The notes beneath the pieces were generated by a model that did not search any database, was not told where the DNA came from, and saw only the letters and a list, made by a program, of their open reading frames with translations. This document shows, piece by piece, positions 1-64,000 of a stretch of DNA of 64,000 nt. The position numbers and the translations under genes were made by a program. This stretch comes from Adhaeribacter swui (GTDB lineage: Bacteria; Bacteroidota; Bacteroidia; Cytophagales; Hymenobacteraceae), in the NCBI RefSeq assembly GCF_014217805.1, contig NZ_CP055156.1, positions 930,001 to 994,000 on the forward strand, written 5' to 3'. Positions within the stretch are counted from its first letter, which is position 1. Every line of letters starts with the position of its first letter.

Positions 1-589
1 CCGTAACAGAAAGCTCACTCACATCATGGTCCAGGTTGGTTTGCAAACCTTCGTGCAGGTCTACGTAGCCGTTTGCGCCAAAGCTGGTAATTTGTTGGCC
101 GGTTACCGCATTAATGGCATATAGCCGCGAACCTACCGAATACAAAATGCGCTTGTCGTCGCCACTCTCCCAGTAAACTACCCCGCGGCTGGTGTTAAAT
201 TTTTGTTCGTCTTTTTCGGGCTCAAAACGCCACAATTGTTCGCCGGTACCGGCGTTTAATGCAAATAATTTTAACTCCGCCGAAGTACCGTATAATACGC
301 CATTTACCACAATCGGCTGGCATTGGATGGCTTTCGGCCGCTGGGGTGTAGTGCTGTTTGGATCAGGCTTTTCGGAGGAATCGTACATCCAGGCCACCTG
401 CAAATTTTTAACATTATCGAGGTTTATCTGGTTTAAGGGCGAGTAGCGGTTGCCGGCTTTATTGCCACCGTACACCGCGTAATCTAAATTTTTAACTTGG
501 GAGAGGTCCGTGCTTTTCTCGCGGTTCGGATTTAAACAACTACCTAAAACCAACAAGCCTACCGCTAGCGGCTTAAATTTGTACTTCAT
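1..589 (-). CDS. PQQ-dependent dehydrogenase lipoprotein, N-terminal part (cut by window edge)
   Basis: Reading the minus strand from the ATG at 587-589 gives an open frame of 196 codons that runs off the left edge. The N-terminus MKYKFKPLAVGLLVLGSC ends in a lipobox (LGSC), so the protein is probably a lipoprotein. After it come a segment of the type YAVYGGNKAGNRYSPLNQI, the phrase NVKNLQVAW, and propeller strands with ALNAGTGEQLWRF and AINAVTGQQ. These are typical of the eight-bladed quinoprotein (glucose/quinate-type) dehydrogenases, which oxidise sugars or alcohols with PQQ in the periplasm. The catalytic residues, any cytochrome domain and the substrate lie outside the window. The family call is firm; the substrate is unknown. 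Confidence 0.85.
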   Translation of the reverse strand, partial: MKYKFKPLAVGLLVLGSCLNPNREKSTDLSQVKNLDYAVYGGNKAGNRYSPLNQINLDNVKNLQVAWMYDSSEKPDPNSTTPQRPKAIQCQPIVVNGVLYGTSAELKLFALNAGTGEQLWRFEPEKDEQKFNTSRGVVYWESGDDKRILYSVGSRLYAINAVTGQQITSFGANGYVDLHEGLQTNLDHDVSELSVT

Positions 590-936
590 GTACTGGGTTA
601 ATTTGTATCGGAATGGAAAAAATTTAAAAATTAAAAATAAGGGTTAATCTATTCGGGAGAAAACGTCCGCTGAAAAAGTATCAGAAATAGATAAAATAGT
701 ACCGGAATTGGATGTTAGATATTAGATGTTAGATATCAGATTTTCGGGGGGTTGATAAAAGGGCATCAGTATATGATTCCAACACCCACACACGACGAAA
801 TAGGTGAAGTTGATGATATTGGTTATTCGATTTCCGGATTTTAAAATTTTTAAAATTTTGTGTACCAGAGCCAGCTAACTGGTCGTACCTTTAAGGTAGT
901 TGCCTTAAACAAAAACCTACTCTAACTATTTAGCCT
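590..936. other. Divergent intergenic region between the dehydrogenase and the 937 gene
   Basis: This 347-bp AT-rich gap should carry the promoters of the two divergent genes. The only distinct structure I see is a short degenerate heptamer repeat at 711-745, annotated separately. I found no convincing ORF, RNA gene or strong hairpin. Confidence 0.5.
711..745. repeat. Degenerate 7-bp tandem repeat
   Basis: Five consecutive heptamers read gatgtta, gatatta, gatgtta, gatatca and gattttc. The tract is intergenic. Comparable 7-8 bp degenerate tandem tracts occur at 56932, 57079, 60295, 62324 and 63958 in this window. Confidence 0.7.
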
Positions 937-2010
937 ATGCCAGCAGACGAAATTGTAACGAAAAAGAAGTTGGTTTATCCTATTTCCAAGCGGCTCCGAA
1001 AATACCTGCGAACCTACGACCGCGAAGCGAAATTACCCGTGCGCTACGAAGATTTACTGCACAACAGCGAATCGTTTCCGTATTACGACAAGTCCGGGAA
1101 AGACACGCTCTGGGAAACTGTTTTGTACGAGCAAAGCCGCCAGCAGGAACTCAGCGAGGGTCTCACTATGAACTACGCTTTACTTAAAACGGCTGGTGAT
1201 ATTTCGGTAATGGAGCACTTGCGCGTGTCGCGTATTGATTATTGCACCTTTGGCAATACCAACCCGTTCCGGGTACAAATTAAAAATCAGCTAAACGATA
1301 ACTACGACTATTTTTACGTGAAACGGGCCGATGCCTCGCGGGTTTATGGCCTGGAACTGGAGCATATTTTATCACCAAGTCGCATTAACTACCGCGTAGA
1401 TGGCGAAACAATCATTGAAGAGCACATTGCCGGTATTCCCGGCGACGTATTTATAAAAGAACACCTGGACCGGCCCAACACCAACAAAGTTCGCATAGCC
1501 AAGGAGTTTGTAAAGTTTAACGAACGCTGCTTTATCAGGCTGCTCGGCGACATGCGTTCTTATAATTACGTGATTGATGTAACCCCCGATTTTGAAGACG
1601 AACAATACCGCGTGCGCTCCATAGACTTCGACCAGCAATCGTACGAAGGTCGCCGCTCGAAATATTTACCCCAATTTTTTAAAGACAATAACAAAGTGGT
1701 AGAACTGGTATTGCAACTCCTCAATCGCCAAACCGTGCAGCAATACCAAAGCGAAGAACGCACCTTGCTGTACCAACGCTTAAAATTAGCCCGTTACCGC
1801 CTGAAAGATTTAATTGATGCTATGCGTGCCGATACGCTTTCTACGCCTGAAAAAATAGAGCAACTCAAACAAGAACTGGCGCAGTACCACCAATCCGACG
1901 ATTTTTTAAAATGCCAGAACATGGGCGACTTAGTCAGGCTCAACATTAAAACCATTCTTACCCGCGAACCCCGCATTGTGGTGAATAAAACCAAACGGAA
2001 AACCAGTTAA
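937..2010 (+). CDS. Uncharacterised protein, possible atypical kinase fold
   Basis: A 357-residue soluble protein with no signal peptide or membrane segment. I do not recognise the family by name. The order of conserved-looking motifs resembles a protein-kinase-like fold: a strand with YVKR (about 127-130, possible ATP-binding Lys129), an acidic helix around E141, a hinge-like EEHIAGIPGD (161-170), LLGDMRSYNYVI (202-213, resembling a GD-x4-N catalytic loop), and SIDFD (228-232, resembling a metal-binding DFx motif). The C-terminal third is helical and charged and ends in a basic tail. The kinase reading is inference from motif order only; HipA/APH-like or pseudokinase alternatives remain open. 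It stands alone, with 108 bp to the next gene. Confidence 0.75.
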   Translation: MPADEIVTKKKLVYPISKRLRKYLRTYDREAKLPVRYEDLLHNSESFPYYDKSGKDTLWETVLYEQSRQQELSEGLTMNYALLKTAGDISVMEHLRVSRIDYCTFGNTNPFRVQIKNQLNDNYDYFYVKRADASRVYGLELEHILSPSRINYRVDGETIIEEHIAGIPGDVFIKEHLDRPNTNKVRIAKEFVKFNERCFIRLLGDMRSYNYVIDVTPDFEDEQYRVRSIDFDQQSYEGRRSKYLPQFFKDNNKVVELVLQLLNRQTVQQYQSEERTLLYQRLKLARYRLKDLIDAMRADTLSTPEKIEQLKQELAQYHQSDDFLKCQNMGDLVRLNIKTILTREPRIVVNKTKRKTS

Positions 2011-2118
2011 TAACATCAATATTATAAACAGTGGAGCTACCAGTTCGTAATTCCTGATAAACTCAGGTAGAATTATTGCGGTATGTAATATTTAAAATAA
2101 AAACGGCAGGTAAGCAAC

Positions 2119-2583
2119 ATGAATTGGACCGACTTAAAAGAGAAAATTTACTATCAGGATGGCTCTTATCGTGACATTTATGTTTTGCAAACAAATGTTG
2201 CTGACTGGGAAATTTGGATTGACTACGTAAACAAAAATTACCGCCTCGACTGGTTCAATAGGAAAACTGACAAAAGTGAAAATCAAATCGACTTTGGTGT
2301 AATTAAAGAATTTTGGAGTGCCAATCATGACCTTTATTCTATTGCGAAAGTATTTATTGACAAAATACAAATCAATGCACATTTCTTTGACAGTACAGAA
2401 ATGGAGAGTGATATTGATCCCAGCGAATTCAATTCAATAAAAGATCACGATAAATTAATTAAGTATATATCGGACGTATCAAAACTACTTGATAAGGAAT
2501 TAATATTGACACCAGAAAACGAACCCAAAACAATTCTTTTCAAGGTCAATAAAGACGATATACTCTTCCCGGTAAGTCTATGA
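2119..2583 (+). CDS. Hypothetical protein, 154 aa
   Basis: A small soluble acidic protein, rich in Asp, Lys, Ile and aromatic residues, with no signal peptide or membrane segment. I recognise no family. The N-terminal half (YRDIYVLQTNVADWEIWIDY) looks like a mixed alpha/beta single-domain protein, of the kind often seen for immunity-type or SMI1-like proteins, but no diagnostic motif supports this. Its codons look more AT-rich than those of its neighbours, which may indicate separate acquisition. The stop overlaps the start of the next gene (ATGA at 2580-2583), so the two are probably translated as a pair. Confidence 0.65.
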   Translation: MNWTDLKEKIYYQDGSYRDIYVLQTNVADWEIWIDYVNKNYRLDWFNRKTDKSENQIDFGVIKEFWSANHDLYSIAKVFIDKIQINAHFFDSTEMESDIDPSEFNSIKDHDKLIKYISDVSKLLDKELILTPENEPKTILFKVNKDDILFPVSL

Positions 2584-3017
2584 AAGAAACCAGAAAACAT
2601 AATACTGGGTACCGACTATTATTCGGTGCCGCCGCTTTTACTGGGGCAGGTGGCTTCTTGTTCGATTATAATAAAACGCATTTATTTAATCCCCGCTGGA
2701 CGCCGCACGCCAAGTTTCACGATGCCATGACTATTTTGCTAGGTTCCATGCTGGGAGGCGCCGGCTTATATTTGCTACAAAAGAAAAGCGGCGATCAAAA
2801 AACACAGCTAAAATGGGGCACCATGTTGCCCGCCTTTTTCTGGACGGCCCAAGCTGGCAGTTTTGCTTTTCCAGGCGCTAAAGGTTTAGAATCTGAATTT
2901 TCCGACAAAGTACCGCAGCTCGGCCCATTGCGGTTAAACGAAGCGCCAATGAGTATTTTTATGCTGTCTGTTCTGGCTTTAGGCTACACATTAGCTAAGA
3001 AAAAAGCAAAATTTTAG
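2580..3017 (+). CDS. Small integral membrane protein (DUF6640-like)
   Basis: A 145-residue protein with about four hydrophobic segments (near 12-30, 48-66, 80-96 and 124-140) and a basic C-terminus, AKKKAKF. The segment FDYNKTHLFNPRWTPHAKFH (about 29-48), followed by a glycine-rich helix, matches my memory of the DUF6640 membrane family; this is recall, not a search. Function is unknown. It overlaps the preceding 154-aa gene by four bases, which suggests translational coupling. Confidence 0.7.
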   Translation: MKETRKHNTGYRLLFGAAAFTGAGGFLFDYNKTHLFNPRWTPHAKFHDAMTILLGSMLGGAGLYLLQKKSGDQKTQLKWGTMLPAFFWTAQAGSFAFPGAKGLESEFSDKVPQLGPLRLNEAPMSIFMLSVLALGYTLAKKKAKF

Positions 3018-3591
3018 AATTACGCAACTTCATCGGTAGCGCTCTCAACCAGCTATTTTTATACAGAAACTGTTCCGGATTTCGCTTTGGTGGCTGGTGC
3101 TTTTTTACTTCAGCTACCTAAACCAATTTTTAAATTTTTTAAATTCTGAAGTACTCGTTTTCGCCCAAAACAAGCGTGTTCAGGCAATCCAAAGATCAAG
3201 GTTTCATTCTGCATTGTTTTGCAATCGGGTTTATCTTACCCGAATAAAGCGCCGGCCGCTACTTGCTTAAAAACCATCTTGTATTATTTCCGTTATTTTA
3301 CTATATTCTGTCGTTACTTCAACTTCATGCATTTTCCGGATTTATCATGACTTAGCCCGAATTACTTGGTGGCCGCCGCTACTACACTTTTTAAGCTAAT
3401 ACCTGCCGGAAAACAGCATCGTAAGTTTGTCCGGCTAACTTTACGGGTAAGTATTAATCCGGCTTATTCCCGTTTTCCCCGGATAAATAACTATTTTCTT
3501 AGTTTTTAGCTTTCTTCTTACCGCAGGCAATGGTTAATTTTGATCTTTTGGTTTACTTCCAGGCAAGAATTTACTTCTAAAAACATTCTCT
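3018..3591. other. Intergenic region before the propeller array
   Basis: 574 bp without a supported gene. It separates the flanking genes from the first gene of the array and should contain that gene's promoter. A TAATTTTG at 3535-3542 fits the Bacteroidota -7 consensus, but I see no matching TTG/TTTG element at the right spacing. No conserved operator like those at 6735, 19842, 23332 and 28213 is present. Confidence 0.4.
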
Positions 3592-6500
3592 ATGACTTCA
3601 ACTTTACCCCGACAGCGTACCCCTTTTCGGCTTTTCTTTTTTTTACCGGCAAGTTGGCGCTTGTTCTTGTTTTTATTTTTTTTTAAAATTTTTGCTTTTT
3701 CGGTAGTTGCCCAACCTGCTCTGGTAAAAAAATGGGATAAAACTTTAGGCGGCACCGCCGACGATTACCTTAGCGTTACGGTACCTACCCCCGATGGTGG
3801 CTATTTACTGGGCGGCACTTCGTATTCTACGAAAAGCGGCGACAAAACCCACGAAAACTACGGCGAAGCCGATTGCCACCATAACACTTGTTACTTTACT
3901 TCCGAAGATTACTGGGTAATAAAAATTGATGCCGACGGGCAAAAAGTATGGGATAAAACCTACGGCGGCCGGGGCAGCGATCAGTTAAAAGCCATGGTAG
4001 CCTTACCAGAAGGCGGTTACCTGTTGGGCGGCATATCGTACTCCAACACCAGCGGCGACAAAAGCGCCAACAGCAAAGGATACAGTGATTACTGGGTAAT
4101 TAAAATAGATTTATACGGTAATAAAATCTGGGACCGCACCTATGGCGGCTCCAGCGCCGACGATTTAGTTAGTATTTTACCTACGCCGGATGGCGGCTTT
4201 CTGCTGGGTGGCACTTCTTTTTCGGGCATAGAAGGCGATAAAACTGACATGAACCGCGGCGAAAACACCTCGGACTACTGGCTTGTAAAAATAGATAGGA
4301 ACGGCACCAAGCAATGGGACCAAACCTACGGTGGCAGCAACACCGATTATCTTACTTTTTTAGCAGCTACGCCGGATGATCAAATTTTGGTAGGTGGCTC
4401 TTCTAACTCGCGGGTGAGTGCCGACAAAACCGCGCCCAATAAACAAACTGCCCTGGCCAAAGCCGAAAATACCTACAATGGCTGGATTTTAAAAATAGAC
4501 CAACGCGGCCATAAACAGTGGGATAAAACCTACGGTTTCTCTAACCGCGATAATCACCTGGCGGCCATTTATTACCAACCGGAAACCAAAAAATTTATTA
4601 TCGGCGGCTCGGCGGCTGGTTTATCGCTTACCGATTACGACTACGATTACCTGGTAGCCGAAATTGATGCCACCGGCAACGAAACCTGGCTTACTACTTA
4701 CGGCGGAGAAAGTAACGATTTTTTGAGTACCATTGCTCCGGCGCCTAATGGCAATTTTATCATTGGCGGCACTTCCACCTCTAAAATTAGTAAGAACAAA
4801 ACCGAAAAAAGCCGGGGCTACGAAGATTTCTGGCTCGTGCGCTTAGCGAATACCCAAAAAGTATGGGACAAAACCGTAGGCAGCCATAGTTCCGATAACT
4901 TGCGCTCGGTGCTTTTTACAGCCGATGGCGGCTATTTACTGAGCGGAACTTCCATTTCGGGCCGGGGGCCGGATAAAAGCGAAAGTAGCCGGGGTGGCCG
5001 GGATTTTTGGGTTGCTAAATGGCAAGATGCGGCTCCGCCTGCTCAAGAAATTGCCACCTTCCGGTACGGCAACTCTAAAAACGATAATTTCACCCAAATA
5101 ATTAAGACCGGCGACAACGGATACCTGCTCGGTGGCTATTCCGAACCGGCTAACTCCAATGAGCCAACAATTCCGGGTCGCGGCGGCCTGGACTACTGGG
5201 TAGTAAAAACCGATGCCTCGGGTAAAGAAGAATGGCGTAAGCGCTTTGGCGGCCCTGAAAATGATTACCTCAACAGCATCATGCAAACCCCGGATGGGGG
5301 TTATTTGCTGGGTGGCAGTTCCGAATCGGGGGTCGGCGGCGATAAATCGGGCGTTAGCCGGGGGGACCGGGATTTTTGGGTAATAAAAATTAGTCGAAAC
5401 GGTACTAAAGAATGGGACCGTACCTTTGGCGGCAGCGGCTTCGAAGATTTGCGGCAGATCCGGCAATTTGCGTCGGGCAACTATGTATTGGGTGGCTATA
5501 GCATTTCGTCGGCCGGCGACGATAAAAGCGAAGACAGCCGAGGCGGTTACGACTATTGGGTTGTAATCCTGAATCCGCGGGGCAATAAAATTGCGGACTA
5601 CAGTTTCGGCGGAAATGCTCACGATTACCTGCAGGATGTACTGGTAAACCCCGACGGCAGTTTACTCCTGGGAGGCACGTCGGTGAGCGGATTAAGCGGC
5701 GATAAAAGCCAACTGAGCCAGGGCGGCGCCGATTACTGGATTGTTAAAGTAAGTCCGGATGGGCAGCGGCTTTGGGATAAGTGTTACGGCAGCTCCGAGC
5801 AAGACCACTTATCTGCCCTGGCGGCTATGGGCGATACTTACATACTGGCGGGTTACAGCAACTCGCCGGTTAAAGGCAACAAAACGCAAAACAGCCAAGG
5901 TGGCAACGATTTTTGGGTAATAAAAATTAACAATCAAGGCCAGCAATTATGGGATAAAACCTACGGTGGTAACGGCCCCGATGAATTACGGTCGATAGCC
6001 GTAACTACTACCGGCAGTTTACTTTTGGGCGGCACCTCAGCCTCGGAAACAGGCGGCGACAAAAGCGAGAACAGCCAGGGAAGCACCGATTATTGGCTGA
6101 TTAAAACCAACAGCGCCGGCGCCAAACAATGGGACAAACGCTTTGGCGGCAGCGGCCCAGACGAACTGCGTACCATCGTACAAGCCAACGACGATAGCTA
6201 CCTGCTCGCAGGCCGCTCCAATTCCGAAATCAGCGGCGACCAAACCCAGCCTTCCCTGGGCCTTACGGATTACTGGCTCGTAAAAGTACCCGAATCGGTT
6301 ATTACCTCGCCCCGCTACTTCATTAAACCAAATTCTGCCACTTTAAGCACTAACGAGGTTAAGTTACTCCAGGCTTTTCCCAACCCCTTTCAGGACAAAG
6401 TAACCATCCGTTTTAGCTTACCCATAACCCAAACCGCAACCCTGCGGGTACTCGACAGCCAGGGAAATGAAGTTACCAGCTTATACCAAGCAGAAGCCCA

Positions 6501-6618
6501 AGCCAACCGACCTTACCAACTAGAGTGGCAAGCGGATAAACAGGAAGCCGGTTTGTATTTCTTGCAACTGCAAACGTCAACTGGCCAAAGTACCCACAAA
6601 ATACTCCTGCAAAAGTAA
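3592..6618 (+). CDS. T9SS-secreted double seven-bladed propeller protein (array gene 1)
   Basis: 1008 residues. A signal peptide with a very hydrophobic core ends at A40|Q41. Propeller 1 (about 45-480) has seven repeats, from KWDKTLGG to KVWDKTVGS. Propeller 2 (about 484-905) has seven, starting at the degenerate ATFRYGNSKND. A short linker leads to the T9SS type A sorting domain (about 922-1008, LLQAFPNPFQDKVTIRF ... KILLQK). Blade 1 carries a loop with C95 and C100 (CHHNTC) just before the DYW motif, likely a disulphide. The blade pattern resembles the SBBP seven-bladed family. The protein should be exported across the outer membrane and anchored or released by T9SS. Ligand unknown. A strong hairpin follows at 6640. 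Confidence 0.9.
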   Translation: MTSTLPRQRTPFRLFFFLPASWRLFLFLFFFKIFAFSVVAQPALVKKWDKTLGGTADDYLSVTVPTPDGGYLLGGTSYSTKSGDKTHENYGEADCHHNTCYFTSEDYWVIKIDADGQKVWDKTYGGRGSDQLKAMVALPEGGYLLGGISYSNTSGDKSANSKGYSDYWVIKIDLYGNKIWDRTYGGSSADDLVSILPTPDGGFLLGGTSFSGIEGDKTDMNRGENTSDYWLVKIDRNGTKQWDQTYGGSNTDYLTFLAATPDDQILVGGSSNSRVSADKTAPNKQTALAKAENTYNGWILKIDQRGHKQWDKTYGFSNRDNHLAAIYYQPETKKFIIGGSAAGLSLTDYDYDYLVAEIDATGNETWLTTYGGESNDFLSTIAPAPNGNFIIGGTSTSKISKNKTEKSRGYEDFWLVRLANTQKVWDKTVGSHSSDNLRSVLFTADGGYLLSGTSISGRGPDKSESSRGGRDFWVAKWQDAAPPAQEIATFRYGNSKNDNFTQIIKTGDNGYLLGGYSEPANSNEPTIPGRGGLDYWVVKTDASGKEEWRKRFGGPENDYLNSIMQTPDGGYLLGGSSESGVGGDKSGVSRGDRDFWVIKISRNGTKEWDRTFGGSGFEDLRQIRQFASGNYVLGGYSISSAGDDKSEDSRGGYDYWVVILNPRGNKIADYSFGGNAHDYLQDVLVNPDGSLLLGGTSVSGLSGDKSQLSQGGADYWIVKVSPDGQRLWDKCYGSSEQDHLSALAAMGDTYILAGYSNSPVKGNKTQNSQGGNDFWVIKINNQGQQLWDKTYGGNGPDELRSIAVTTTGSLLLGGTSASETGGDKSENSQGSTDYWLIKTNSAGAKQWDKRFGGSGPDELRTIVQANDDSYLLAGRSNSEISGDQTQPSLGLTDYWLVKVPESVITSPRYFIKPNSATLSTNEVKLLQAFPNPFQDKVTIRFSLPITQTATLRVLDSQGNEVTSLYQAEAQANRPYQLEWQADKQEAGLYFLQLQTSTGQSTHKILLQK

Positions 6619-6639
6619 ATTTTTTAAATTTTTCTGTTT

Positions 6640-6690
6640 CTACAAATACAAAGCCGATCCAAGCATCTTGGGTCGGCTTTGTATTTGTAG
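6640..6690 (+). terminator. Intrinsic terminator-like hairpin after array gene 1
   Basis: A 24-bp stem (6640-6663 with 6667-6690) with a single G-U pair and a CAT loop. It lies 22 bp after the stop and is preceded by a T-rich stretch. A diverged copy follows the gene ending at 23215. Confidence 0.85.
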
Positions 6691-6734
6691 ATCATCTGAA
6701 TATTTAACAATAAAATAGCAGAATACAGAAATAA

Positions 6735-6782
6735 ATACCAAAGTTTAGGTATTGCACCCTGCCATCAAACCCTTTACCTTTA
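6735..6782 (+). promoter_or_regulatory. Bacteroidota-type promoter with palindromic operator-like element
   Basis: The palindrome ATACCAAAGTTTAGGTAT (6735-6752; ATACC/GGTAT half-sites) overlaps a -33-like TTG (6752-6754). Exactly 20 bp later comes TACCTTTA (6775-6782), close to the Bacteroidota -7 consensus TAnnTTTG. The same arrangement recurs at 19842, 23332 and 28213. Confidence 0.75.
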
Positions 6783-6832
6783 ACTGCTTTTCACCTAAGT
6801 AAGATCCAGCTAAATTAAATTACTTTAATGCT

Positions 6833-8302
6833 ATGAAAAAAAAACCAACCCATTTACCCTGGCGTTTAGGGCTTGAAGTAAGAAAGAGCGGCGCCTTACA
6901 CCTTTGCGCTCTACTGATTATTATTTTAAATTTTATGCCATTAGCCCACGCCCAAAATGTAATATGGGACAAAACCCTGGGTGGGAATCGCTCCGATAAA
7001 TTAAATTCTTTTCAGTTAACCCGCGATGGGGGGTACATTCTGGCAGGTACTTCCAACTCCGATCAATCTGGCGATAAATCTCAAGGAACTAAAGGCGGTA
7101 AAGATGTTCATGATGTTCCACTGGATGATTATTGGGTAATAAAGCTTAATAAAGATGGCAGCAAAGCCTGGGATAAAACTTTCGGCGGAACCGGTTCCGA
7201 AATTTCGACTGCCGTACAGCAGACCACTGATGGGGGCTATATCCTTGGCGGCTGGTCAAATTCAGGCAAATCCGGAGATAAAAGCGAAGATCCCAGAGGC
7301 ATAAAAGAGTCTGATTTATATCCTTATGATTATTGGGTTATAAAGCTAAGCGAGGATGGCAGTAAAGCTTGGGATAAAACTTTTGGCGGAACCGATTCCG
7401 AGTATTTAACTTCTATCCAGCAAACCAGTGATGGAGGCTACATTCTCGGTGGCAGTTCCGCATCGGGTATAAGTGGCGACAAATCGCAAGCCAATAGAAG
7501 CAATACAAGAGGCAGCACTGATTATTGGGTTATAAAGCTAAACGCCGATGGTAGTAAAGCTTGGGATAAGACCATTGGTGGCTCCGACAACGATAATTTA
7601 GCATCTGTACAACAAACTTCCGATGGCGGTTATATCTTAAGTGGGAGTTCTAGCTCTAGCAAAAGTGGTGAAAAATCAGAGAATAACCGAGAAGATTACA
7701 ATGGGTTTTCACATACTAATGATTATTGGGTAGTAAAACTAAATGCTAATGGCAACAAAGTTTGGGACAAAACTTTTGGCGGAGATGCAAACGATAGGTT
7801 AAACAGTATCCAGCAAACCCAAGATGGCGGTTACATTCTAGGTGGCTTTTCTCAATCTGGTAAAAGCGGGGATAAAACAGATACCAAACGCGACAACTCC
7901 TATACTTACTCTGATTATTGGGTAGTTAAAATTGACAAGAATGGTACTAAAAAATGGGATACTACGGTTGGCGGAAATTTCGGAGACGATTTACAAGCAC
8001 TATTACAAACCCCTACCGGAGAGTTTATTTTGGCAGGCAATTCTGCTTCTAATATTAGTGGTGAGAAATCGGAAAATAATCACGGCGATGAATATACCAA
8101 GGATTATTGGATAGTAAAACTGAGCTCAACCGGTAAATACATTTACGATAAATCCTTTGGAGGGAACGGAGATGAAACACTTACCAGTTTGCAACAAACT
8201 TCGGAAGGAGTTTTGGTGCTGGGGGGGTTTCTGAATCAGATAAAAACGGGGATAAATCGGAAATTAATAAAGGTCGTAGATTTACCAGTGACTTTTGGAT
8301 AG
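6833..8302 (+). CDS. Array gene 2, 5' fragment: signal peptide and first propeller (frameshifted)
   Basis: 489 codons. Signal peptide 1-40 (A40|Q41) is nearly identical to that of the gene at 23429. Seven repeats follow, from VIWDKTLGG to YIYDKSFGG. In the seventh, the frame is lost at a run of seven G (8221-8227): the protein reads LGG then FLNQIKTG and stops at 8302. Adding one G restores LGGVSESDKNGDKSE and the rest of the blade, joining smoothly to the downstream frame. The sister gene at 15015 has LGGVSES at the equivalent site, which fixes where the shift lies. As written, this fragment lacks the Ig module, two propellers and the T9SS tail, so it could not be sorted by T9SS. It is either phase-variable, decayed, or a homopolymer sequencing error. 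Confidence 0.85.
   Translation: MKKKPTHLPWRLGLEVRKSGALHLCALLIIILNFMPLAHAQNVIWDKTLGGNRSDKLNSFQLTRDGGYILAGTSNSDQSGDKSQGTKGGKDVHDVPLDDYWVIKLNKDGSKAWDKTFGGTGSEISTAVQQTTDGGYILGGWSNSGKSGDKSEDPRGIKESDLYPYDYWVIKLSEDGSKAWDKTFGGTDSEYLTSIQQTSDGGYILGGSSASGISGDKSQANRSNTRGSTDYWVIKLNADGSKAWDKTIGGSDNDNLASVQQTSDGGYILSGSSSSSKSGEKSENNREDYNGFSHTNDYWVVKLNANGNKVWDKTFGGDANDRLNSIQQTQDGGYILGGFSQSGKSGDKTDTKRDNSYTYSDYWVVKIDKNGTKKWDTTVGGNFGDDLQALLQTPTGEFILAGNSASNISGEKSENNHGDEYTKDYWIVKLSSTGKYIYDKSFGGNGDETLTSLQQTSEGVLVLGGFLNQIKTGINRKLIKVVDLPVTFG
8221..8227 (+). other. G7 homopolymer at the frameshift point
   Basis: Seven consecutive G. Eight G would give a continuous frame of about 1580 codons from 6833 to 11574, matching the 7+Ig+7+7 architecture of the paralogues. 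The downstream frame is open from 8228 without a stop. Confidence 0.8.
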
Positions 8303-8472
8303 TAAAGGTTGAGGATAATATAATAAAAAATCAAACCATTACTTTCGAGCCCATCTATAACCAGGTAGTAGGCAGCCCGGCTATTTCGCTGCAGGCCAAA
8401 GCCAGCTCCGGCTTACCCATTACCTACGAAGTACTGTCGGGCCCAGCCACGGTTAAAGATAACCAACTAACC

Positions 8473-11400
8473 GTGTTTGCCGCTGGTCCGGTTCGTATAG
8501 CGGCTTACCAGAAAGGCAATGCAACGTATAAACCCGCCGAACAAACCCAAAGCTTTCTGGTTACCCTGTCGGGCAAACAAAACGACTGGGCTTTTGGCGG
8601 CAATCAGGCCGATACTTTAGCTACCATGATCCCTACCCCCGACGGCGGTTACTTACTGGGCGGCACGTCGCGCTCCGGTAAATCCGGTGATAAAAGCCAG
8701 GCTAGCCAAGGCAGTTCCGATTACTGGATTTCTAAAATCAGCAAAACCGGCCAGAAACAATGGGATAAAACGTTTGGCGGCAGCCAGACCGATCAACTCT
8801 CGGCGCTGGTAGCCACTCCCGATGGCGGCTACTTACTCGGGGGTACTTCTACTTCCGGCAAAACCGGCGACAAAAGCCAGGCCAGTAAAGGCAGCTCCGA
8901 TTATTGGCTGGTAAAAATTGACGGAGCAGGCAATAAGCTCTGGGATAAAACTTACGGTGGCAGCGGCAAAGACGAGTTAGCGGCTATACTGGTAACGAAA
9001 CAGGGCTATTTACTCGGCGGCAGTTCCGCTTCGGGTACTTCATCCGACAAGAGCCAAAGCAGTAAAGGTAAAACCGATTACTGGATAATAGAAATTGATG
9101 CGACCGGTAACAAACTCTGGGATAAAACCTACGGGGGCAGCCAGGACGATCAACTAGCTGCATTGCTGGCCAGCCCCGAAGGTGGTTTTCTGGTGGGCGG
9201 CAGTTCGGCATCAGGTACCTCCGGCGATAAAAGCCAATCTGCCCGGGCTAATGTCGATTACTGGGTAATCCGGATAGATGAACAAGGCACCAAGCTCTGG
9301 GACAAAACCTACGGCGGTAAAAAAGGCATCCGCTTTAACGATGCCTGGAATTATGAAGCGGGCTATTCTTACCTCAGCACACTTACGGCGACTCCCGATG
9401 GTGGCTACCTGGTGGCGGGTTCTTCCAGCGCTTCCAAAGGCTTCGAGAAATCCGAAGACACCCACGATCATTTTTATGAAGTGGCCGATTACTGGATTTT
9501 AAAAATAAACAAGCAGGGCGAAAAAATTTGGGACAATGCTTACGGCAGTGTTACCACCTTTGCCGAAATAGATTTTGGCCGCGAGATTGGCAGTTCGCAA
9601 CTAAGTGCGGTAGTACCCTTACCCGAAGGCGGCTATCTACTGGCGGGTACTTCAGAGGCATACCGCGGTCGGGATAAAAGTGAAGAGAACCGCCGGAATA
9701 CGTTAAAAATTAGTCCCGAATACCCGAACACTACCGAACAGCAATATGCGCTTTGGAACGACTACTGGATTATCAAAATAGACGAACAGGGTAAAAAGCT
9801 GGAAGACCGTACGCTGGGCTCTGCTCAGAACAATACATTAGTAGCCGCCGCCAGAACCCCGGAAGGCAACTTTATGCTGGCCGGCTATTCCGAATCTGGC
9901 ACTAACAATGATAAAAGCTCAGCTAGTAAGGGTGCTACCGATTACTGGCTCGTGCAAGTAGCTGGCCGTAAAGTACCAGAACCTACTACCGCCGCTTGGG
10001 ATATGCTATTTGGCGACGAGAAAAACGATAACTTTACCAGTGTAATTAAAACCACTGACGGTGGTTACTTAGCCGCTGGCTACTCTAAATCTACTTACGT
10101 TAGAGACGGAGAGACATTTTTTCAAGGAAAGTTTAACTACTGGATTGTAAAAACAGACAAAAGAGGGCACAAATTGTGGGACAAAACTTACGGAGGGCAG
10201 GCCGATGATTACCTGAACAGCGTTATCCAAACCCAGGACGGTGGCTACCTGCTGGGTGGTTCTTCTTTGTCGGGTAAAAGTGGCAATAAATCGCAGGATA
10301 GCCGCGGCGACCGCGATTATTGGATCATCAAAGTAGATGCCCAAGGCAATAAACAATGGGACAAAACCTACGGCGGCAGCAAATACGACGAACTTAAAAA
10401 AGTAGTACAGTTAGCTTCGGGCGAGTACGTGTTGGGCGGCTACAGCAACTCCCCTACCAGCGGCGACAAAACCCAGGGCAGCCAAGGCAACACAGATTAT
10501 TGGGTCGTAAAAATTTCAAAAAACGGCACCAAACTCTGGGATAAGCGCTACGGGGGTACTAACCACGATAAACTGGGTAGCTTTACCGAAACCAGCGATG
10601 GCGGGTTTTTACTGGTAGGGGGTTCCCTGTCGGGCAAAAGCGGTGATAAAAGCCAGGCTAATCCAACTAACCTTGGGGGAAATACCGACTATTGGGTGGT
10701 AAAAACCGATCAGCACGGCAACCTGCTCTGGGACAAAACTTATGGTAGCTACGAAAACGATGATGCATACTCCGTAGCCCGCAGTGGCAACGATTTTTAC
10801 ATTTCGGGTACGAGTTATTCTGATAAAGGTGGAAGCAAAAGCCAAAATAGCCGGGGCGGTAAAGATTACTGGGCAATTAAGATAGATGCCCAAGGCAATC
10901 AACTCTGGGATAAAACCTTTGGGGGCAGCCAAAATGATGAGTTAAGCGCCAGTTCCGCCAGTAACGATGGCGGATTAGTTTTAGCTGGTTCTTCTTATTC
11001 CGGCAACAGTGGCGACAAAAGCCAGGACAGCCGGGGCAGTAGCGACTACTGGATAGTAAAAGTAGATGCTGCCGGCAAGCAGGTGTACGATAAACGCTTT
11101 GGTGGCAATGGTACTGATGAACTGCGCGCTGTACTGCATACCAATGATGGCGGCTTACTGCTGGGCGGTACCTCCGACTCAAACAGCAGTGGCGAACATA
11201 GCCAAAGCAGGTATGGTGGCACCGATTACTGGCTCGTGAAAGTAGCCCCGGAAACGTTACCGATGGTAGCAACTACCCAGGGAAATTCAGCTATTGCTGC
11301 AGAAGGTAAGCATTTAACTTCATTACTGGCTTACCCCAACCCATTCAGCGATAAACTAACCATACGATTTACTTTACCCGAAACCCAATCGGTTACCCTG

Positions 11401-11574
11401 CGGGTACTCGATAGCCAAGGCAAAGCAGTAACTACTTTGTTCCAACAAGAAGCCCAAGCCCAGCAGCCGTACGAGGTAGAGTGGCAAGCCAGTAAGCAAG
11501 AAGCCGGTTTTTATTTGCTGCAACTAGTAACATCTACGGAACAAAAGACTATAAAATTACTCTTGAGAAAGTAG
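8473..11574 (+). CDS. Array gene 2, 3' fragment: rest of Ig module, two propellers and T9SS tail
   Basis: The first usable start is a GTG at 8473, but it lies inside the Ig-like module. The same frame is open back to the G7 run, where it encodes the end of blade 7 and the start of the Ig module (TITFEPIYNQVVGSP ... KASSGLPITYEV). This is therefore the continuation of the 6833 gene rather than an independent one, and it has no signal peptide of its own. Two seven-repeat propellers follow (from NDWAFGG at about 8576, and from AAWDMLFG at about 9991). Blades 5 and 6 of the first have long insertions, as in the genes at 15015 and 23429. The T9SS tail starts near 11326 (LLAYPNPF) and ends KLLLRK. 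Confidence 0.85.
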   Translation: MFAAGPVRIAAYQKGNATYKPAEQTQSFLVTLSGKQNDWAFGGNQADTLATMIPTPDGGYLLGGTSRSGKSGDKSQASQGSSDYWISKISKTGQKQWDKTFGGSQTDQLSALVATPDGGYLLGGTSTSGKTGDKSQASKGSSDYWLVKIDGAGNKLWDKTYGGSGKDELAAILVTKQGYLLGGSSASGTSSDKSQSSKGKTDYWIIEIDATGNKLWDKTYGGSQDDQLAALLASPEGGFLVGGSSASGTSGDKSQSARANVDYWVIRIDEQGTKLWDKTYGGKKGIRFNDAWNYEAGYSYLSTLTATPDGGYLVAGSSSASKGFEKSEDTHDHFYEVADYWILKINKQGEKIWDNAYGSVTTFAEIDFGREIGSSQLSAVVPLPEGGYLLAGTSEAYRGRDKSEENRRNTLKISPEYPNTTEQQYALWNDYWIIKIDEQGKKLEDRTLGSAQNNTLVAAARTPEGNFMLAGYSESGTNNDKSSASKGATDYWLVQVAGRKVPEPTTAAWDMLFGDEKNDNFTSVIKTTDGGYLAAGYSKSTYVRDGETFFQGKFNYWIVKTDKRGHKLWDKTYGGQADDYLNSVIQTQDGGYLLGGSSLSGKSGNKSQDSRGDRDYWIIKVDAQGNKQWDKTYGGSKYDELKKVVQLASGEYVLGGYSNSPTSGDKTQGSQGNTDYWVVKISKNGTKLWDKRYGGTNHDKLGSFTETSDGGFLLVGGSLSGKSGDKSQANPTNLGGNTDYWVVKTDQHGNLLWDKTYGSYENDDAYSVARSGNDFYISGTSYSDKGGSKSQNSRGGKDYWAIKIDAQGNQLWDKTFGGSQNDELSASSASNDGGLVLAGSSYSGNSGDKSQDSRGSSDYWIVKVDAAGKQVYDKRFGGNGTDELRAVLHTNDGGLLLGGTSDSNSSGEHSQSRYGGTDYWLVKVAPETLPMVATTQGNSAIAAEGKHLTSLLAYPNPFSDKLTIRFTLPETQSVTLRVLDSQGKAVTTLFQQEAQAQQPYEVEWQASKQEAGFYLLQLVTSTEQKTIKLLLRK

Positions 11575-11837
11575 TTTTTTAAAATTTTCATTTCTCGAAA
11601 TTGCCCGGAGCAGCCAGCACTTTCTAAGATAAATTCAAAATTCATTAGAAGGCAATGGCTGTTCTTGGTAAATTAAAATGTTAAATATTTTAACTAAATC
11701 CATAAAAACAGGTATTATCTTAAGACGAATAGCGCACTAATTTAAAGAGATGTTTTTCTATCATCTGGGTATACCGCATTTAAAATCAATTTAATCGTTT
11801 AAAACTGCCCTATAACTCAATTTAAGCCTTTTACTTA

Positions 11838-14800
11838 ATGAAAAATTTTTCTACTCTCATTAAAAAAATACCATCTACCAATTATCGGTGGTGCGCCTCA
11901 ACGGCAGTTTTAATTTTTGGCCTTAGTTTAGTGGGTCCGGCAGTAGCCCAAAATATTCAACTAGACAAAACTATTGGCAGCTATTCTACTGACCAGTTAG
12001 CCTCTGCGCAGCAAACGCCCGATGGAGGCTATATTCTGGGGGGCACTACTGAATTTGGCAAAGGGGGCGACAAAACCGAAGAAGGCGAAAACGATTCGCG
12101 TTTTGCTACCGATTACTGGATTGTAAAGTTAAAGGCCAATGGTACCAAAGAATGGGACAAAGTTTATAGCGGCAATGCCGAAGACGCTGTAAAAAAAGTG
12201 CTTCCTACTCCCGATGGCGGTTATATGGTGTTTGGCAATTCTAATTCAGGCATTAGCCGCGATAAATCCGGGCCCAGCAAAGGCGGCCAGGATTTTTGGA
12301 TCATAAAACTGCGTGCTGATGGCTCAAAAGCCTGGGATAAAACCATTGGCGGCAAATATTTTGATAAATTAGAAGCCGTAGCAACTACCCAGGATGGCGG
12401 CTATATTTTAGGCGCAACTTCTGTTTCGGGAATTGGGAAAGATAAAACCGAAACCCGCCGCGGCCGGGATGACTACTGGATAGTAAAGCTAAGCGCCGAT
12501 GGCACTAAAGAATGGGACAAAACCATTGGCGGCCCCGGCGACGACCGGCTAAGCACCATCCAGCAAACCACCGATGGGGGTTATATGGTAGGCGGCACTT
12601 CCAGTTCCAGGATTGGCAATGATAAAACGTCGGCCAGCCACGGCAAAGATGATTATTGGGTAGTAAAGCTAGATGCAACAGGCGCTAAAGTCTGGGATAA
12701 ATCTTTTGGGGGCTCCGATAATGATTATTTAGCCGCGTTGCAGCAAACCCCCGATGGTAGTTTTATACTGGGGGGCAGTTCCAGATCCAATATTAGCGGC
12801 AATAAAAGCGAAAAAAACAAATCCGCGCTAAGCGAAAATTACTGGTTCCCGATTTCTGACTATTGGGTGGTAAAAATTGATGCAACGGGTAAAATAATCT
12901 GGGACAAAACCATTGGCGGGAATAATAAAGATCAATTAAAAGCTTTGCAGGTAACGCCAGATCAAAACATTCTTCTGGGAGGCACTTCTGATTCGCAGTT
13001 TGGGGAAGACAAATCAGAAGATCCCAAAGGAAAATTTATCTCCAGTGATTTTACCGTTGATGATTACTGGATTGTAAAACTACGCCCCGATGGAAGCAAA
13101 ATGTGGGACGTAACCATTGGCGGCAATTCAGAAGATGATCTGATTTCGATGGAGCCGGCCCTGGATGGAAGCTATATTCTGGGCGGTAATTCGTACTCCA
13201 GTATCAGCGATGATAAAACGGAGGTCAGAAGAGGCGGTCAGGATTACTGGATCGTGAAGATGGAAAATAAAAATTTAGATAGTGCCGCCTGGAATATGGC
13301 TTACGGGGGCTTAGGTAGCGATGCCTTTACTACGGCTATCCAAACCCGCGACAGCGGCTATCTGTCTGGTGGCTATTCTACCTCCGACAGCAGCTATTAT
13401 AAATCCCAAAACAGCCGGGGCCAAAACGATTTCTGGATTGTGAAGAGCAACCAATATGGCCAAAAAATCTGGGATAAGCGGTATGGCGGCAGCGATAATG
13501 ATTACCTCAGCCGCGTTATTCAAACCCAGGATGGCGGCTACTTACTGGGCGGAAGTTCCTTCTCTGGCAAGGGCGGCGATAAAACCCAGTCCAGCCAGGG
13601 TGATCGCGATTATTGGGTGATAAAAGTAGATGCGCAAGGCAATAAACAATGGGATAAACGCTTTGGCGGCACCGGCGACGACGAACTGGTAAAAGTAGTC
13701 CAATTAGCCTCGGGAGATTACGTATTAGGCGGCCACAGCAACTCCCCCACCAGTGGGGATAAAACCCAGGGGAGCCAAGGCAAAACCGACTACTGGTTAA
13801 TTAAAATTTCAAAAAACGGCATTAAGCTCTGGGACAAACGCTATGGAGGCACGGCTATAGAAAATTTAGGCAGTTTTACCGAAACGGCCAACGGTGGGTT
13901 TTTACTGGCGGGCACCTCGCTATCGGGCCAGGGCCACGACAAAAGTGCTAGTAGCCGGGGTGGCAGCGATTACTGGGTAGTACAAACCGACCAGGCTGGC
14001 AACCTACTCTGGGATAAAACCTACGGGGGAAGCGGGAACGACAAAGCTTACTCCGTAGGCCGAAGTGGTAATTCTTTCTTTCTGGCCGGCACCAGTAATT
14101 CCGGGGCAAACGGTGATAAAACCCAAAGTAGCCGGGGCGGCAAAGATTTTTGGCTGATTAAAATAAGTAGCACTGGCGATAAACTCTGGGACAAACGCTA
14201 CGGGGGCACGGCCAACGACGAACTCAGTGCCAGTTCTATCACCACCGATGGCGGTATTGCTTTAGCGGGCAAGTCTAATTCCGGGGCAGGCGCCGATAAA
14301 ACGCAGAGCAACCAGGGCCGTAGCGATTACTGGCTGGTGCAAGTAGATGCCAATGGTAACCTACAGTGGGATCAGCGTTTTGGTGGCAGCCGCTCGGATG
14401 AGCTGCGCGTGGTTACCCAAACCCAGGATGGCGGTTTTCTGTTAGGGGGCCAGTCCGATTCGGGCAGGAGCGGCGACAAAAATCAATCCCTGATCGGATT
14501 TTTGGGCACCGATTACTGGCTGGTTAAAGTTGCGCCCCGTACCGCCGCCGCTTCGCAAAACACCCCGGAAACTACCGTGGAACAGGCAACCGTTGTAATT
14601 AAAAATTTTACTGCTTATCCCAATCCTTTCCGCGACCGGGTAACGGTAAGTTTTACTTTACCCCAAACCCAAGCCATAACGGTGCGTGTACTTGATAGCC
14701 AAGGCCACCCGGTAGCCACTCTGTTTCAAGAGCAAGCCCAAGCCCACCAAAAGTATGAAGTACAATGGCAAGCCGGTAACCAGAAAGCGGGCATGTATTT

Positions 14801-14858
14801 GCTGCAACTGCAAACCCCTGCCCAGCAAAATACGCTGAAATTACTTCTACAGAAATAA
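11838..14858 (+). CDS. T9SS-secreted double seven-bladed propeller protein (array gene 3)
   Basis: 1006 residues. Signal peptide with A37|Q38. Propeller 1 (about 40-478) has seven repeats of the YILGG subtype, from IQLDKTIGS to KMWDVTIGG. Propeller 2 (about 481-900) begins AAWNMAYGG and is of the array's C-terminal type: blade 3 carries VVQLASGDYVLGG and SNSP, and blade 5 carries KAYSVGRSGNSFFLAG. T9SS tail about 922-1006 (FTAYPNPFRDRVTVSF ... KLLLQK). There is no Ig module. It is likely a surface or released T9SS cargo protein with unknown ligand. It lacks the shared ATACC palindrome; a TATTATCTTA occurs upstream here and before 15015, but I cannot place a full promoter. Confidence 0.9.
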   Translation: MKNFSTLIKKIPSTNYRWCASTAVLIFGLSLVGPAVAQNIQLDKTIGSYSTDQLASAQQTPDGGYILGGTTEFGKGGDKTEEGENDSRFATDYWIVKLKANGTKEWDKVYSGNAEDAVKKVLPTPDGGYMVFGNSNSGISRDKSGPSKGGQDFWIIKLRADGSKAWDKTIGGKYFDKLEAVATTQDGGYILGATSVSGIGKDKTETRRGRDDYWIVKLSADGTKEWDKTIGGPGDDRLSTIQQTTDGGYMVGGTSSSRIGNDKTSASHGKDDYWVVKLDATGAKVWDKSFGGSDNDYLAALQQTPDGSFILGGSSRSNISGNKSEKNKSALSENYWFPISDYWVVKIDATGKIIWDKTIGGNNKDQLKALQVTPDQNILLGGTSDSQFGEDKSEDPKGKFISSDFTVDDYWIVKLRPDGSKMWDVTIGGNSEDDLISMEPALDGSYILGGNSYSSISDDKTEVRRGGQDYWIVKMENKNLDSAAWNMAYGGLGSDAFTTAIQTRDSGYLSGGYSTSDSSYYKSQNSRGQNDFWIVKSNQYGQKIWDKRYGGSDNDYLSRVIQTQDGGYLLGGSSFSGKGGDKTQSSQGDRDYWVIKVDAQGNKQWDKRFGGTGDDELVKVVQLASGDYVLGGHSNSPTSGDKTQGSQGKTDYWLIKISKNGIKLWDKRYGGTAIENLGSFTETANGGFLLAGTSLSGQGHDKSASSRGGSDYWVVQTDQAGNLLWDKTYGGSGNDKAYSVGRSGNSFFLAGTSNSGANGDKTQSSRGGKDFWLIKISSTGDKLWDKRYGGTANDELSASSITTDGGIALAGKSNSGAGADKTQSNQGRSDYWLVQVDANGNLQWDQRFGGSRSDELRVVTQTQDGGFLLGGQSDSGRSGDKNQSLIGFLGTDYWLVKVAPRTAAASQNTPETTVEQATVVIKNFTAYPNPFRDRVTVSFTLPQTQAITVRVLDSQGHPVATLFQEQAQAHQKYEVQWQAGNQKAGMYLLQLQTPAQQNTLKLLLQK

Positions 14859-14874
14859 TTTCTTAATTTTTAAT

Positions 14875-14898
14875 GCACCGAACCAATGTTTCGGGTGC
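14875..14898 (+). terminator. Hairpin after array gene 3
   Basis: GCACCGAA (14875-14882) pairs with TTCGGGTGC (14890-14898) with one bulged G, 16 bp after the stop. It has no strong T-tract, so the terminator call is tentative. Confidence 0.5.
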
Positions 14899-15014
14899 GC
14901 GACATGCTGTAATAAAACTACGTTAAATAACTTAAAAACAATCTGATACCCAATACTATTTCACTCAAAATAGTTGCTATTATCTTATCTAATTCATTCA
15001 AATTCTCTTTACCT

Positions 15015-18000
15015 ATGAAAAAACATCTATCCCGGTTTTATGCGCTAGCTGCCAGGGGCCATTTTTTTAAAAATTGGCATTACTCCGGCCTGCTTTTGCT
15101 GGCAATTATTTTATTTCCGCAACGCTCCTGGGCGCAAAAAGTACTCTGGGACAAAACCATTGGTAGCAAACAATCCGAAAGCTTAGCTTCTTTACAACCA
15201 ACCCGCGATGGCGGCTACATAGCCGGGGGAACCTTCTACCCCATTAGCTCCGGCGGCAAAAACCAAGACAGCCGGGGTAAAGGCGGATCCGATTACTGGG
15301 TAGTAAAGCTAAAAGCCGATGGCACCGTCGCCTGGGATAAACTCTTCGGAGGAAAGGATGGCGAAGGCTTAGCTTTTGCACAGCAAACCCAGGATGGCGG
15401 TTATATTTTAGGCGGCACTTCAGATTCCGGAATAAGTGGCGATAAAACCGGCGAACGCCGCGATACAAGTAACTATTTTGCCTATAAAGGCGATTACTGG
15501 ATAGTAAAACTAAATGCCGACGGGGAAAAAGAATGGGATAAAACCATTGGTGGGCTTTTTATTGATCAGTTAGCCTCCATTAAGCAAACCCAGGATGGCG
15601 GCTATATTCTGGGCGGCACCTCCGTATCTGGGGTGGGGGGCGATAAAACCCAACCCGCTAAAAGATTAGGCGGCGATGATTACTGGATAGTAAAACTGAA
15701 TGCTGATGGAGAAAAAGAATGGGATAAAACCATTGGCGGCCAGGATCAGGATCGCTTGGATTTGGTGCAACAAACCCGCGACGGCAATTACCTGGTAAGT
15801 GGCTATTCCAGTTCCGACAAAGGCTTCGATAAATCAGCTCCCAATAAAGGGGGTACGGATTTATGGCTGGTAATGCTCGACGGGAAAGGCAATAAAATAT
15901 GGGATAAAACCTACGGGGGCAATTCCGATGAGGGGGGCTTATTCGGAAAAAGTGTGCTACTGCCCACCCAAGATGGCGGCTACCTGCTCGGCAGCACCTC
16001 TACTTCAAACGTATCCGGCGACAAATCTCAACCTAGCCGGGGTTGGGCAGATTATTGGGTAGTAAAGTTAACAGCTAATGGTACCAAAGTCTGGGACACA
16101 ACGGTAGGCGGCCACGAAACCGACGATTTAACTGCCATTCAGCAAAACCCGGATGGCAGCTATATTCTGGGCGGGGTTTCAGAATCCAATATCAGCAGCG
16201 AAAAATCCGAAGCGAGTAAGGGAAGTTACGATTATTGGGTGGTGAAATTAAACGCCAATGGCAAATTTGTAGCCGATAAAACGATTGGCAGCAAGGCTTC
16301 AGATTTTCTTTACGCTTTAACCAATACTCCGGATAATAACTTTATCCTAGGGGGCACATCCAGTGGTGACAAAAGCGGCGATAAAACCCAGAACAGTAAA
16401 GGCGAATCTGATTTATGGTTAGTTAAGCTGCAAAACCATTTCTTGTTAAACCAAACCCTGGTTTTTGACCCTGTTCTAAACCAGGAAGTTGGTTCGCCCC
16501 CGGTTGCTTTACAGGCCAAAGCCAGCTCGGGCCTGCCTATTCGTTACCAGGTAATTGCCGGCCCGGCCACTATTGCCGGAAACAAACTTACAGTTACCGG
16601 TCCTGGCAACATAAAGTTAAAAGCGATACAATCCGGTAATGAGCAATATAAAGCTGTGGAGGCTTTTCAAAACCTGGTGGCAACGCTCACCGGCAAGCAA
16701 ATGCAAATGGCTTTTGGCAGTACAAAAGCAGATACCCTTACCGCTATGCTGGCCACTCCGGATGGCGGGTATTTACTGGCCGGTACTTCCGGCACCAATA
16801 ATTCGGCCAGCGGCGACAAAAGCCAGGGAGGCGAAGGCAGCACCGATTACTGGGTAGTAAAAATGGCCGCCGATGGCACGAAACTCTGGGATAAAACTTA
16901 CGGGGGTACTGCCGCTGAAAAGCTTACCGCCCTGGTAGCTACCCCTGACGGGGGTTACTTGCTGGGCGGCTCTTCTAATTCTCCGGTATCGGGCAATAAA
17001 ACCCAGCCTGGTAAAGGCCAAGCAGATTACTGGCTGGTTAAGATTAATGCCGACGGCAATTATATCTGGGATAAGTCTCTTGGTGGTAAACAGGATGATA
17101 AATTAACCACTATACTGGTTACTCCGGGAGGTTATCTGCTGGGAGGCAGTTCAGCCTCGGAACCATCCGGCGATAAAAGCGCCGCTAACAAGGGATATGC
17201 CGATTATTGGGTAGTAAAAATAAACCAGGAAGGCAGTAAAATCTGGGACCGGACTTACGGAGGCAACAACCAGGATGATCTGGCGGCGCTGCTGGCCTTG
17301 CCGGAAGGCGGCTATTTGGTAGGAGGCACCTCGGCTTCGGAAGTTTCCGGCGATAAAACGCAGGCAACCCGGGGCTTTGCTGATTACTGGGTGTTGCGCA
17401 TCAACGAACAGGGAACTAAAATATGGGACAACACCTACGGGGGGATTATTGGCTACGGCACCGAAGATATTGGTAATTTTGAAACAGGCTTTTCTATCCT
17501 GAGTTCCCTGGTAGCCACCCCGGATGGCGGTTACTTATTGGGCGGCTCATCCAGCGCTTTTGCCGGGGCCGAAAAAACCGATGACAGTCCGGTGGGCTTC
17601 GACCCCATTACCGATTATTGGGTAGTAAAGATTGATAAATCCGGTAAAAAGCTTTGGGACGAATCGTACGGAGCTTTAAGTAAATCCTATGGTTCATTTG
17701 ATCAAACGGGAAACGCGCAATTAAATAAAATTATTCCGTTGCCCGAGGGCGGTTACCTGTTGGCCGGTACTTCTAACGGCGACCGGGGCCGCGATAAAAC
17801 TGATGATAACCGGAGCGATATTCCGGTGGGCGGTTCGGAGTATTCCGATGAATTTGGCGATCGTATCCCCAATACTGTTTGGAACGACTACTGGATTGTA
17901 AAAATTGACGAGAAAGGAAAGAAGCTGGAAGACCGTACGCTGGGCGGGCAGCGCAACGATGTGCTTGCAGATGTACTCCTCACCCATCAGGGAAATTTAC

Positions 18001-19691
18001 TTTTAGGCGGCACTTCTTTTTCAGGGGTGGGTGCAGATAAAAGCAGTCCGCTCCGCGGCGCAGCGGATTACTGGCTGGTACAGGTCAGCTTTCAAAAACC
18101 AACCTCTGCTAACTGGGATATGAGTTACGAAACCCAGAATAATGAAGAACTTTTTGATGTCATTAAAACCCGGGACGGAGGCTATTTAAGCGGCGGATTA
18201 TCGGGCTACCGGCGGGCTAATAATACTGGTGGTGGTTACTATATTGTTAAAAGTGATAAAAACGGCAATTTGCTTTGGAGTAAATCTTACTACGGCACCA
18301 GCGGCGATTACTTAAGCCGGGTAATTCAAACCCACGATGGCGGGTATTTACTGGCTGGCACGTCGTACTCGGGCCGCGGAAACGATAAGAGCCAATACAG
18401 CCGCGGAGAGAGTGATTACTGGATTTTAAAAGTGGACGCGGCAGGCAATAAACAATGGGATAAACGGTTTGGCGGTACCGGCGCTGACGACTTGCGCAAA
18501 GTGATTCAGTTAACTACCGGGGAATATGTATTAGCGGGCCACAGCAATTCGCCGGCCGGCGGCGATAAAAGTCAGGGAACCCAGGGCGGTTCCGATTTAT
18601 GGTTAATTAAAATTTCCGGCACGGGTATTAAAATCTGGGATAAACGGTATGGCGGCACCCAGGACGAAACCCTGGGCAGTTTTACCAGTACCAACGATGG
18701 CGGTTTCTTGCTGGGCGGTTCTTCTGTTTCGGGACTAAGCGGCGACAAAACCGAAAAGAACCAGGGAAAAAGCGATTACTGGGTAGTTAAAGTAGATCGC
18801 AATGGCAAATTACTCTGGGATAAAACCTTTGGCGGCAGTGGCGAGGATCAGGCTTATTCGGTAGGCCGAAGTAATCAAAACAACCTGTTTATTGCTGGCC
18901 ACAGCGACTCTCCGATAAGCGGCAGCAAAAGCCAGAAAAGCCAGGGAGGCTCCGATTACTGGTTAATCAAACTCGATGGCAGCGGCAATAAACTCTGGGA
19001 CAAAACTTTTGGCGGTAGCCAAAATGATGACCTGCGAGCCAGCACGTACACCCTGGATGGCGGTTACTTATTAGGCGGCACATCCACTTCCGCTGCCGGC
19101 GGCGATAAAACGCAACCCAGCCAGGGAGGCCGCGATTACTGGGCCGTTAAACTAGATGCCGCCGGCAACAAGCAATGGGACCAAAGATTTGGCGGCGACC
19201 AGGACGAAGATTTACGAACAGTATTTCAAACCCCGGATGGCGGTTATATGCTGGGAGGCAGTTCTAAATCCGACATAAGCGGCAATCGCAGCCAGCCTAA
19301 TCTGGGATTATCTATCCGAAATGGCAATACCAGTGATTTTTGGCTGGTAAAATTAGCTCCCGTAAATACTGCTACCAGCCTAATAACCCCGGCTATAAAC
19401 CCTTTAACGGAACTAACCACAACAGAAGAACTAGCCACTTTAACCGGATTCCCCAACCCGTTCCAGGATAAAGTAACCATCACCTTTACTTTACCCGAAA
19501 CGCAAACCGCTACCCTGCGCATACTTGACAGCCAGGGTAGCGAGATTAAAACTTTGTTCCGGCAAAAAGCGCAGGCAAACCAAACCTACCAACTGGAATG
19601 GCAAGCGGGCAAACAGGAAGCCGGTTTGTACTTCGTGCAACTGCAAACCCCGGCTGGGCAAACTACAAAAAAAATACTGCTGCAAAAGTAA
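15015..19691 (+). CDS. T9SS-secreted triple seven-bladed propeller protein with Ig-like module (array gene 4)
   Basis: 1558 residues, the longest intact member. Signal peptide A40|Q41. Propeller 1 (about 42-475) has seven repeats. An Ig-like module follows (about 478-560; LVFDPVLNQEVGSPPVAL, then ASSGLPIRY). Propeller 2 (about 562-1027) has seven repeats; blades 5 and 6 are enlarged by insertions such as IIGYGTEDIGNFETG. Propeller 3 (about 1030-1450, from ANWDMSYE) is of the C-terminal type. T9SS tail 1475-1558 (LTGFPNPFQDKVTITF ... KILLQK). The domain order matches the reconstructed gene 2 and the gene at 23429. Prediction: a very long, multi-propeller surface protein exported by T9SS; partner unknown. 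Confidence 0.9.
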   Translation: MKKHLSRFYALAARGHFFKNWHYSGLLLLAIILFPQRSWAQKVLWDKTIGSKQSESLASLQPTRDGGYIAGGTFYPISSGGKNQDSRGKGGSDYWVVKLKADGTVAWDKLFGGKDGEGLAFAQQTQDGGYILGGTSDSGISGDKTGERRDTSNYFAYKGDYWIVKLNADGEKEWDKTIGGLFIDQLASIKQTQDGGYILGGTSVSGVGGDKTQPAKRLGGDDYWIVKLNADGEKEWDKTIGGQDQDRLDLVQQTRDGNYLVSGYSSSDKGFDKSAPNKGGTDLWLVMLDGKGNKIWDKTYGGNSDEGGLFGKSVLLPTQDGGYLLGSTSTSNVSGDKSQPSRGWADYWVVKLTANGTKVWDTTVGGHETDDLTAIQQNPDGSYILGGVSESNISSEKSEASKGSYDYWVVKLNANGKFVADKTIGSKASDFLYALTNTPDNNFILGGTSSGDKSGDKTQNSKGESDLWLVKLQNHFLLNQTLVFDPVLNQEVGSPPVALQAKASSGLPIRYQVIAGPATIAGNKLTVTGPGNIKLKAIQSGNEQYKAVEAFQNLVATLTGKQMQMAFGSTKADTLTAMLATPDGGYLLAGTSGTNNSASGDKSQGGEGSTDYWVVKMAADGTKLWDKTYGGTAAEKLTALVATPDGGYLLGGSSNSPVSGNKTQPGKGQADYWLVKINADGNYIWDKSLGGKQDDKLTTILVTPGGYLLGGSSASEPSGDKSAANKGYADYWVVKINQEGSKIWDRTYGGNNQDDLAALLALPEGGYLVGGTSASEVSGDKTQATRGFADYWVLRINEQGTKIWDNTYGGIIGYGTEDIGNFETGFSILSSLVATPDGGYLLGGSSSAFAGAEKTDDSPVGFDPITDYWVVKIDKSGKKLWDESYGALSKSYGSFDQTGNAQLNKIIPLPEGGYLLAGTSNGDRGRDKTDDNRSDIPVGGSEYSDEFGDRIPNTVWNDYWIVKIDEKGKKLEDRTLGGQRNDVLADVLLTHQGNLLLGGTSFSGVGADKSSPLRGAADYWLVQVSFQKPTSANWDMSYETQNNEELFDVIKTRDGGYLSGGLSGYRRANNTGGGYYIVKSDKNGNLLWSKSYYGTSGDYLSRVIQTHDGGYLLAGTSYSGRGNDKSQYSRGESDYWILKVDAAGNKQWDKRFGGTGADDLRKVIQLTTGEYVLAGHSNSPAGGDKSQGTQGGSDLWLIKISGTGIKIWDKRYGGTQDETLGSFTSTNDGGFLLGGSSVSGLSGDKTEKNQGKSDYWVVKVDRNGKLLWDKTFGGSGEDQAYSVGRSNQNNLFIAGHSDSPISGSKSQKSQGGSDYWLIKLDGSGNKLWDKTFGGSQNDDLRASTYTLDGGYLLGGTSTSAAGGDKTQPSQGGRDYWAVKLDAAGNKQWDQRFGGDQDEDLRTVFQTPDGGYMLGGSSKSDISGNRSQPNLGLSIRNGNTSDFWLVKLAPVNTATSLITPAINPLTELTTTEELATLTGFPNPFQDKVTITFTLPETQTATLRILDSQGSEIKTLFRQKAQANQTYQLEWQAGKQEAGLYFVQLQTPAGQTTKKILLQK

Positions 19692-19707
19692 ATTTTTAAA
19701 AATCACA

Positions 19708-19741
19708 AAGCCAGATAGCTAATAAATAAGCTATCCGGCTT
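19708..19741 (+). terminator. Intrinsic terminator-like hairpin after array gene 4
   Basis: A 13-bp stem with one mismatch (19708-19720 with 19729-19741), an 8-nt loop, and a T-rich stretch after it. It lies 16 bp after the stop. Confidence 0.7.
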
Positions 19742-19841
19742 ATTTGTTTAGCACATTTTACTAAGCTGTAAATTTCTAAATCTATACCAGCTACTTATAA
19801 CTAATATCAGCATAATTAAACTTTAACTTAAAATAATAAAA

Positions 19842-19889
19842 ATACCAAAGTTTAGGTATTGCAACTACTGTACATAGCCCCTACCTTTA
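19842..19889 (+). promoter_or_regulatory. Shared palindromic promoter upstream of array gene 5
   Basis: The exact palindrome ATACCAAAGTTTAGGTAT (19842-19859) overlaps TTG (19859-19861). TACCTTTA at 19882-19889 follows after exactly 20 bp, as upstream of the 6833 gene. The flanking sequence is otherwise different, so the element is conserved beyond simple duplication. Confidence 0.75.
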
Positions 19890-19936
19890 ACGGGTTACAT
19901 AAATCCGTATAACACTCTTTATTTCCATCTATTTTT

Positions 19937-22900
19937 ATGAAAAAACAATTACCATTTTTTCACTGGCCTTTGATCAGAGAACACTTCTTTAAAATTGGGC
20001 TCTCCTTAAGTTTCTTATTTTTTATTTCTTTTTCTTTACCACACTCTTCTTTGGCTCAAAATAAAATCTGGGACAAGACCATTGGGGGTGATGGTTACGA
20101 AAGTAAGCCTTCTATTTACCCTACTCCGGATGGTGGCTATATTCTGGGATCTAGCTCTTCTTCCGATAAATCCAAAGATAAAAGCGAAAGCTCGGGCGTG
20201 GATGATTTTTGGATAGTTAAATTAAAAAGTGATGGCAGTATTGCCTGGGAAAACACCTTGAATGTACATGATTGGGAGCGATTAGTGAGTGTTTTGCCTA
20301 CCCCGGATGGAGGCTATATTGCCGGTGGTTATACCGCAGCCCGAGCAAACGGCGATAAAACGGCGCCTAAAAAAGGAAAAAACGACTACTGGATTGTTAA
20401 ACTAAAAGCCGATGGCACTTTTGCTTGGGACAAATCTTTTGGCGGCCCGGGCAACGATCTGCTCAGAACCATGCAGGTAACTACCGATGGCGGCTATATT
20501 CTCGGGGGTTACTCCGACTCTGGTATTTCTAAAGACAAATCCGACCCGCGCAAAGGCAGTTGGATTATAAAGTTAAAAGCCGATGGCGCTAAAGAATGGG
20601 ATAAAACGCTGGTAGGTGGGGGAGCAACTGCTTTCGGCTTAACTCACGACCAAATTCTACAAACCCAGGATGGCGGCTATCTGCTGGGAACCACATCTAA
20701 TTACGGCAAAGTAGGCGATAAAACAGGCTCTTCCCGCGGAAGTTCTGACTACTGGATAGTAAAGCTAAACGCCGATGGTACCAAGGCTTGGGATAAAACC
20801 TTTGGCGGAACCCAAAGCGACTATCTGGCTACTGTTATTCAAACCCAGGATGGCGGCTATTTTCTGGCGGGCAATTCTAAGTCCGGTATGGGTGCCGATA
20901 AATCAGATGCGAGCCGCGACGTTGGCAACGGTTCTGAATTTTTTCGTCCGATTGATTATTGGGTGATTAAGGTCGATGTGCAAGGTAACAAAATATGGGA
21001 TAAAACCATTGGCGGCGATCTCTACGATGCGGTAAGCTCCGCGCAACAAACTTCGGATGGCGGTTATTTATTGGGAGGGTCTTCTACTTCTACTATCAGT
21101 GGCGAGAAAACTCAAAGAAATGAAGGCAGTACCGATTATTGGGTTGTAAAGTTAAAAGTCGACGGCAGCAAAGACTGGGACGAAGTAGTGGGAGGAAATT
21201 CAGAGGATAGGTTATGGACCGCATTACAGACCAAAGACCAAAGCTATATTTTAGCGGGAGAATCTTTTTCCGGAATTTCTGCCGATAAAAGTGAAAAGAA
21301 TTTAGGCTTTTCTGATTTATGGGTAGTAAAACTAGACAACAAAATCACCAATAAAAAAGAGCAAACCATTACATTCAATCAGCTATCAGATAAAGATTTA
21401 CAATCGCAGAAAATCTTTACGCTGGGCGGTATTAGTACTTCGGGCTTACCGGTGAGCTACCGGGTTCAAGATGGTCCGGCTACCGTGAAAGGCAATCAAG
21501 TTACCCTATCGGGTTTAGGCACCGTAACCATTGTGGCAAGCCAGGCTGGTAATAACTCCTACGAAGCGGCCCGCGAAATAAAGCAGACTTTTACGGTAAT
21601 TAATTCACCGGTGGTTCAGCTATGGAATAAGTTATACGGCGGAGTTGCCACCAAGGAAATCCCTGCAAACGAAGAATGCCCCACTATTTTTGGTAAGTCA
21701 GCCATTACCGCTATGATAGCTACTCCCGATGGCGGTTATTTACTGGGTGGCACTTCTGACTCTAAAAAAGGCAATGACAAAAGCCAGGATCATATGGGTA
21801 CCGCCTCTCCGGAAATTTGCTACGCCGAAGAGCAACCTATTGCGGATTACTGGGTTGTAAAAATTGATACCAACGGTAAAAAACTTTGGGATAAAACCAT
21901 TGGTACCAATAAACGCGACCAGTTAGTAGCTATGGTACCAACCCAAGATGGCGGCTACCTGTTGGGAGGTAATTCCGGTGATTTTAGTTTTTACGAACCG
22001 TACTCGGATTATTATTTGGTAAAAATTGATGCCAACGGTAACATGCTCTGGGATAAAACCATAAGCCTGAGACAAGCAGATTTTATGACTGGCCTGATCG
22101 CGACACCCGACGGAGGTTTTTTAATTAGCGATTATGATCAATACAGAAACTATGATTACACGCTTTTAAAAATAGATGCGCAGGGTAAGCAACTCTGGAA
22201 GAAAAATTATGACTACACTAGTGGCTGGTATGGCGATAAATTAACTACGCTGGCTACTGCGGATGGCGGTTACTTAGTAGGAGGCACATTTTTTTCAAAT
22301 GGCGATAACGGGAATGGCCGGGATGCTTACAATTACAAAGTTTCAAAATTAGATGCGACTGGCAAGGAAATCTGGAAAAAGGTTTATGGTGGCAATGGTT
22401 TTGATGCTCTTTACTCTTTGTTAGCAACACCTAATGGCGGCTATTTACTGGGGGGCTATTCCGAGTCTGGACTTAGCGGCGATAAAAGCGAAGGTAGCCA
22501 AGGAGGATCTGACTATTGGGTAATTCAGGTAGATGCCAATGGCAATAAACAATGGGACACTTCCTTCGGTGGCGATAAAAATGAGTCAGTAACCACTATG
22601 GTAAGTACCCCGGATGGAGGATACCTGCTAGGTGGCCAATCCAAATCATTAGCTACTGGCGACAAGAGTGAGGCAATCCAAAGTTATTGGCTGGTAAAAA
22701 TTGATAGTAAGGGTAAAAAAATCTGGGATAAAACGTTTGGCACCCCTATGCCATATGGCAGATTTCAATCTCTTTTGGTTGACTCACAAGGCAATTATCT
22801 CCTGGGTGGCGAATCGGGTTTTTCTATTGCCGGCGACCAAGAACAGGCACCAAAAGGTTTAATCGACTACTGGGTAATTAAGATAAAAGAGAAAAGTCTT

Positions 22901-23215
22901 TTAAAAAGCACTTCTTCACACTTGCCCTACCTGGTTAAAGAGAATAAACCCAAACTTGCTCCTTTGCTCGCCTACCCCAACCCATTTCAGGACATACTAA
23001 CCATCCGCTTTACCCTGCCGGAAACCCAAACCGCTACCCTACGGATACTCGATGGCCAAGGCAAAGCAGTAGCTACGTTGTTTCAGCAAGAAGCCCAAGC
23101 CCAGCAACTGTATGAGGTAGAGTGGCAAGCCAGTAAGCAAGAAGCCGGTATGTATTTCTTGCAACTGCAAACGCCTACTGGCCAAAGCACACAAAAACTG
23201 TTCTTGAGTAAGTAA
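19937..23215 (+). CDS. T9SS-secreted double propeller protein with Ig-like module (array gene 5)
   Basis: 1092 residues. Signal peptide A40|Q41. Propeller 1 (about 43-472) has seven repeats; blade 2 is diverged (LNVHDWERL). An Ig-like module follows at about 473-558 (TITFNQLSDKDLQ, then STSGLPVSY). Propeller 2 (about 560-990) has seven repeats and starts LWNKLYGGVATKE, with a Cys-containing insertion (EECPTIFGK, EICYAEE). It is most similar to the middle propeller of the 28368 gene. The T9SS tail (about 1010-1092) follows directly, so this member lacks the C-terminal-type propeller that ends all other members. It may have lost that propeller, or may preserve a different arrangement. T9SS cargo; ligand unknown. 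Confidence 0.9.
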   Translation: MKKQLPFFHWPLIREHFFKIGLSLSFLFFISFSLPHSSLAQNKIWDKTIGGDGYESKPSIYPTPDGGYILGSSSSSDKSKDKSESSGVDDFWIVKLKSDGSIAWENTLNVHDWERLVSVLPTPDGGYIAGGYTAARANGDKTAPKKGKNDYWIVKLKADGTFAWDKSFGGPGNDLLRTMQVTTDGGYILGGYSDSGISKDKSDPRKGSWIIKLKADGAKEWDKTLVGGGATAFGLTHDQILQTQDGGYLLGTTSNYGKVGDKTGSSRGSSDYWIVKLNADGTKAWDKTFGGTQSDYLATVIQTQDGGYFLAGNSKSGMGADKSDASRDVGNGSEFFRPIDYWVIKVDVQGNKIWDKTIGGDLYDAVSSAQQTSDGGYLLGGSSTSTISGEKTQRNEGSTDYWVVKLKVDGSKDWDEVVGGNSEDRLWTALQTKDQSYILAGESFSGISADKSEKNLGFSDLWVVKLDNKITNKKEQTITFNQLSDKDLQSQKIFTLGGISTSGLPVSYRVQDGPATVKGNQVTLSGLGTVTIVASQAGNNSYEAAREIKQTFTVINSPVVQLWNKLYGGVATKEIPANEECPTIFGKSAITAMIATPDGGYLLGGTSDSKKGNDKSQDHMGTASPEICYAEEQPIADYWVVKIDTNGKKLWDKTIGTNKRDQLVAMVPTQDGGYLLGGNSGDFSFYEPYSDYYLVKIDANGNMLWDKTISLRQADFMTGLIATPDGGFLISDYDQYRNYDYTLLKIDAQGKQLWKKNYDYTSGWYGDKLTTLATADGGYLVGGTFFSNGDNGNGRDAYNYKVSKLDATGKEIWKKVYGGNGFDALYSLLATPNGGYLLGGYSESGLSGDKSEGSQGGSDYWVIQVDANGNKQWDTSFGGDKNESVTTMVSTPDGGYLLGGQSKSLATGDKSEAIQSYWLVKIDSKGKKIWDKTFGTPMPYGRFQSLLVDSQGNYLLGGESGFSIAGDQEQAPKGLIDYWVIKIKEKSLLKSTSSHLPYLVKENKPKLAPLLAYPNPFQDILTIRFTLPETQTATLRILDGQGKAVATLFQQEAQAQQLYEVEWQASKQEAGMYFLQLQTPTGQSTQKLFLSK

Positions 23216-23246
23216 TTTTTAAATTTTTCTGTTTCTACAAAAACCG

Positions 23247-23275
23247 AAGCCAATCCAAGCATCTTGGGTCGGCTT
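23247..23275 (+). terminator. Hairpin after array gene 5, diverged copy of the 6640 terminator
   Basis: AAGCC-A-ATCCAAG (23247-23259) pairs with CTTGGGTCGGCTT (23263-23275) with one mismatch and one G-U pair, around the same CAT loop as at 6640. The lost pairing in the outer stem suggests decay after duplication. Confidence 0.7.
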
Positions 23276-23331
23276 TCTGGTTTATAGATCATCTGAATAT
23301 TTAACAATAAAATAGCAGAATATATAGATAA

Positions 23332-23379
23332 ACACCAAAGTTTAGGTATAGCATCCTACCATCAAACCCTTTACCTTTA
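23332..23379 (+). promoter_or_regulatory. Shared palindromic promoter upstream of array gene 6
   Basis: ACACCAAAGTTTAGGTAT (23332-23349) differs from the other copies by one base in the left half-site. The -33 is TAG (23349-23351) instead of TTG. After 20 bp comes TACCTTTA (23372-23379). The two changes may weaken this copy. Confidence 0.65.
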
Positions 23380-23428
23380 ACTGCTTTTCACTTAAGTGAG
23401 GGCCAGCTAAATAAATTATTTTAATGCT

Positions 23429-26400
23429 ATGAAAAAAACATCAACCCATTTACCCTGGCGTTTAGGACTTGTAGTAACCCGGAGCGGAGGCTTACACCTT
23501 TGCGCTCTGCTGATAATTCTTTTAAATTTTACGCCATTAGCCCAAGCCCAAAAAATAATCTGGGATAAAACTATTGGCGGATCCGACAACGATATTTTAG
23601 CCGTAGTTCAACAAACTGCCGACGGCGGCTACATTCTGGGAGGAACTTCCAATTCAGGTAAGAGCGGCGACAAAACGCAAGACAGCCTGGCTGGATTTTA
23701 TGGGCGAGATTTCCAAGGTGATTATTGGATTGTTAAACTGAAACCCGATGGCACTAAAGATTGGGATAAAACCTATGGTGGTGGTGGTCAAGATAAGTTA
23801 GCTGCGGTTATTCAAACCAGGGACGGCGGCTATATTTTAGCAGGTACCTCTAATTCTTACAAATCCGGCGATAAAAGTCAAGACAATTATAAGTCAGAGT
23901 ATGGATTCGGCAGTGATTATTGGATCGTGCGGATTAAGGGGGATGGCAGTAAACTCTGGGATAAAACTATCGGGGGTACAGAAGACGAAGAATTAGTATC
24001 CATCCAACAAACCCAGGATGGGGGTTTTATTTTGGGGGGCACTTCCTCCTCCGGCATCTCCGGCGATAAAACACAAGCTTCTAAAGGCAATTCGGACTAT
24101 TGGATTGTAAAACTAAATGCCGATGGTAGTAAAGCCTGGGATAAAACCCTAGGCGGAAAGGATGTTGATTATCTAGGCGCGGTGCAACAAACCAGTGACG
24201 GGGGTTATATCCTGGGAGGCTACTCTGAGTCAGGTAAAACCGGCGATAAGTCCGAAGCTCGTCAAGGATATACAGATTATTGGATTATAAAGCTAAATGC
24301 CGATGGTAATAAAGTCTGGGATAAAACTTTAGGCGCTAATAAAGATGACCAGTTACATGCGCTGCAGCAAACCAGTGATGGCGGCTACATTGTGGGAGGA
24401 AGCACTTACTCCGGTAAAAGCGGGGACAAATCAGAAGTTAGCCGAGGAGGTGAAGATTTCTGGATTATTAAGCTAAGCGTAAATGGCAATAAGGTTTGGG
24501 ATAAAACTATTGGAGGTAATAATTCAGAAAAGATTAGCTCCGTTCAACAAACCCCGGATGGAGGTTATCTTGTGGGCGGCACTTCTTACTCCGGCAAAGG
24601 TGGCGATAAAACTGAAGACCGCCTCGGTTACTGGATAGTTAAGATAGATAATGCCGGTACTAAAACCTGGGACAGGGTTATAAGCAGCCAAGGTGGTGAT
24701 AATTTGAGTTCTGTAATACTGACGGCGGATGGCAATTACCTGTTAGGCGGCACTTCTTACTCTCGAATTAGTGGCGATAAATCTGAAGACAACCGGGATA
24801 AATTATTTTATAACCGGGCCACCAGTGATTTCTGGGTAGTAAAAGTTGATAACCAAATCCGGAAAAATCAGAACTTAATTTTCCCCGAAATACCTACTAA
24901 AACCACAACCGATGCCCCTTTTACCCTTTCGGCCAAAACTAGCGCCAACCTACCTGTTACCTTTACAATAATCTCGGGGCCAGCAGTAGTAAAAGGTAAT
25001 AAGCTCACCCTAACCGGCGCTGGCAATGTCATTATAAAAGCAACGCAGGCAGGTAACGCTACCTACAATCCAGTAGTAACTACACGCACTTTTACGGTGC
25101 TACTGGCCAGCCAACAACAGGATTTTACCTACGGCGGCAACCGGGCAGATACCTTAACTACCATGCTGGTAACCCCAGAAGGCGGTTATTTACTGGCCGG
25201 CACCTCGGCTTCCGGCATCTCCGGCGATAAAACCCAGGCTTCCCAGGATACCACCGACTTTTGGCTGGTAAAAACCGATGCCACGAGTAAGAAACTCTGG
25301 GACAAAAATTTTGGCGGCAACGGAGTAGATAAACCAACGGTTCTGGTAGCTACTCCGGATGGCGGTTATTTACTGGGCGGCAGTTCTACCTCAGGTATTT
25401 CCGGCCAAAAGAGTCAGGCTAATAAAGGCAAGTCTGACTACTGGATTATCAAACTCGATGCCCAAGGCGAGAAACAATGGGATAAAACTTACGGCGGCAA
25501 CGCGCAAGACCAGTTAACGGCTATTTTGATTACTCCAGAGGGTTATCTGCTGGGCGGTACCTCTAATTCGGGTATCTCCGGTGATAAAACCCAAGATAGC
25601 ATAGGTGAAACAGATTTTTGGGTAATAAAAACTGATCTTCAAGGGAAAGTACTTTGGGATAAAACTTACGGTGGTAATAAAGCCGATGTTCTGGTATCCA
25701 TGCTGGCTACCCCTAACGGCTACTTACTAGGCGGCACCTCCGCCTCGGGTACTTCCGGCGATAAAAGCCAAATTAACCGGACCTTGGCTGATTACTGGAT
25801 TATTCTAATAAATAAACAAGGCATAAAGCAATGGGATAAAACCTACGGCGGTTTAGTTGTAGTGGATGATTATGAAGGTTATACTTATTCTAATGTTTCT
25901 TCCGAACTGCAGAGTATCGTACCTACTCCCGATGGTGGCTTTTTGTTAGGTGGCAATTCCAATGCGGCAAAAGGTGGCGAGAAAAGCGTAGAAAGACCGC
26001 CAATTTACTCCAATTACAGCCGTATTTTAACCCCTGACTTTTGGGTTATAAAAATAGATGCGCAAGGTAAAAAACTATGGGATAAAATCTATGGAGGAGT
26101 TATGGGCACACTTGAAGTAGGATTTGATCCCACTTACGACGTCAATATTGGCGTAAGCAGTTTAAGTAAGATTGTACCCTTACCCGAAGGCGGCTATTTA
26201 CTAGCTGGTACTTCTAACGCCAAGGCCGGGGCAGAAAAAAGTGAATCCTTCCAACGGAATAGCGAAATTATCTACAGCACAACGGAAGTAAACGACTACT
26301 GGATTTTAAAAATTGACGAACAAGGCAACACTTTAGGCGATAAAACCATTGGCGGCTATAACAACGATAAACTAACTACCGCTGTACTGGCTCCCAGCGG

Positions 26401-28087
26401 CGATTATGTACTCGGCGGTACATCTTTCTCGGATATAGGAGCCGACAAAAGCGCCACTAACCAAGGCATAGCCGACTTCTGGCTGGTACAAGTAAAAGAT
26501 GGCAGCCGCCCGGCGCCTGCAGCCTGGAACCTGCGCTATGGCGGCAACGGCAGGGATCATCTCACTTCTACTATTAAGACCCGAGATGGGGGTTACTTAA
26601 GCGCGGGCTACACCAACTCCGGGGTCAGCGGCGACAAAACCCAGAACAGCCAGGGTAAAAACGACTACTGGATTGTCAAATCGGATGCTGCCGGCAACAA
26701 ACTCTGGGACAAACGCTACGGCGGCTCCGGTGATGATTACCTCAACCGGGTCATCCAAACCCGGGACGGGGGCTACTTACTGGCTGGCTCTTCTGTATCA
26801 GGCAAGAGCAGCGACAAAACGGAAGCTAGTAAAGGCAAGCGCGACTACTGGCTGGTGAAAGTAGATGCGCAAGGCACGACAGAATGGGATAAAACCTTGG
26901 GCGGCTCAGGGTACGACGAACTTAAGAAAGTAGTCGAGCTCGCTTCGGGCGAGTACGTGCTGGGTGGCTACAGCAACTCCCCCGTGAGTGGGGATAAAAC
27001 CCAGCCCAACCAAGGCGGAACCGATTACTGGCTGGTAAAACTTGCCCATAACGGTACGAAGCTCTGGGATAAAACTTACGGCGGCACTCAAGACGAAATA
27101 CTTGGTAGCTTTACGGAAACAACGGATGGCGGCTTTTTACTGGCGGGTAGCTCCTCCTCGGCCATGAGTGGGGATAAAAGCCAGGCTAGTAAAGGAGCCA
27201 GTGACTACTGGATCGTGAAAACTGATCCGACCGGCAGCTTAGTCTGGGAGAAAACCTATGGCGGCAGCGGCCAAGATGAAGCGTATTCGGTAGCCACCAG
27301 CGGCACGGAGTTCTTTATCGCGGGCACTTCCAGTTCCGGTAAAAGCGGCGACAAAAGCCAGGAAAGTAAAGGCGGTAAAGACTACTGGTTAATCAAACTC
27401 GATCAGAAAGGCAATAAACTTTGGGACAGAACTTACGGGGGCGACCAAGACGATGAACTCCGGGCCAGTTCTGCTAGCATAAATGGCGGGCTGGTCTTAG
27501 CTGGTTTTTCTTATTCTAATAACAGCGGCAACAAAAGCCAAAATAGCCAGGGCGAGAGTGATTACTGGATCGTGCAAGTAGATGCGGAAGGCAACCCAAT
27601 ACAAGACCAACGTTATGGCGGTAGCGGGAAAGACGAACTCCGGACCGTGACCCATACTCCCGATGGCGGTTTGCTCTTAGCTGGCCGCTCCAACTCCGAT
27701 GCCAGTGGTGACCGCTCCCAGCCGAGTCAAGGCAGTACCGATTACTGGCTCGTGAAAATAGCCGCACCTGCTTCCAGTATAGTAGCAACCAGAACGGTTA
27801 GCTTAACCGAAGAACCCGGCGCGGAACTTACAACAGTAACGGCTTACCCCAACCCCTTCCAGGAAAAAGTAACCGTAAGCTTTACCCTGCCCCAAACCCA
27901 AATTGCTACCCTACGGATACTCGATAGCCAAGGCAAAGCAGTAGCTACGTTGTTTCAGCAAGAAGCCCAAGCCCAGCAGCCGTATGAAGTAGAATGGCAA
28001 GCCAGTAAGCAAGAAGCTGGTATGTATTTCTTGCAGCTGCAAACGCCTACTGACCAAAGCACGCGCAAACTACTCTTGAGTAAGTAA
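23429..28087 (+). CDS. T9SS-secreted triple seven-bladed propeller protein with Ig-like module (array gene 6)
   Basis: 1552 residues. Signal peptide A40|Q41, nearly identical to that of the 6833 gene (both contain THLPWRLGL and LHLCALLII). Propeller 1 (about 43-475); Ig-like module (about 477-565; LIFPEIPTKTTTDAPFTL, SANLPVTF); propeller 2 (about 566-1028, from QDFTYGGNRAD) with enlarged blades 5 and 6; propeller 3 (about 1030-1450, from AAWNLRYGG) of C-terminal type. T9SS tail 1471-1552 (VTAYPNPFQEKVTVSF ... KLLLSK). The linker before the tail (APASSIVATRTVS ... EEPGAELTTV) is almost the same as in the next gene, suggesting recent exchange. Each propeller has seven repeats. Confidence 0.9.
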   Translation: MKKTSTHLPWRLGLVVTRSGGLHLCALLIILLNFTPLAQAQKIIWDKTIGGSDNDILAVVQQTADGGYILGGTSNSGKSGDKTQDSLAGFYGRDFQGDYWIVKLKPDGTKDWDKTYGGGGQDKLAAVIQTRDGGYILAGTSNSYKSGDKSQDNYKSEYGFGSDYWIVRIKGDGSKLWDKTIGGTEDEELVSIQQTQDGGFILGGTSSSGISGDKTQASKGNSDYWIVKLNADGSKAWDKTLGGKDVDYLGAVQQTSDGGYILGGYSESGKTGDKSEARQGYTDYWIIKLNADGNKVWDKTLGANKDDQLHALQQTSDGGYIVGGSTYSGKSGDKSEVSRGGEDFWIIKLSVNGNKVWDKTIGGNNSEKISSVQQTPDGGYLVGGTSYSGKGGDKTEDRLGYWIVKIDNAGTKTWDRVISSQGGDNLSSVILTADGNYLLGGTSYSRISGDKSEDNRDKLFYNRATSDFWVVKVDNQIRKNQNLIFPEIPTKTTTDAPFTLSAKTSANLPVTFTIISGPAVVKGNKLTLTGAGNVIIKATQAGNATYNPVVTTRTFTVLLASQQQDFTYGGNRADTLTTMLVTPEGGYLLAGTSASGISGDKTQASQDTTDFWLVKTDATSKKLWDKNFGGNGVDKPTVLVATPDGGYLLGGSSTSGISGQKSQANKGKSDYWIIKLDAQGEKQWDKTYGGNAQDQLTAILITPEGYLLGGTSNSGISGDKTQDSIGETDFWVIKTDLQGKVLWDKTYGGNKADVLVSMLATPNGYLLGGTSASGTSGDKSQINRTLADYWIILINKQGIKQWDKTYGGLVVVDDYEGYTYSNVSSELQSIVPTPDGGFLLGGNSNAAKGGEKSVERPPIYSNYSRILTPDFWVIKIDAQGKKLWDKIYGGVMGTLEVGFDPTYDVNIGVSSLSKIVPLPEGGYLLAGTSNAKAGAEKSESFQRNSEIIYSTTEVNDYWILKIDEQGNTLGDKTIGGYNNDKLTTAVLAPSGDYVLGGTSFSDIGADKSATNQGIADFWLVQVKDGSRPAPAAWNLRYGGNGRDHLTSTIKTRDGGYLSAGYTNSGVSGDKTQNSQGKNDYWIVKSDAAGNKLWDKRYGGSGDDYLNRVIQTRDGGYLLAGSSVSGKSSDKTEASKGKRDYWLVKVDAQGTTEWDKTLGGSGYDELKKVVELASGEYVLGGYSNSPVSGDKTQPNQGGTDYWLVKLAHNGTKLWDKTYGGTQDEILGSFTETTDGGFLLAGSSSSAMSGDKSQASKGASDYWIVKTDPTGSLVWEKTYGGSGQDEAYSVATSGTEFFIAGTSSSGKSGDKSQESKGGKDYWLIKLDQKGNKLWDRTYGGDQDDELRASSASINGGLVLAGFSYSNNSGNKSQNSQGESDYWIVQVDAEGNPIQDQRYGGSGKDELRTVTHTPDGGLLLAGRSNSDASGDRSQPSQGSTDYWLVKIAAPASSIVATRTVSLTEEPGAELTTVTAYPNPFQEKVTVSFTLPQTQIATLRILDSQGKAVATLFQQEAQAQQPYEVEWQASKQEAGMYFLQLQTPTDQSTRKLLLSK

Positions 28088-28114
28088 ATTTTTTAAATTT
28101 TTCTGTTTCCCTGA

Positions 28115-28152
28115 AAGCCGATCCAAGATATATGGATCGGCTTCGGTTTTTT
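28115..28152 (+). terminator. Intrinsic terminator after array gene 6
   Basis: A perfect 11-bp stem (28115-28125 with 28133-28143) with a 7-nt loop, followed by CGG and a run of T. It lies 27 bp after the stop, behind the conserved TTAAATTTTTCTGTTTC stretch. Confidence 0.85.
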
Positions 28153-28212
28153 ATAATTTAAGCAGAATTACAGCAAGTTAATTCAAGAATAATTTAAAAA
28201 TTTATTAACATT

Positions 28213-28260
28213 ATACCAAAGTTTAGGTATTGTATAAAGATAACTAATGCTGTACTTTTA
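28213..28260 (+). promoter_or_regulatory. Shared palindromic promoter upstream of array gene 7
   Basis: The exact ATACCAAAGTTTAGGTAT (28213-28230) overlaps TTG (28230-28232). TACTTTTA follows at 28253-28260 after 20 bp. The position, about 108 bp before the ATG at 28368, supports that downstream start. Confidence 0.75.
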
Positions 28261-28367
28261 AGAGATTAAATAGCATCCTTAATAGGCATCAACCAAGCCT
28301 CTTATTAATGCTTAGTAATACATCTTACATAAAACCTTTACCTTACTCTATTCTACTAATTATTCGC

Positions 28368-31300
28368 ATGAAAAAACTTTTTACCCAACTTTCTTGGCGC
28401 CATAAGGTGCGCCAGAAAAATATCAGGTGGTATTGTTCCAGTGCTATCCTTTTTGTTTGTTTTAGTTTCTCCAACTTAGCTAGCGCCCAAACTAAAATCT
28501 GGGATAAAACTTACGGCGGCTCTGATCAAGATCTACTTCGCTCTGCCCAGCAAACCCAGGATGGGGGCTATATTTTAGGAGGAAACTCGAACTCCGAAGC
28601 GGGTGGTGACAAAACCGAAGGCAGAAAAGGCCGTTACGATGTGGCAAATTATTGGATCGTAAAACTAAAAGCCGATGGCACCAAAGAATGGGATAAAACC
28701 ATTGGTGGTCAGGATCGGGATGGTTTATCCCAAGTACAACAGACTACGGATGGTGGTTATATTTTAGGTGGTTCATCGCAATCGCGCAAGAGTGCCGATA
28801 AGTCTGAGGGTAACAAAGGACCTCTTTATACCACTGATTACTGGGTTGTAAAACTAGATAAAAATGGGAAGAAAATATGGGATAAAACCATTGGCGGTAA
28901 TCAAGGAGATGGACTAACGTCTCTGCAACAAACTACGGATGGCGGCTATATTGTGGGTGGTTATTCTAGCTCCCCGGTATCTGGCAACAAAACCTCGGCC
29001 AGTAAAGGCGCCGCCGATTACTGGCTTGTAAAATTAAAAGCCGATGGCACCAAAGAATGGGATAAATCATTTGGTGGTAATGCCGACGATCTATTATATG
29101 CGGTGCAACAAACTCCAGATGGCGGTTATCTTTTAGGAGGTAATTCTATTTCCGGATTAAGCGGTGATAAAACCACAGCGGCTTCGGGAGGCTGGCTTGT
29201 GAAGGTAAATGCCAATGGGACCAAAGAATGGGATAAAACTATAACCAATTTTTCCATTTCTTCTCTTCTTTTAACCACCGATAACAACTATTTACTGGGG
29301 GGCACTTCTATTTCGAAAGCTACCTACAGCGATTACCGGGTAATTAAGTTAAAACCCAATGGCAGCACCATCTGGGGAAAAACCATATCTGGTAATAACC
29401 AGGATCATTTAGCTTCGGTGCAACCAACCCAGGATGGCGGTTATTTATTAGGGGGATCTTCTAACTCCGACGCGGGCTTCGATAAAAGAGAAAAACTTTT
29501 GAGTAGTTCTATCTACCCCGATGATTCTCCGGTTAGCGATTACTGGATTGTAAAACTAAAAGCTGATGGCACCAAAGAATGGGATAAAACTATTGGCGGG
29601 AAGTATGAGGAGCAGTTAGCTACCGCTTTTCAATCCCGCGAGGGCCAGTACATATTAGCTGGCTATTCTGAATCTGAACGGAACGGTGATAAATCGGAGT
29701 TTTCCCGTGGTATAGGAGATTACTGGGTGGTAAAACTGGATAACAACAACAAGGTTGGTAAAGAGCAATTTATTACCTTCAAAACCATCCCCAACCAAGA
29801 TCTAGTTAACTCCCCTATTACCCTGCAAGCTACTGCTACTTCCGGCTTACCGGTTAGCTACAGGGTGGTGTCCGGCCCGGCTACGGTAAAAAACAAGCAG
29901 CTTACTTTAACAGGCACAGGTAATGTTACGATAAAAGCGCAACAAACTGGTAACGCTACTTACGATGTTGCTCGGGAAGTTTTTCAAAGTTTTGAAATAA
30001 TTGATTCACCGGTAAAGCAAGTCTGGAATAAAACCTACGGTGGTGTTGTCACCATTACGCCTCAAATGCCCGATTCAGAGTGTAATGATTTTGGCACTTC
30101 CAACTTTTCTACCATGGTAGCTACACCGGACGGCGGTTATCTGCTGGGCGGCAGCTCCGATTCTAAAAAAGGAGGCGACAAAAGCGAAGACCTAAAAGGT
30201 CCAAACAGAGGCTGTGCCTATCCTTTTTCTAACGGGGGAACTCTGGACTATTGGCTCGTAAAAGTGGATGCAAATGGCCGACGGTTATGGGATAAAACTT
30301 ACGGGGGCGATGGCTGGGAGGAGCTGGCCAGCATAGTAGCTACTCCGGATGGGGGTTATTTATTAGGTGGCGTATCGGAATCTGGCATAAGCGGTGATAA
30401 AAGCGAAGCCTGCAAGAGTCCAAATAATTGTTTCGATTTCTGGTTGATTAAAATAGATGCCAACGGCAACAAATTGTGGGACAAGAGTATACCGCGCTTA
30501 GGACGACTGCGGCTGGCCGACCTAATTACTACACTTGATGGAGGATATTTAATGAGTACTTCTGAATACTCCGTTTTAAAATTAGATGGTAAAGGCAATA
30601 CTGTTTGGGAAAAAACCTTGCCTGGTGGCTGGTTTGGTGGATTTAAAACTCTGCTCGCCACTCCGGATGGCGGTTATTTACTGGGCGGGGATCTCAATTC
30701 TACGGATCCGGATATCACCAACTCGGGTGAAGGTCTTGATTATTGGCTCGTTAAGCTGGATAGCAAGGGCAACAAGCTGTGGGATAAAACCTACGGCGGC
30801 AATGCCGCTGACGGAATCTATGATATAGTTGCTACTCCAGATGGAGGTTATTTACTCGGAGGCACTTCTAGTTCTTCCATTAGCGGCAATAAAAGTTCCG
30901 TTAGCAAAGGTGGCAATGATTATTGGATAGTTAAAATTGATGCTTCCGGTAAAAAGCTCTGGGATAAATCATTGGGGGGTAGTTCGGGTGAAAGATTAGT
31001 AGATATGGCGGTTACTCCAGATGGTGGTTATTTATTGGGGGGTGATTCCCAATCCGATATATCTGGTGATAAAAGTGAAACAAGGCGAGGTAAAACCTAT
31101 GAAAACGATTACTGGATAGTAAAACTGGATGGCACAGGTCAGAAACTTTGGGATAAAACTTTTGGTGGGAATGGCACCCAAGAACAATTTAAAGCATTAA
31201 TCGCAAATCCGGATGGCAGCTATTTGCTGGGCGGCACCACAGATTCCCCCGAGGGCGGCGATCGGCAAGAACCTCTGAAAGGATTAGTAGATTACTGGGT

Positions 31301-32906
31301 AATCAAGATAAAAGATAAAGAACCACCGGTTACCACCACCTGGAACCTGCGCTACGGCGGCACGGGCACCGATAACCTTACCGCCCTCATTGCTACCCAG
31401 GATGGCGGTTACCTCTCGGCTGGTTACACCAACTCCGGCGCAAACGGCGACAAATCCCAACCTAGCCAAGGTAAAAACGACTACTGGATCGTAAAAAGCG
31501 ATGCTGCCGGTAAAAAACAATGGGATAAAAGCTACGGTGGCTCCGGTGATGATTACCTCAACCAGGTGATCCAGACTATGGATGGTGGCTACTTACTGGC
31601 CGGTTCTTCCCTCTCGGGTAAGTCGGGGGATAAAAGCCAGGCTAGTCGCGGCGGCCGCGATTACTGGATCGTAAAAGTAGATAAACAAGGCAACAAAGAG
31701 TGGGACAAACGCTATGGTGGCACCGGTAATGAGGAGCTCAAGAAAGTTATCCAACTAGCTTCGGGCCGCTACCTCTTAGTGGGTAACAGCAACTCCCCCG
31801 TAAGCGGCGACAAAAGCAAAGCCAGCCAAGGGGATCAGGATTACTGGATTGTAAAAATTAACTCCGATGGCCAGAAAGCCTGGGACCGCTGCTACGGCGG
31901 CAACGGCGAAGACTTAGCCGAAGACGCAGCGCTCCTACCGAACGGTGACTTGCTGGTGGGGGGCAGCTCTACTTCGGGCTCCGGAGGAGACCACACCCAA
32001 GGCAACCGCGGTGCCAGTGATTACTGGGCCTTGCGTTTAGATGGCAACGGCATTAAAGTCTGGGACCGGACCTTTGGCGGCGCCCGGGAAGACAAGTTAA
32101 TGGCAGTGGGTACTACAACTACCGGCAACCTGTATTTGGCGGGTACGAGTACTTCAAAAAACAGCGGCGATAAAAGCCAGACCAGTGCGGGGGGCAGCGA
32201 TTACTGGTTCCTGGAACTAAACAACGCGGGGAGCAAACTGTGGGATAAAACCTACGGTGGCTCCAAAGACGAAGAACTCCGTGCCGTACAGGTAACCAGT
32301 GATGGCGGCTACTTGCTGGCGGGTTCTTCTACTTCCGGAGTAAGTGGCGATAAGACCCAAGCCAGTCAGGGGGGCAAGGATTACTGGGTCGTCAAAATTG
32401 ATCCAGCGGGGAAAGTACTGTGGGACCAAAGACAAGGAGGCAGCGACACGGAAGAACTGCGCGCCGCGCTACTGACCAGCGATAACGGGTATTTGCTGGC
32501 GGGCCGCTCCAACTCCGGGGTAAGTGGTGACCGCTCGCAGCCTAGCCAAGGATTAACTGATTACTGGCTCGTGAAAATAGCCGCACCTGCTTCCAGTATA
32601 GTAGCAACCAGAACAGTTAGCTTCACCGGAGAACCCGGCGCGGAACTTACAACAGTAACGGCTTACCCGAACCCCTTCCAGCAACAGGTAACCATCCGCT
32701 TTACTTTACCCGAAACCCAAATTGCTACCCTATGCATACTCGATGGCCAAGGCAAAGTAGTAGCTACGCTATTCCAAGCAGAAGCTCAAGCCAACCAACC
32801 TTACCAGCTAGAATGGCAAGCGGATAAACAAGAAGCGGGTATGTATTTCTTGCACCTGCAAACCCCAACCGGGCAAAGCACCCACAAACTACTCTTGAGT
32901 AAGTAA
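28368..32906 (+). CDS. T9SS-secreted triple seven-bladed propeller protein with Ig-like module (array gene 7)
   Basis: 1512 residues from the ATG at 28368. An in-frame ATG at 28308 adds 20 residues but would break the 40-residue signal-peptide length conserved in the family, so I prefer 28368 (A40|Q41). Propeller 1 (about 43-462); Ig-like module (about 464-548; FITFKTIPNQDLVNSPITL, ATSGLPVSY); propeller 2 (about 549-983, from QVWNKTYGGVVTI), related to the second propeller of gene 5 and carrying Cys-bearing loops (ECNDFG, GCAYPF, ACKSPNNCFDFW); propeller 3 (about 989-1410, from TTWNLRYGG). T9SS tail 1431-1512. Blade 5 of propeller 1 and blades 3-4 of propeller 2 are short and diverged. A T9SS cargo protein of unknown binding specificity. 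Confidence 0.9.
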   Translation: MKKLFTQLSWRHKVRQKNIRWYCSSAILFVCFSFSNLASAQTKIWDKTYGGSDQDLLRSAQQTQDGGYILGGNSNSEAGGDKTEGRKGRYDVANYWIVKLKADGTKEWDKTIGGQDRDGLSQVQQTTDGGYILGGSSQSRKSADKSEGNKGPLYTTDYWVVKLDKNGKKIWDKTIGGNQGDGLTSLQQTTDGGYIVGGYSSSPVSGNKTSASKGAADYWLVKLKADGTKEWDKSFGGNADDLLYAVQQTPDGGYLLGGNSISGLSGDKTTAASGGWLVKVNANGTKEWDKTITNFSISSLLLTTDNNYLLGGTSISKATYSDYRVIKLKPNGSTIWGKTISGNNQDHLASVQPTQDGGYLLGGSSNSDAGFDKREKLLSSSIYPDDSPVSDYWIVKLKADGTKEWDKTIGGKYEEQLATAFQSREGQYILAGYSESERNGDKSEFSRGIGDYWVVKLDNNNKVGKEQFITFKTIPNQDLVNSPITLQATATSGLPVSYRVVSGPATVKNKQLTLTGTGNVTIKAQQTGNATYDVAREVFQSFEIIDSPVKQVWNKTYGGVVTITPQMPDSECNDFGTSNFSTMVATPDGGYLLGGSSDSKKGGDKSEDLKGPNRGCAYPFSNGGTLDYWLVKVDANGRRLWDKTYGGDGWEELASIVATPDGGYLLGGVSESGISGDKSEACKSPNNCFDFWLIKIDANGNKLWDKSIPRLGRLRLADLITTLDGGYLMSTSEYSVLKLDGKGNTVWEKTLPGGWFGGFKTLLATPDGGYLLGGDLNSTDPDITNSGEGLDYWLVKLDSKGNKLWDKTYGGNAADGIYDIVATPDGGYLLGGTSSSSISGNKSSVSKGGNDYWIVKIDASGKKLWDKSLGGSSGERLVDMAVTPDGGYLLGGDSQSDISGDKSETRRGKTYENDYWIVKLDGTGQKLWDKTFGGNGTQEQFKALIANPDGSYLLGGTTDSPEGGDRQEPLKGLVDYWVIKIKDKEPPVTTTWNLRYGGTGTDNLTALIATQDGGYLSAGYTNSGANGDKSQPSQGKNDYWIVKSDAAGKKQWDKSYGGSGDDYLNQVIQTMDGGYLLAGSSLSGKSGDKSQASRGGRDYWIVKVDKQGNKEWDKRYGGTGNEELKKVIQLASGRYLLVGNSNSPVSGDKSKASQGDQDYWIVKINSDGQKAWDRCYGGNGEDLAEDAALLPNGDLLVGGSSTSGSGGDHTQGNRGASDYWALRLDGNGIKVWDRTFGGAREDKLMAVGTTTTGNLYLAGTSTSKNSGDKSQTSAGGSDYWFLELNNAGSKLWDKTYGGSKDEELRAVQVTSDGGYLLAGSSTSGVSGDKTQASQGGKDYWVVKIDPAGKVLWDQRQGGSDTEELRAALLTSDNGYLLAGRSNSGVSGDRSQPSQGLTDYWLVKIAAPASSIVATRTVSFTGEPGAELTTVTAYPNPFQQQVTIRFTLPETQIATLCILDGQGKVVATLFQAEAQANQPYQLEWQADKQEAGMYFLHLQTPTGQSTHKLLLSK

Positions 32907-32932
32907 TTTTTTTAAATTTTTCTGTTTCTACA

Positions 32933-32970
32933 AAGCCGGCCAGAGCACCTCTAGCCGGCTTGTTCTTTTA
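32933..32970 (+). terminator. Intrinsic terminator after array gene 7
   Basis: AAGCCGGC pairs with GCCGGCTT, and an inner AGAG/CTCT stem continues after one mismatch, with a CAC loop (32933-32961). A T-rich stretch (GTTCTTTT) follows. Confidence 0.8.
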
Positions 32971-33415
32971 AAATTGATGAAAAGGCAACCCACTAAGTAT
33001 CAAATTTAAAAAAACTGTTACACAAAATTTATTACTAAAAAATCTATCTATAATTCAAAAATTTACGTAAATTAGTTTTTACTAAGTAGTAACTCTACGC
33101 TTGTTCTTTCCTGAATTTTCAGTTAGATCGCAGCAGCAAGTAACCCGGCAGCATGTTTCAAACTTTTGCTTGAAACAGAGGATTATTCCGCATATAATTT
33201 CACTCAAAACAGCAGTAAATTAAGTATAAACATTTTTGTACTAATACATTCGCTATCCATTTTATTGTACTAGTCTAGTTGCCACAAACCAAAAGTTAAA
33301 TTATTAAAAATCACTATTTTATAATTTAATATTAAATCATTCTTAAATACTCGTTGCTATCAAATTACAGTAAACAGCTATTTATGATTACCGTCCTATA
33401 CTAAACCCTACCAGT
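32962..33415. other. Long AT-rich intergenic region inside the array
   Basis: This gap (509 bp in all after the stop at 32906) is the longest in the array and has no supported ORF. It has a short perfect stem, TGTTTCAA (33154-33161) with TTGAAACA (33170-33177), of unknown role. Around 33130-33155 it vaguely resembles the leader of the 39319 gene (GCAGCAA ... GCATGTT). The ATACC palindrome is absent. Confidence 0.4.
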
Positions 33416-36400
33416 ATGAAAACACAATTACTTCCGGGCAATAAAATTTACAAAAATCTACCATTTGCTTATTACAACCGCTTTATTTATCTAACGTTTG
33501 TGTTAGTCTGCGGGGTAACTGTGGCCACCTGGGCCCAGCCATCTGTACTTTGGGATAAAACCATTGGCGGGAATAAATCGGAAAACCTGAGTTTCGTGCA
33601 ACAAACAAACGACGGCGGTTACATCCTGGGGGGCTCTTCTAACTCGGCCATTAGCGGCGATAAAACGCAGATAAATAAGGAAGTAGATTACTGGATTGTT
33701 AAGTTAGATGCTAACCGCAATAAATTGTGGGATAAAACCATTGGCGGACCCGGTAGCGATCATTTAACATCGATGCAGCAAACCAGCGATGGTGGGTATA
33801 TTCTAGGGGGTTACTCCTATTCCGGACAAGGCGGCGATAAATCGGAAGAAAATAAGGGCGGAATAGATGAACTGGGGCGGCCCACCACCGATTACTGGGT
33901 AGTAAAAATAAATGCCACCGGCGCCATTATTTGGGAAAACACCCTTGGCGGCAACCACAACGACCACTTGCTAGCCGTGCAACAAACCAGCGACGGCGGG
34001 TATATTCTGGGAGGCTGGTCGTTTTCTGGAATTAACGCAGATAAATCCGCGGCTTCTAAAAACGGTGATTATTGGATAGTAAAACTAAATGCCAATGGCA
34101 CCAAAGTTTGGGACCGCACCATTGGCAGCAATTTTTACGACGAGTTTGCCACTTTGCAACAAACCAGCGATGGCGGGTATATTATTGGCGGCCACACAGA
34201 AGGAACCGGGGGCGACAAAACTTCTCCCACCAAAGGAGCCAGTGATTACTGGATTGTAAAGCTAAATGCCGATGGCACTACATCCTGGGATAAAACCATT
34301 GGCGGTAGCTCTTACGACCGGTTAGAAGTAGTGCAGCAAACCCAGGACGGGGGGTATATTGTAGGCGGCAATTCGGCCTCTGGTATCAGTGGGGATAAAT
34401 CGGAAGCGCTGCGCGATGTAGAAGAAATACCGGATCTGTTTCCATCGGACTACTGGATAGTGAAACTTAATGCCACCGGTACCAAAGAATGGGATAAAAC
34501 TTTGGGCGGAACAGCCTTGGATTACCTGAGTTCTATCCTGCAAACAAGCGAAGGCAACTATATTTTGGGCGGCTATTCCTTTTCGGAACAAGGTGGTGAG
34601 AAAACCGAACCCAGTAAAGGAATGGGCGATTTTTGGTTAGTAAATGTAGATGTGAACGGCGCCAAAATCTGGGATAAAACTATTGGCGGTAATTACACTG
34701 ATATTTTAACCTCGTTGCAGCCTACCCCGGATGGCAATTACCTGCTCGGCGGCACCTCACCTTCTGACCTTAGTGGCGATAAAACCGCAGCCAGCCAAGG
34801 GGCTACCGATTATTGGCTCTTAAAAATTACCGACCATACGAGCAAAATGCTTTGGAACAAGCGCTTTGGGGGAGTGGGCGCCGAGTATTTAACCGCGCTT
34901 ATTCAAACCCGGGATGGCGGTTACTTAGCCGGAGGATATTCTAACTCCGATGTGGGTGGCGATAAAACGCAACTCAGTTGGGGTAAAAACGACTACTGGG
35001 TAGTAAAAACCAATGCCGCGGGTAAGAAATTGTGGAACCGGCGCTTTGGCGGCTCTAATGATGATTTTTTAACCACGCTTATTCAAACGCAGGACGGTGG
35101 CTACTTGCTGGGAGGCAGTTCGGTTTCCGGAATAAGTGGTGATAAAACCCAGGCTGGTCGCGGCAACCGGGATTACTGGATAGTTAAATTAGATGCTCAA
35201 GGAAATAAACAATGGGATAAACGCTACGGCGGCACGGGTAAAGATGAACTTAAAAAAGTGATTCAACTGCCTTCGGGACGTTATATTTTAGCCGGAACCA
35301 GTAACTCCCCCACCGGAGGCGATAAAAGCGCCGGCAACCAAGGAGCGCAGGATTACTGGATTTTAAAAATTTCAGCTACGGGCACCCGTATGTGGGATAG
35401 AAGTTTTGGCGGTACCTTAAACGATGCCCTGAGTGATTTAGCTTTCACCGCGGATGGCGGCTTTCTGCTGGGCGGTTCCTCGGCCTCGGGCGTTAGCGGC
35501 GACAAAACGCAACCTAGTTGGGGCGGCTATGATTATTGGCTGGTACGGATAGATGGCCTGGGCAACAAACTTTGGGATAAACGGTTCGGCGGCATCGGAG
35601 ACGATAATTTAACTTCGCTAGGTAGCACGAACACCAGTACTGGCAACTTTTTTATTGCAGGCTATAGTGGTTCTGGTGTAAGCGGCGATAAAACCCAGAG
35701 CAGCCAGGGAGGTACCGACTTCTGGATGCTTAAAATTAATCGTAACGGCGGCAAACTTTGGGATAAGCGCTTTGGGGGCAGCCAGCACGAACGCCTGCAT
35801 TCTATTATCATTACTGCCGATGGCGGGTACTTACTAGGCGGTATTTCTAATTCCGACATCAGCGGCGACAAAACGCAAGCCAGTTTTGGTAACAGCGACT
35901 ACTGGGTAGTAAAAACCACGAGCTTAGGCGTAAAAGAATGGGATAAACGCTTTGGCGGCGCTGAATACGACAACCTGCGTACCGTGCTGCAGACCACCGA
36001 TGGCGGGTACATTTTAGGCGGGTATTCTTACTCGGGTAGCAGCGGCAACAAAACGCAACCCAGCCGCGGCAGTACCGACTTTTGGTTGGTGGCATTAGGC
36101 CCTGAGCCGTCTGGCACTTCTTCCCCAGCAGTAGCGCGCGAAATTACTCTCCCGGAAGATCTCGTAATTTTACCGGAACCCGGCAACCTAACCGTGGCAC
36201 CTAATCCTTTCCGGGACAGAATAAACGTACACTTTACGCTCCCGCAAACGCAACCCGTCCAGGTAAAAGTTTTCGATATGCAGGGCCGGGAAGTAACTAC
36301 GTTGTTTCAAGGAGAGGCACAGGCCAACAAAGCCTACGAGGTAGAGTGGCAAGCTGTTAACAAAGCTCCCGGTATGTACTTGCTGCAACTGCAAACCCCT

Positions 36401-36439
36401 ACAAATCGCCAACAACAGAAAATGATCTTGGCTAAGTAA
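33416..36439 (+). CDS. T9SS-secreted double seven-bladed propeller protein (array gene 8)
   Basis: 1007 residues. Signal peptide A40|Q41 (ATWAQPS). Propeller 1 (about 43-476) has seven YILGG-type repeats from VLWDKTIGG. Propeller 2 (about 479-900) starts MLWNKRFGG and is the C-terminal type, in the variant whose blade 5 reads NLTSLGSTNTSTGNFFIAGYS, shared with the genes at 39319 and 47289. T9SS tail about 922-1007 (LTVAPNPFRDRINVHF ... KMILAK). This tail resembles those of the 36717, 39319 and 42464 genes more than those of the upstream members. No Ig module, no Cys loops, and no clear terminator after the gene. T9SS cargo; ligand unknown. Confidence 0.9.
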   Translation: MKTQLLPGNKIYKNLPFAYYNRFIYLTFVLVCGVTVATWAQPSVLWDKTIGGNKSENLSFVQQTNDGGYILGGSSNSAISGDKTQINKEVDYWIVKLDANRNKLWDKTIGGPGSDHLTSMQQTSDGGYILGGYSYSGQGGDKSEENKGGIDELGRPTTDYWVVKINATGAIIWENTLGGNHNDHLLAVQQTSDGGYILGGWSFSGINADKSAASKNGDYWIVKLNANGTKVWDRTIGSNFYDEFATLQQTSDGGYIIGGHTEGTGGDKTSPTKGASDYWIVKLNADGTTSWDKTIGGSSYDRLEVVQQTQDGGYIVGGNSASGISGDKSEALRDVEEIPDLFPSDYWIVKLNATGTKEWDKTLGGTALDYLSSILQTSEGNYILGGYSFSEQGGEKTEPSKGMGDFWLVNVDVNGAKIWDKTIGGNYTDILTSLQPTPDGNYLLGGTSPSDLSGDKTAASQGATDYWLLKITDHTSKMLWNKRFGGVGAEYLTALIQTRDGGYLAGGYSNSDVGGDKTQLSWGKNDYWVVKTNAAGKKLWNRRFGGSNDDFLTTLIQTQDGGYLLGGSSVSGISGDKTQAGRGNRDYWIVKLDAQGNKQWDKRYGGTGKDELKKVIQLPSGRYILAGTSNSPTGGDKSAGNQGAQDYWILKISATGTRMWDRSFGGTLNDALSDLAFTADGGFLLGGSSASGVSGDKTQPSWGGYDYWLVRIDGLGNKLWDKRFGGIGDDNLTSLGSTNTSTGNFFIAGYSGSGVSGDKTQSSQGGTDFWMLKINRNGGKLWDKRFGGSQHERLHSIIITADGGYLLGGISNSDISGDKTQASFGNSDYWVVKTTSLGVKEWDKRFGGAEYDNLRTVLQTTDGGYILGGYSYSGSSGNKTQPSRGSTDFWLVALGPEPSGTSSPAVAREITLPEDLVILPEPGNLTVAPNPFRDRINVHFTLPQTQPVQVKVFDMQGREVTTLFQGEAQANKAYEVEWQAVNKAPGMYLLQLQTPTNRQQQKMILAK

Positions 36440-36716
36440 ATACTTTAATTTAAGACAAGCCTGATTATTACAGGAAACAAAAAAATAAGTAATACAGGAT
36501 TCAAATACGCCTATTTGGGAATTTTAAAATTCATTAAAAAGTGTTGTTGATATAAATAATGAAAAGTTAAATAAAGAAGAAGTAACTACATTTAAAGGCG
36601 TTCAACTAGGCGTAACCCTTTCGACTCTCTCCTGCTGCAAACTTAAAAATTAAAGTTTGTCAAACATTTCTTGCCACCATTTTCTGTTCTGATCTGCTTT
36701 ATCAACTCCCAAAACC

Positions 36717-38897
36717 ATGCAAACACGTTTATTTGGTTTCTACCGATTACTATTAAATTGGCTAATTAGCCGTAGTTGGTATTTCGGTGTAATCGCCTTT
36801 CTACAGTTCTATCTTAATATTATTGCTTTCGCTCAAAGTAATAATTCTTACTGCATACCAATTATCACTTATGAATGCAGCATTAATAATATGTCTATTC
36901 AGTCTTTTCGTTTAAATACCTTAGTGAATGAGGATTCTGGCTGTAACGGGCAGGAAAGCAATTATATCTATTACCCACCCGCTGGCAACCTCACTACCAG
37001 GCTACAAAGAGGTAAATCTTATTCTTTTTCGTTACAGTCTAGCCCTGCTTATCCGCAAGGCTTTGGTATATGGCTCGACTATAACAACGATGGGGACTTT
37101 GATGATGCCGGCGAGTTTATCTATAATTCCGATGCCGCTGGAATGGGGGTTTTTACAGGTAGCCTAACTATACCAACAGGAACAGGTAATGGCTTACGCC
37201 GGCTCCGGGTAAGAAGCACCTATAATAGTACCTTTACCAGTGCGGAGTCTTGCACTGCTTCGGACTACGGCGAAACCGAAGATTACTCCATTACTATCGG
37301 AGAGAGTATACCGGTTCAGTGGAATAAGCGATTTGGGGGCTCGCAGAACGAAGGCTTAACTACGGTAATTAAAACTTCGGATGGTGGCTACTTAGTTGGC
37401 GGGTATTCAGCTTCCGGTGTTAGTGGGGATAAAAGCCAAGCTGGCCAGGGTAAGAACGACTACTGGATTGTAAAGACCGATGCAGCAGGAAACAAATTAT
37501 GGGATAAAACCTACGGTGGAGCGGAGAACGAGTATTTAAACCGGGTCATTCAAACGCAAGATGGCGGATACCTCTTAGCTGGCTCTTCGCTATCTGGCAC
37601 CAGCGGAAATAAGACACAGTCTAGCCGCGGCAGCCGCGATTATTGGCTTGTTAAGGTAGATGCTTCCGGAATAAAACAATGGGATAAGCGGTATGGCGGT
37701 AAGGGAGAAGACGAACTCAAGAAAGTTCTTCAGCTAACTACGGGGGAGTACATTTTAGCAGGACACAGCAACTCTCCAGCCGGTGACGACAAGAGCCAAG
37801 GTAGCCAGGGTGGCTGGGATTATTGGCTGGTAAAAGTATCTATAGACGGAGTAAAACTATGGGATAAGCGGTATGGCGGTAATTTAGATGAAACCCTGGG
37901 CGGCATTGTCCAGGTAAATGGGGGTGGTTTTTTGCTGGGAGGTAGTTCAGCTTCAGGCATTAGCGGCGACAAGAGTGCGTTTAGTCGGGGCGGTACAGAT
38001 TTTTGGCTGGTACGAACCGACGATAACGGGAACATGCTCTGGGATAAAACCTACGGAGGCAGTGGACAAGACCTTGTGTTGTCGGTGGGGAAATCAGGAA
38101 AAAGTGATTTCTTCATTTCGGGGCAAAGCGACTCACCGGCGGGTTGGGATAAAACCCGGGACAATCATGGGGGTATCGATTACTGGTTTATTAAAGTAAC
38201 CAGTACGGGCGAGAAGGTATGGGACAAGCGTTTTGGTGGCACAAAAGATGATGAATTAAGAGCAAGCATTCAAACTACCGATGGAGGATATCTTTTGGCT
38301 GGTAAGTCTTTCTCCAACCGAAGCGGGAATAAAAGGCAAAATAGCCGGGGTTCAAGCGATTTTTGGATTGTGAAAACAGATCCTGATGGCATGTACCAGT
38401 GGGATCGCCGGTACGGAGGCAGTGGGACAGAAGAACTAAGAGCGGTTCTCCAGACCAGTGATGGGGGTTTGCTGCTAGCCGGCAAATCAGATTCTGAGGC
38501 AAGCGGAGAGAAAACTCAGCCCAGCCAGGGTGGCAATGACTATTGGTTAGTGAAGGTAGCCCTGGAAGCCACCTCTATAATGGCTGAAACTACGAAAGAA
38601 GCAACGTTAGGCGAACAATCTGCAGTAGCAACGGAACGTACCATGTTTCAAGCTTCACCTAATCCATTTCAAGAGCAAGTAACAGTCCGCTTTACTTTAC
38701 CTGAAGCACAATCTGCTCAGGTGAAAATCTATGATATTCAGGGAAGGGATATTGCTACTTTATTCCACGGCGAAGCTAAAGCTAACCAAATTTACCAATT
38801 AAAATGGAACGCTGCTAATCATGTAACTGGTATGTATCTGCTGCAACTGCAAACGGCTGGTAAATGTAAGCAGCAGAAAATATTACTGCTTCGGTAA
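36717..38897 (+). CDS. T9SS-secreted GEVED-domain plus single seven-bladed propeller protein (array gene 9)
   Basis: 726 residues, the smallest and most divergent architecture. Signal peptide A39|Q40. Residues about 45-195 form a GEVED domain: an acidic GIWLDYNNDGDFDDAGE segment, then LRRLRVRS, and the signature DYGETEDYSITI. GEVED domains are beta-sandwich modules common in secreted Bacteroidota proteins, and the Asp-rich stretch looks like a calcium site. One propeller of the C-terminal type follows (about 201-620, seven repeats from VQWNKRFGG), then the T9SS tail (about 643-726; FQASPNPFQEQVTVRF ... KILLLR). The GEVED domain takes the place of the N-terminal propeller found in the neighbours. 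Confidence 0.9.
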   Translation: MQTRLFGFYRLLLNWLISRSWYFGVIAFLQFYLNIIAFAQSNNSYCIPIITYECSINNMSIQSFRLNTLVNEDSGCNGQESNYIYYPPAGNLTTRLQRGKSYSFSLQSSPAYPQGFGIWLDYNNDGDFDDAGEFIYNSDAAGMGVFTGSLTIPTGTGNGLRRLRVRSTYNSTFTSAESCTASDYGETEDYSITIGESIPVQWNKRFGGSQNEGLTTVIKTSDGGYLVGGYSASGVSGDKSQAGQGKNDYWIVKTDAAGNKLWDKTYGGAENEYLNRVIQTQDGGYLLAGSSLSGTSGNKTQSSRGSRDYWLVKVDASGIKQWDKRYGGKGEDELKKVLQLTTGEYILAGHSNSPAGDDKSQGSQGGWDYWLVKVSIDGVKLWDKRYGGNLDETLGGIVQVNGGGFLLGGSSASGISGDKSAFSRGGTDFWLVRTDDNGNMLWDKTYGGSGQDLVLSVGKSGKSDFFISGQSDSPAGWDKTRDNHGGIDYWFIKVTSTGEKVWDKRFGGTKDDELRASIQTTDGGYLLAGKSFSNRSGNKRQNSRGSSDFWIVKTDPDGMYQWDRRYGGSGTEELRAVLQTSDGGLLLAGKSDSEASGEKTQPSQGGNDYWLVKVALEATSIMAETTKEATLGEQSAVATERTMFQASPNPFQEQVTVRFTLPEAQSAQVKIYDIQGRDIATLFHGEAKANQIYQLKWNAANHVTGMYLLQLQTAGKCKQQKILLLR

Positions 38898-39318
38898 AAA
38901 GTATATCTGAGTATTGTAGCCATTCCATAGCCCAATAAAGCTATTACTCATTACTTGATTAGCAGGTAAATTGTAAAATTTTAAAAATTTTATCATCTGT
39001 ATCTGCCGCATCTACTTTACTTTCTTCGCTGTTTATTTTAAAAATTTACTTAGATATGCTGCAGCCATTTGAAAATAAAATCTGATTTATTTTAATAAAT
39101 AGTAATTGCAGCAACAACTAGTCTGTAGCATGTTCCAACTGAGCATAAGCAGCATTTTTCACTTAAATCAAGTTATTAATACGAAACTGGTTTCAGTTTA
39201 TTAATGGCAGGCACACCAATGCCTCACTACTTTCTGCTGTAAAACTTTACAAAAAAGTTTTTTGCCTTTACAACAGTTAAAATTTACTCATTTAGCATTT
39301 TACTTAAACCCAAATAGT
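38898..39318. other. Intergenic region before array gene 10
   Basis: 421 bp, AT-rich, with no convincing ORF or terminator hairpin. Part of it could encode a 19-residue N-terminal extension of the next gene, but the conserved signal-peptide length argues that it is leader. No ATACC palindrome. Confidence 0.4.
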
Positions 39319-42300
39319 ATGAATACAAAATTACACTGCTGCAACAAGATTTGGGAAAATCGGTTGCCTGCTATTTTTTGGCGCTTCGTATTTCTGGTTT
39401 TGTGTTTTACTTTCTGGTTTACTTCTGCCACATGGGCGCAATCTAAACAATGGGATAAAACCTTTGGAGGCAGCAATACCGAAGAATTTACTTCCATGAT
39501 CGTTACCCCCGATGGCGGTTATTTACTGGGCGGTTACTCTACCTCCGGTATAAGCGGCGATAAAACGCAGCCTAGTAAAGGACAAGCCGACTACTGGGTA
39601 GTAAAAGTGGATGCCGGAGGAAATGTTATCTGGAATAAATCAATAGGAACCAGTAGCTATGATTATTTCAAGGAATTAATTGCAACACCAGACGGAGGTT
39701 ATTTATTAGGCGGTACCACTTTTTCGGATATTAATGGAGATAAAAGTGGCCAGGGCAAAGGCGATTTTGATTACTGGATTGTAAAATTAGATGCCAATGG
39801 AAATAAAGTTTGGGATAAAACCTATGGGGGTAATAGTTCTGATTCGTTTCAAGCGGTGGTGGCTACGTCGGATGGCGGTTTTTTGCTGGGCGGCACTTCT
39901 TTTTCTAGTAAAAGTGGCGATAAGAGCCAGGCTGGCCGGGGTGGCCTGGACCGGGATTATTGGGTAGTGAAGATAAAGGCAAATGGCACGAAAATTTGGG
40001 ATAAAACAATAACCGGCGATAGCGACGACCGCCTGGAAGATATTATTGTTACGCCAGATGGCGGTTTCTTATTAGGAGGCAGTTCTTACTCCGATATTGG
40101 TTACCATAAAACGGGAGAGTCTAGGGGAGCAGGTGATTACTGGGTAGTTAAATTAGATAGCAAAGGTACAAAGGTGTGGGATAAAACTTTGGGTGGGAAC
40201 TCTACTGATAACCTTTACAGCTTAGCGCTTACCCACGATGGTGGTTATTTGCTAGGCGGCTCTTCTGAATCTAATGTTAGCGGCGATAAGCGGGCTAGTA
40301 GCAAAGGGAGTTCGGATTTTTGGATCGTGAAAATAGATAGTGTTGGCGCCAGAGTCTGGGACAAAGTAATTGGGAGCCGGGATTATGACAATTTTAGCAG
40401 CTTAGTGGCTATTCCGGGCGGTGGTTTTTTGTTGGGCGGTACAACCCAAGGTGGCATTGGAGCCGACAAAACAGAGATTAGCAGGGGAAGCGACGATTAC
40501 TGGGTAGTAAAGGTAAATGAGAGCGGCACAAAAGTCTGGGATAAAACTTTTGGCGGTAAAAATTACGATGAACTCCATGCTCTTTTAACTACACCCGATG
40601 GTGGTTACTTTCTCGGAGGTAGTTCCGGTTCTGGTATTAGCGGGGAGAAAAGTGGAGCTAATAAAGGCGAAAATGATTTTTGGGTCTTAAAGCTGGAAGA
40701 AGACAATTTTTTAGACGCCCAATGGAATTTTCGTTATGGCGGTTCTGGCAATGATGGATTGTCCGTAGTAATCCGGACAGCCGATAGCGGCTATTTATAC
40801 GGTGGTTCTTCTACTTCCAGCAATAGTGGTGATCGAACACAACTTAGCCGGGGCAAAAACGATTATTGGATCGTTAAAGCCGATCCATCGGGTAAAAAAC
40901 TCTGGGACAGAAGATTCGGCAGTACAGAGGATGATTATTTAAACTCGGTTATTGAAACAATTGATGGCGGTTATTTGCTTGGTGGCAGCTCCCTTTCCGG
41001 AGTAGGTGGCGATAAAACGCAGGCAAGCCGAGGTGAGCGCGATTACTGGATTGTAAAAATAGATGCGGCTGGTAATAAGCAATGGGACAAACGCTTTGGC
41101 GGCAGCGGTTACGATGAACTCAAGCAAGTTTACCAACTACCTTCCGGCAGATATATTCTGGCGGGTACCAGCAATTCTCCGGCTAGTGGAGATAAAACAA
41201 TAGGTTCCCGGGGTGGTCAGGACTTTTGGGTAGTTAAAATAAACAGTAATGGCACTTTTGTTTGGGACAAACGCTATGGTGGTTCCCTTAACGACGCATT
41301 GCAAAGCATAGCACCAACCCTGGATGATGGTTTCTTATTAGGCGGATCCTCTTTTTCGGGAATAAGTGGCGATAAAACCCAAAGCACCCGGGGCAATGCC
41401 GATTACTGGGTGGTACGGATTGATGGCGATGGCAACAAAATATGGGATAAGCGCTATGGCGGTACCGGAACAGATAACTTAATGTCGCTGGGTAGTACCG
41501 GCACGGCTACCGGCAACTTTTTTATTGCCGGCCATAGTACTTCCGGAATAAGTGGCGATAAATCACAAGATAGTTGGGGTGGCAAGGACTTCTGGATGAT
41601 TAAAATAAATGGTAACGGCGATAAGTTATTCGACAGCCGATTTGGGGGTACTGAGAATGAAGAATTACGTTCCATTATTATAACGGCTGATGGCGGTTAC
41701 TTACTAGGAGGACGCTCCGAATCCGATGTAAGTGGCGATAAAACGCAGAAAACCCAAGGTAATAGCGATTATTGGGTCGTAAAAACAAATAGCACAGGAG
41801 TTAAACAGTGGGATAAACGCTTTGGCGGCAATGCCTATGAAGAAATCCGGACAGTATTGCAAACCCCTGATGGTGGGTATTTACTGGGAGGGCGCTCTGA
41901 TTCTGGTATAAGCGGTGATCGTACCCAAGCCAGCCGGGGTAGCACCGACTTCTGGCTGGTAAAAGTAGCGCCCGAAATTCTGGAAATACGCTCATCCGAA
42001 ATAGCATCCTCGGCCTTGGCAAGTGAAGTTGCTATCTCGGAAAAAGCGTTGGAATCAACTGTTTCGCTAAACCTGACAGCGTATCCTAATCCATTTCAGG
42101 AAAAAGTAAACGTTCACTTTACTTTACCCGAAACCCAAACTGTTCAGATACTGGTGTATGATAGTAAAGGGAAAGTACAAGCAACTTTATTTCGGGGCGA
42201 AGCACAGGCTAATAAAACCTACCACTTAGAGTGGCAAGCCGATAACCAGGCTACCGGTATGTATCTGCTGCAATTGCAAACCAAAACCAATCGCAGCCAG

Positions 42301-42324
42301 TGTAAACTACTCCTTTACCGATAG
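39319..42324 (+). CDS. T9SS-secreted double seven-bladed propeller protein (array gene 10)
   Basis: 1001 residues from the ATG at 39319. The in-frame upstream start at 39262 would add 19 residues ahead of a normal signal peptide, whereas 39319 gives the family's A40|Q41 site. Propeller 1 (about 43-465) has seven repeats from KQWDKTFGG; it uses the YLLGG wording (TPDGGYLLGG) instead of the YILGG wording usual in first propellers. Propeller 2 (about 467-895, from AQWNFRYGG) is C-terminal type with the LGSTGTATGNFFIAG blade 5 shared with the 33416 and 47289 genes. T9SS tail about 918-1001 (LTAYPNPFQEKVNVHF ... KLLLYR). T9SS cargo; ligand unknown. Confidence 0.9.
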   Translation: MNTKLHCCNKIWENRLPAIFWRFVFLVLCFTFWFTSATWAQSKQWDKTFGGSNTEEFTSMIVTPDGGYLLGGYSTSGISGDKTQPSKGQADYWVVKVDAGGNVIWNKSIGTSSYDYFKELIATPDGGYLLGGTTFSDINGDKSGQGKGDFDYWIVKLDANGNKVWDKTYGGNSSDSFQAVVATSDGGFLLGGTSFSSKSGDKSQAGRGGLDRDYWVVKIKANGTKIWDKTITGDSDDRLEDIIVTPDGGFLLGGSSYSDIGYHKTGESRGAGDYWVVKLDSKGTKVWDKTLGGNSTDNLYSLALTHDGGYLLGGSSESNVSGDKRASSKGSSDFWIVKIDSVGARVWDKVIGSRDYDNFSSLVAIPGGGFLLGGTTQGGIGADKTEISRGSDDYWVVKVNESGTKVWDKTFGGKNYDELHALLTTPDGGYFLGGSSGSGISGEKSGANKGENDFWVLKLEEDNFLDAQWNFRYGGSGNDGLSVVIRTADSGYLYGGSSTSSNSGDRTQLSRGKNDYWIVKADPSGKKLWDRRFGSTEDDYLNSVIETIDGGYLLGGSSLSGVGGDKTQASRGERDYWIVKIDAAGNKQWDKRFGGSGYDELKQVYQLPSGRYILAGTSNSPASGDKTIGSRGGQDFWVVKINSNGTFVWDKRYGGSLNDALQSIAPTLDDGFLLGGSSFSGISGDKTQSTRGNADYWVVRIDGDGNKIWDKRYGGTGTDNLMSLGSTGTATGNFFIAGHSTSGISGDKSQDSWGGKDFWMIKINGNGDKLFDSRFGGTENEELRSIIITADGGYLLGGRSESDVSGDKTQKTQGNSDYWVVKTNSTGVKQWDKRFGGNAYEEIRTVLQTPDGGYLLGGRSDSGISGDRTQASRGSTDFWLVKVAPEILEIRSSEIASSALASEVAISEKALESTVSLNLTAYPNPFQEKVNVHFTLPETQTVQILVYDSKGKVQATLFRGEAQANKTYHLEWQADNQATGMYLLQLQTKTNRSQCKLLLYR

Positions 42325-42463
42325 CTAAAAAGTTGTATAAACAGAACACTTCTTTCTTGCTTTTATACCACAGGGCTCTTTGCAGTATGGCAAACGTAGC
42401 TGGCTCTTTCTGCAGTCAAATTTTTAATTTTTAAATATCACCTGTTTGAAAACTTATACAATT

Positions 42464-45400
42464 ATGAAAATCATAGATTATAATTTCCGTCTAAGTCAAT
42501 GGCCTCGGGTAGAATTGCCCGGATGGCGCTCTGTAGGGGTCATTTTATTACTTAATTGGTGCTTCATAGCCACCGGCTTAGCTCAAAATAAAATATGGGA
42601 CAAAACCATTGGTGGCAGTTACGATGACATTTTCCAATCACTTCGGCACACAAAAGATGGCGGCTATATTTTAGGCGGGTATTCTTATTCTTATAAAAGC
42701 GGGGATAAATCAGAAAATAGTAAAGGCGGCTATGATTATTGGCTGGTAAAAACGCGTGCCGATGGCACCAAAGAATGGGATAAAACCATTGGCGGGAATA
42801 GTGATGACTATTTCCGCTCTGGCCAGGAAACTAGTGATGGTGGCTATATTTTAGGTGGGTATTCTTATTCTGGTAAAAGCAGTGATAAATCGGGAAACAG
42901 CAAAGGTGGCTTAGATTATTGGATAGTAAAGCTTAATTCTAAAGGTGATAAAGTTTGGGATAAAACCATCGGAGGTAATAATGATGACGTATTTCAATCT
43001 TTATTGCAAACTAAAGATGGTGGCTATATTTTATTTGGCTATTCCTCTTCTGGCCTTAGCGGCGATAAATCGCAGGCATCCAACGGTAATTATGATTATT
43101 GGGTAGTAAAGTTAAAGGCCGATGGCAGTAAAGAGTGGGATAGAACCTATGGGGGCAATAACCAGGATATAGCTTTTTCCATTCAACAGACCAGCAACGG
43201 AGGGTATGTCTTGGCTGGTTATTCTGACTCTAACATTAGTGGCGATAAATCTCAAGATGGTAAAGGTAGTGAAGATTACTGGGTTATTAAAATAAAGGCC
43301 AATGGCAGTAAAGAATGGGACAGAACTTTTGGGGGCAACAGTCAGGATGCTTTAGCTTCGGTAAAACAAACCAGCGATGGTGGTTATATATTAGGTGGTT
43401 CCTCTTATTCCGGAGTCAGCGGTGATAAAACACAATCTTCTAGAGGCAATAATGATTATTGGGTGGTTAAGTTAAAGGCCGATGGTACCAAAGAATGGGA
43501 TAGAACTATTGGCGGCAATAGTGATGATAATTTAAGTTCGGTGCAACAAACAAATGATGGCACTTACATTCTAGGCGGATCTTCTTATTCAGGTATTAGC
43601 GGTAACAAAACGCACTCTTCTAAAGGTGGTAACGACTACTGGATTGTAAAATTAAATACTAACGGTTCTTACGCCTGGGATAAAACCATTGGCGGTAATA
43701 GTGATGATTACTTAACCTACCTGCAACAAACCAATGATGGTAATTATATTATGGGCGGCTATTCTTATTCAAATAAGAGTGGCGATAAATCGCAGCCTAA
43801 TAAAAATAGCTGGGATTATTGGATCGTGAAGGTAGATAATAGCGGAACGAACCTGAATCAATTAATTTCCTTTGCACCTTTTCTTTATAAAGATTTGGAT
43901 GATCCTCCAATAGCCCTTTCGGCAACTACTAGTTCAGGCCTGCCTGTCACCTTTACCGTTGAATCAGGTCCGGCTACTATCAGTAATGGAAATATGCTTA
44001 CATTAACGGGGGTAGGTACCGTTACGATAAAAGCGGCCCAACCAGGCAATACTATTTACCTGCCTGTTTCAACTACCCGCTCTTTTGTGGTAGAACCAGC
44101 TTCCAAAATAAAAGAACAATGGAATAGAACCATTGGTGGCAATTCAACGGATCAGTTAACCTCTATCCAGAAAACCAGCGATGGCGGTTATATTGTAGGC
44201 GGAAGTTCCAGTTCAGGAAAATCCAGCGACAAGTCACAAGCCAGTAAAGGCGGCCTCGATTATTGGATTGTAAAGCTAAAAGCCGATGGTACGAAAGAAT
44301 GGGATAAAACTTTTGGGGGCAATGGGAATGATAATTTGACTTCGGTGCAACAGACGAGTGATGGGGGCTATATTCTGGGCGGCTATTCTTCATCCGGGAA
44401 AAGTGGCGATAAATCGCAAGCCCGTAAAGGCAGCTTGGATTACTGGATTGTAAAGGTAAAGACCAATGGTACCAAAGAATGGGATAAAACCCTAGGGGGA
44501 CGCGACCCGGATTGGTTGACTTCGGTGCAACAAACAAGTGATGGGGGTTATATTCTGGGCGGTTATTCAGAATCCGGCATTGGGGCAGATAAAACCGAGG
44601 ACTATCAAGGACTTACTGACTTTTGGGTGATAAAGTTAAGAGCCGATGGAGGTAAAGACTGGGATAAAACCATTGGAGGCATGTATGAAGATGTTTTAAG
44701 TTCGATCCATCAAACGAGCGATGGCGGCTATATTTTGGGCGGTTATTCTTTATCTGGGAAAAGTGGCGATAAATCGCAGGCCCGTATTGGAAACAATGAT
44801 TTCTGGATAGTAAAGCTAAAAGCCGATGGCAGCAAGGATTGGGATAAAACCTTGGGCGGCACCGATGAAGATTATTTATCATCCCTGGAGCAGACAAGTG
44901 ATGGGGGTTACATTCTGGGGGGGTATTCCTGGTCTAGCAGGAGCGGCGATAAAACACAAGCTTCTAAAGGTGGTTATGATTATTGGGTAGTAAAATTAAA
45001 TGCCAATGGAGCCAAGACTTGGGATAAAACTTTAGGTGGAAATGAAAGTGAAGCTTTAACGGTGGTACACCAAACTAGTGATGGCGGTTATATCTTAGGT
45101 GGTAATTCCTTTTCGGCTATATCCGGTGATAAAACCCAAATTCCAAGGGGTGCCCCTGACTACGACTTCTGGCTTATAAAACTAAAAGCCGACGGTACTA
45201 AAGCCTGGGATAAAACCCTGGGTGGTAATGATAATGACCTGTTATCCTCGATTCAACAGACCGGTGACGGGGAGTACCTGGTGGGCGGCACTTCAGAATC
45301 CGGATTTTTTGGTGATAAATCGGAATCCAGCAGAGGTGGCCAGGACTTTTGGTTGGTAAAGCTTAAAGAAGATGTAGACCTTAATACCCTTTGGGAGTAC

Positions 45401-46963
45401 CGTTTCGGGGGCAATGGAAAAGACAACTTAACTACTGTTATAAGAACCAACGATGGGGGCTATTTAGCCGGTGGGTATTCGGACACGGGTAGCAGCGGCG
45501 ACAAAAGCCAGAACAGCCAGGGCAAGAACGACTACTGGATCGTAAAAACGGATAAGAATGGGCAAAAACAATGGGAAAAACGTTACGGCGGCAGCCAGGA
45601 TGATTTCCTTAATCGGGTTTTGCAAACCCAGGATAATGGCTATTTACTGGCTGGTTCATCGCTTTCAAACAAAAGCGGTGATAAAACCGAAGAAAGCCAG
45701 GGCGACCGGGATTACTGGGTAGTAAAAGTAGATCCGCAGGGCAACAAAGAGTGGGATAAAACATTGGGTGGATCCGGGTATGATGAACTCCAGAAAGCCA
45801 TTCAGCTCTCTTCGGGCGAATACGCGTTAGGTGGCACCAGCAACTCTCCTATCAGTGGGGATAAAAGCCAGTCTGCGCAGGGCGGCACCGACTACTGGCT
45901 CGTTAAAATTTCAAAAACCGGCACCAAACTCTGGGATAAACGCTACGGCGGCAGCTTAAACGAAACCCTGGGCAGTTTTACGGCTACCAAAGATAATGGC
46001 TTTTTCCTGGGCGGCAGTTCCGAATCGGGGAATAATGGCGATAAAACCCAGGCCAGCCAGGGTGGCACCGATTATTGGGTCGTAAAAACAGACAAAGAGG
46101 GAAATGTGCTTTGGGAAAAAACCTATGGCGGCAACGGCACCGATGAAGCATATTCGGTAGGTCGTGGCCGGGGAAATCACTTGTTTATTGCGGGTACCAG
46201 TGATTCGGACCAATCAGGAGATAAAAGCCAGGCGAGCCAAGGGGGCAAAGATTACTGGTTAATTAAATTAGATGAAAAAGGCAACTTGCTCTGGGACCGA
46301 ACTTTCGGCGGCAGTAAAGACGATGAGCTAAGGGCCAGTACTTTCACCGACAAGGACCAGTATGTTTTAGGCGGCACCTCCTACTCGCCCGAAGGCGGTG
46401 ATAAAAGCCAGGGTAGCCAAGGCGATGGCGATTACTGGGTAGTGCAAGTAAATGAGGAAGGAAAGCAAATCGCAGACCAACGTTTTGGAGGCAGTGGCCT
46501 GGACGAACTCCGCAGCGTGTTCCAGACCAAAGATGGCGGGCTGCTGTTGGCCGGCCGGTCCAGCTCCGGCGTGAGCGGCGACAAGAGCCAGCCCAGCCAA
46601 GGCAGCACCGATTTCTGGCTCGTGAAAGTAGCTCCGCTCACCAGTACCTTAACCGCTAACCGGCAAGTGACCCGACCGATAACCGCAGCTTCAGAAACTG
46701 AATTGAAAGTACTAAGCGCTTTCCCGAACCCGGTTCAAGAACAACTAACCGTTCATTTTACCTTACCTCACACCCAGGTAGCCACGGTAAAGGTGTATAA
46801 CAGCCAGGGCAAAGTAGTCGCCGTTTTGTTCCAGAACCAGGCGCAAGCGCATCAACAATACCAGGTACAATGGCAGGCCCACAACCAGGCCGCAGGCATG
46901 TATTTTCTGCAACTACAAACCCCTACGAACCGCCACCAGCAAAAAATCCTGCTGACCCGGTAA
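42464..46963 (+). CDS. T9SS-secreted triple seven-bladed propeller protein with Ig-like module (array gene 11)
   Basis: 1499 residues from the ATG at 42464. A TTG at 42446 could add six residues, but 42464 gives A40|Q41 as in the relatives. Propeller 1 (about 43-461); Ig-like module (about 463-546; ISFAPFLYKDLDDPPIAL, SSGLPVTF); propeller 2 (about 550-972, from EQWNRTIGG); propeller 3 (about 974-1395, from TLWEYRFGG). Propellers 1 and 2 are unusually uniform (repeated GGNSDD and QQTSDGGYILGGYS phrases), which points to recent homogenisation. Propeller 2 lacks the blade-5/6 insertions of genes 2, 4 and 6. T9SS tail 1416-1499 with PNPV in place of the usual PNPF. A strong terminator follows. 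Confidence 0.9.
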   Translation: MKIIDYNFRLSQWPRVELPGWRSVGVILLLNWCFIATGLAQNKIWDKTIGGSYDDIFQSLRHTKDGGYILGGYSYSYKSGDKSENSKGGYDYWLVKTRADGTKEWDKTIGGNSDDYFRSGQETSDGGYILGGYSYSGKSSDKSGNSKGGLDYWIVKLNSKGDKVWDKTIGGNNDDVFQSLLQTKDGGYILFGYSSSGLSGDKSQASNGNYDYWVVKLKADGSKEWDRTYGGNNQDIAFSIQQTSNGGYVLAGYSDSNISGDKSQDGKGSEDYWVIKIKANGSKEWDRTFGGNSQDALASVKQTSDGGYILGGSSYSGVSGDKTQSSRGNNDYWVVKLKADGTKEWDRTIGGNSDDNLSSVQQTNDGTYILGGSSYSGISGNKTHSSKGGNDYWIVKLNTNGSYAWDKTIGGNSDDYLTYLQQTNDGNYIMGGYSYSNKSGDKSQPNKNSWDYWIVKVDNSGTNLNQLISFAPFLYKDLDDPPIALSATTSSGLPVTFTVESGPATISNGNMLTLTGVGTVTIKAAQPGNTIYLPVSTTRSFVVEPASKIKEQWNRTIGGNSTDQLTSIQKTSDGGYIVGGSSSSGKSSDKSQASKGGLDYWIVKLKADGTKEWDKTFGGNGNDNLTSVQQTSDGGYILGGYSSSGKSGDKSQARKGSLDYWIVKVKTNGTKEWDKTLGGRDPDWLTSVQQTSDGGYILGGYSESGIGADKTEDYQGLTDFWVIKLRADGGKDWDKTIGGMYEDVLSSIHQTSDGGYILGGYSLSGKSGDKSQARIGNNDFWIVKLKADGSKDWDKTLGGTDEDYLSSLEQTSDGGYILGGYSWSSRSGDKTQASKGGYDYWVVKLNANGAKTWDKTLGGNESEALTVVHQTSDGGYILGGNSFSAISGDKTQIPRGAPDYDFWLIKLKADGTKAWDKTLGGNDNDLLSSIQQTGDGEYLVGGTSESGFFGDKSESSRGGQDFWLVKLKEDVDLNTLWEYRFGGNGKDNLTTVIRTNDGGYLAGGYSDTGSSGDKSQNSQGKNDYWIVKTDKNGQKQWEKRYGGSQDDFLNRVLQTQDNGYLLAGSSLSNKSGDKTEESQGDRDYWVVKVDPQGNKEWDKTLGGSGYDELQKAIQLSSGEYALGGTSNSPISGDKSQSAQGGTDYWLVKISKTGTKLWDKRYGGSLNETLGSFTATKDNGFFLGGSSESGNNGDKTQASQGGTDYWVVKTDKEGNVLWEKTYGGNGTDEAYSVGRGRGNHLFIAGTSDSDQSGDKSQASQGGKDYWLIKLDEKGNLLWDRTFGGSKDDELRASTFTDKDQYVLGGTSYSPEGGDKSQGSQGDGDYWVVQVNEEGKQIADQRFGGSGLDELRSVFQTKDGGLLLAGRSSSGVSGDKSQPSQGSTDFWLVKVAPLTSTLTANRQVTRPITAASETELKVLSAFPNPVQEQLTVHFTLPHTQVATVKVYNSQGKVVAVLFQNQAQAHQQYQVQWQAHNQAAGMYFLQLQTPTNRHQQKILLTR

Positions 46964-46980
46964 ACCAGCGTTAACTTTGC

Positions 46981-47022
46981 AATAAAGCCGGATAGTAGCA
47001 ATGCTATCCGGCTTTATTTTTT
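46981..47022 (+). terminator. Intrinsic terminator after array gene 11
   Basis: A perfect 15-bp stem (46981-46995 with 47004-47018), an 8-nt loop and a T-tract. It lies 17 bp after the stop. The rest of the gap to 47289 is AT-rich and featureless. Confidence 0.9.
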
Positions 47023-47288
47023 AACATTATTTAAGATTAAAGAATCCTTCCGGCCAAAAAACCAAAAATTTAAAAATTACCACAAAGCACAAATTGCCCC
47101 TACTTCTTGGTAAAATAATCTAAGATTATTAAGTATAATTTTTATAAAAACATTACTTTAGACTACCTTCCTCAGCTGTGAACATTTGTCTTATAGTGCT
47201 CTACATTCTTGTTTGTCAGTTTTCCAAACAAGTGCCCTGATAATGAATAATCGTTATTTACTTTTTGTACAAACTAGAATATTAATCT

Positions 47289-50200
47289 ATGAAAACACTT
47301 TTACCCTGTTCCTACTCCATCTCACCTAATCAAAAAATAGTACCACTTTGGTACAGTATAGGCTTACTCTTATTTCTACAATTCTGGCTTTCAATTCCAA
47401 CATTGGCCCAGAATATACTTTGGGATAAAACTTATGGAGGCAATAAAAGTGAATTCTTCTCTGTTTTACAGCCTACCCACGATGGGGGATATATTGTGGG
47501 GGGAACTTCTGATTCCGGTGTCACCGGTGATAAGTCACATAAAAGTAGAGGTGGCGATGATTACTGGGTAATAAAACTAAATGCTGACGGCAGTAAGGTT
47601 TGGGATAAAACTTTTGGAGGGAACAGTTACGACTATCTGCATTCTATACAACAAACCCAGGATAGCGGATATATCCTGAGCGGTTTTTCAAACTCCGGTT
47701 TAAGCGGCGATAAATCAGAACCGAACAAAGGTGGCACCGATTATTGGGTTATAAAAATTACAGCGGATGGCACCAAAGAATGGGATAAAACCATTGGCAG
47801 TTGGCACGATGATGGTGGCTTAATTCAGGTACGGCAGACCCAGGATGGCGGTTATATTGTTGGAGGCTCTTCTTACTCCGGCATTGGTGGCGATAAAACG
47901 GAAAATAGTCGCGGCGACCGGGATTACTGGATAGTTAAGCTAAACTCCAATGGTGTGAAGCAATGGGATAAAACTTATGGAGGAAAAAGTGAAGAGTATT
48001 TAAACTCTCTGGAATTAACTACCGACGGCGGATTAATTTTAAGTGGTCACTCCACTTCTGGTCGAAGCGGCAACAAAACCCAGTCCGGCAAAGGTCAGGA
48101 TGATTACTGGATTATTAAAACCGACGGAAATGGCAGCATTATGTGGGATAAGACCATTGGTGGTAGTGGCAGCGAACGAGGAAAAAGCATCGTGCAACAG
48201 ACCCCGGATGGAGGGTACATTCTCGGTGCTAGTTCCAACTCTGACAAAAGCGGCGATAAAAGTGAAAACAACCGGGGTTGCGACGGCATAGGTAATTGCT
48301 CCTTTGATTATTGGGTATTAAAATTGAATGCTGACGGTAGCAAAGCTTGGGATAAAACCTACGGAGGAAATGCGGAGGATAATTTTGAAACCCTGCAACA
48401 AACTCCATCTGGCGATTTTATTTTGGGGGGCTGGTCATCCTCGAACAGTAACGGCGATAAAACCGAGCAGGTTATAGGCGCTACCGATTTCTGGGTAATA
48501 AAACTAAAGCCGGATGGCAGCAAAGTTTGGGATAAAACCATTGGTAGCAATGGTGGAGATGAATTACATTCTATCGGACAAACGCCAGATGGCAACTTTA
48601 TATTAGGCGGTAGTTCCTGGTCTAACAAAGGTGGTGATAAAAGCCACGACAACCACGGCTGCTCTGCCAGCAATTGTTTCGCTGATTTTTGGGTGGTAAA
48701 AATGGATAATAGCGGTAGAAACTTAGGTCAAATTATTACCTTCCTCACCATACCATACAAAACCCTTGGCGATGTTCCTTTCACGCTATCGGCAAAATCC
48801 AGTTCCGGTTTACCAGTCAGTTTCAGGGTAATTTCTGGTCCGGCGACACTAAAGGGCAACACCATTACTCTAACCGGTACAGGAACTGTTCAGGTAAAAG
48901 CATCAGCGCCCGGTAATAAAACGTATCTACCCGCCCAAGTTACCCAAAGCTTTGAAGTAGAAGAAGCAAGTCCAGTCAAAAAAGTTTGGGATAAAACTCT
49001 GGGTGGTAAACAAGATGAAAGATTATATACTGCCTACCAAACCCCGGATGGTGGTTTTATTTTAGGTGGTAATTCGGGATCAGGCAAAAGTGGGAATAAA
49101 TCAGATACTAAGCCAGGAGCCTGGATTGTAAAACTAAGGGCCGACGGCACCAAAGTATGGGATAAAGTCATTACCGGTGGGAGTTTGGCCGTGCTGCAAC
49201 CAACCCCGGACGGAGGCTACATTTTGGGTGGATCCACCGAATACAACAATAACAATTTTAGTAGCCCGGATTATTGGCTTGTAAAATTAAAAGCCGATGG
49301 TAACAAAGAATGGGAAAAAGCTTTAGGAGGCTATGATTGGGATGAGTTAACCGCGCTGCAGCAAACCCAGGACGGCGGCTATATTTTGGGCGGCTCTTCT
49401 TACTCGGGCAAAGGCCTGGATAAATCGGAGGTTAACCGCGGCGGCAGTGGCGAAGAAGGCGAACCCGTAAGCGATTACTGGGTAGTAAAAGTAAATGCCA
49501 CCGGTACCAAAGAATGGGATAAAACGTTAGGGGGCGATTACTACGATAATTTAACTTCGCTGCAACAAACTAGTGACGGCGGTTATATCGTGGGTGGCAG
49601 TTCTATGTCTGGTCTTAGCAGTGATAAATCCGAGTGGAATAAATCTTATGGATCAGATTACTGGATTGTAAAATTAAGACCTAATGGCAGCAAAGAATGG
49701 GATAAAACCATTGGCGGAAATAACGAAGACTATCTGGCTGTGGTTCAGCAAACACCGGATGGTGGCTATATTTTGGCCGGCAGTTCCAGTTCCGGTGTAG
49801 GGGGGGATAAATCCGAACCTATTAACGGAGACCCTGATGAAGCATACAACGATTTCTGGGTAGTAAAATTAGGCCCCAAAAGAAACAAAGAATGGGATAA
49901 AACCCTAGGTGGTGCGCAGGAAGATCACCTGAACACTTTACTGCAAATTCCTGATGGCAGTTTTATCCTCGGGGGTTCTTCTAGTTCAGTTAAAGGAGGT
50001 GATAAATCGCAAGTGGATCGTGGAGGTGGAGATATTTGGTTAATAAAAATCACCGCTCATGGTACTACAATCTGGGATAAAACATTGGGCGGTGATGAGG
50101 GAGATGGATTAACCGATCTGCAATCTACCCCGGAAGGCGGCTATATTCTGGGTGGCAATTCTACCTCTAACCGGAGCGGAGACAAATCGGGAAACAGAAT

Positions 50201-51836
50201 TGGCGAAAATGATTTTTGGATCATCAAGCTAAAGGAAGAGCCGCCCCTACAAGCTAGCTGGAACATGCGCTACGGGGGCAGTGGTAAAGATAACCTCACC
50301 ACAGCCATCAAAACTTCCGATGGCAGGTACTTATCGGGTGGTTACACCACTTCGGGGGTAAGCGGCGATAAAAACCAGACTAGCCAAGGCAAAAACGACT
50401 ACTGGATTGTGAAGAGTGACCAGAACGGCAAAAAGCTGTGGGATCAAAGCTACGGCGGAAGTCAGGATGACTATTTGAACAGTATAGTTCAAACAGCAGA
50501 TGGCGGCTATTTACTGGCTGGCTCTTCTGCTTCCTCCAGGAGTGGCGATAAAAGCCAGGAAAGCCGCGGCGACCAGGACTACTGGGTAGTAAAAGTTAAT
50601 GCTTCTGGAACCAAGCTCTGGGACAAACGCTATGGTGGCACGGGTACCGACGAGTTAACGCAAGTGCTGGTGCTGCCTTCGGGTTCCTTTATTTTGGCGG
50701 GTACCAGCAACTCCCCGGCTAGTGGCGATATCTCGCAGAACAGCTACGGTGGAAAAGACTACTGGGTACTTAAGATTAGCCGTTCGGGCAAGAAGATCTG
50801 GGATACGCGCCTGGGTGGCGCTCAGGATGAAACCTTAGAAGGAATCGTGTTTAACTCCGACGGCGGCTTTCTGGTGGGCGGAACTTCCGCTTCGGGCATC
50901 AGCGGCACAAAAACCCAGATGAGTCAGGGCAGCAGTGATTTCTGGGTGGTCCGTCTTACCGGCGAAGGCGAGCAGGTCTGGGATCAACGGTACGGTGGCA
51001 GCGGGGAAGACCAGCTCATGGCACTGGGTAGCACGAACACCAGCACGGGCAACTTTTTTCTGGCCGGCACCAGCACCTCGGGCAAGAGCGGGGACAAAAG
51101 CCAAAGCAGCCAGGACGGCAAAGACTACTGGCTTATCAAGATCAACCCCACGGGCAAGAAGATCTGGGATAAACGTTATGGCGGCAGCGCAGACGAAGAA
51201 CTACGTACGATTAGCATGACCCCGGAAGGCGGCTACTTGCTGGGAGGTAGTTCCAGCTCAGGGGTAAGTGGCGACAAGAGTCAGGTGAGCCAAGGAGGGA
51301 AAGACTACTGGCTGGTGAAAACCACAGCCACGGGAGTAAAAGAATGGGACCAGCGGTTTGGTGGCAGCGGTAACGAGGAACTGCGGAGTATGCTGCTCAC
51401 TAAAGAAGGCAACTACGTACTGGCCGGTAGGTCCGACTCGGGCGTGAGTGGCGACCGTACCCAACCCAGCCAAGGATCAACCGATTACTGGCTCGTCAAA
51501 GTAGCTCCCACAACTAGTTCCATCATTGCAGTCAGGGAAGAAAGTGCGATAGAAGAACCCGTAGCACCCACAGAATTAGTTCAATTCACAGCTTTTCCCA
51601 ATCCGTTTCAGAACCAAGTAACCGTAAGCTTTACCTTACCTGAAACACAATCCGCTACTTTGACGGTGTATGATAGTCAAGGCTATCCTGTAACTACCTT
51701 GTTCCAAGCAGAAGCTCAAGCTAACCAAACTTACCAGCTAGAATGGCAAGCCAATAAGCAAGAAGCCGGTTTGTATTTCCTACAACTGCAAACTCAGGCG
51801 GGACAACACACGCAAAAACTACTTTTACAAAAGTAA
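47289..51836 (+). CDS. T9SS-secreted triple seven-bladed propeller protein with Ig-like module (array gene 12)
   Basis: 1515 residues. Signal peptide A40|Q41. Propeller 1 (about 43-475) has seven repeats; the loops of blades 5 and 7 carry GCDGIGNC and GCSASNC immediately before D-Y/F-W, likely disulphide-closed. Ig-like module (about 478-560; ITFLTIPYKTLGDVPFTL, SSGLPVSF). Propeller 2 (about 564-985, from KVWDKTLGG) is YILGG-type like that of gene 11; blade 2 is short. Propeller 3 (about 990-1410, from ASWNMRYGG) is C-terminal type with the STNTSTGNFFLAG blade 5. T9SS tail 1432-1515 (FTAFPNPFQNQVTVSF ... KLLLQK). Last gene of the array. Confidence 0.9.
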   Translation: MKTLLPCSYSISPNQKIVPLWYSIGLLLFLQFWLSIPTLAQNILWDKTYGGNKSEFFSVLQPTHDGGYIVGGTSDSGVTGDKSHKSRGGDDYWVIKLNADGSKVWDKTFGGNSYDYLHSIQQTQDSGYILSGFSNSGLSGDKSEPNKGGTDYWVIKITADGTKEWDKTIGSWHDDGGLIQVRQTQDGGYIVGGSSYSGIGGDKTENSRGDRDYWIVKLNSNGVKQWDKTYGGKSEEYLNSLELTTDGGLILSGHSTSGRSGNKTQSGKGQDDYWIIKTDGNGSIMWDKTIGGSGSERGKSIVQQTPDGGYILGASSNSDKSGDKSENNRGCDGIGNCSFDYWVLKLNADGSKAWDKTYGGNAEDNFETLQQTPSGDFILGGWSSSNSNGDKTEQVIGATDFWVIKLKPDGSKVWDKTIGSNGGDELHSIGQTPDGNFILGGSSWSNKGGDKSHDNHGCSASNCFADFWVVKMDNSGRNLGQIITFLTIPYKTLGDVPFTLSAKSSSGLPVSFRVISGPATLKGNTITLTGTGTVQVKASAPGNKTYLPAQVTQSFEVEEASPVKKVWDKTLGGKQDERLYTAYQTPDGGFILGGNSGSGKSGNKSDTKPGAWIVKLRADGTKVWDKVITGGSLAVLQPTPDGGYILGGSTEYNNNNFSSPDYWLVKLKADGNKEWEKALGGYDWDELTALQQTQDGGYILGGSSYSGKGLDKSEVNRGGSGEEGEPVSDYWVVKVNATGTKEWDKTLGGDYYDNLTSLQQTSDGGYIVGGSSMSGLSSDKSEWNKSYGSDYWIVKLRPNGSKEWDKTIGGNNEDYLAVVQQTPDGGYILAGSSSSGVGGDKSEPINGDPDEAYNDFWVVKLGPKRNKEWDKTLGGAQEDHLNTLLQIPDGSFILGGSSSSVKGGDKSQVDRGGGDIWLIKITAHGTTIWDKTLGGDEGDGLTDLQSTPEGGYILGGNSTSNRSGDKSGNRIGENDFWIIKLKEEPPLQASWNMRYGGSGKDNLTTAIKTSDGRYLSGGYTTSGVSGDKNQTSQGKNDYWIVKSDQNGKKLWDQSYGGSQDDYLNSIVQTADGGYLLAGSSASSRSGDKSQESRGDQDYWVVKVNASGTKLWDKRYGGTGTDELTQVLVLPSGSFILAGTSNSPASGDISQNSYGGKDYWVLKISRSGKKIWDTRLGGAQDETLEGIVFNSDGGFLVGGTSASGISGTKTQMSQGSSDFWVVRLTGEGEQVWDQRYGGSGEDQLMALGSTNTSTGNFFLAGTSTSGKSGDKSQSSQDGKDYWLIKINPTGKKIWDKRYGGSADEELRTISMTPEGGYLLGGSSSSGVSGDKSQVSQGGKDYWLVKTTATGVKEWDQRFGGSGNEELRSMLLTKEGNYVLAGRSDSGVSGDRTQPSQGSTDYWLVKVAPTTSSIIAVREESAIEEPVAPTELVQFTAFPNPFQNQVTVSFTLPETQSATLTVYDSQGYPVTTLFQAEAQANQTYQLEWQANKQEAGLYFLQLQTQAGQHTQKLLLQK

Positions 51837-51860
51837 TTTTTTAAATTTTTCCATTTCTCC

Positions 51861-51891
51861 AAAGCCGACCAAAGCATCTCTGGTCGGCTTT
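51861..51891 (+). terminator. Terminator-like hairpin after array gene 12
   Basis: AAAGCCGACCA (51861-51871) pairs perfectly with TGGTCGGCTTT (51881-51891). It is preceded by the conserved TTTTTAAATTTTTCCATTTC-like stretch seen after several array genes. Confidence 0.8.
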
Positions 51892-52100
51892 CGTGCTTTA
51901 GAAGAAGTGCATTCAGGTTGTATTTACAAAATCAGATTACTGACGAAGCTGATAATGGCACCGTATCTACCGGACATTACAATTACGTATACCAAGTTGC
52001 GAAATAGAACAATTGTGAAAGCATCGATGGGCGGAGTTGCGGGTAACATCACCCCTTGCCCTGGTTGAATATAAAATCGGAAGAAATTTAAAAATGATAT

Positions 52101-53141
52101 ATGCTTAATTACTGGCGGGTGATGTTTGGCGTTTGTTTCGGATTTATGCTGTGGCAGCCAATGGCCTGTAAGCCCAAAGATAAACAACAGGCCACAGTTA
52201 AAAACGTACAAGTTAGCCATTTACCCATGAAAGCCACCCTCCTGCGCCAGAAATTGCTAACCAACCTGCCGTCCGGCTCGGGCATGGAAATAATCCATAA
52301 TCAGCTATTTGTAATCGGCGACGATTCACCGCTGTTGTATCAACTGCAAGCCGATACCTGGGAACAGATTGCTACCTACCCCCTTTTCCAAACCAACGAT
52401 TTTGCCACTGGCCGCATCCCTAAACCGCTTAAACCCGACCTGGAATGCCTAACTAGGGTAAAATTTAAAAAAAATACTTATTTACTAGCTTTTGGGTCGG
52501 GTTCTACCGCTAAGCGCAACACTTGTTTTGTGGTGCAACTAGCTCCAACAACGCAAGAAAAACCTTCGGTACAAGCAATATCTTTACAGTATTTATACGA
52601 AGCCTTACAAAACGATATAGCGGTAACGGCAGGCGGCACTTTAAACCTGGAAGCCGCAGCCGCATCCCCAGAACATCTGTATTTGCTGCAACGCTCCGGG
52701 AAAGATGGTCCCGATGCGCTCCTTATTTTTCCGTTGCCGGCGTTCATGGCTTACTTGCAGCAACCTACCGGTTCGCTACCCGCTTACACTGTTATCCGCT
52801 TTCGATTGCCCGAGATTGATGGCTGGAAAGCAGGCTTTTCCGGAACCAGCTTTTACGACAATAAAATATTTATCACGGCTTCCGTAGAAAATACCAACGA
52901 TGCTTACCTCGATGGCGAAGTACTCGGCAGCTTTGTAGGTTATATCCCGGTAAATCAAGCCCCCGATGCTGTAGTACATACCACCCGGATCATTGATCCA
53001 AAGGGTAATTTCTATTCCGGGAAAGTAGAATCCATTAGCATTCTCCGAAAAAACGCAGCCAATCAGTACCAAGCTTTGGCGATTACGGACAACGACAATG
53101 GTCAATCGGAATTACTGGAACTGGAGCTTACTTTACCTTGA
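52101..53141 (+). CDS. Probable lipoprotein, beta-propeller-like (DUF6929-like)
   Basis: 346 residues. The N-terminus MLNYWRVMFGVCFGFMLWQPMAC is hydrophobic and ends in a lipobox-like PMAC (Cys23), so it is probably a lipoprotein. The mature part contains repeated beta-strand segments such as GSGMEIIHNQLFVIGDDSPLL, YLLAFGSGS and LYLLQRSGKDGPDALLIF, spaced as in a beta-propeller. From memory it resembles the DUF6929 family, which I could not confirm. It has no T9SS tail and no SBBP-like repeats, so it is not a member of the array. It converges on the kelch gene, with two hairpins between. Function unknown. Confidence 0.75.
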   Translation: MLNYWRVMFGVCFGFMLWQPMACKPKDKQQATVKNVQVSHLPMKATLLRQKLLTNLPSGSGMEIIHNQLFVIGDDSPLLYQLQADTWEQIATYPLFQTNDFATGRIPKPLKPDLECLTRVKFKKNTYLLAFGSGSTAKRNTCFVVQLAPTTQEKPSVQAISLQYLYEALQNDIAVTAGGTLNLEAAAASPEHLYLLQRSGKDGPDALLIFPLPAFMAYLQQPTGSLPAYTVIRFRLPEIDGWKAGFSGTSFYDNKIFITASVENTNDAYLDGEVLGSFVGYIPVNQAPDAVVHTTRIIDPKGNFYSGKVESISILRKNAANQYQALAITDNDNGQSELLELELTLP

Positions 53142-53191
53142 GTAAAATTAAAAAATTTAAAAAATAACCATCGCGGTAATTAAAAAGAAAA

Positions 53192-53217
53192 AGCAGTCTT
53201 ATTTTTAGACTGCTCTT
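53192..53217 (+). terminator. Hairpin between convergent genes
   Basis: AGCAGTCT (53192-53199) pairs with AGACTGCT (53207-53214) around a T-rich loop. It lies 50 bp after the plus-strand gene ending at 53141. An A-rich flank on the left means it could serve both directions. Confidence 0.6.
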
Positions 53218-53259
53218 CTGCTTCCCTAGGGCGTAATCAACATTTTTTTAATTTTTACG

Positions 53260-53289
53260 ACCTGCTTATACGGTTAAGTTTAAGCAGGT
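53260..53289 (-). terminator. Second hairpin between convergent genes
   Basis: ACCTGCTTA (53260-53268) and TAAGCAGGT (53281-53289) form a 9-bp stem, 52 bp past the stop of the minus-strand kelch gene. There is no clear U-tract in the minus direction, so termination is inferred from position. Confidence 0.45.
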
Positions 53290-53340
53290 AAAAAACAGCA
53301 AAAACCTTAAAATTAATGCTAATCAGTTTTATTAAAAATA

Positions 53341-55413
53341 TTAGTCCACGAGTACTTTGGTTTGTTTACTACCCGATTTTCCCTGGGCTTTTACAATGTA
53401 GAAACCTTTAGTTAAATGAGTTACCGGCAATACCAAAGTACCTTTACCGGCGGCATCAGTCTCTACCGTTTTGGTGTGGGCTACCCGGCCCAGGCCATCG
53501 TACAGGACTACGCTCACCAGTTCTTTGTCCGCAAAATTTTCGAGCACTACCTGCAGGTCGTTGCCGGCGCTAGGATTAGGGTATACTTGTAATTTCAGGT
53601 CGACGGGTTGGGCTATCTTAGTTTCTTGGGGGGCAACCACACTTGCCAGCCGGGCGGCCGAATTAACCACTTTAAAAGAAATAGATAAAGCCGTACCCGC
53701 CGTACCGCTCGCGCTAGCGCCGGAATAAGGAGTGGCCTTTAAAGAATAGCTACCAAGTTTAGGTACCCAGGCGTTGTAATCATAATTTGTTTCACCAAAA
53801 ACGGCGTAAGGCGCACTGCTTTCGGTTTTAGTTAACGATTGCACACCGCTTAATACCGCTTTTACGCTGCCCACCATACTCGGGCTGGTATTTACCCGGA
53901 TATTTAAATTTTTGGTAGGTAGTTTAGCTAAATCCAGGGTAGCGTTGTTGTTTAAAGTTTGAATATCTTTATCCGAATCAGCGTTAATCAGGGTAAAACT
54001 TACTACGCGTTGGCCGGTAGTACTGCTGCCTACGGTTATATTCACGCAGAAACTGGCGCTGCTGTACGTGGTTCCGCTGCCGGTACTTTTGGCGGTAACC
54101 GTGGCCGAGTAACTACCTTTGGCTAAACTGGATGTATTAATGGTGGCTTCTACGTTTACTCCGGTGGGCACGGCAGTACCGCTGGCATTTTTCGTAATCG
54201 TTAACCACGCGGCGTTAGAAGTTAAGCTATAGGTTTTGTTGCCCTCAAGGGTATAAAGCAAGTTTTTAAGCACTAACTTACTCCCCGCGCTTACAGATTT
54301 AGTAAAACACTTGGCGGTAAACCCAAATTTATAAGGGATATTCCGTGTAATAGAAGCTGTATACGTTTCGCGGCGCTCATTACTTACCGATTTCTGGGCC
54401 CCATGCGAAATAATAATTTTATTGCCCACTACTTTGCCAGATATGCCAAAGTAATTGTTAGGTAACGTGTACTGCGTTGCATTAGACCAGGAACCAGAGC
54501 CGCTATTGGCGTCGGGGTTAAATACGAAAACGGTTTTTTGCGCCACATTACTAGGTCCCTGGCCACCTATAGTATAAATTTTTTCGTCCACGGCAAAAGT
54601 GCCCATTTCGTTATGCGAACGCGGGGCCGGCAAATTGCTCAAGCGGGTCCAGGAGTTATTTACCGGATCGTAGGCGTGCACGTAGTTTAGTTCGGTGGCC
54701 CCGCAATCGTGTTTTACCTGGCCGCCAATGGCATATATCTTACCGCCCAATACTACGGTACTAAAATGATTGCGGGCCAAAGGCATAGGCGCACTTTTGT
54801 TTTCCCATTTGGTACCACTTGGGTTGGCTTTCCATTTATCTACGTCTAAGGTTAAATGGTATTTGGTTTGATCTACGCAAATACTGGGCGAGAAACCGCC
54901 AAAAACGTGAATGGTACGCCCAATTAAAGCAGCTCCCCCACCGCCCAATGGCAAAGCTTTGCCGGTAGCCGGGTCAATTAACTGCGGGCCATTAATCCAT
55001 TTATTATTGGTAATATCGTAAATGATTACTTGGCTGGTAACTGGGCCATTTACATCTACGGACCGGCCACCGATGTGCCAGATTTTATCATCGACCAGAA
55101 CAATGCCCTGATGGCTCACTTTTTTACCGGATGGGAAAGGTGCCCGTAAAGTCCATTTGTTTGTGGCAGGGTCATACATTTCAGCGGCTAGTTCAAAGTT
55201 GGGGTACTCGCCAAAACCGCCAAATACATAAATTTTATTTTTATACATTATACTCGGGCACTCCGACCGCTTTTTAAGCGCATCTGCTTTGCGGGTCCAC
55301 TGCGCATAAGAAATATTTCCTTGAAAAACCAGGCTGACAAAAACCAATAAAGAAAGACAAAATGCAACTACCTGCCTCATACGAAGCAATCCACTAAGGT
55401 AAATTTGTTTCAT
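53341..55413 (-). CDS. Kelch-repeat T9SS-secreted protein with BACON-like domain
   Basis: 690 residues. Signal peptide ends SYA37|Q38. Residues about 42-345 hold kelch repeats (IYVFGG, IWHIGG, IHVFGG, IYAIGG, IYTIGG, each followed by a YDP/Y-x-W strand), predicting one kelch propeller. Residues about 375-465 (AAWLTITKNASGTAV ... SSLAKGSYSATVTAKSTG) resemble a BACON-type beta-sandwich. Residues about 470-600 (VVSFTLINADSDKDIQTL, LPTKNLNIRVNTSP, NYDYNAWVPKLGSYSLKATPY) match a module common in secreted Cytophagales proteins. T9SS type A tail 610-690 (VYPNPSAGNDLQV ... KVLVD). Surface or released protein, perhaps carbohydrate-binding (inference). It is unrelated in repeat type and strand to the adjacent array. 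A second Met at residue 12 is an alternative start. Confidence 0.9.
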   Translation of the reverse strand: MKQIYLSGLLRMRQVVAFCLSLLVFVSLVFQGNISYAQWTRKADALKKRSECPSIMYKNKIYVFGGFGEYPNFELAAEMYDPATNKWTLRAPFPSGKKVSHQGIVLVDDKIWHIGGRSVDVNGPVTSQVIIYDITNNKWINGPQLIDPATGKALPLGGGGAALIGRTIHVFGGFSPSICVDQTKYHLTLDVDKWKANPSGTKWENKSAPMPLARNHFSTVVLGGKIYAIGGQVKHDCGATELNYVHAYDPVNNSWTRLSNLPAPRSHNEMGTFAVDEKIYTIGGQGPSNVAQKTVFVFNPDANSGSGSWSNATQYTLPNNYFGISGKVVGNKIIISHGAQKSVSNERRETYTASITRNIPYKFGFTAKCFTKSVSAGSKLVLKNLLYTLEGNKTYSLTSNAAWLTITKNASGTAVPTGVNVEATINTSSLAKGSYSATVTAKSTGSGTTYSSASFCVNITVGSSTTGQRVVSFTLINADSDKDIQTLNNNATLDLAKLPTKNLNIRVNTSPSMVGSVKAVLSGVQSLTKTESSAPYAVFGETNYDYNAWVPKLGSYSLKATPYSGASASGTAGTALSISFKVVNSAARLASVVAPQETKIAQPVDLKLQVYPNPSAGNDLQVVLENFADKELVSVVLYDGLGRVAHTKTVETDAAGKGTLVLPVTHLTKGFYIVKAQGKSGSKQTKVLVD

Positions 55414-55933
55414 AAATTAATAACCGATTGGTTCTAAGATAATTATTGATAATAAATTCAGAAAACCCAGGTATTTACCGCCGGAGAAGGCTTAATACGG
55501 GTGCAACAACCACAAACATTACCGCCAGAATAGCAGCCGATCAGGAACAAGCAATAATATATACAAAGTTAAATATTACCTTTAAACTTATGTTATAAAT
55601 TATAAATAATTTGATAACAAATCCTTACAAATTAATACAAATTACTAAATAATATCATTTTATGCATTAATATTTGATTTATTCCAACATATCATTCATA
55701 CGGCTAACGCAAGGTTTTAGATGAAGCATTCTGAAATATTTACTAAAAATTAATAAAGCTTTATCTGATTACTGTTAAATTTCCGGCTCCTTCCACGCCA
55801 ATCTAGCCTTAATTCCGAAGCGGAAATTTTAAAATTATTTACTGCGGAAAGATTTTTAGCTACCTGTATTCTTACAATTCAGCCATTTTGTATTACTTTC
55901 CGCTTCCGGTTAATTAAATGCAACCCGCACCTT
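55414..55933. other. Divergent intergenic region
   Basis: 520 bp, very AT-rich, between the kelch gene and the GHMP-kinase gene, which diverge from it. It should carry both promoters. I see no ORF, RNA gene, tandem repeat or strong hairpin. Confidence 0.45.
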
Positions 55934-56929
55934 ATGATTATCGAAGCCCGCGCTTATGCCAGAGCCGCCATTCTGGGAAATCCATCGGATGGCTATAATG
56001 GAAAAACCATCTCGCTGATTGTTAAAAATTTTGGCGCCCATATTTTATTGTACCAAACTCCGGAGCTGGTTATTGAGCCTCAACCGCAAGACATTAATCA
56101 ATTTAAAAATATTTACCAGTTGCAAGACCAGGTAAACTTAACCGGCTACCACGGAGGCGCGCCCTTGCTAAAAGCAGCTATTAAAAAGTTTGTGGAGTAT
56201 TGCCAGAACGAAAAAATAAAGCTGGAAAATAAAAACTTTACTATCCGGTATAATTCGTCGATTCCGCGCCAGATTGGCTTGGCTGGCAGCAGCGCTATTA
56301 TTATTGCCACTTTGCGTGGCCTCATGCAATTTTACCGGGTACAAATTCCGCAGGAAATACTACCGAACCTGGCTTTGGCCGTAGAAACTGAAGAACTGGG
56401 TATTAACGCGGGCTTGCAGGACCGGGTTATTCAAACGTACGAAGGCTGCGTGTACATGAATTTTGACAAGCAGATTATCGCCGAAAAGAAACACGGTTTG
56501 TACGAACCCCTCGATCCAGACTTATTGCCTAACCTATACATTGCTTATAAAACCGAACTCGGTAAAGTATCGGGCAAAGTGTTAAACGACATTAAAACCC
56601 GCTACGACAAAGGCGATCCGCACGTAATTAATACTTTAAACCACATTGCCAGCTTAGCCGATGCGGGCAAAAAAGCCATACTGGAACGCGATTACGTAAC
56701 CTTGCACCATCTGATGAACGAAAATTTCGACCAGCGCTGCCAGATTATGAAAATCAGCGATAGCAACATGGAACTGGTAAACACTGCCCGGCAATGCGGC
56801 GCCTCGGCCACCTTTACCGGCTCTGGTGGCTCCGTTATCGGCATTTACCAGGACGACGACATGCTGAACAAACTGGTAGCCGAAATGCGTAAAGTAAACG
56901 CCCGCGTGATTAAACCAACAATTGTTTGA
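55934..56929 (+). CDS. GHMP-family sugar kinase, glucuronokinase-like
   Basis: 331 residues, a usual length for GHMP kinases. Visible motifs: ARAYARAAILGNPSDGYNGK (5-24, N-terminal substrate segment), the glycine-rich ATP loop PRQIGLAGSSA (111-121; family P-x3-G-L-x-G-S-S-A), and a C-terminal GASATFTGSGGSVIGI segment. The wording of the first motif and of the region ETEELGINAGLQDRVIQTYEG is closest, in my recollection, to plant-type glucuronokinase, which makes glucuronate-1-phosphate from glucuronate and ATP. The next gene is a sugar-1-phosphate uridylyltransferase, which would complete a route to a UDP-sugar. The substrate (glucuronate or another sugar) is inference. Cytosolic. Confidence 0.85.
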   Translation: MIIEARAYARAAILGNPSDGYNGKTISLIVKNFGAHILLYQTPELVIEPQPQDINQFKNIYQLQDQVNLTGYHGGAPLLKAAIKKFVEYCQNEKIKLENKNFTIRYNSSIPRQIGLAGSSAIIIATLRGLMQFYRVQIPQEILPNLALAVETEELGINAGLQDRVIQTYEGCVYMNFDKQIIAEKKHGLYEPLDPDLLPNLYIAYKTELGKVSGKVLNDIKTRYDKGDPHVINTLNHIASLADAGKKAILERDYVTLHHLMNENFDQRCQIMKISDSNMELVNTARQCGASATFTGSGGSVIGIYQDDDMLNKLVAEMRKVNARVIKPTIV

Positions 56930-56931
56930 TA

Positions 56932-56971
56932 GTTGGCAGGTTGAAAAGTTAGAAAGTTGGAAGGTTACAAA
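56932..56971. repeat. Degenerate 8-bp tandem repeat
   Basis: Five octamers in a row: gttggcag, gttgaaaa, gttagaaa, gttggaag, gttacaaa. The array starts 3 bp after the stop at 56929. The same octamer family occurs at 62324. Confidence 0.75.
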
Positions 56972-57078
56972 GTAAGTGAAGTAAAAGTCCCCCTTTGGAG
57001 GGGGTAGGGAGAGGAAATACATACCGTCGTAATTTATAAAACGCAAAAATTTTAAAATTTTCATTTCCCAGCTCACCG

Positions 57079-57151
57079 ACTGTAGACTATAAATTAAATA
57101 AAATCACCATGGACTATCTACCATGGACTGTGGACTAAAGACTATCGACTA
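57079..57151. repeat. Degenerate gactat/gacta tandem repeat
   Basis: A loose tandem of units resembling gactata, ggactat, ggactgt, ggactaaa and gactatc, just upstream of the 57163 start. The same wording recurs at 60295, after trpA. Confidence 0.6.
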
Positions 57152-57162
57152 AATAAAAACTT

Positions 57163-58044
57163 ATGGTAAAAAAAGCAGTAATCCCGGCTGCCGGTTTCGG
57201 CACCCGATTTTTGCCGGCCACCAAGGCCCAGCCGAAAGAAATGCTCCCGATTATTGATACGCCTACCATCCAGTACGTGGTGCAGGAAGCCGTTGACTCG
57301 GGCATTGAAGATATCTTGATTATTACGGGAAAAGGCAAAGGCGCCATTGCCGACCATTTCGATCGCAGCTTTGAACTGGAACAACGGCTGCAGGAGAAAA
57401 ACGAGGAAACCATGTATAAAGAAATGCGCCGTTTATCCGAAATGGCGAACATTTACTTTATCCGGCAAAAAGAAATCAATGGTTTAGGCGATGCTATTAA
57501 TCACGCCCGCAATCATACCGGCGACGAGCCTTTTGCAGTATTGCTCGGCGATACCGTGATTGATTCTATTATTCCGGTTACCCAGCAGCTCATTGATATT
57601 TACCAGCAATACCAGGCTACCGTAATTGCCGTAGAAACCGTGCCCCACGACAAAGTAAACCGTTACGGCATTGTGGGCGGCCAATCAATCAGCGATTCGA
57701 TTATGGAATTAAATACCTTAATTGAAAAACCCGCCGTAGAAACCGCACCGTCGAACCTGGCTATTGCTGGCCGTTATATTTTAACCCCGGAAATTTACCG
57801 CTCCCTGGATGCCACGCCGAAAGGTAAAAACAACGAAATTCAACTGACCGATGCGATGCTGCATTTACTTTCCACGGAAAAAGTTTACTCCTGCTCCATC
57901 GAAGGCAAGCGCTACGACATTGGCAACAAACTCGATTTTTTAAAAACCAATGTAGAATTTGCCTTAAAACGCAAAGAATTTGCTGGTCCATTCCTGAAAT
58001 ACCTCCAGGAAATTGTGCGCACCTACGAGTCGCAGAATAAGTAA
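57163..58044 (+). CDS. galU: UTP--glucose-1-phosphate uridylyltransferase (GalU type)
   Basis: 293 residues. It has the nucleotidyltransferase signature PAAGFGTRFLPATKAQPKE (8-26, nucleotide binding) followed by MLPIIDTPTIQYVVQEAVDSG, and later FAVLLGDTVID (about 124-134) and LIEKPAVE. These are typical of bacterial GalU, which converts glucose-1-phosphate and UTP to UDP-glucose. It follows the glucuronokinase-like gene after 233 bp of repeat-rich spacer, so both may be co-transcribed. The pairing leaves open whether it also accepts glucuronate-1-phosphate. A strong terminator lies 95 bp downstream. Confidence 0.92.
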   Translation: MVKKAVIPAAGFGTRFLPATKAQPKEMLPIIDTPTIQYVVQEAVDSGIEDILIITGKGKGAIADHFDRSFELEQRLQEKNEETMYKEMRRLSEMANIYFIRQKEINGLGDAINHARNHTGDEPFAVLLGDTVIDSIIPVTQQLIDIYQQYQATVIAVETVPHDKVNRYGIVGGQSISDSIMELNTLIEKPAVETAPSNLAIAGRYILTPEIYRSLDATPKGKNNEIQLTDAMLHLLSTEKVYSCSIEGKRYDIGNKLDFLKTNVEFALKRKEFAGPFLKYLQEIVRTYESQNK

Positions 58045-58138
58045 TTTTTTGATTTAATCTGGTTCTTAACTTCGGGTAGGATGCAGATAAAATTGTTCAT
58101 ATTACTGGTGCGAGCCTATAACCCGCATCAGCTGCCTT

Positions 58139-58183
58139 AAAGACAAACGCCAGTCTCTAAGCTGGCGTTTGTCTTTTATCTTT
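58139..58183 (+). terminator. Intrinsic terminator after galU
   Basis: A perfect 15-bp stem (58139-58153 with 58162-58176), an 8-nt loop, then TATCTTT. Confidence 0.85.
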
Positions 58184-58260
58184 AATTTATAGGTTTGTAG
58201 ACTACCCTATACTTTAAAGATTACTTTGCTTAAAATTGAACCTAGTAATAAAATGCTTAA

Positions 58261-58689
58261 TTACTTGATTTTAGTTAAGTGGAAAATATACTTAGGATAA
58301 CCCTCCTGACCTCCTTCCGGATGGTTGGTCAATTCAAACACCATTTTTTGCGGCGTTAGTAACGTAATTTTTCGGTGCACCTCGCGGGTTCCGGTATAAT
58401 TTGTAAGATGCAGATCTGGCACCCGGATCAGAATTGAATCTTGTAATTTCCAGGTACCCGAGCCCCGAAAAGTGGCAATCTTATCTTCGGTTTTCCAACG
58501 GCCATTTTCTTGAAATGTAAGTATAGACCTGGCATTGTTACCCGACGGATATCCGTTTTCGCCCACGGTAGTTTCCACTAATTGCCATTTGCCAATTAGC
58601 AATCTTCTATCAATCCCTTGGCTTTGGGCCTGCGTGCAAGCAACTGCCAGAAAAAAGAAAATCATAAAAATAGTTTGCCGGGTAATCAT
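58261..58689 (-). CDS. Lipocalin-like secreted protein
   Basis: 142 residues with an N-terminal signal sequence (MITRQTIFMIFFFLAVACTQAQSQ). Cleavage is likely at A-Q near residue 21-22; the Cys18 context VAC is a weaker lipobox alternative. The mature part GKWQLVETTVGENG ... SILTFQENGRWKTEDK ... GSGTWKLQDSILIRV ... KITLLTPQKMVFEL follows the strand pattern of small bacterial lipocalin-like domains: an opening GKW, then a TWKL strand and an L-x-x-MVFEL strand. Function and ligand are unknown. It is in the same orientation as the NagB-family gene 82 bp upstream and may share its transcript. Confidence 0.75.
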   Translation of the reverse strand: MITRQTIFMIFFFLAVACTQAQSQGIDRRLLIGKWQLVETTVGENGYPSGNNARSILTFQENGRWKTEDKIATFRGSGTWKLQDSILIRVPDLHLTNYTGTREVHRKITLLTPQKMVFELTNHPEGGQEGYPKYIFHLTKIK

Positions 58690-58771
58690 AAGCTTAAAGT
58701 TTTAAATTTAGTTATGTAAACAGCAACGATACTCTTCTGAAATGGCTTTACGCTACAGCCCAACAGCCGCT

Positions 58772-59512
58772 TTACTTCGCCGTAGCAAACTGTAGCTCAG
58801 AAGCCGCAGCCCGGTCCAGGTACACAAGAGCCTCGGGTAAGGTTTGCAGAATGCTGGCGGGCACCTGGTTGGTAACTTCCCCTTCCAGCGACTGCGCAAT
58901 GATCGGAGCTTTCTTCCCACCAGAAGCAATTAAAATAGGCACGTGGGCTTCCTGGAAATGTTTCAGGCCCAAGGTAATGCCATTGGTTAAAGGGGTAGGT
59001 TGCTTAAAATATTTTTGCCCAACCGTAATGGTCATTTCGGCTAGCGGGGCATGGTGGGCGTACAAATCAAAGGAGGTGCCGGGTTCGTTCAGGCCAATGT
59101 GCCCATTCAGGCCAATACCTACCAGCATGATATCCAAAGGACCGTGTTGTTGAATAAAGTTGTTCACGCGTGCGCACTCCTGGTCCAGATCGGCGGCTTT
59201 TCCGTTAAACACAATGGCTTTTTCCGGGGCTAAGTTTAAAGGGCCGAACAAATTCTGCTGCAGAAAATACCGGCAACTGCCGTCGCTGCTTTCGTCTAAA
59301 CCAACCCACTCGTCTAAACCGATAAAAGTACACTGGCTCACATCCACCTGACCTGCCTGCACCGCTTGTACGAAGTGCCGCAAAACCCCAGTCGGTGACT
59401 CGCCCGAAGGAAAACACAACAAGGCATTAGGCTTTTGCTTTACATACTGCACAATGTACTCGGCAACAGCTTTCGACAAATCATCGAAATCGTTCTGGAT
59501 CATTATTTTCAT
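58772..59512 (-). CDS. nagB: Glucosamine-6-phosphate deaminase/isomerase family protein (NagB-like)
   Basis: 246 residues, within the short-NagB size range. It has the phosphate loop FPSGESPTG (34-42), FIGLDEWVGL (63-72; Asp67 aligns with the E. coli NagB base Asp72), and VGIGLNGHIGLNEPG (131-145; His138 and Glu143 align with His143 and Glu148). The position of E. coli Asp141 is Asn136, with identical spacing from Asp67. Family members convert glucosamine-6-phosphate to fructose-6-phosphate and ammonia; related enzymes act on galactosamine-6-phosphate. The Asn leaves the exact substrate uncertain, so the symbol is provisional. Cytosolic. Confidence 0.8.
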   Translation of the reverse strand: MKIMIQNDFDDLSKAVAEYIVQYVKQKPNALLCFPSGESPTGVLRHFVQAVQAGQVDVSQCTFIGLDEWVGLDESSDGSCRYFLQQNLFGPLNLAPEKAIVFNGKAADLDQECARVNNFIQQHGPLDIMLVGIGLNGHIGLNEPGTSFDLYAHHAPLAEMTITVGQKYFKQPTPLTNGITLGLKHFQEAHVPILIASGGKKAPIIAQSLEGEVTNQVPASILQTLPEALVYLDRAAASELQFATAK

Positions 59513-59917
59513 AGTGGGCTATTATTTTACCGGTTAAACTTTTTGGATTAGCAGACTAATTAACAAGATAGAATCTGCTTAACCAAAAAAGGCAACCTTG
59601 AATTTGTTTTCCGCCAGAACTATTTTGCTAATTGGGTTCAATAATCGATTTTCCCAAGTAACCTCAAAACCAGATCTTTTACTCTAATGCTGGATGGTAA
59701 CTTAGTTCTATTAAGCCCTGAAAACAACCAACATGCTAATCAACAAGCAGTATATTAAATTTAAAAAAATTAATAAAGCAGCTATGCGAACGAGAATTTT
59801 TAATTTCTTGCAAGTAAGGCAAGGCACGGAAGTAACTTCCGCGCCATAGTTGAAGATAAAGGAAGATAGACGCAAATTTTAAAAATTTAAAATTTACCCT
59901 TTATGGCATACGCTGAG
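59513..59917. other. Intergenic region upstream of the NagB-like gene
   Basis: 405 bp AT-rich. It contains a perfect 15-bp palindrome around 59827-59841 (CGGAAGT-A-ACTTCCG). I see no ORF or RNA gene. It probably carries the promoter of the 59512 gene and follows the decayed DAHP synthase. Confidence 0.4.
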
Positions 59918-60187
59918 TTACCCCAACTTCTGCCGCAACTCGTAAGTAGCCAAAAGTTTTTTCACCAGCCTTTCCGACTCGGCAAAGTTTAAGGTTTGCG
60001 CACCATCGGATGCGGCTTCTTCGGGTTTTTCGTGGATTTCTTAAATAATACCCATCAGCGCCGGCCATTACAGCAGCCAAAGCCATAGGCTCAATATAAT
60101 CGCGGATGCCAATGCCATGCGACGGATCTACGATAACGGGTAAGTGTGTTTTGTCTTTTAGAATTGGGACGGCGTTTAAATCCAGCG
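59918..60187 (-). pseudogene. Remnant of DAHP synthase (C-terminal portion, frameshifted)
   Basis: On the minus strand the frame reads [24 protein letters not shown], then [21 protein letters not shown]. The DPSHG motif and GADG are hallmarks of 3-deoxy-7-phosphoheptulonate (DAHP) synthase, the first enzyme of aromatic amino-acid synthesis. Near 60043 the frame shifts; a second frame continues [20 protein letters not shown] and ends LRQKLG-stop at 59918. The N-terminal two-thirds of the enzyme are absent, and the similarity begins at a fold-back inverted repeat (60175-60259). The position directly after trpA suggests the gene once closed the trp operon. An active DAHP synthase must lie elsewhere. 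Confidence 0.85.
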
Positions 60188-60259
60188 GGTCATTTAGGCG
60201 GAACCTTTACTACTGAGTAGCTAAATAGGTTCCGCCTAAATGACCCGCTAGGATTTAAA
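60175..60259. repeat. Large fold-back inverted repeat at the truncation point of the DAHP synthase remnant
   Basis: 23-bp perfect arms (60184-60206 and 60227-60249) flank a 20-nt spacer. The pairing extends outward by TTTAAATCC (60175-60183) against 60250-60259, with one extra base. The left arm's outer part is still recognisable coding sequence (PLDLN in reverse), so the right arm may be an inverted copy of it. In RNA it would form a very stable hairpin, perhaps now ending the trp transcript. Confidence 0.8.
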
Positions 60260-60294
60260 GTTTATTACACCAGTGTAAGCCTTAGTTAATTTTC

Positions 60295-60331
60295 TGTCGA
60301 CTATCGACTATGGACCATGGACTAAAGACTA
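60295..60331. repeat. Degenerate gactat tandem repeat overlapping the trpA stop
   Basis: Units such as cgactat, cgactat, ggaccat, ggactaaa and gacta run into the 3' end of trpA. The trpA stop codon (60329-60331, CTA on the plus strand) lies within the repeat. The same wording occurs at 57079. Confidence 0.6.
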
Positions 60332-61126
60332 ACTAAAAATTTCCTCTCCCGATTTAATTAAATAGATAAAGTCGCGGATGTTTTCCTGCAGGCCGGTGGG
60401 TTGTTGAATAACTTTAATAAAGGCACTACCAATAATTGCCCCTTCGGCGTAACGGCAGGCCAGGTCGAACGATTTTTTATCTGAAATGCCAAAGCCGATG
60501 AGCTTCGGATTTTTTAAATTCATTTGCTGGATACGCTTAAAATATTCTATCTGGCTGTCGGTGCCGGCTACGGTATTACCGGTGGTGCTGGCCGTGGAAA
60601 CCATGTAAATAAAAGCATTGGTGAGGGCATCTATGCGGCGAATACGATCCTCAGACGTTTGCGGGGTAATCAGGAAAATGGCGCTCAGGTTATATTTTTC
60701 GAAAATAGCCTGGTATTCTTCTTCGTACTCTACCAGAGGCATGTCCGGAATAATCAAACCGTCTACCCCTACTCTCGCAGCTTCACGGCAAAAATTCTCA
60801 AAACCAAATTGCAGCACCGGATTTAAATAACCCATCAGAATAATGGGGAGCGTTACGGTATCCCGCACGTTATTCAGTTGCTCAAACAACTTTTTAATGG
60901 ACATACCATTATTCAGAGCCACCGTGTTACTCTGCTGGATGGTCGGGCCATCGGCTAAAGGATCGGAGTACGGCATGCCAATTTCTACTAAATCGGCACC
61001 AGCATCCTGCAGGGTTTGCAAAATAGTGGTGGTGGATTCTAACTCCGGAAAGCCCGCGGTAAAATATACATTCAGGCTGCGGCCGGGTTGTTTTTTAAAA
61101 AGTTGGGCTATTTTATTGTCCGTCAT
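60329..61126 (-). CDS. trpA: Tryptophan synthase alpha chain
   Basis: 265 residues, usual length. It cleaves indole-3-glycerol phosphate to indole and glyceraldehyde-3-phosphate within the TrpA2B2 complex. [19 protein letters not shown] (46-64) contains the catalytic Glu48 and Asp59, equivalent to Glu49 and Asp60 of E. coli. [11 protein letters not shown] and the phosphate-binding IGFGIS and GAIIGSAF segments are present. The start overlaps the end of trpB by 14 bp, implying translational coupling. The stop lies inside a tandem-repeat tract. Confidence 0.97.
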
Positions 61127-62306
61127 GCTCGTCGAGGTAATTAATAATGGTTTGCAAATCTTTATCGCCGCGGCCCGATAGGTTTAATACTACCACATCG
61201 TCGGATTTTAACTGCATGTAATGTAAAGCGGCAATAGCGTGCGCCGATTCAATGGCCGGAATAATGCCTTCCATCCGGCTGCACAATACCACGCCCTGCA
61301 TGGCTTCTTCGTCGGTGATGGCGTAGAATTTAGCGCGACCGCTGTCGTATAAGTGCGCGTGCATCGGCCCGATACCCGGGTAATCCAGACCCGCCGAAAT
61401 AGAATGGGGTTCTACAATCTGGCCGTCTTCGGTTTGCATAAGCAGGGTCTTGCTGCCGTGAATAATACCCAAAGAACCAAGCACCGAGGTAGCCGCCGAT
61501 AAACCGGAATTTACACCGTGTCCGGCGGCTTCCACTGCCACTAAGTTTACGGCTGGTTCGTTTAAATAATGGTAAAAAGCGCCCGCCGCGTTGCTACCGC
61601 CACCCACACAGGCCACTACGTAATTCGGGAACTCGGTACCTTCTTTATACAATAACTGCTGCCGCACTTCGGCGCTGATTACCGCCTGAAAACGGGCTAC
61701 CATATCGGGGTACGGGTGCGGACCAACTACCGAACCAATAATGTAATGCGTGTCTTCGGGATTGCTGATCCAGTCGCGGATGGCTTCGTTGGTGGCATCT
61801 TTTAAGGTTTGGCTACCGGAAGTTACCGGCACTACTTTCGCGCCGAGCAGCTTCATGCGGGCTACGTTCGGTTTTTGACGTTCGGTATCAATCTGGCCCA
61901 TGTACACAATGCATTCCAGACCCGCTAAAGCGCAAACCGTAGCCGTTGCTACGCCGTGTTGTCCCGCCCCGGTTTCGGCAATAATGCGTTTTTTACCCAA
62001 ACGTTTCGCCAGCAAAATTTGCCCGACGGTGTTGTTTATTTTATGCGCACCGGTATGGGCTAAATCTTCGCGTTTCAGGTAAATTTTAGCGTTAAATTTT
62101 TCGGAAAGCCGCTTGGCGTAATACAAAGGCGTCGGCCGGCCCACGTAATCGCGCAACAGCTCATCTAATTCTTCCTGAAAGCTGGGTTCGTAGATAATAT
62201 CCAGGTATTTCTGGCGCAGTTCTTCTACGTTCGGGTATAACATTTCCGGAATGTAAGCGCCACCGAACTTACCATAATACCCACGTTCATCAACAGAAAA
62301 ATCCAT
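61113..62306 (-). CDS. trpB: Tryptophan synthase beta chain
   Basis: 397 residues, usual for TrpB1. It is a PLP enzyme that condenses indole with serine. [13 protein letters not shown] (84-96) contains the PLP lysine Lys89; [12 protein letters not shown] and the phosphate-binding [12 protein letters not shown] are intact, as is the C-terminal SGRGDKD. It overlaps trpA by 14 bp. It is separated from trpF by 132 bp that hold an octamer repeat, which is unusual inside an operon. Confidence 0.97.
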
Positions 62307-62323
62307 TCTATATTAGTTTAAAA

Positions 62324-62355
62324 GTTAGAAGGTTGAAAAGTTGGCAGGTTGAAAA
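62324..62355. repeat. Degenerate 8-bp tandem repeat in the trpF-trpB gap
   Basis: Four octamers: gttagaag, gttgaaaa, gttggcag, gttgaaaa. They are the same family as at 56932. The tract sits inside the trp operon, between the trpF stop and the trpB start. Confidence 0.75.
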
Positions 62356-62438
62356 CCCGGAAGATTATTCTTAAACAGTTAATTTTAAAAATTTATCTAC
62401 TTCCGTTTTCATTCTTTAAACCAATACAACCTTTAATT

Positions 62439-63131
62439 TTATTTATCAGCAATGCTAATGTTTTCTCGAAATGCCGTTAGCATTTTTTTTACTTTGGAAA
62501 TATTTTTTAAGCCGGGTTCCAGTTCAAACCGGCTATTGATGTCGATGCCCCGGAGCTGGGGCCATCGGCCGGCTTTAATGGCAGCAACATGTTCTATGTC
62601 CAGACCGCCACTTAGGAAAAAAGGCGTATTTAAGTGATACTGATCCAGAACTTGCCAGTTAAAAGTAACCCCGTTGCCGCCGTGTTGCTGGCCTTTGGTA
62701 TCGAATAAATAATAGTCGCAGGTGCCTTCGTAAAATTCTAAAGTTGTGAAATCAAAACTATCATCCAGGGCGAAAGCTTTTAACACAAGAAAACCCGCTT
62801 GCTTTAATTTACGGCACAGTTCTGGAGTTTCGTGGCCGTGGAGTTGTACGGCCTGCAAGCCATACTTTTCTGTTAGCGCCAGAATTGTTTCCAAGGCTTC
62901 GTTTACAAATACGCCTACTTTTTGCACGGTAGCCGGCAAGTGTTTGGCGTATTCGGGATTTAGTTTTTCGCCGGCGTACCGGGCAGATTTCCGGTAAAAA
63001 ATAAAGCCGATGTAATCGGGCTGCAAGGCTACTAAATCGCCAATGTTTTCAGGCTCCCGCATGCCGCATACTTTCACCTGTAAAGTAGTGGGTGCATTAG
63101 TTAAGGAAACAGCCATGGGCGGAATAGTCAT
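62439..63131 (-). CDS. trpF: Phosphoribosylanthranilate isomerase
   Basis: 230 residues, slightly longer than typical because of an 18-residue N-terminal extension before the conserved VKVCGMREPENI (19-30), which contains the catalytic Cys. Later YIGFIFYRKSARY, QLHGHE, the catalytic-Asp segment LFDTKGQQHGGNG and LSGGLD fit the family TIM barrel. It isomerises phosphoribosylanthranilate to CdRP in tryptophan synthesis. It starts 10 bp after trpC, so the two form a tight operon. A start at Met6 is possible. Confidence 0.95.
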   Translation of the reverse strand: MTIPPMAVSLTNAPTTLQVKVCGMREPENIGDLVALQPDYIGFIFYRKSARYAGEKLNPEYAKHLPATVQKVGVFVNEALETILALTEKYGLQAVQLHGHETPELCRKLKQAGFLVLKAFALDDSFDFTTLEFYEGTCDYYLFDTKGQQHGGNGVTFNWQVLDQYHLNTPFFLSGGLDIEHVAAIKAGRWPQLRGIDINSRFELEPGLKNISKVKKMLTAFRENISIADK

Positions 63132-63141
63132 TTTTTAAAAA

Positions 63142-63951
63142 TTATTGCGTCAGAGAAGATTTGGCGGTTTTTAATGATTCAATTAACTCGGCTAAAGTTT
63201 TTTCGGGCTGGCTGGTTTTCATGAAGGCTTCGCCCATTAAAAAACCCCGGTACCCGTAAGTTTGCAAATCCAGGATAGTTTCAACTTTTCCGATTCCACT
63301 TTCCGAAACTTTCACGAAAGTGTCTGGAATCAATGCCGCCAGTTCTTTGGAAGTGTTGATGCTGACCGTGAAATCTTTCAGATTGCGGTTGTTCACGCCA
63401 ATGGCATCTACCTGGTCGGTTAAGGTGCGCTCCAGTTCTTCGCGGTCGTGTACTTCCAGCAAAATTTCCAGCCCTAGCGACTTGGCGAAAGTTGCTAGTC
63501 TTGTTACTTCTTCGGCTTCCAGGATACCGGCAATTAACAGAATCACGTCAGCGCCGATGGATTTGGCTTCGATGATCTGGTACTCGTCGATAATAAAATC
63601 TTTGCGCAGGATCGGGCAGGAATTAAACTTGCGGGAAGTAGTTAAATCCTCGTTTTTACCGCCGAAGAACTCGGTATCTGTAAGCACCGACAAAGCCGAA
63701 GCGCCCGCCTGCATGTAACCAATGGTGGTACGCTCCACGGAAGCATGGCCGTTAATCACACCCAGCGAAGGTGACTTCCGCTTAAATTCCGCAATAATGC
63801 CGTGCAAATCTTCCCGCAGCAGATACTTCCGAAAAGATACCGGCTGCGTTTCGAAATAAATACTTTGCTCCAGCAATTTCACCGGAAACAAAGCTTTGCG
63901 TTCCGCTACTTCCTGGCGCTTATGGGCGGCTATTTGTTCGAGTATGTTCAT
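63142..63951 (-). CDS. trpC: Indole-3-glycerol phosphate synthase
   Basis: 269 residues, full length. Conserved IGPS segments: IIAEFKRKSPSLG (52-64, catalytic Glu54/Lys56 region), ALSVLTDTEFFGG, PILRKDFIIDEYQI (118-131, with catalytic Lys122), LLEVHDREEL, IGVNNRNLKDF and VSESGIGKVE. It converts CdRP to indole-3-glycerol phosphate, the substrate of TrpA. It is the most upstream trp gene visible; trpE/G/D would be expected beyond 64000. A heptamer repeat lies just upstream. Confidence 0.97.
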   Translation of the reverse strand: MNILEQIAAHKRQEVAERKALFPVKLLEQSIYFETQPVSFRKYLLREDLHGIIAEFKRKSPSLGVINGHASVERTTIGYMQAGASALSVLTDTEFFGGKNEDLTTSRKFNSCPILRKDFIIDEYQIIEAKSIGADVILLIAGILEAEEVTRLATFAKSLGLEILLEVHDREELERTLTDQVDAIGVNNRNLKDFTVSINTSKELAALIPDTFVKVSESGIGKVETILDLQTYGYRGFLMGEAFMKTSQPEKTLAELIESLKTAKSSLTQ

Positions 63952-63957
63952 TTTTTA

Positions 63958-63988
63958 GTTGCAGGTTACAAGTTGCAGGTTGCAAGTT
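63958..63988. repeat. Degenerate 7-bp tandem repeat upstream of trpC
   Basis: Heptamers gttgcag, gttacaa, gttgcag and gttgcaa follow one another 7 bp upstream of the trpC start, continuing towards the window edge. Confidence 0.7.
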
Positions 63989-64000
63989 GTGCTCTTATTT

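Follow-up and report, generated by a model that had tools for sequence, protein, structure and literature searches.

Positions 3592-51836 of the analysed window, a 64,000-nucleotide stretch of the Adhaeribacter swui genome (NZ_CP055156.1, positions 930,001 to 994,000), hold 13 open reading frames (ORFs), all on the + strand; in the ORF list the first begins at 3592 and the final one stops at 51836. Coding sequence accounts for 45,168 of the 48,245 bp. The spacers between members measure 121-509 bp, and no ORF-like stretch longer than 48 codons was found in them. Counting the ORFs at 6833-8302 and 8473-11574 as one, the array consists of twelve paralogous genes, which differ in size and encode one, two or three propellers (Table 1). 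The original prediction of twelve paralogues on one strand at 3592-51836, with no unrelated gene between them, is therefore borne out. It had also described all of them as giant, with an exported N-terminus and a type A tail of the type IX secretion system (T9SS); this holds for the tail in 12 of the 13 ORFs and for the signal in 12 of 13, and fails for the frameshifted gene, which, as assembled, does not have both in one frame. Rfam, tRNA and RNA-element searches gave no match. Beside the array, on the opposite strand (53341-55413), lies a gene for a T9SS-tailed Kelch propeller protein that is unrelated to the array family and 77% identical in the congener G006.

Table 1. Genes, palindromic elements and hairpins of the array (window coordinates).
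Feature	Position	Strand	Description
g1	3592..6618	+	signal peptide, two 7-bladed propellers, T9SS type A tail; 1008 aa; its G006 orthologue (70% aa) opens the syntenic array there
hairpin after g1	6639..6691	+	terminator-like, long; 25-bp stem, AAAGCCG..CGGCTTT core
palindromic element of g2	6736..6754	+	TACCTTT 39 bp after its start
g2+g3	6833..11574	+	single three-propeller gene, frameshift-split at G7 run near 8221 (ORFs 6833-8302, 8473-11574)
g4	11838..14858	+	two propellers, T9SS tail; 1006 aa
g5	15015..19691	+	three propellers, Ig-like spacer, T9SS tail; 1558 aa
hairpin after g5	19708..19741		terminator-like
palindromic element of g6	19843..19861	+	motif match
g6	19937..23215	+	two propellers, T9SS tail, divergent; 1092 aa; long branch in tree
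palindromic element of g7	23333..23351	+	one mismatch
g7	23429..28087	+	three propellers, T9SS tail; 1552 aa
hairpin after g7	28115..28143	+	terminator-like
palindromic element of g8	28214..28232	+	motif match
g8	28308..32906	+	three propellers, T9SS tail; 1532 aa
g9	33416..36439	+	two propellers, T9SS tail; 1007 aa
g10	36717..38897	+	GEVED domain, one propeller, T9SS tail; 726 aa
g11	39262..42324	+	two propellers, T9SS tail; likely start is a downstream ATG; in adjacent pair kept in G003, G005
g12	42446..46963	+	three propellers, T9SS tail; second member of the conserved g11-g12 pair
hairpin after g12	46981..47018	+	terminator-like
g13	47289..51836	+	three propellers, T9SS tail; 1515 aa; protein used for modelling
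hairpin after g13	51861..51891	+	terminator-like

The ORF at 6833-8302 encodes a signal and seven blades without a tail, and that at 8473-11574 encodes 14 blades and a tail without a signal. The reading frame is lost at a GGGGGGG run (8221-8227) and homology picks up in another frame, so that g2 and g3 represent one gene; the frameshift could be a sequencing slip or error, or a true mutation or slippage site. Two further runs of seven G lie in the array at 44917 and 49800, and G/C runs of at least six occur at 0.46 per kb in the array as compared to 0.08 per kb outside it. Poly-G phase variation was considered and not adopted, as frequent Gly-Gly codons are a likely cause of the runs and a number of the interruptions seen in relatives are simple stop codons.

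Propeller architecture and predicted export

A blade HMM counted approximately 7, 14 or 21-22 repeats per protein, each of about 60 aa. The long proteins are arranged as signal, propeller, Ig-like spacer, propeller, propeller and type A tail, and those of about 1000 aa carry two propellers. We modelled g13 with AlphaFold2 in two parts, residues 1-580 (pLDDT 83) and 554-1515 (pLDDT 87; pTM 0.55, so that domain orientation is unsure). These confident models contain seven four-stranded blades per propeller, the Ig-like domain and a beta-sandwich tail. The proposal that a single propeller family makes up the array is supported.

Among solved structures, the closest in fold is the cyanobacterial CylK propeller (20% identity; Z 47; 391 residues superposed with an rmsd of 1.9 A), which the family profile also matched by sequence with an E-value of 3e-36. 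Other solved propellers followed at Z of about 29-31, and bacterial PLL/PHL lectins of Photorhabdus were within the Foldseek top ten. Profile searches of the array proteins returned no sequence match to a known lectin or adhesin family, and the SBBP and delta-60 NCBIfam models matched below cut-off only. Among the structures in BFVD, similar propellers to model m6169a81676d5 were seen in giant-virus collagen-like proteins, and seven IMG/VR contigs (L131-L137) also encode similar propellers.

The similarity to CylK in sequence and fold raises the question of secreted enzymes, whose propellers would act catalytically on extracellular substrates. The acidic b-c loop position aligned to CylK Asp440/Glu374 is indeed conserved in the blade consensus; however, it is kept in nearly all blades, like a structural residue. 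The N-terminal domain of CylK, source of the essential Arg105, is absent, and few blade sites vary more than the one aligned to Tyr473. Because neither is retained, CylK-type catalysis is unlikely, and we regard the enzyme reading as a whole as highly improbable. In CylK, the active site sits where the top face of the propeller meets the N-terminal domain (PMC8916777). In the array family this same face carries the b-c loop and the beginning of the d-a loop, both among the blade positions that vary most. The idea that hypervariability is confined to the top face was dropped, since the bottom turns vary nearly as much; with variable positions on both faces, the variable loops of the models offer a weak argument for a ligand-binding face.

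The prediction of export by the type A route is supported at the sequence level. Pfam Por_Secre_tail scored above the gathering threshold in 12 of the 13 ORFs, the exception (6833-8302) missing it owing to the frameshift, and signal-peptide-like N-termini with a hydrophobic core and a cleavage-like ..AQ, called from hydropathy and inspection rather than SignalP, were found in 12 of 13. SprA, PorU and PorV are encoded in the same genome, all over cut-off. Described T9SS cargo includes adhesins, enzymes, toxins and metallophores (PMC10202324), and the known behaviour of type A cargo suggests that the array proteins would become attached to the cell surface (PMC10202324; PMC9143113).

Promoter module and probable transcription units

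Upstream of g2, g6, g7 and g8 we found AAATACCAAAGTTTAGGTATTGCA or a near copy, with the palindrome form TACCTAAnnTTAGGTA; the module stands ahead of only four of the twelve window genes. A TANNTT box lies exactly 39 bp past the palindrome start in 16 of the 22 family genes where the palindrome was recognised. The Bacteroidota promoter consists of TTTG / TANNTTTG, and the palindrome-TANNTT spacing and sequence fit it, the palindrome overlapping the upstream element. There are 31 exact palindrome sites in genomes G000, G003, G005 and G006, which represent four species, about 26 of them upstream of family genes (22 read directly and four inferred from match coordinates); the reversed control pattern gave 0-1 matches per genome. 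The module has been conserved although its surroundings have diverged. Since the palindrome is common to these promoters, the members concerned probably answer to one regulator. It is not exclusive to the array family, because the distant 9-Mb genome G016 has the same palindrome at many places near unrelated genes.

Upstream homology between some short-gap genes was rejected as a promoter, for the matching sequence belongs to the coding tail of the gene before. A sigma-70 scan, which is ill-suited to Bacteroidota, gave results near chance. Terminator-like hairpins follow g1, g5, g7, g12 and g13, so that several members look like single transcription units. The stems of these hairpins have a common AAGCCG..CGGCTT core.

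Related arrays, turnover and mosaicism

Genome-wide, the family numbers about 28-30 genes, with approximately 16 members scattered outside the array, one of them on the 117-kb contig C2. Named relatives are mostly Hymenobacteraceae; single-propeller relatives recur widely among Hymenobacteraceae and further Cytophagales, at times in groups of two to five. Three congeners carry arrays of 13-16 genes: G003, with one of 16 ORFs (80 kb) besides others of about 9, 7 and 4 genes, G005, with arrays of 13 and 9, and G006, with one of about 15. The congener-level distribution agrees with the view that the local repertoire is unusual, as no sampled genome from outside the genus had arrays this large. 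G004, in four contigs, gave no match, and G001 and G002 gave few, both being drafts in which loss and assembly collapse are indistinguishable. A published description of such multi-propeller arrays of 12-16 genes was not found in the open-access literature searched.

The window array and the G006 array are syntenic on both flanks. In G003, G005 and G006, where the upstream flank gene is 94-96% identical, array genes come directly after it, whereas they do not in G001, G002 and G004 (83-85% identical) or in G008. This upstream flank shared by four genomes, with the array absent there in others, indicates that the array belongs to a single sub-clade and occupies one ancestral site. An adjacent pair of the g11-g12 type is conserved in G003 and G005. 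Variant members that combine another N-terminal domain (MKKLY..LGKTTDLIATFR..) with one propeller were observed at L054:3754-7251 and L053:5333-8065 and in the G003 and G005 arrays. A Bacteroidia MAG (L126:18-13308) contains five head-to-tail genes for 886-aa single-propeller proteins, a small independent array.

The flanks are 73-98% identical to those of G006, and their proteins 74-98%, with dS of 0.5-1.4. The only array gene with a clear G006 orthologue is g1, with dN/dS of 0.13; the best matches of the others reach about 54-67%, with synonymous sites near saturation. Paralogues are approximately 50-60% identical to each other and saturated at synonymous sites. The family tree intermixes genomes and has lineage-specific groups, for example one of six G006 genes. 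In 48 of 54 genes with three propellers, these do not all find their closest relatives in one and the same gene, by a simple nearest-neighbour test that may be noisy with sequences this diverged. All four array genomes contain members broken by stops or frameshifts. The sprA gene of G006 (C1:3969468-3976525) is itself split across two frames, possibly by a sequencing frameshift, which advises caution over broken array genes in that assembly.

Tail identity is 63% within the window array as compared to 43% among scattered paralogues, and synonymous differences are slightly fewer in the array. The longest identical DNA tract between window paralogues is 56 bp; clearly long tracts were seen only in other arrays, reaching 296 bp in G005. 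For the window, cassette switching and recent gene conversion were rejected, considering the 56-bp maximum and tails only mildly more alike in the array. Antigenic switching by cassettes is likewise not supported: every intact gene carries a signal and a tail of its own, there are no silent donors, identical tracts are short and g1 has a low dN/dS. As judged from the sequences, the pattern fits birth-and-death with domain exchange and not recent cassette switching.

A broader proposal is a decoy, escape or self-recognition repertoire directed against phages, predators or competitors and renewed by recombination. Near-complete turnover among species at one fixed site, the pseudogenes and the mosaic propellers speak for it, and rapid turnover is also known from repetitive propellers linked to innate immunity or self-recognition (PMC9218822). 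Silent cassettes are absent, however, the 56-bp tracts and the constraint on the g1 orthologue pair count against it, and mean blade identity is 47% within and 46% between proteins, which argues against recent blade amplification; we consider it quite improbable. The broken copies in all array genomes might reflect a largely neutral expansion of unstable duplicates with little present function. This is very unlikely, as most members are intact across 1000-1500 codons with saturated synonymous sites, the g1 pair is under constraint and the promoter module has been kept.

A putative surface-binding repertoire and known systems

We propose, with a probability of roughly 0.55, that the array encodes a T9SS-displayed, partly co-regulated repertoire of surface-binding propellers, adhesin-like or lectin-like. 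By sequence and models, each intact protein consists of a Sec-type signal, one to three rigid CylK-like seven-bladed propellers arranged as beads and a type A sorting domain. By established T9SS knowledge, Sec export would be followed by tail-guided passage through SprA with PorV and by cleavage of the tail by PorU, and the protein would stay on the surface or be released. Exposed loops may bind outside ligands such as glycans, polymers or other cells, and several unlike paralogues may be retained to cover different targets. A subset is probably transcribed from the common palindrome-bearing promoter. The set appears to be renewed by tandem duplication and by loss through pseudogenes; paralogues exchange whole propeller segments and their 3' ends are mildly homogenised, under purifying selection where this was measurable. 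The lack of a sequence match to known lectins or adhesins, and the restriction of the promoter module to four window genes, weigh against the proposal.

The same proteins might instead build a structural coat or biofilm matrix, in which abundant, redundant multi-propeller rods form a surface layer or extracellular fibrils and the paralogues serve dose and differing growth conditions, not different ligands. Many copies of one architecture, with two to three rigid domains and a surface-anchoring tail, and a promoter module common to several members would suit this role, and a passage in PMC4175972 describes T9SS-deficient Tannerella forsythia mutants as being without the S-layer. A repeating lattice is nevertheless not favoured by paralogues only about 50-60% identical with synonymous saturation, nor by gene number and size that differ widely among species, and we judge the coat unlikely. 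A more specific form of recognition, namely a clade-specific co-regulated system with one regulator at the palindrome, propeller modules reshuffled between paralogues and a species-own repertoire for self/non-self, partner or prey, is a doubtful and tentative extension. The array shows that a bacterium can have many of its predicted surface proteins encoded in one fast-renewed locus, of a kind that short-read assemblies may miss. For work on how this propeller family, common in Cytophagales and otherwise unannotated, is regulated and what it does, the promoter module and the fixed flank are direct entry points.

Compared with known systems, the array proteins resemble T9SS type A cargo (PF18962 / TIGR04183) in the signal peptide, the C-terminal sorting domain and the presence of T9SS parts in the genome. 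They share the C-terminal seven-bladed propeller fold and blade motif of CylK (PDB 7fh6, 7ron); however, matches span CylK only from residue 214, leaving out the N-terminal Ca2+-binding domain with Arg105, and CylK is a biosynthetic enzyme whereas the array proteins are predicted to be secreted. SBBP / LipL53 propeller lipoproteins (NF047494) and delta-60 repeats (TIGR02608) have similar blades of about 60 aa and weak HMM similarity, yet the array proteins score 31-114 bits against the NF047494 cut-off of 400 bits and have a T9SS tail in place of the lipid anchor. Highly repetitive (WRAP-like) propellers are alike in turnover, broken copies and a possible recognition role; their median blade identity exceeds 60% (PMC9218822), as compared to means of 41-52% per complete array gene (0.60 in one partial gene), and no TIR/caspase or other effector partner was seen. 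The likeness to Photorhabdus PLL/PHL lectins, at 12-14% sequence identity, is by propeller fold alone. The parts of the array are of known kinds, while its size, fixed site with turnover, mosaic propellers and promoter module are together undescribed within the reach of our searches. What is new are the congener arrays of 13-16 genes at a shared flank, the turnover with propeller mosaicism and the palindromic promoter module.

Follow-up and report, generated by a model that had tools for sequence, protein, structure and literature searches.

A gene within a tandem array of secreted β-propeller proteins of Adhaeribacter swui is divided into two open reading frames at a run of seven G, which raises the question of whether the break is a reversible switch of protein display, a site of recoding, the onset of genuine gene decay, or a base missing from the assembly. 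This question was addressed using the window, a 64,000-nucleotide stretch of DNA (C3:930001-994000) from a genome of 6.23 Mb in three contigs, together with the remainder of that genome and genomes of related bacteria.

Results

The G7 run lies at positions 8221-8227 (+ strand) of the window, and codon usage reveals a coding signal on both sides of it but in different frames (0.32 upstream, 0.33 downstream), one base short of a continuous frame; the frame break claimed in the earlier note is thus real in the assembly. The upstream ORF (6833-8302, + strand, 489 amino acids), which aligns with its paralogs over its length, encodes a signal-peptide-like N terminus and seven repeats of a predicted β-propeller, with the paralog alignment placing the break at the LGG motif of repeat 7 in this first propeller. 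The downstream frame is open from stop to stop over 8176-11571 (feature 8176-11574, + strand); its first listed start is at 8473, and its coding signal is carried by the part after 8228. It contributes the end of repeat 7, an Ig-like domain, 7+7 further repeats, and a C-terminal sorting domain (11328-11571, + strand) that is present only in this piece and scores above the curated cut-offs for PF18962 (41.9 versus 27 bits) and TIGR04183 (37.1 versus 23 bits), identifying a type A cargo of the T9SS. Reading the site one base longer yields LGGVSESDKNGDKSE and joins the two ORFs into a gene of 1581 codons, in agreement with the approximately 1580 codons proposed previously, and compares with 1505-1558 codons from start to stop for the intact long paralogs of the same array. 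Repeat counts from the translation also agree with the proposed layout, in which the Ig-like domain follows seven repeats and precedes 7+7. Both flanks of the break are free of further damage. A genuine break would be expected to prevent normal export and anchoring of both pieces.

The array comprises twelve T9SS-secreted propeller genes (window positions 3592-51836), and approximately 32 genes of the family occur in the whole genome. The repeats match NF047494 weakly, with scores of 31-118 bits against a curated cut-off of 400, and the first propeller domain, modelled from nine related segments, is predicted to fold as a multi-blade β-propeller (mean pLDDT 76) with CylK as its best match in the PDB. 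Among the named matches of the family search are Hymenobacteraceae, for example Adhaeribacter and Pontibacter. Three complete genomes of the same genus hold comparable numbers of family matches (at least 110 each), and others in the genus hold few. No ortholog close enough to follow the G7 site between species was found, the best match being 63% within the genome and 61% in the same-genus genome G003.

Four of the approximately 32 family genes in the genome are broken. Three of these, namely the window gene and the genes at C3:4131707 and C3:5899508, lack one G at an LGG motif (G7, G6, and G6), and the fourth combines a TGA stop with a one-base loss at an A run. One-G-short breaks as in this genome occur also in the family genes of the complete same-genus genomes G003 and G006; the family arrays of G003, G005, and G006 contain three such breaks (G5, G5, and G4) and four in-frame stops, and the break near C2:4108850 in G003 involves more than a homopolymer change. 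Among approximately 41 family ORFs in mostly short-read contigs there were no breaks, numbers that are too small to be conclusive. The in-frame stops suggest real pseudogene formation, such that real inactivation also happens in this genome and its relatives, but the frameshifts in the family are uniform in character.

In-frame stops in otherwise intact propeller genes of this and the same-genus genomes were seen near positions 4888 and 9891 of L160, 5156 of L173, 17261 of L176, and 7936 of L155.

The earlier note leaned towards poly-G slippage as a switch, whereby reversible slipping between G7 (off) and G8 (on) would control display of the secreted propeller protein. A surface or secreted product, a poly-G run within the coding sequence, an intact downstream frame, and the fact that breaks at the same LGG motif affect three family genes are all in keeping with such a switch. 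However, the tract of seven G in the assembly, or eight if the gene is intact, falls below the cut-off of nine or more that PhasomeIt applies to G/C contingency tracts (PMC5953494). Tracts of G7 or longer are not enriched in the family, with 5 observed versus 5.5 expected from within-gene synonymous codon shuffling; the excess in "other" genes (28 observed versus 10.8 expected) reflects ascertainment, these loci having been chosen for their tracts. Moreover, the frame is kept at the six other G7-8 tracts of family genes, the breaks are losses only, and the same break affects unrelated intracellular or housekeeping-type genes. Neither the tract counts relative to shuffles nor the tract length gave any sign of G runs kept as switches, and no evidence of reversible switching was found in the one assembly, making phase variation at this site highly unlikely. 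There is only a very slight chance that the repeated LGG motif, through its short G runs, provides many weak, independent slip switches by which cells would display different subsets of the array, in a genome with more than 100 family matches.

In the case of recoding, a -1 ribosomal frameshift or slippage of RNA polymerase at G GGG GGG would yield the full-length protein from the G7 gene. CTG GGG GGG constitutes a heptamer of the X XXY YYZ type in the correct frame and direction, and an AAGGAG (8205-8210, + strand) that was weighed as a recoding stimulator ends 10 nt before the G7 run, a spacing equal to that of the dnaX frameshift stimulator. This arrangement is probably due to chance; Bacteroidota as a rule rely little on Shine-Dalgarno pairing, which counts against a role for AAGGAG. 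Furthermore, RNA structure downstream of the run is not above chance (z ~ +0.3 versus shuffles), the intact paralogs are continuous and lack the signal, and no such element is present at the other breaks that were read. Recoding, considered on account of the dnaX-like spacing, was rejected in view of the missing downstream structure and conservation, and we give it hardly any credence. Phase variation and recoding are both unlikely.

Breaks of the same kind were found elsewhere in the genome, both at the long G tracts and through an ab initio frame-switch scan of 2.09 Mb taken in pieces. The candidates of the scan were then read individually, which removed many antisense and gene-boundary artefacts. 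Among 65 tracts of G7 or longer in the genome, a clear change of coding frame, based on codon usage on either side, occurs at three, each of them one G short: the G7 run of the window, an α/β hydrolase (esterase) at C1:72498, and a T9SS gene at C3:5644865. The esterase is one G short within its HGGGW motif, a Pfam scan of its separate halves returned matches, and an intact homolog with 90% identity is present in a same-genus genome. The T9SS gene is one G short at a G10 run; each relative searched contains a homolog, mostly with an uninterrupted reading frame, and those examined carry no break at the site. At shorter runs, a SusC-type TonB-dependent receptor (C3:924903, - strand, ~5 kb upstream of the window) is one base short at G4, with its Plug domain divided between two ORFs; a rhomboid protease (C3:3401235; L265 near 9234, + strand) is one base short at G4 in the GASG catalytic motif, continuous in each of the nine relatives that were examined; and a Big_5/T9SS gene (C3:3800079) is likewise one base short at G4. 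An ABC ATPase (C3:2383552) is broken just after its P-loop at T6/A4. In total, at least eight genes of the assembly, including the window gene, lack one G, in G runs that range from 4 to 10; the break counts are lower bounds and not a random sample, as family breaks were sought deliberately and the G7+ loci were picked for their tracts.

The breaks are strongly skewed in direction and base. All 10 of the resolved homopolymer breaks in the genome are one-base losses and none is a one-base gain, for which the chance is ~0.001 if loss and gain are equally frequent and ~0.03 given a 70% bias towards loss. Coding tracts of G6 or longer account for 5 breaks in 143, and no break was recognized at coding A7+ (647) or T7+ (290) tracts, approximately 937 in all. 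In each of the eight G-run breaks the G is on the coding strand, an outcome with a probability of ~0.04 for a strand-symmetric error. Undercalling of G runs is not universal, as the frame is continuous across four of the five coding G9-G10 tracts.

The in-frame G9-G10 tracts (C3:1436773, 4313950, 5628047, and 5770204, in L106, L123, L136, and L138) include Nudix-like and kelch-like proteins. These are long enough for the phase-variation cut-off and would be better switch candidates than the G7 run.

The main rival to an assembly error is a true deletion of one G through replication slippage, that is, a recent and fixed loss of function in one of approximately 32 redundant paralogs marking the onset of a pseudogene. 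The in-frame stops in the family, one in this genome and four in same-genus relatives, are real and leave room for the plain decay that had been named as an option; G runs are natural slip sites in which the family is rich because of its glycine codons, and the gene is one among many similar copies. Against this, nothing else is damaged on either side of the G7 break, and the one-base-short pattern extends to conserved genes kept by relatives, even at G4, always as losses and never at long A/T runs. We consider decay possible but doubtful.

Discussion

We propose that a sequencing or assembly slip, rather than an on/off switch, most probably accounts for the G7 break, because conserved, unrelated genes of this assembly show the identical loss of one base. 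With 6.2 Mb in three contigs, the assembly appears to be long-read based. In long-read assemblies, homopolymer indels are the main errors, most of them false deletions (PMC12007338, PMC9262707), and a large survey of frame transitions concluded that a sequencing error, and not a real indel, is the expected cause of isolated cases with full-length homologs (PMC3711429). The present breaks follow this pattern, in that like breaks affect the esterase, the T9SS gene, and the rhomboid protease, whose relatives are unbroken at these sites, and losses outnumber gains. Losses only, mostly at G runs, some of them just four bases long, and in genes retained by relatives, are what consensus undercalling characteristically produces. 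Slippage in the cell would be expected to favor long runs, to yield gains as well as losses, and to be rare at G4.

According to this proposal, the living strain would carry a normal gene of 1581 codons for a T9SS-secreted propeller protein, and the assembly would miss one G, the run having been called one base too short. Such a call would be a typical residual error of long-read consensus, recurring in the G runs of 4 to 10 of this assembly. That the missing G is owed to sequencing or assembly and not to the DNA is held with moderate confidence only, because the G lies on the coding strand in every one of the eight G-run breaks. In addition, A/T runs were more error-prone than G/C runs in a nanopore study (PMC12007338), the opposite of the pattern seen here.

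The earlier note gave an accurate account of the sequence and included the right alternative, a homopolymer read error, which the recurrent one-base-short defects now favor; its leaning towards a slippage switch is not backed by the length of the tract, enrichment in the family, the in-frame tracts, or the other broken genes. As a biological event the G7 break is most likely not real, and its main use is to flag the quality of the assembly. In this genome and related complete ones, a split gene is not to be taken for a switch or pseudogene until its G runs have been checked against accurate reads, and the breaks found here allow the error rate of the assembly to be measured directly. If mixtures of G7 and G8 were confirmed, the tandem propeller array could be considered as a means of varying the surface of a free-living bacterium.

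Comparison with known systems places the protein and the break as follows. The protein resembles the T9SS-secreted SBBP-like β-propeller proteins in its weak NF047494-like repeats and its TIGR04183/PF18962 tail above cut-off, and is unlike them in that its repeats score far below the NF047494 cut-off. CylK is nearest to the predicted propeller fold of the first domain, a match that implies no enzymatic role. The locus shares with the poly-G contingency loci of Neisseria and Campylobacter a G run within the gene, a secreted or surface protein, and an intact frame after the run, but differs from them in its run length of 7 (8 in an intact gene) against a cut-off of 9, in showing neither tract enrichment nor gains, and in being seen here in a single assembly. 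Compared with the homopolymer false deletions of long-read assemblies (PMC12007338, PMC9262707, PMC8812927), the breaks differ in falling almost only in G runs, all on the coding strand, and are alike in that losses of a single base from a run split unrelated genes whose relatives are intact.

Follow-up and report, generated by a model that had tools for sequence, protein, structure and literature searches.

Gene conversion between paralogues has been described for the PE, PPE and ESX families of Mycobacterium tuberculosis (PMC13061034). In the available part of that paper, as here, patches that match a paralogue within a bacterial gene family are read as recombination between copies. The M. 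tuberculosis study mapped its events onto a tree of 151 isolates, whereas one genome per species was compared here; unlike the M. tuberculosis cases, the patches described below have since diverged by a few percent and lie in long tandem arrays of T9SS propeller genes. In Porphyromonas gingivalis, domain rearrangement and allelic exchange of surface proteins were observed across 21 strains (PMC5266723). As far as the accessible text of that report goes, the two cases share the phylum Bacteroidota, surface proteins with T9SS sorting domains and recombination of segments. Allelic exchange across strains is at issue there, whereas the exchange considered here is between copies in a tandem array within one genome. 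A third related case is concerted evolution of paralogues, with homogeneous stretches and with paralogues closer to each other than to orthologues (PMC2720389, in the portion available). Our arrays resemble it in that sorting domains are often nearest to others of their own array (most clearly in gene 1). Unlike in that case, only parts of the genes are homogenised, the front propellers are divergent, and not every array is affected.

No report of gene conversion in tandem T9SS propeller arrays was found among the titles and abstract beginnings of the best matches in the open-licence literature. The process itself is known, as conversion between bacterial paralogues is established, and tandem T9SS propeller arrays are a new example of it.

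Layout of the array and of genes 6 and 7

The window (the whole stretch of 64,000 nucleotides that was analysed, C3:930001-994000) was taken from a genome of 6.2 Mb in 3 contigs. It contains a tandem array of propeller genes, of which genes 6 and 7 are neighbours:

3592..51836, + strand: tandem array of 12 propeller genes (g1-g12), including the gene 6/gene 7 pair
23429..28087, + strand: gene 6 (g6), 1552 aa, with a signal peptide (by eye), propellers, a predicted-disordered linker and a T9SS sorting domain
28368..32906, + strand: gene 7 (g7), the neighbouring paralogue with the same layout, 1512 aa from the ATG at 28368

The first ATG of the gene 7 ORF is at 28308, upstream of the one used. 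The N-termini of both proteins are hydrophobic and, by eye, end in AQA-like sites. Outside the sorting domain, both consist mainly of repeats of about 60 residues. The sorting domains were recognized by PF18962 (46.5 bits in gene 6 and 39.8 bits in gene 7; cut-off 27) and by TIGR04183 (40.6 and 38.7 bits; cut-off 23), and the genome also encodes the T9SS translocon (SprA family, 2392 bits; cut-off 200) and a member of the T9SS sortase family (1413 bits; cut-off 420). Membership in the LipL53 family of SBBP repeat propeller lipoproteins (NF047494) was considered for both genes and rejected, since their scores of 116.5 and 132.1 bits are below the cut-off of 400 and indicate a related repeat only. 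Named protein matches include Runella, Larkinella and Cyclobacterium (all Cytophagales), and the best of them is about 50% identical in its best segment, although records of very near genomes are possibly absent from these matches.

A structure model of the last 513 residues of g6 was built from the 12 window proteins. It contains 27 strands in residues 1-405 with a mean pLDDT of 82, and the last propeller of g6 is thus predicted to be a seven-bladed beta-propeller fold, for which about 28 strands in seven four-stranded blades are expected. The propeller is followed by the linker (pLDDT below 50 at model residues 409-428) and then by the strand-rich sorting domain. When the model was searched with Foldseek, the best solved match was the propeller enzyme CylK (E-value 1.3e-21; TM 0.66 by query length; 24% identity).

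Gene 2 (6833-11574) consists of two ORFs instead of one (6833-8302 and 8473-11574), and its frame change apparently lies at a run of seven G (8221-8227). Split family ORFs were also found in the arrays of relatives and among the dispersed copies of this genome. At eight of nine further breaks, a run of at least five G was present within the 200-350 bases inspected; in the control, random stretches of family genes, 200-300 bases long, had such runs in 35-47% of cases. Phase variation is one possible cause of the breaks at G runs; gene decay and homopolymer sequencing errors are others.

The gene 6/gene 7 patch

The best-scoring ungapped segment between the two genes runs from the last propeller strand through the predicted-disordered linker into the beginning of the T9SS sorting domain:

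27740..27862, + strand: gene 6/gene 7 patch in gene 6, 119/123 identical
32559..32681, + strand: the gene 7 copy of the patch

An earlier note on this DNA had called the linker DNA of genes 6 and 7 almost identical, the propellers upstream clearly different and the tails divergent again later, and our measurements agree with it. At 27765-27850, 82 of 86 bases equal gene 7 in a register of 4819 bases, and the linker positions reported earlier are good to 1-2 bases. In windows of 50 codons, nucleotide identity is 0.44-0.69 over most of the pair. It rises to 0.92 and 0.89 in the two windows that cover the patch (27704-27928) and is 0.80-0.85 from there to the stop, so that identity in this sliding-window check is uneven along the pair and clearly not uniform. 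The 5' edge of the patch is clear. At the 3' edge, identity steps from 97% to 81% (183/225 identical bases at 27863-28087) and not to background.

The silent sites follow the same pattern. Fourfold-site identity is 0.79-0.88 in the patch and mostly 0.1-0.6 elsewhere (noisy values, from 4-29 sites per window), and outside the tail the silent sites of the two genes are near saturation. In a scan restricted to silent sites (see below), the patch has an E-value of 3.8e-7 for the pair, or about 0.002 after multiplication by the 5151 pairs scanned. The other ten genes of the window array have different linkers. The earlier view that such patchy identity is a sign of recombination is supported by both observations, namely silent sites homogenised in a bounded patch and linkers that differ in the other paralogues.

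A weaker rise in gene 6/gene 7 identity was observed at 26582-26800 (0.73-0.82). We rejected it as a second patch, as its fourfold identity of 0.45-0.59 is not clearly raised and the scan gives the tail patch only. Near this region genes 2 and 11 also match gene 6 at 75-76%, and the rise is mainly amino-acid conservation.

We favour gene conversion because the homogenised silent sites lie in bounded patches, which mostly join neighbouring genes and in which no constraint is visible. Very probably, the gene 6/gene 7 patch arose by ectopic gene conversion, in which paralogues that lie next to each other in the tandem array recombine. Such homologous recombination, with gene number lastingly unchanged, would have overwritten a tract of at least about 120 bp in gene 6 or gene 7, covering the linker and the first part of the sorting domain, while the older, near-saturated divergence of the two genes would persist before the patch. 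The donor would be the neighbour on the same chromosome, RecA-type recombination would presumably be responsible, and the exact sequence of the linker may matter little.

Sorting domains are conserved at the amino-acid level, and identity of this kind might stem from purifying selection if the linker and sorting domain served as a functional sorting signal. However, silent sites are homogenised too, more within the array than elsewhere, and the linker, with its predicted disorder and its variation among the window paralogues, is a poor candidate for such a signal; we consider selection extremely improbable as the cause. Structural constraint on the linker is also an unlikely cause of the identity, because its predicted pLDDT is below 50.

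The two genes also share sequence directly behind their stop codons. A T-rich motif like TTTTTTAAATTTTTCTGTTTC is found right after stop codons, often before a terminator-like hairpin, at the following places in the window:

6620-6640, 23215-23235, 28089-28109, 32908-32928 and 51837-51857: T-rich post-stop motif

The 21-mer is exact after the stops of genes 1, 6 and 7, and about half of the 17 ORFs of array G004a have a related stretch behind their stop codons. We considered the post-stop identity as part of the conversion and rejected this, since the 21-mer is a genome-wide motif with 32 copies at up to 2 mismatches, compared with 4 for the reversed control.

Beyond this short motif, the downstream intergenic DNA of genes 6 and 7 is unrelated. 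This bears on unequal crossing-over or tandem duplication, by which genes 6 and 7 would be chimeras or duplicates with a tail left from a common copy. The two genes are adjacent and the gene number of the arrays varies between species, as such events would predict. However, the 5' edge of the patch lies within the genes, and a single crossover is disfavoured because identity would then continue into the downstream region. Plain duplication is disfavoured because the whole gene would then be equally old; with the pre-patch sequence near silent saturation, a whole-gene duplication would be too old for 97% identity. An origin of this type is therefore very unlikely.

Different partners in different parts of genes 6 and 1

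The remainder of gene 6 is close to other members of the array:

27905..28062, + strand: the part of the gene 6 sorting domain behind the patch, equal to gene 5 at 150/158 bases
23033..23190, + strand: the gene 5 counterpart in its sorting domain
22976..23571, + strand: gene 5/gene 6 junction (the sorting domain of gene 5, the DNA between the genes and the first 143 bases of gene 6), which matches the gene 1/gene 2 junction at 83.5%
6379..6975, + strand: gene 1/gene 2 junction, counterpart of the gene 5/gene 6 junction

The two junctions were compared over 599 columns. They include a cassette of intergenic DNA and the signal-peptide end of genes 2 and 6 (6621-6984 and 23216-23580), which is 88% identical over 366 columns in two copies 16.6 kb apart. 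By its nearest partners, gene 6 thus appears as a mosaic of parts close to gene 7, gene 5 and gene 2. Gene conversion probably also accounts for the similarity of the remaining gene 6 sorting domain to gene 5, and probably for that of the gene 6 promoter and signal-peptide end to gene 2.

Among the informative sites of the gene 6 sorting domain, 31/44 favour gene 5 and 13/44 favour gene 7. A switch point between these partners within the sorting domain was not significant (1731 of 20000 permutations), and the change from gene 7 to gene 5 is therefore located only roughly, at 27848-27905. The relatives gave no direction of transfer, as both linkers share the next-nearest partners G003b_5 and G004a_13 at similar identity. 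When tails were searched in eight genomes of the genus (up to 150 candidates scored per genome), no unconverted orthologue of gene 6 or 7 was seen and the best tail match in another species was 66%. For the front parts, the best match outside this genome among the arrays fetched was 0.61 for gene 6 and 0.59 for gene 7.

The counts of tail-query matches in the genus were at least 221-265 in four genomes, with 150 candidates scored in each, and 7-46 in four others, one of which is 78% complete. These counts may indicate a large lineage-specific expansion or loss.

Relatives with arrays at the corresponding place were used to compare gene 1. The upstream neighbour of the window array also precedes the G004 and G003 arrays, and its two downstream neighbours also follow the G004 array; the place thus corresponds on both sides in G004 and on the upstream side in G003. 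Phylogenetic trees were drawn for 18 hand-picked genes of the 102 scanned, and the clades tested were picked after the nearest-partner table and the trees were known. The last propeller of gene 1 groups with the first genes of the G004, G003 and G005c arrays (100/100), and with G004a_1 in particular (100/99), whereas its sorting domain groups with g4, g7 and g12 (82/88). A clade of the four first genes is rejected by the sorting-domain data (p-AU 0.008), and g1+g4+g7+g12 by the propeller data (p-AU 8e-34). The sorting domain is compatible with a pairing of gene 1 with G004a_1 alone (p-AU 0.30). On these trees, gene 1 appears to be the clearest case of differing relatives for propeller and sorting domain. 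In the case of gene 6, its grouping with gene 5 in the sorting-domain tree is weak (76/63), and genes 6 and 7 together were not rejected by the sorting-domain tree (p-AU 0.28) and only at p-AU 0.055 by the propeller tree.

Silent-site patches across related arrays

The sample comprised the window array, 17 further places in this genome (the family occupies at least 17 further places among the matches listed) and seven arrays of three related species (G003, G004 and G005). The scan used 102 of 115 family ORFs from four species, one genome each, in 5151 pairwise codon alignments. The 13 ORFs left out lacked a sorting motif within their last 110 residues or were shorter than 600 aa; the first half of the broken gene 2 is outside the 115, and the dispersed copies of G003-G005 are outside the scan. 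Only codons for the same amino acid were used, and runs of identical codons were tested against the average of the pair itself.

At E-values up to 1e-5, 11 patches were found in the 5151 pairs, gene 6/gene 7 among them, and none in each of 20 site-shuffled replicates. At up to 1e-3, there were 16 patches, compared with a mean of 1.05 and a maximum of 4 in the shuffled sets (20 replicates, all pairs). At this level, patches were present in 9/69 adjacent pairs, 3/117 pairs at a distance of two or three genes and 2/273 pairs farther apart in the same array, or in 5/390 non-adjacent pairs of the same array altogether. The difference between adjacent and other same-array pairs has a Fisher p of 2.6e-5, which is indicative since the pairs are not independent, and one group of G004 genes supplies several of the patches. 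The sign recurs in the arrays of three related species, mainly in adjacent genes. The 14 in-array patches are all confined to the last 527 codons, a span with 47% of the silent sites of adjacent pairs; global alignments are possibly out of register in the front-part repeats, where patches would be hidden. Exchange would thus run mainly between adjacent genes across the genus and, as far as silent sites tell, in their 3' third.

No patch was found in the 951 pairs from the same genome outside a common array. Between genomes there were 2 in 3741 pairs, both of G003a with G005c (2/130, and 0/3611 for the remainder), two arrays in which several genes are mutual near matches. One gene of G005c, G005c_9 (G005 C2:4113551-4118125, L095), matches G003a_6 at 397/429 and G003a_4 at 311/318 in separate segments and appears to be a mosaic across species. 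Such a gene is consistent with the view that a patch may come into one gene by allelic or ectopic recombination with DNA from a related cell or the copy of another strain, and one genome cannot separate the two sources. For the gene 6/gene 7 patch, however, we consider uptake from another cell distinctly unlikely, given the concentration of patches in adjacent pairs (9/69) against 0/951 elsewhere in the same genome. With gene conversion between neighbours, this clustering is explained directly by chromosomal proximity.

We also compared each array with itself (best 14 matches per array). Blocks of about 1-1.7 kb with 75-90% identity were observed as well, many of them beginning about 1500-1630 bases before the stop and ending about 330 bases before it, which is about the span of the last propeller, and some reaching the stop, as in G003a. 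Short 5' ends are common to genes of G005a, in which genes 6, 7 and 10 have cassettes like those of genes 2 and 6 of the window.

The nearest partners of gene parts were also compared at the level of whole arrays. The nearest partner is in the own array for 49/85 sorting domains and for 23/82 front parts (everything before the last propeller). Among the discordant genes, 27 switch towards the own array and 3 away from it (exact p = 8e-6). The corresponding values are 30/85 for the last propeller and 34/85 for the linkers. Three of the eight arrays have no sorting-domain excess over front parts (G003b, 1/8 and 2/8; G005c, 2/10 and 2/10; G005d, 2/5 and 2/5). The silent-site excess of same-array pairs over other pairs of the same genome is 0.047 for the sorting domain, 0.065 for the linker, 0.038 for the last propeller and 0.013 for the front part, values reached by 0, 1, 0 and 0 of 500 label shuffles, respectively. 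In the two halves of the sorting domain, silent identity is 0.52 and 0.50 within arrays, 0.48 and 0.45 elsewhere in the same genome, and 0.48 and 0.46 between genomes; amino-acid identity of the halves within arrays is 0.59 and 0.60. Host-wide co-adaptation of sorting domains to the T9SS was rejected as the main cause, because it would appear genome-wide, and genes elsewhere in the genome are without the silent-site excess.

The arrays could be a modular shuffling system, a surface-diversification device of environmental Bacteroidota by which divergent front propellers are moved between well-expressed and well-sorted frames. We regard this as a rather unlikely reading. The similar ends (sorting domain, terminator, promoter and signal peptide) and the common last propeller would in that case supply the homology for repeated exchange.

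Copies in large tandem T9SS propeller arrays seemingly do not evolve independently, as neighbours appear to swap pieces, mostly in the 3' third. Trees of sorting domains or of whole genes can therefore mislead about orthology. The arrays at the corresponding place in at least two relatives are a natural record in which short-range recombination in Bacteroidota could be studied.
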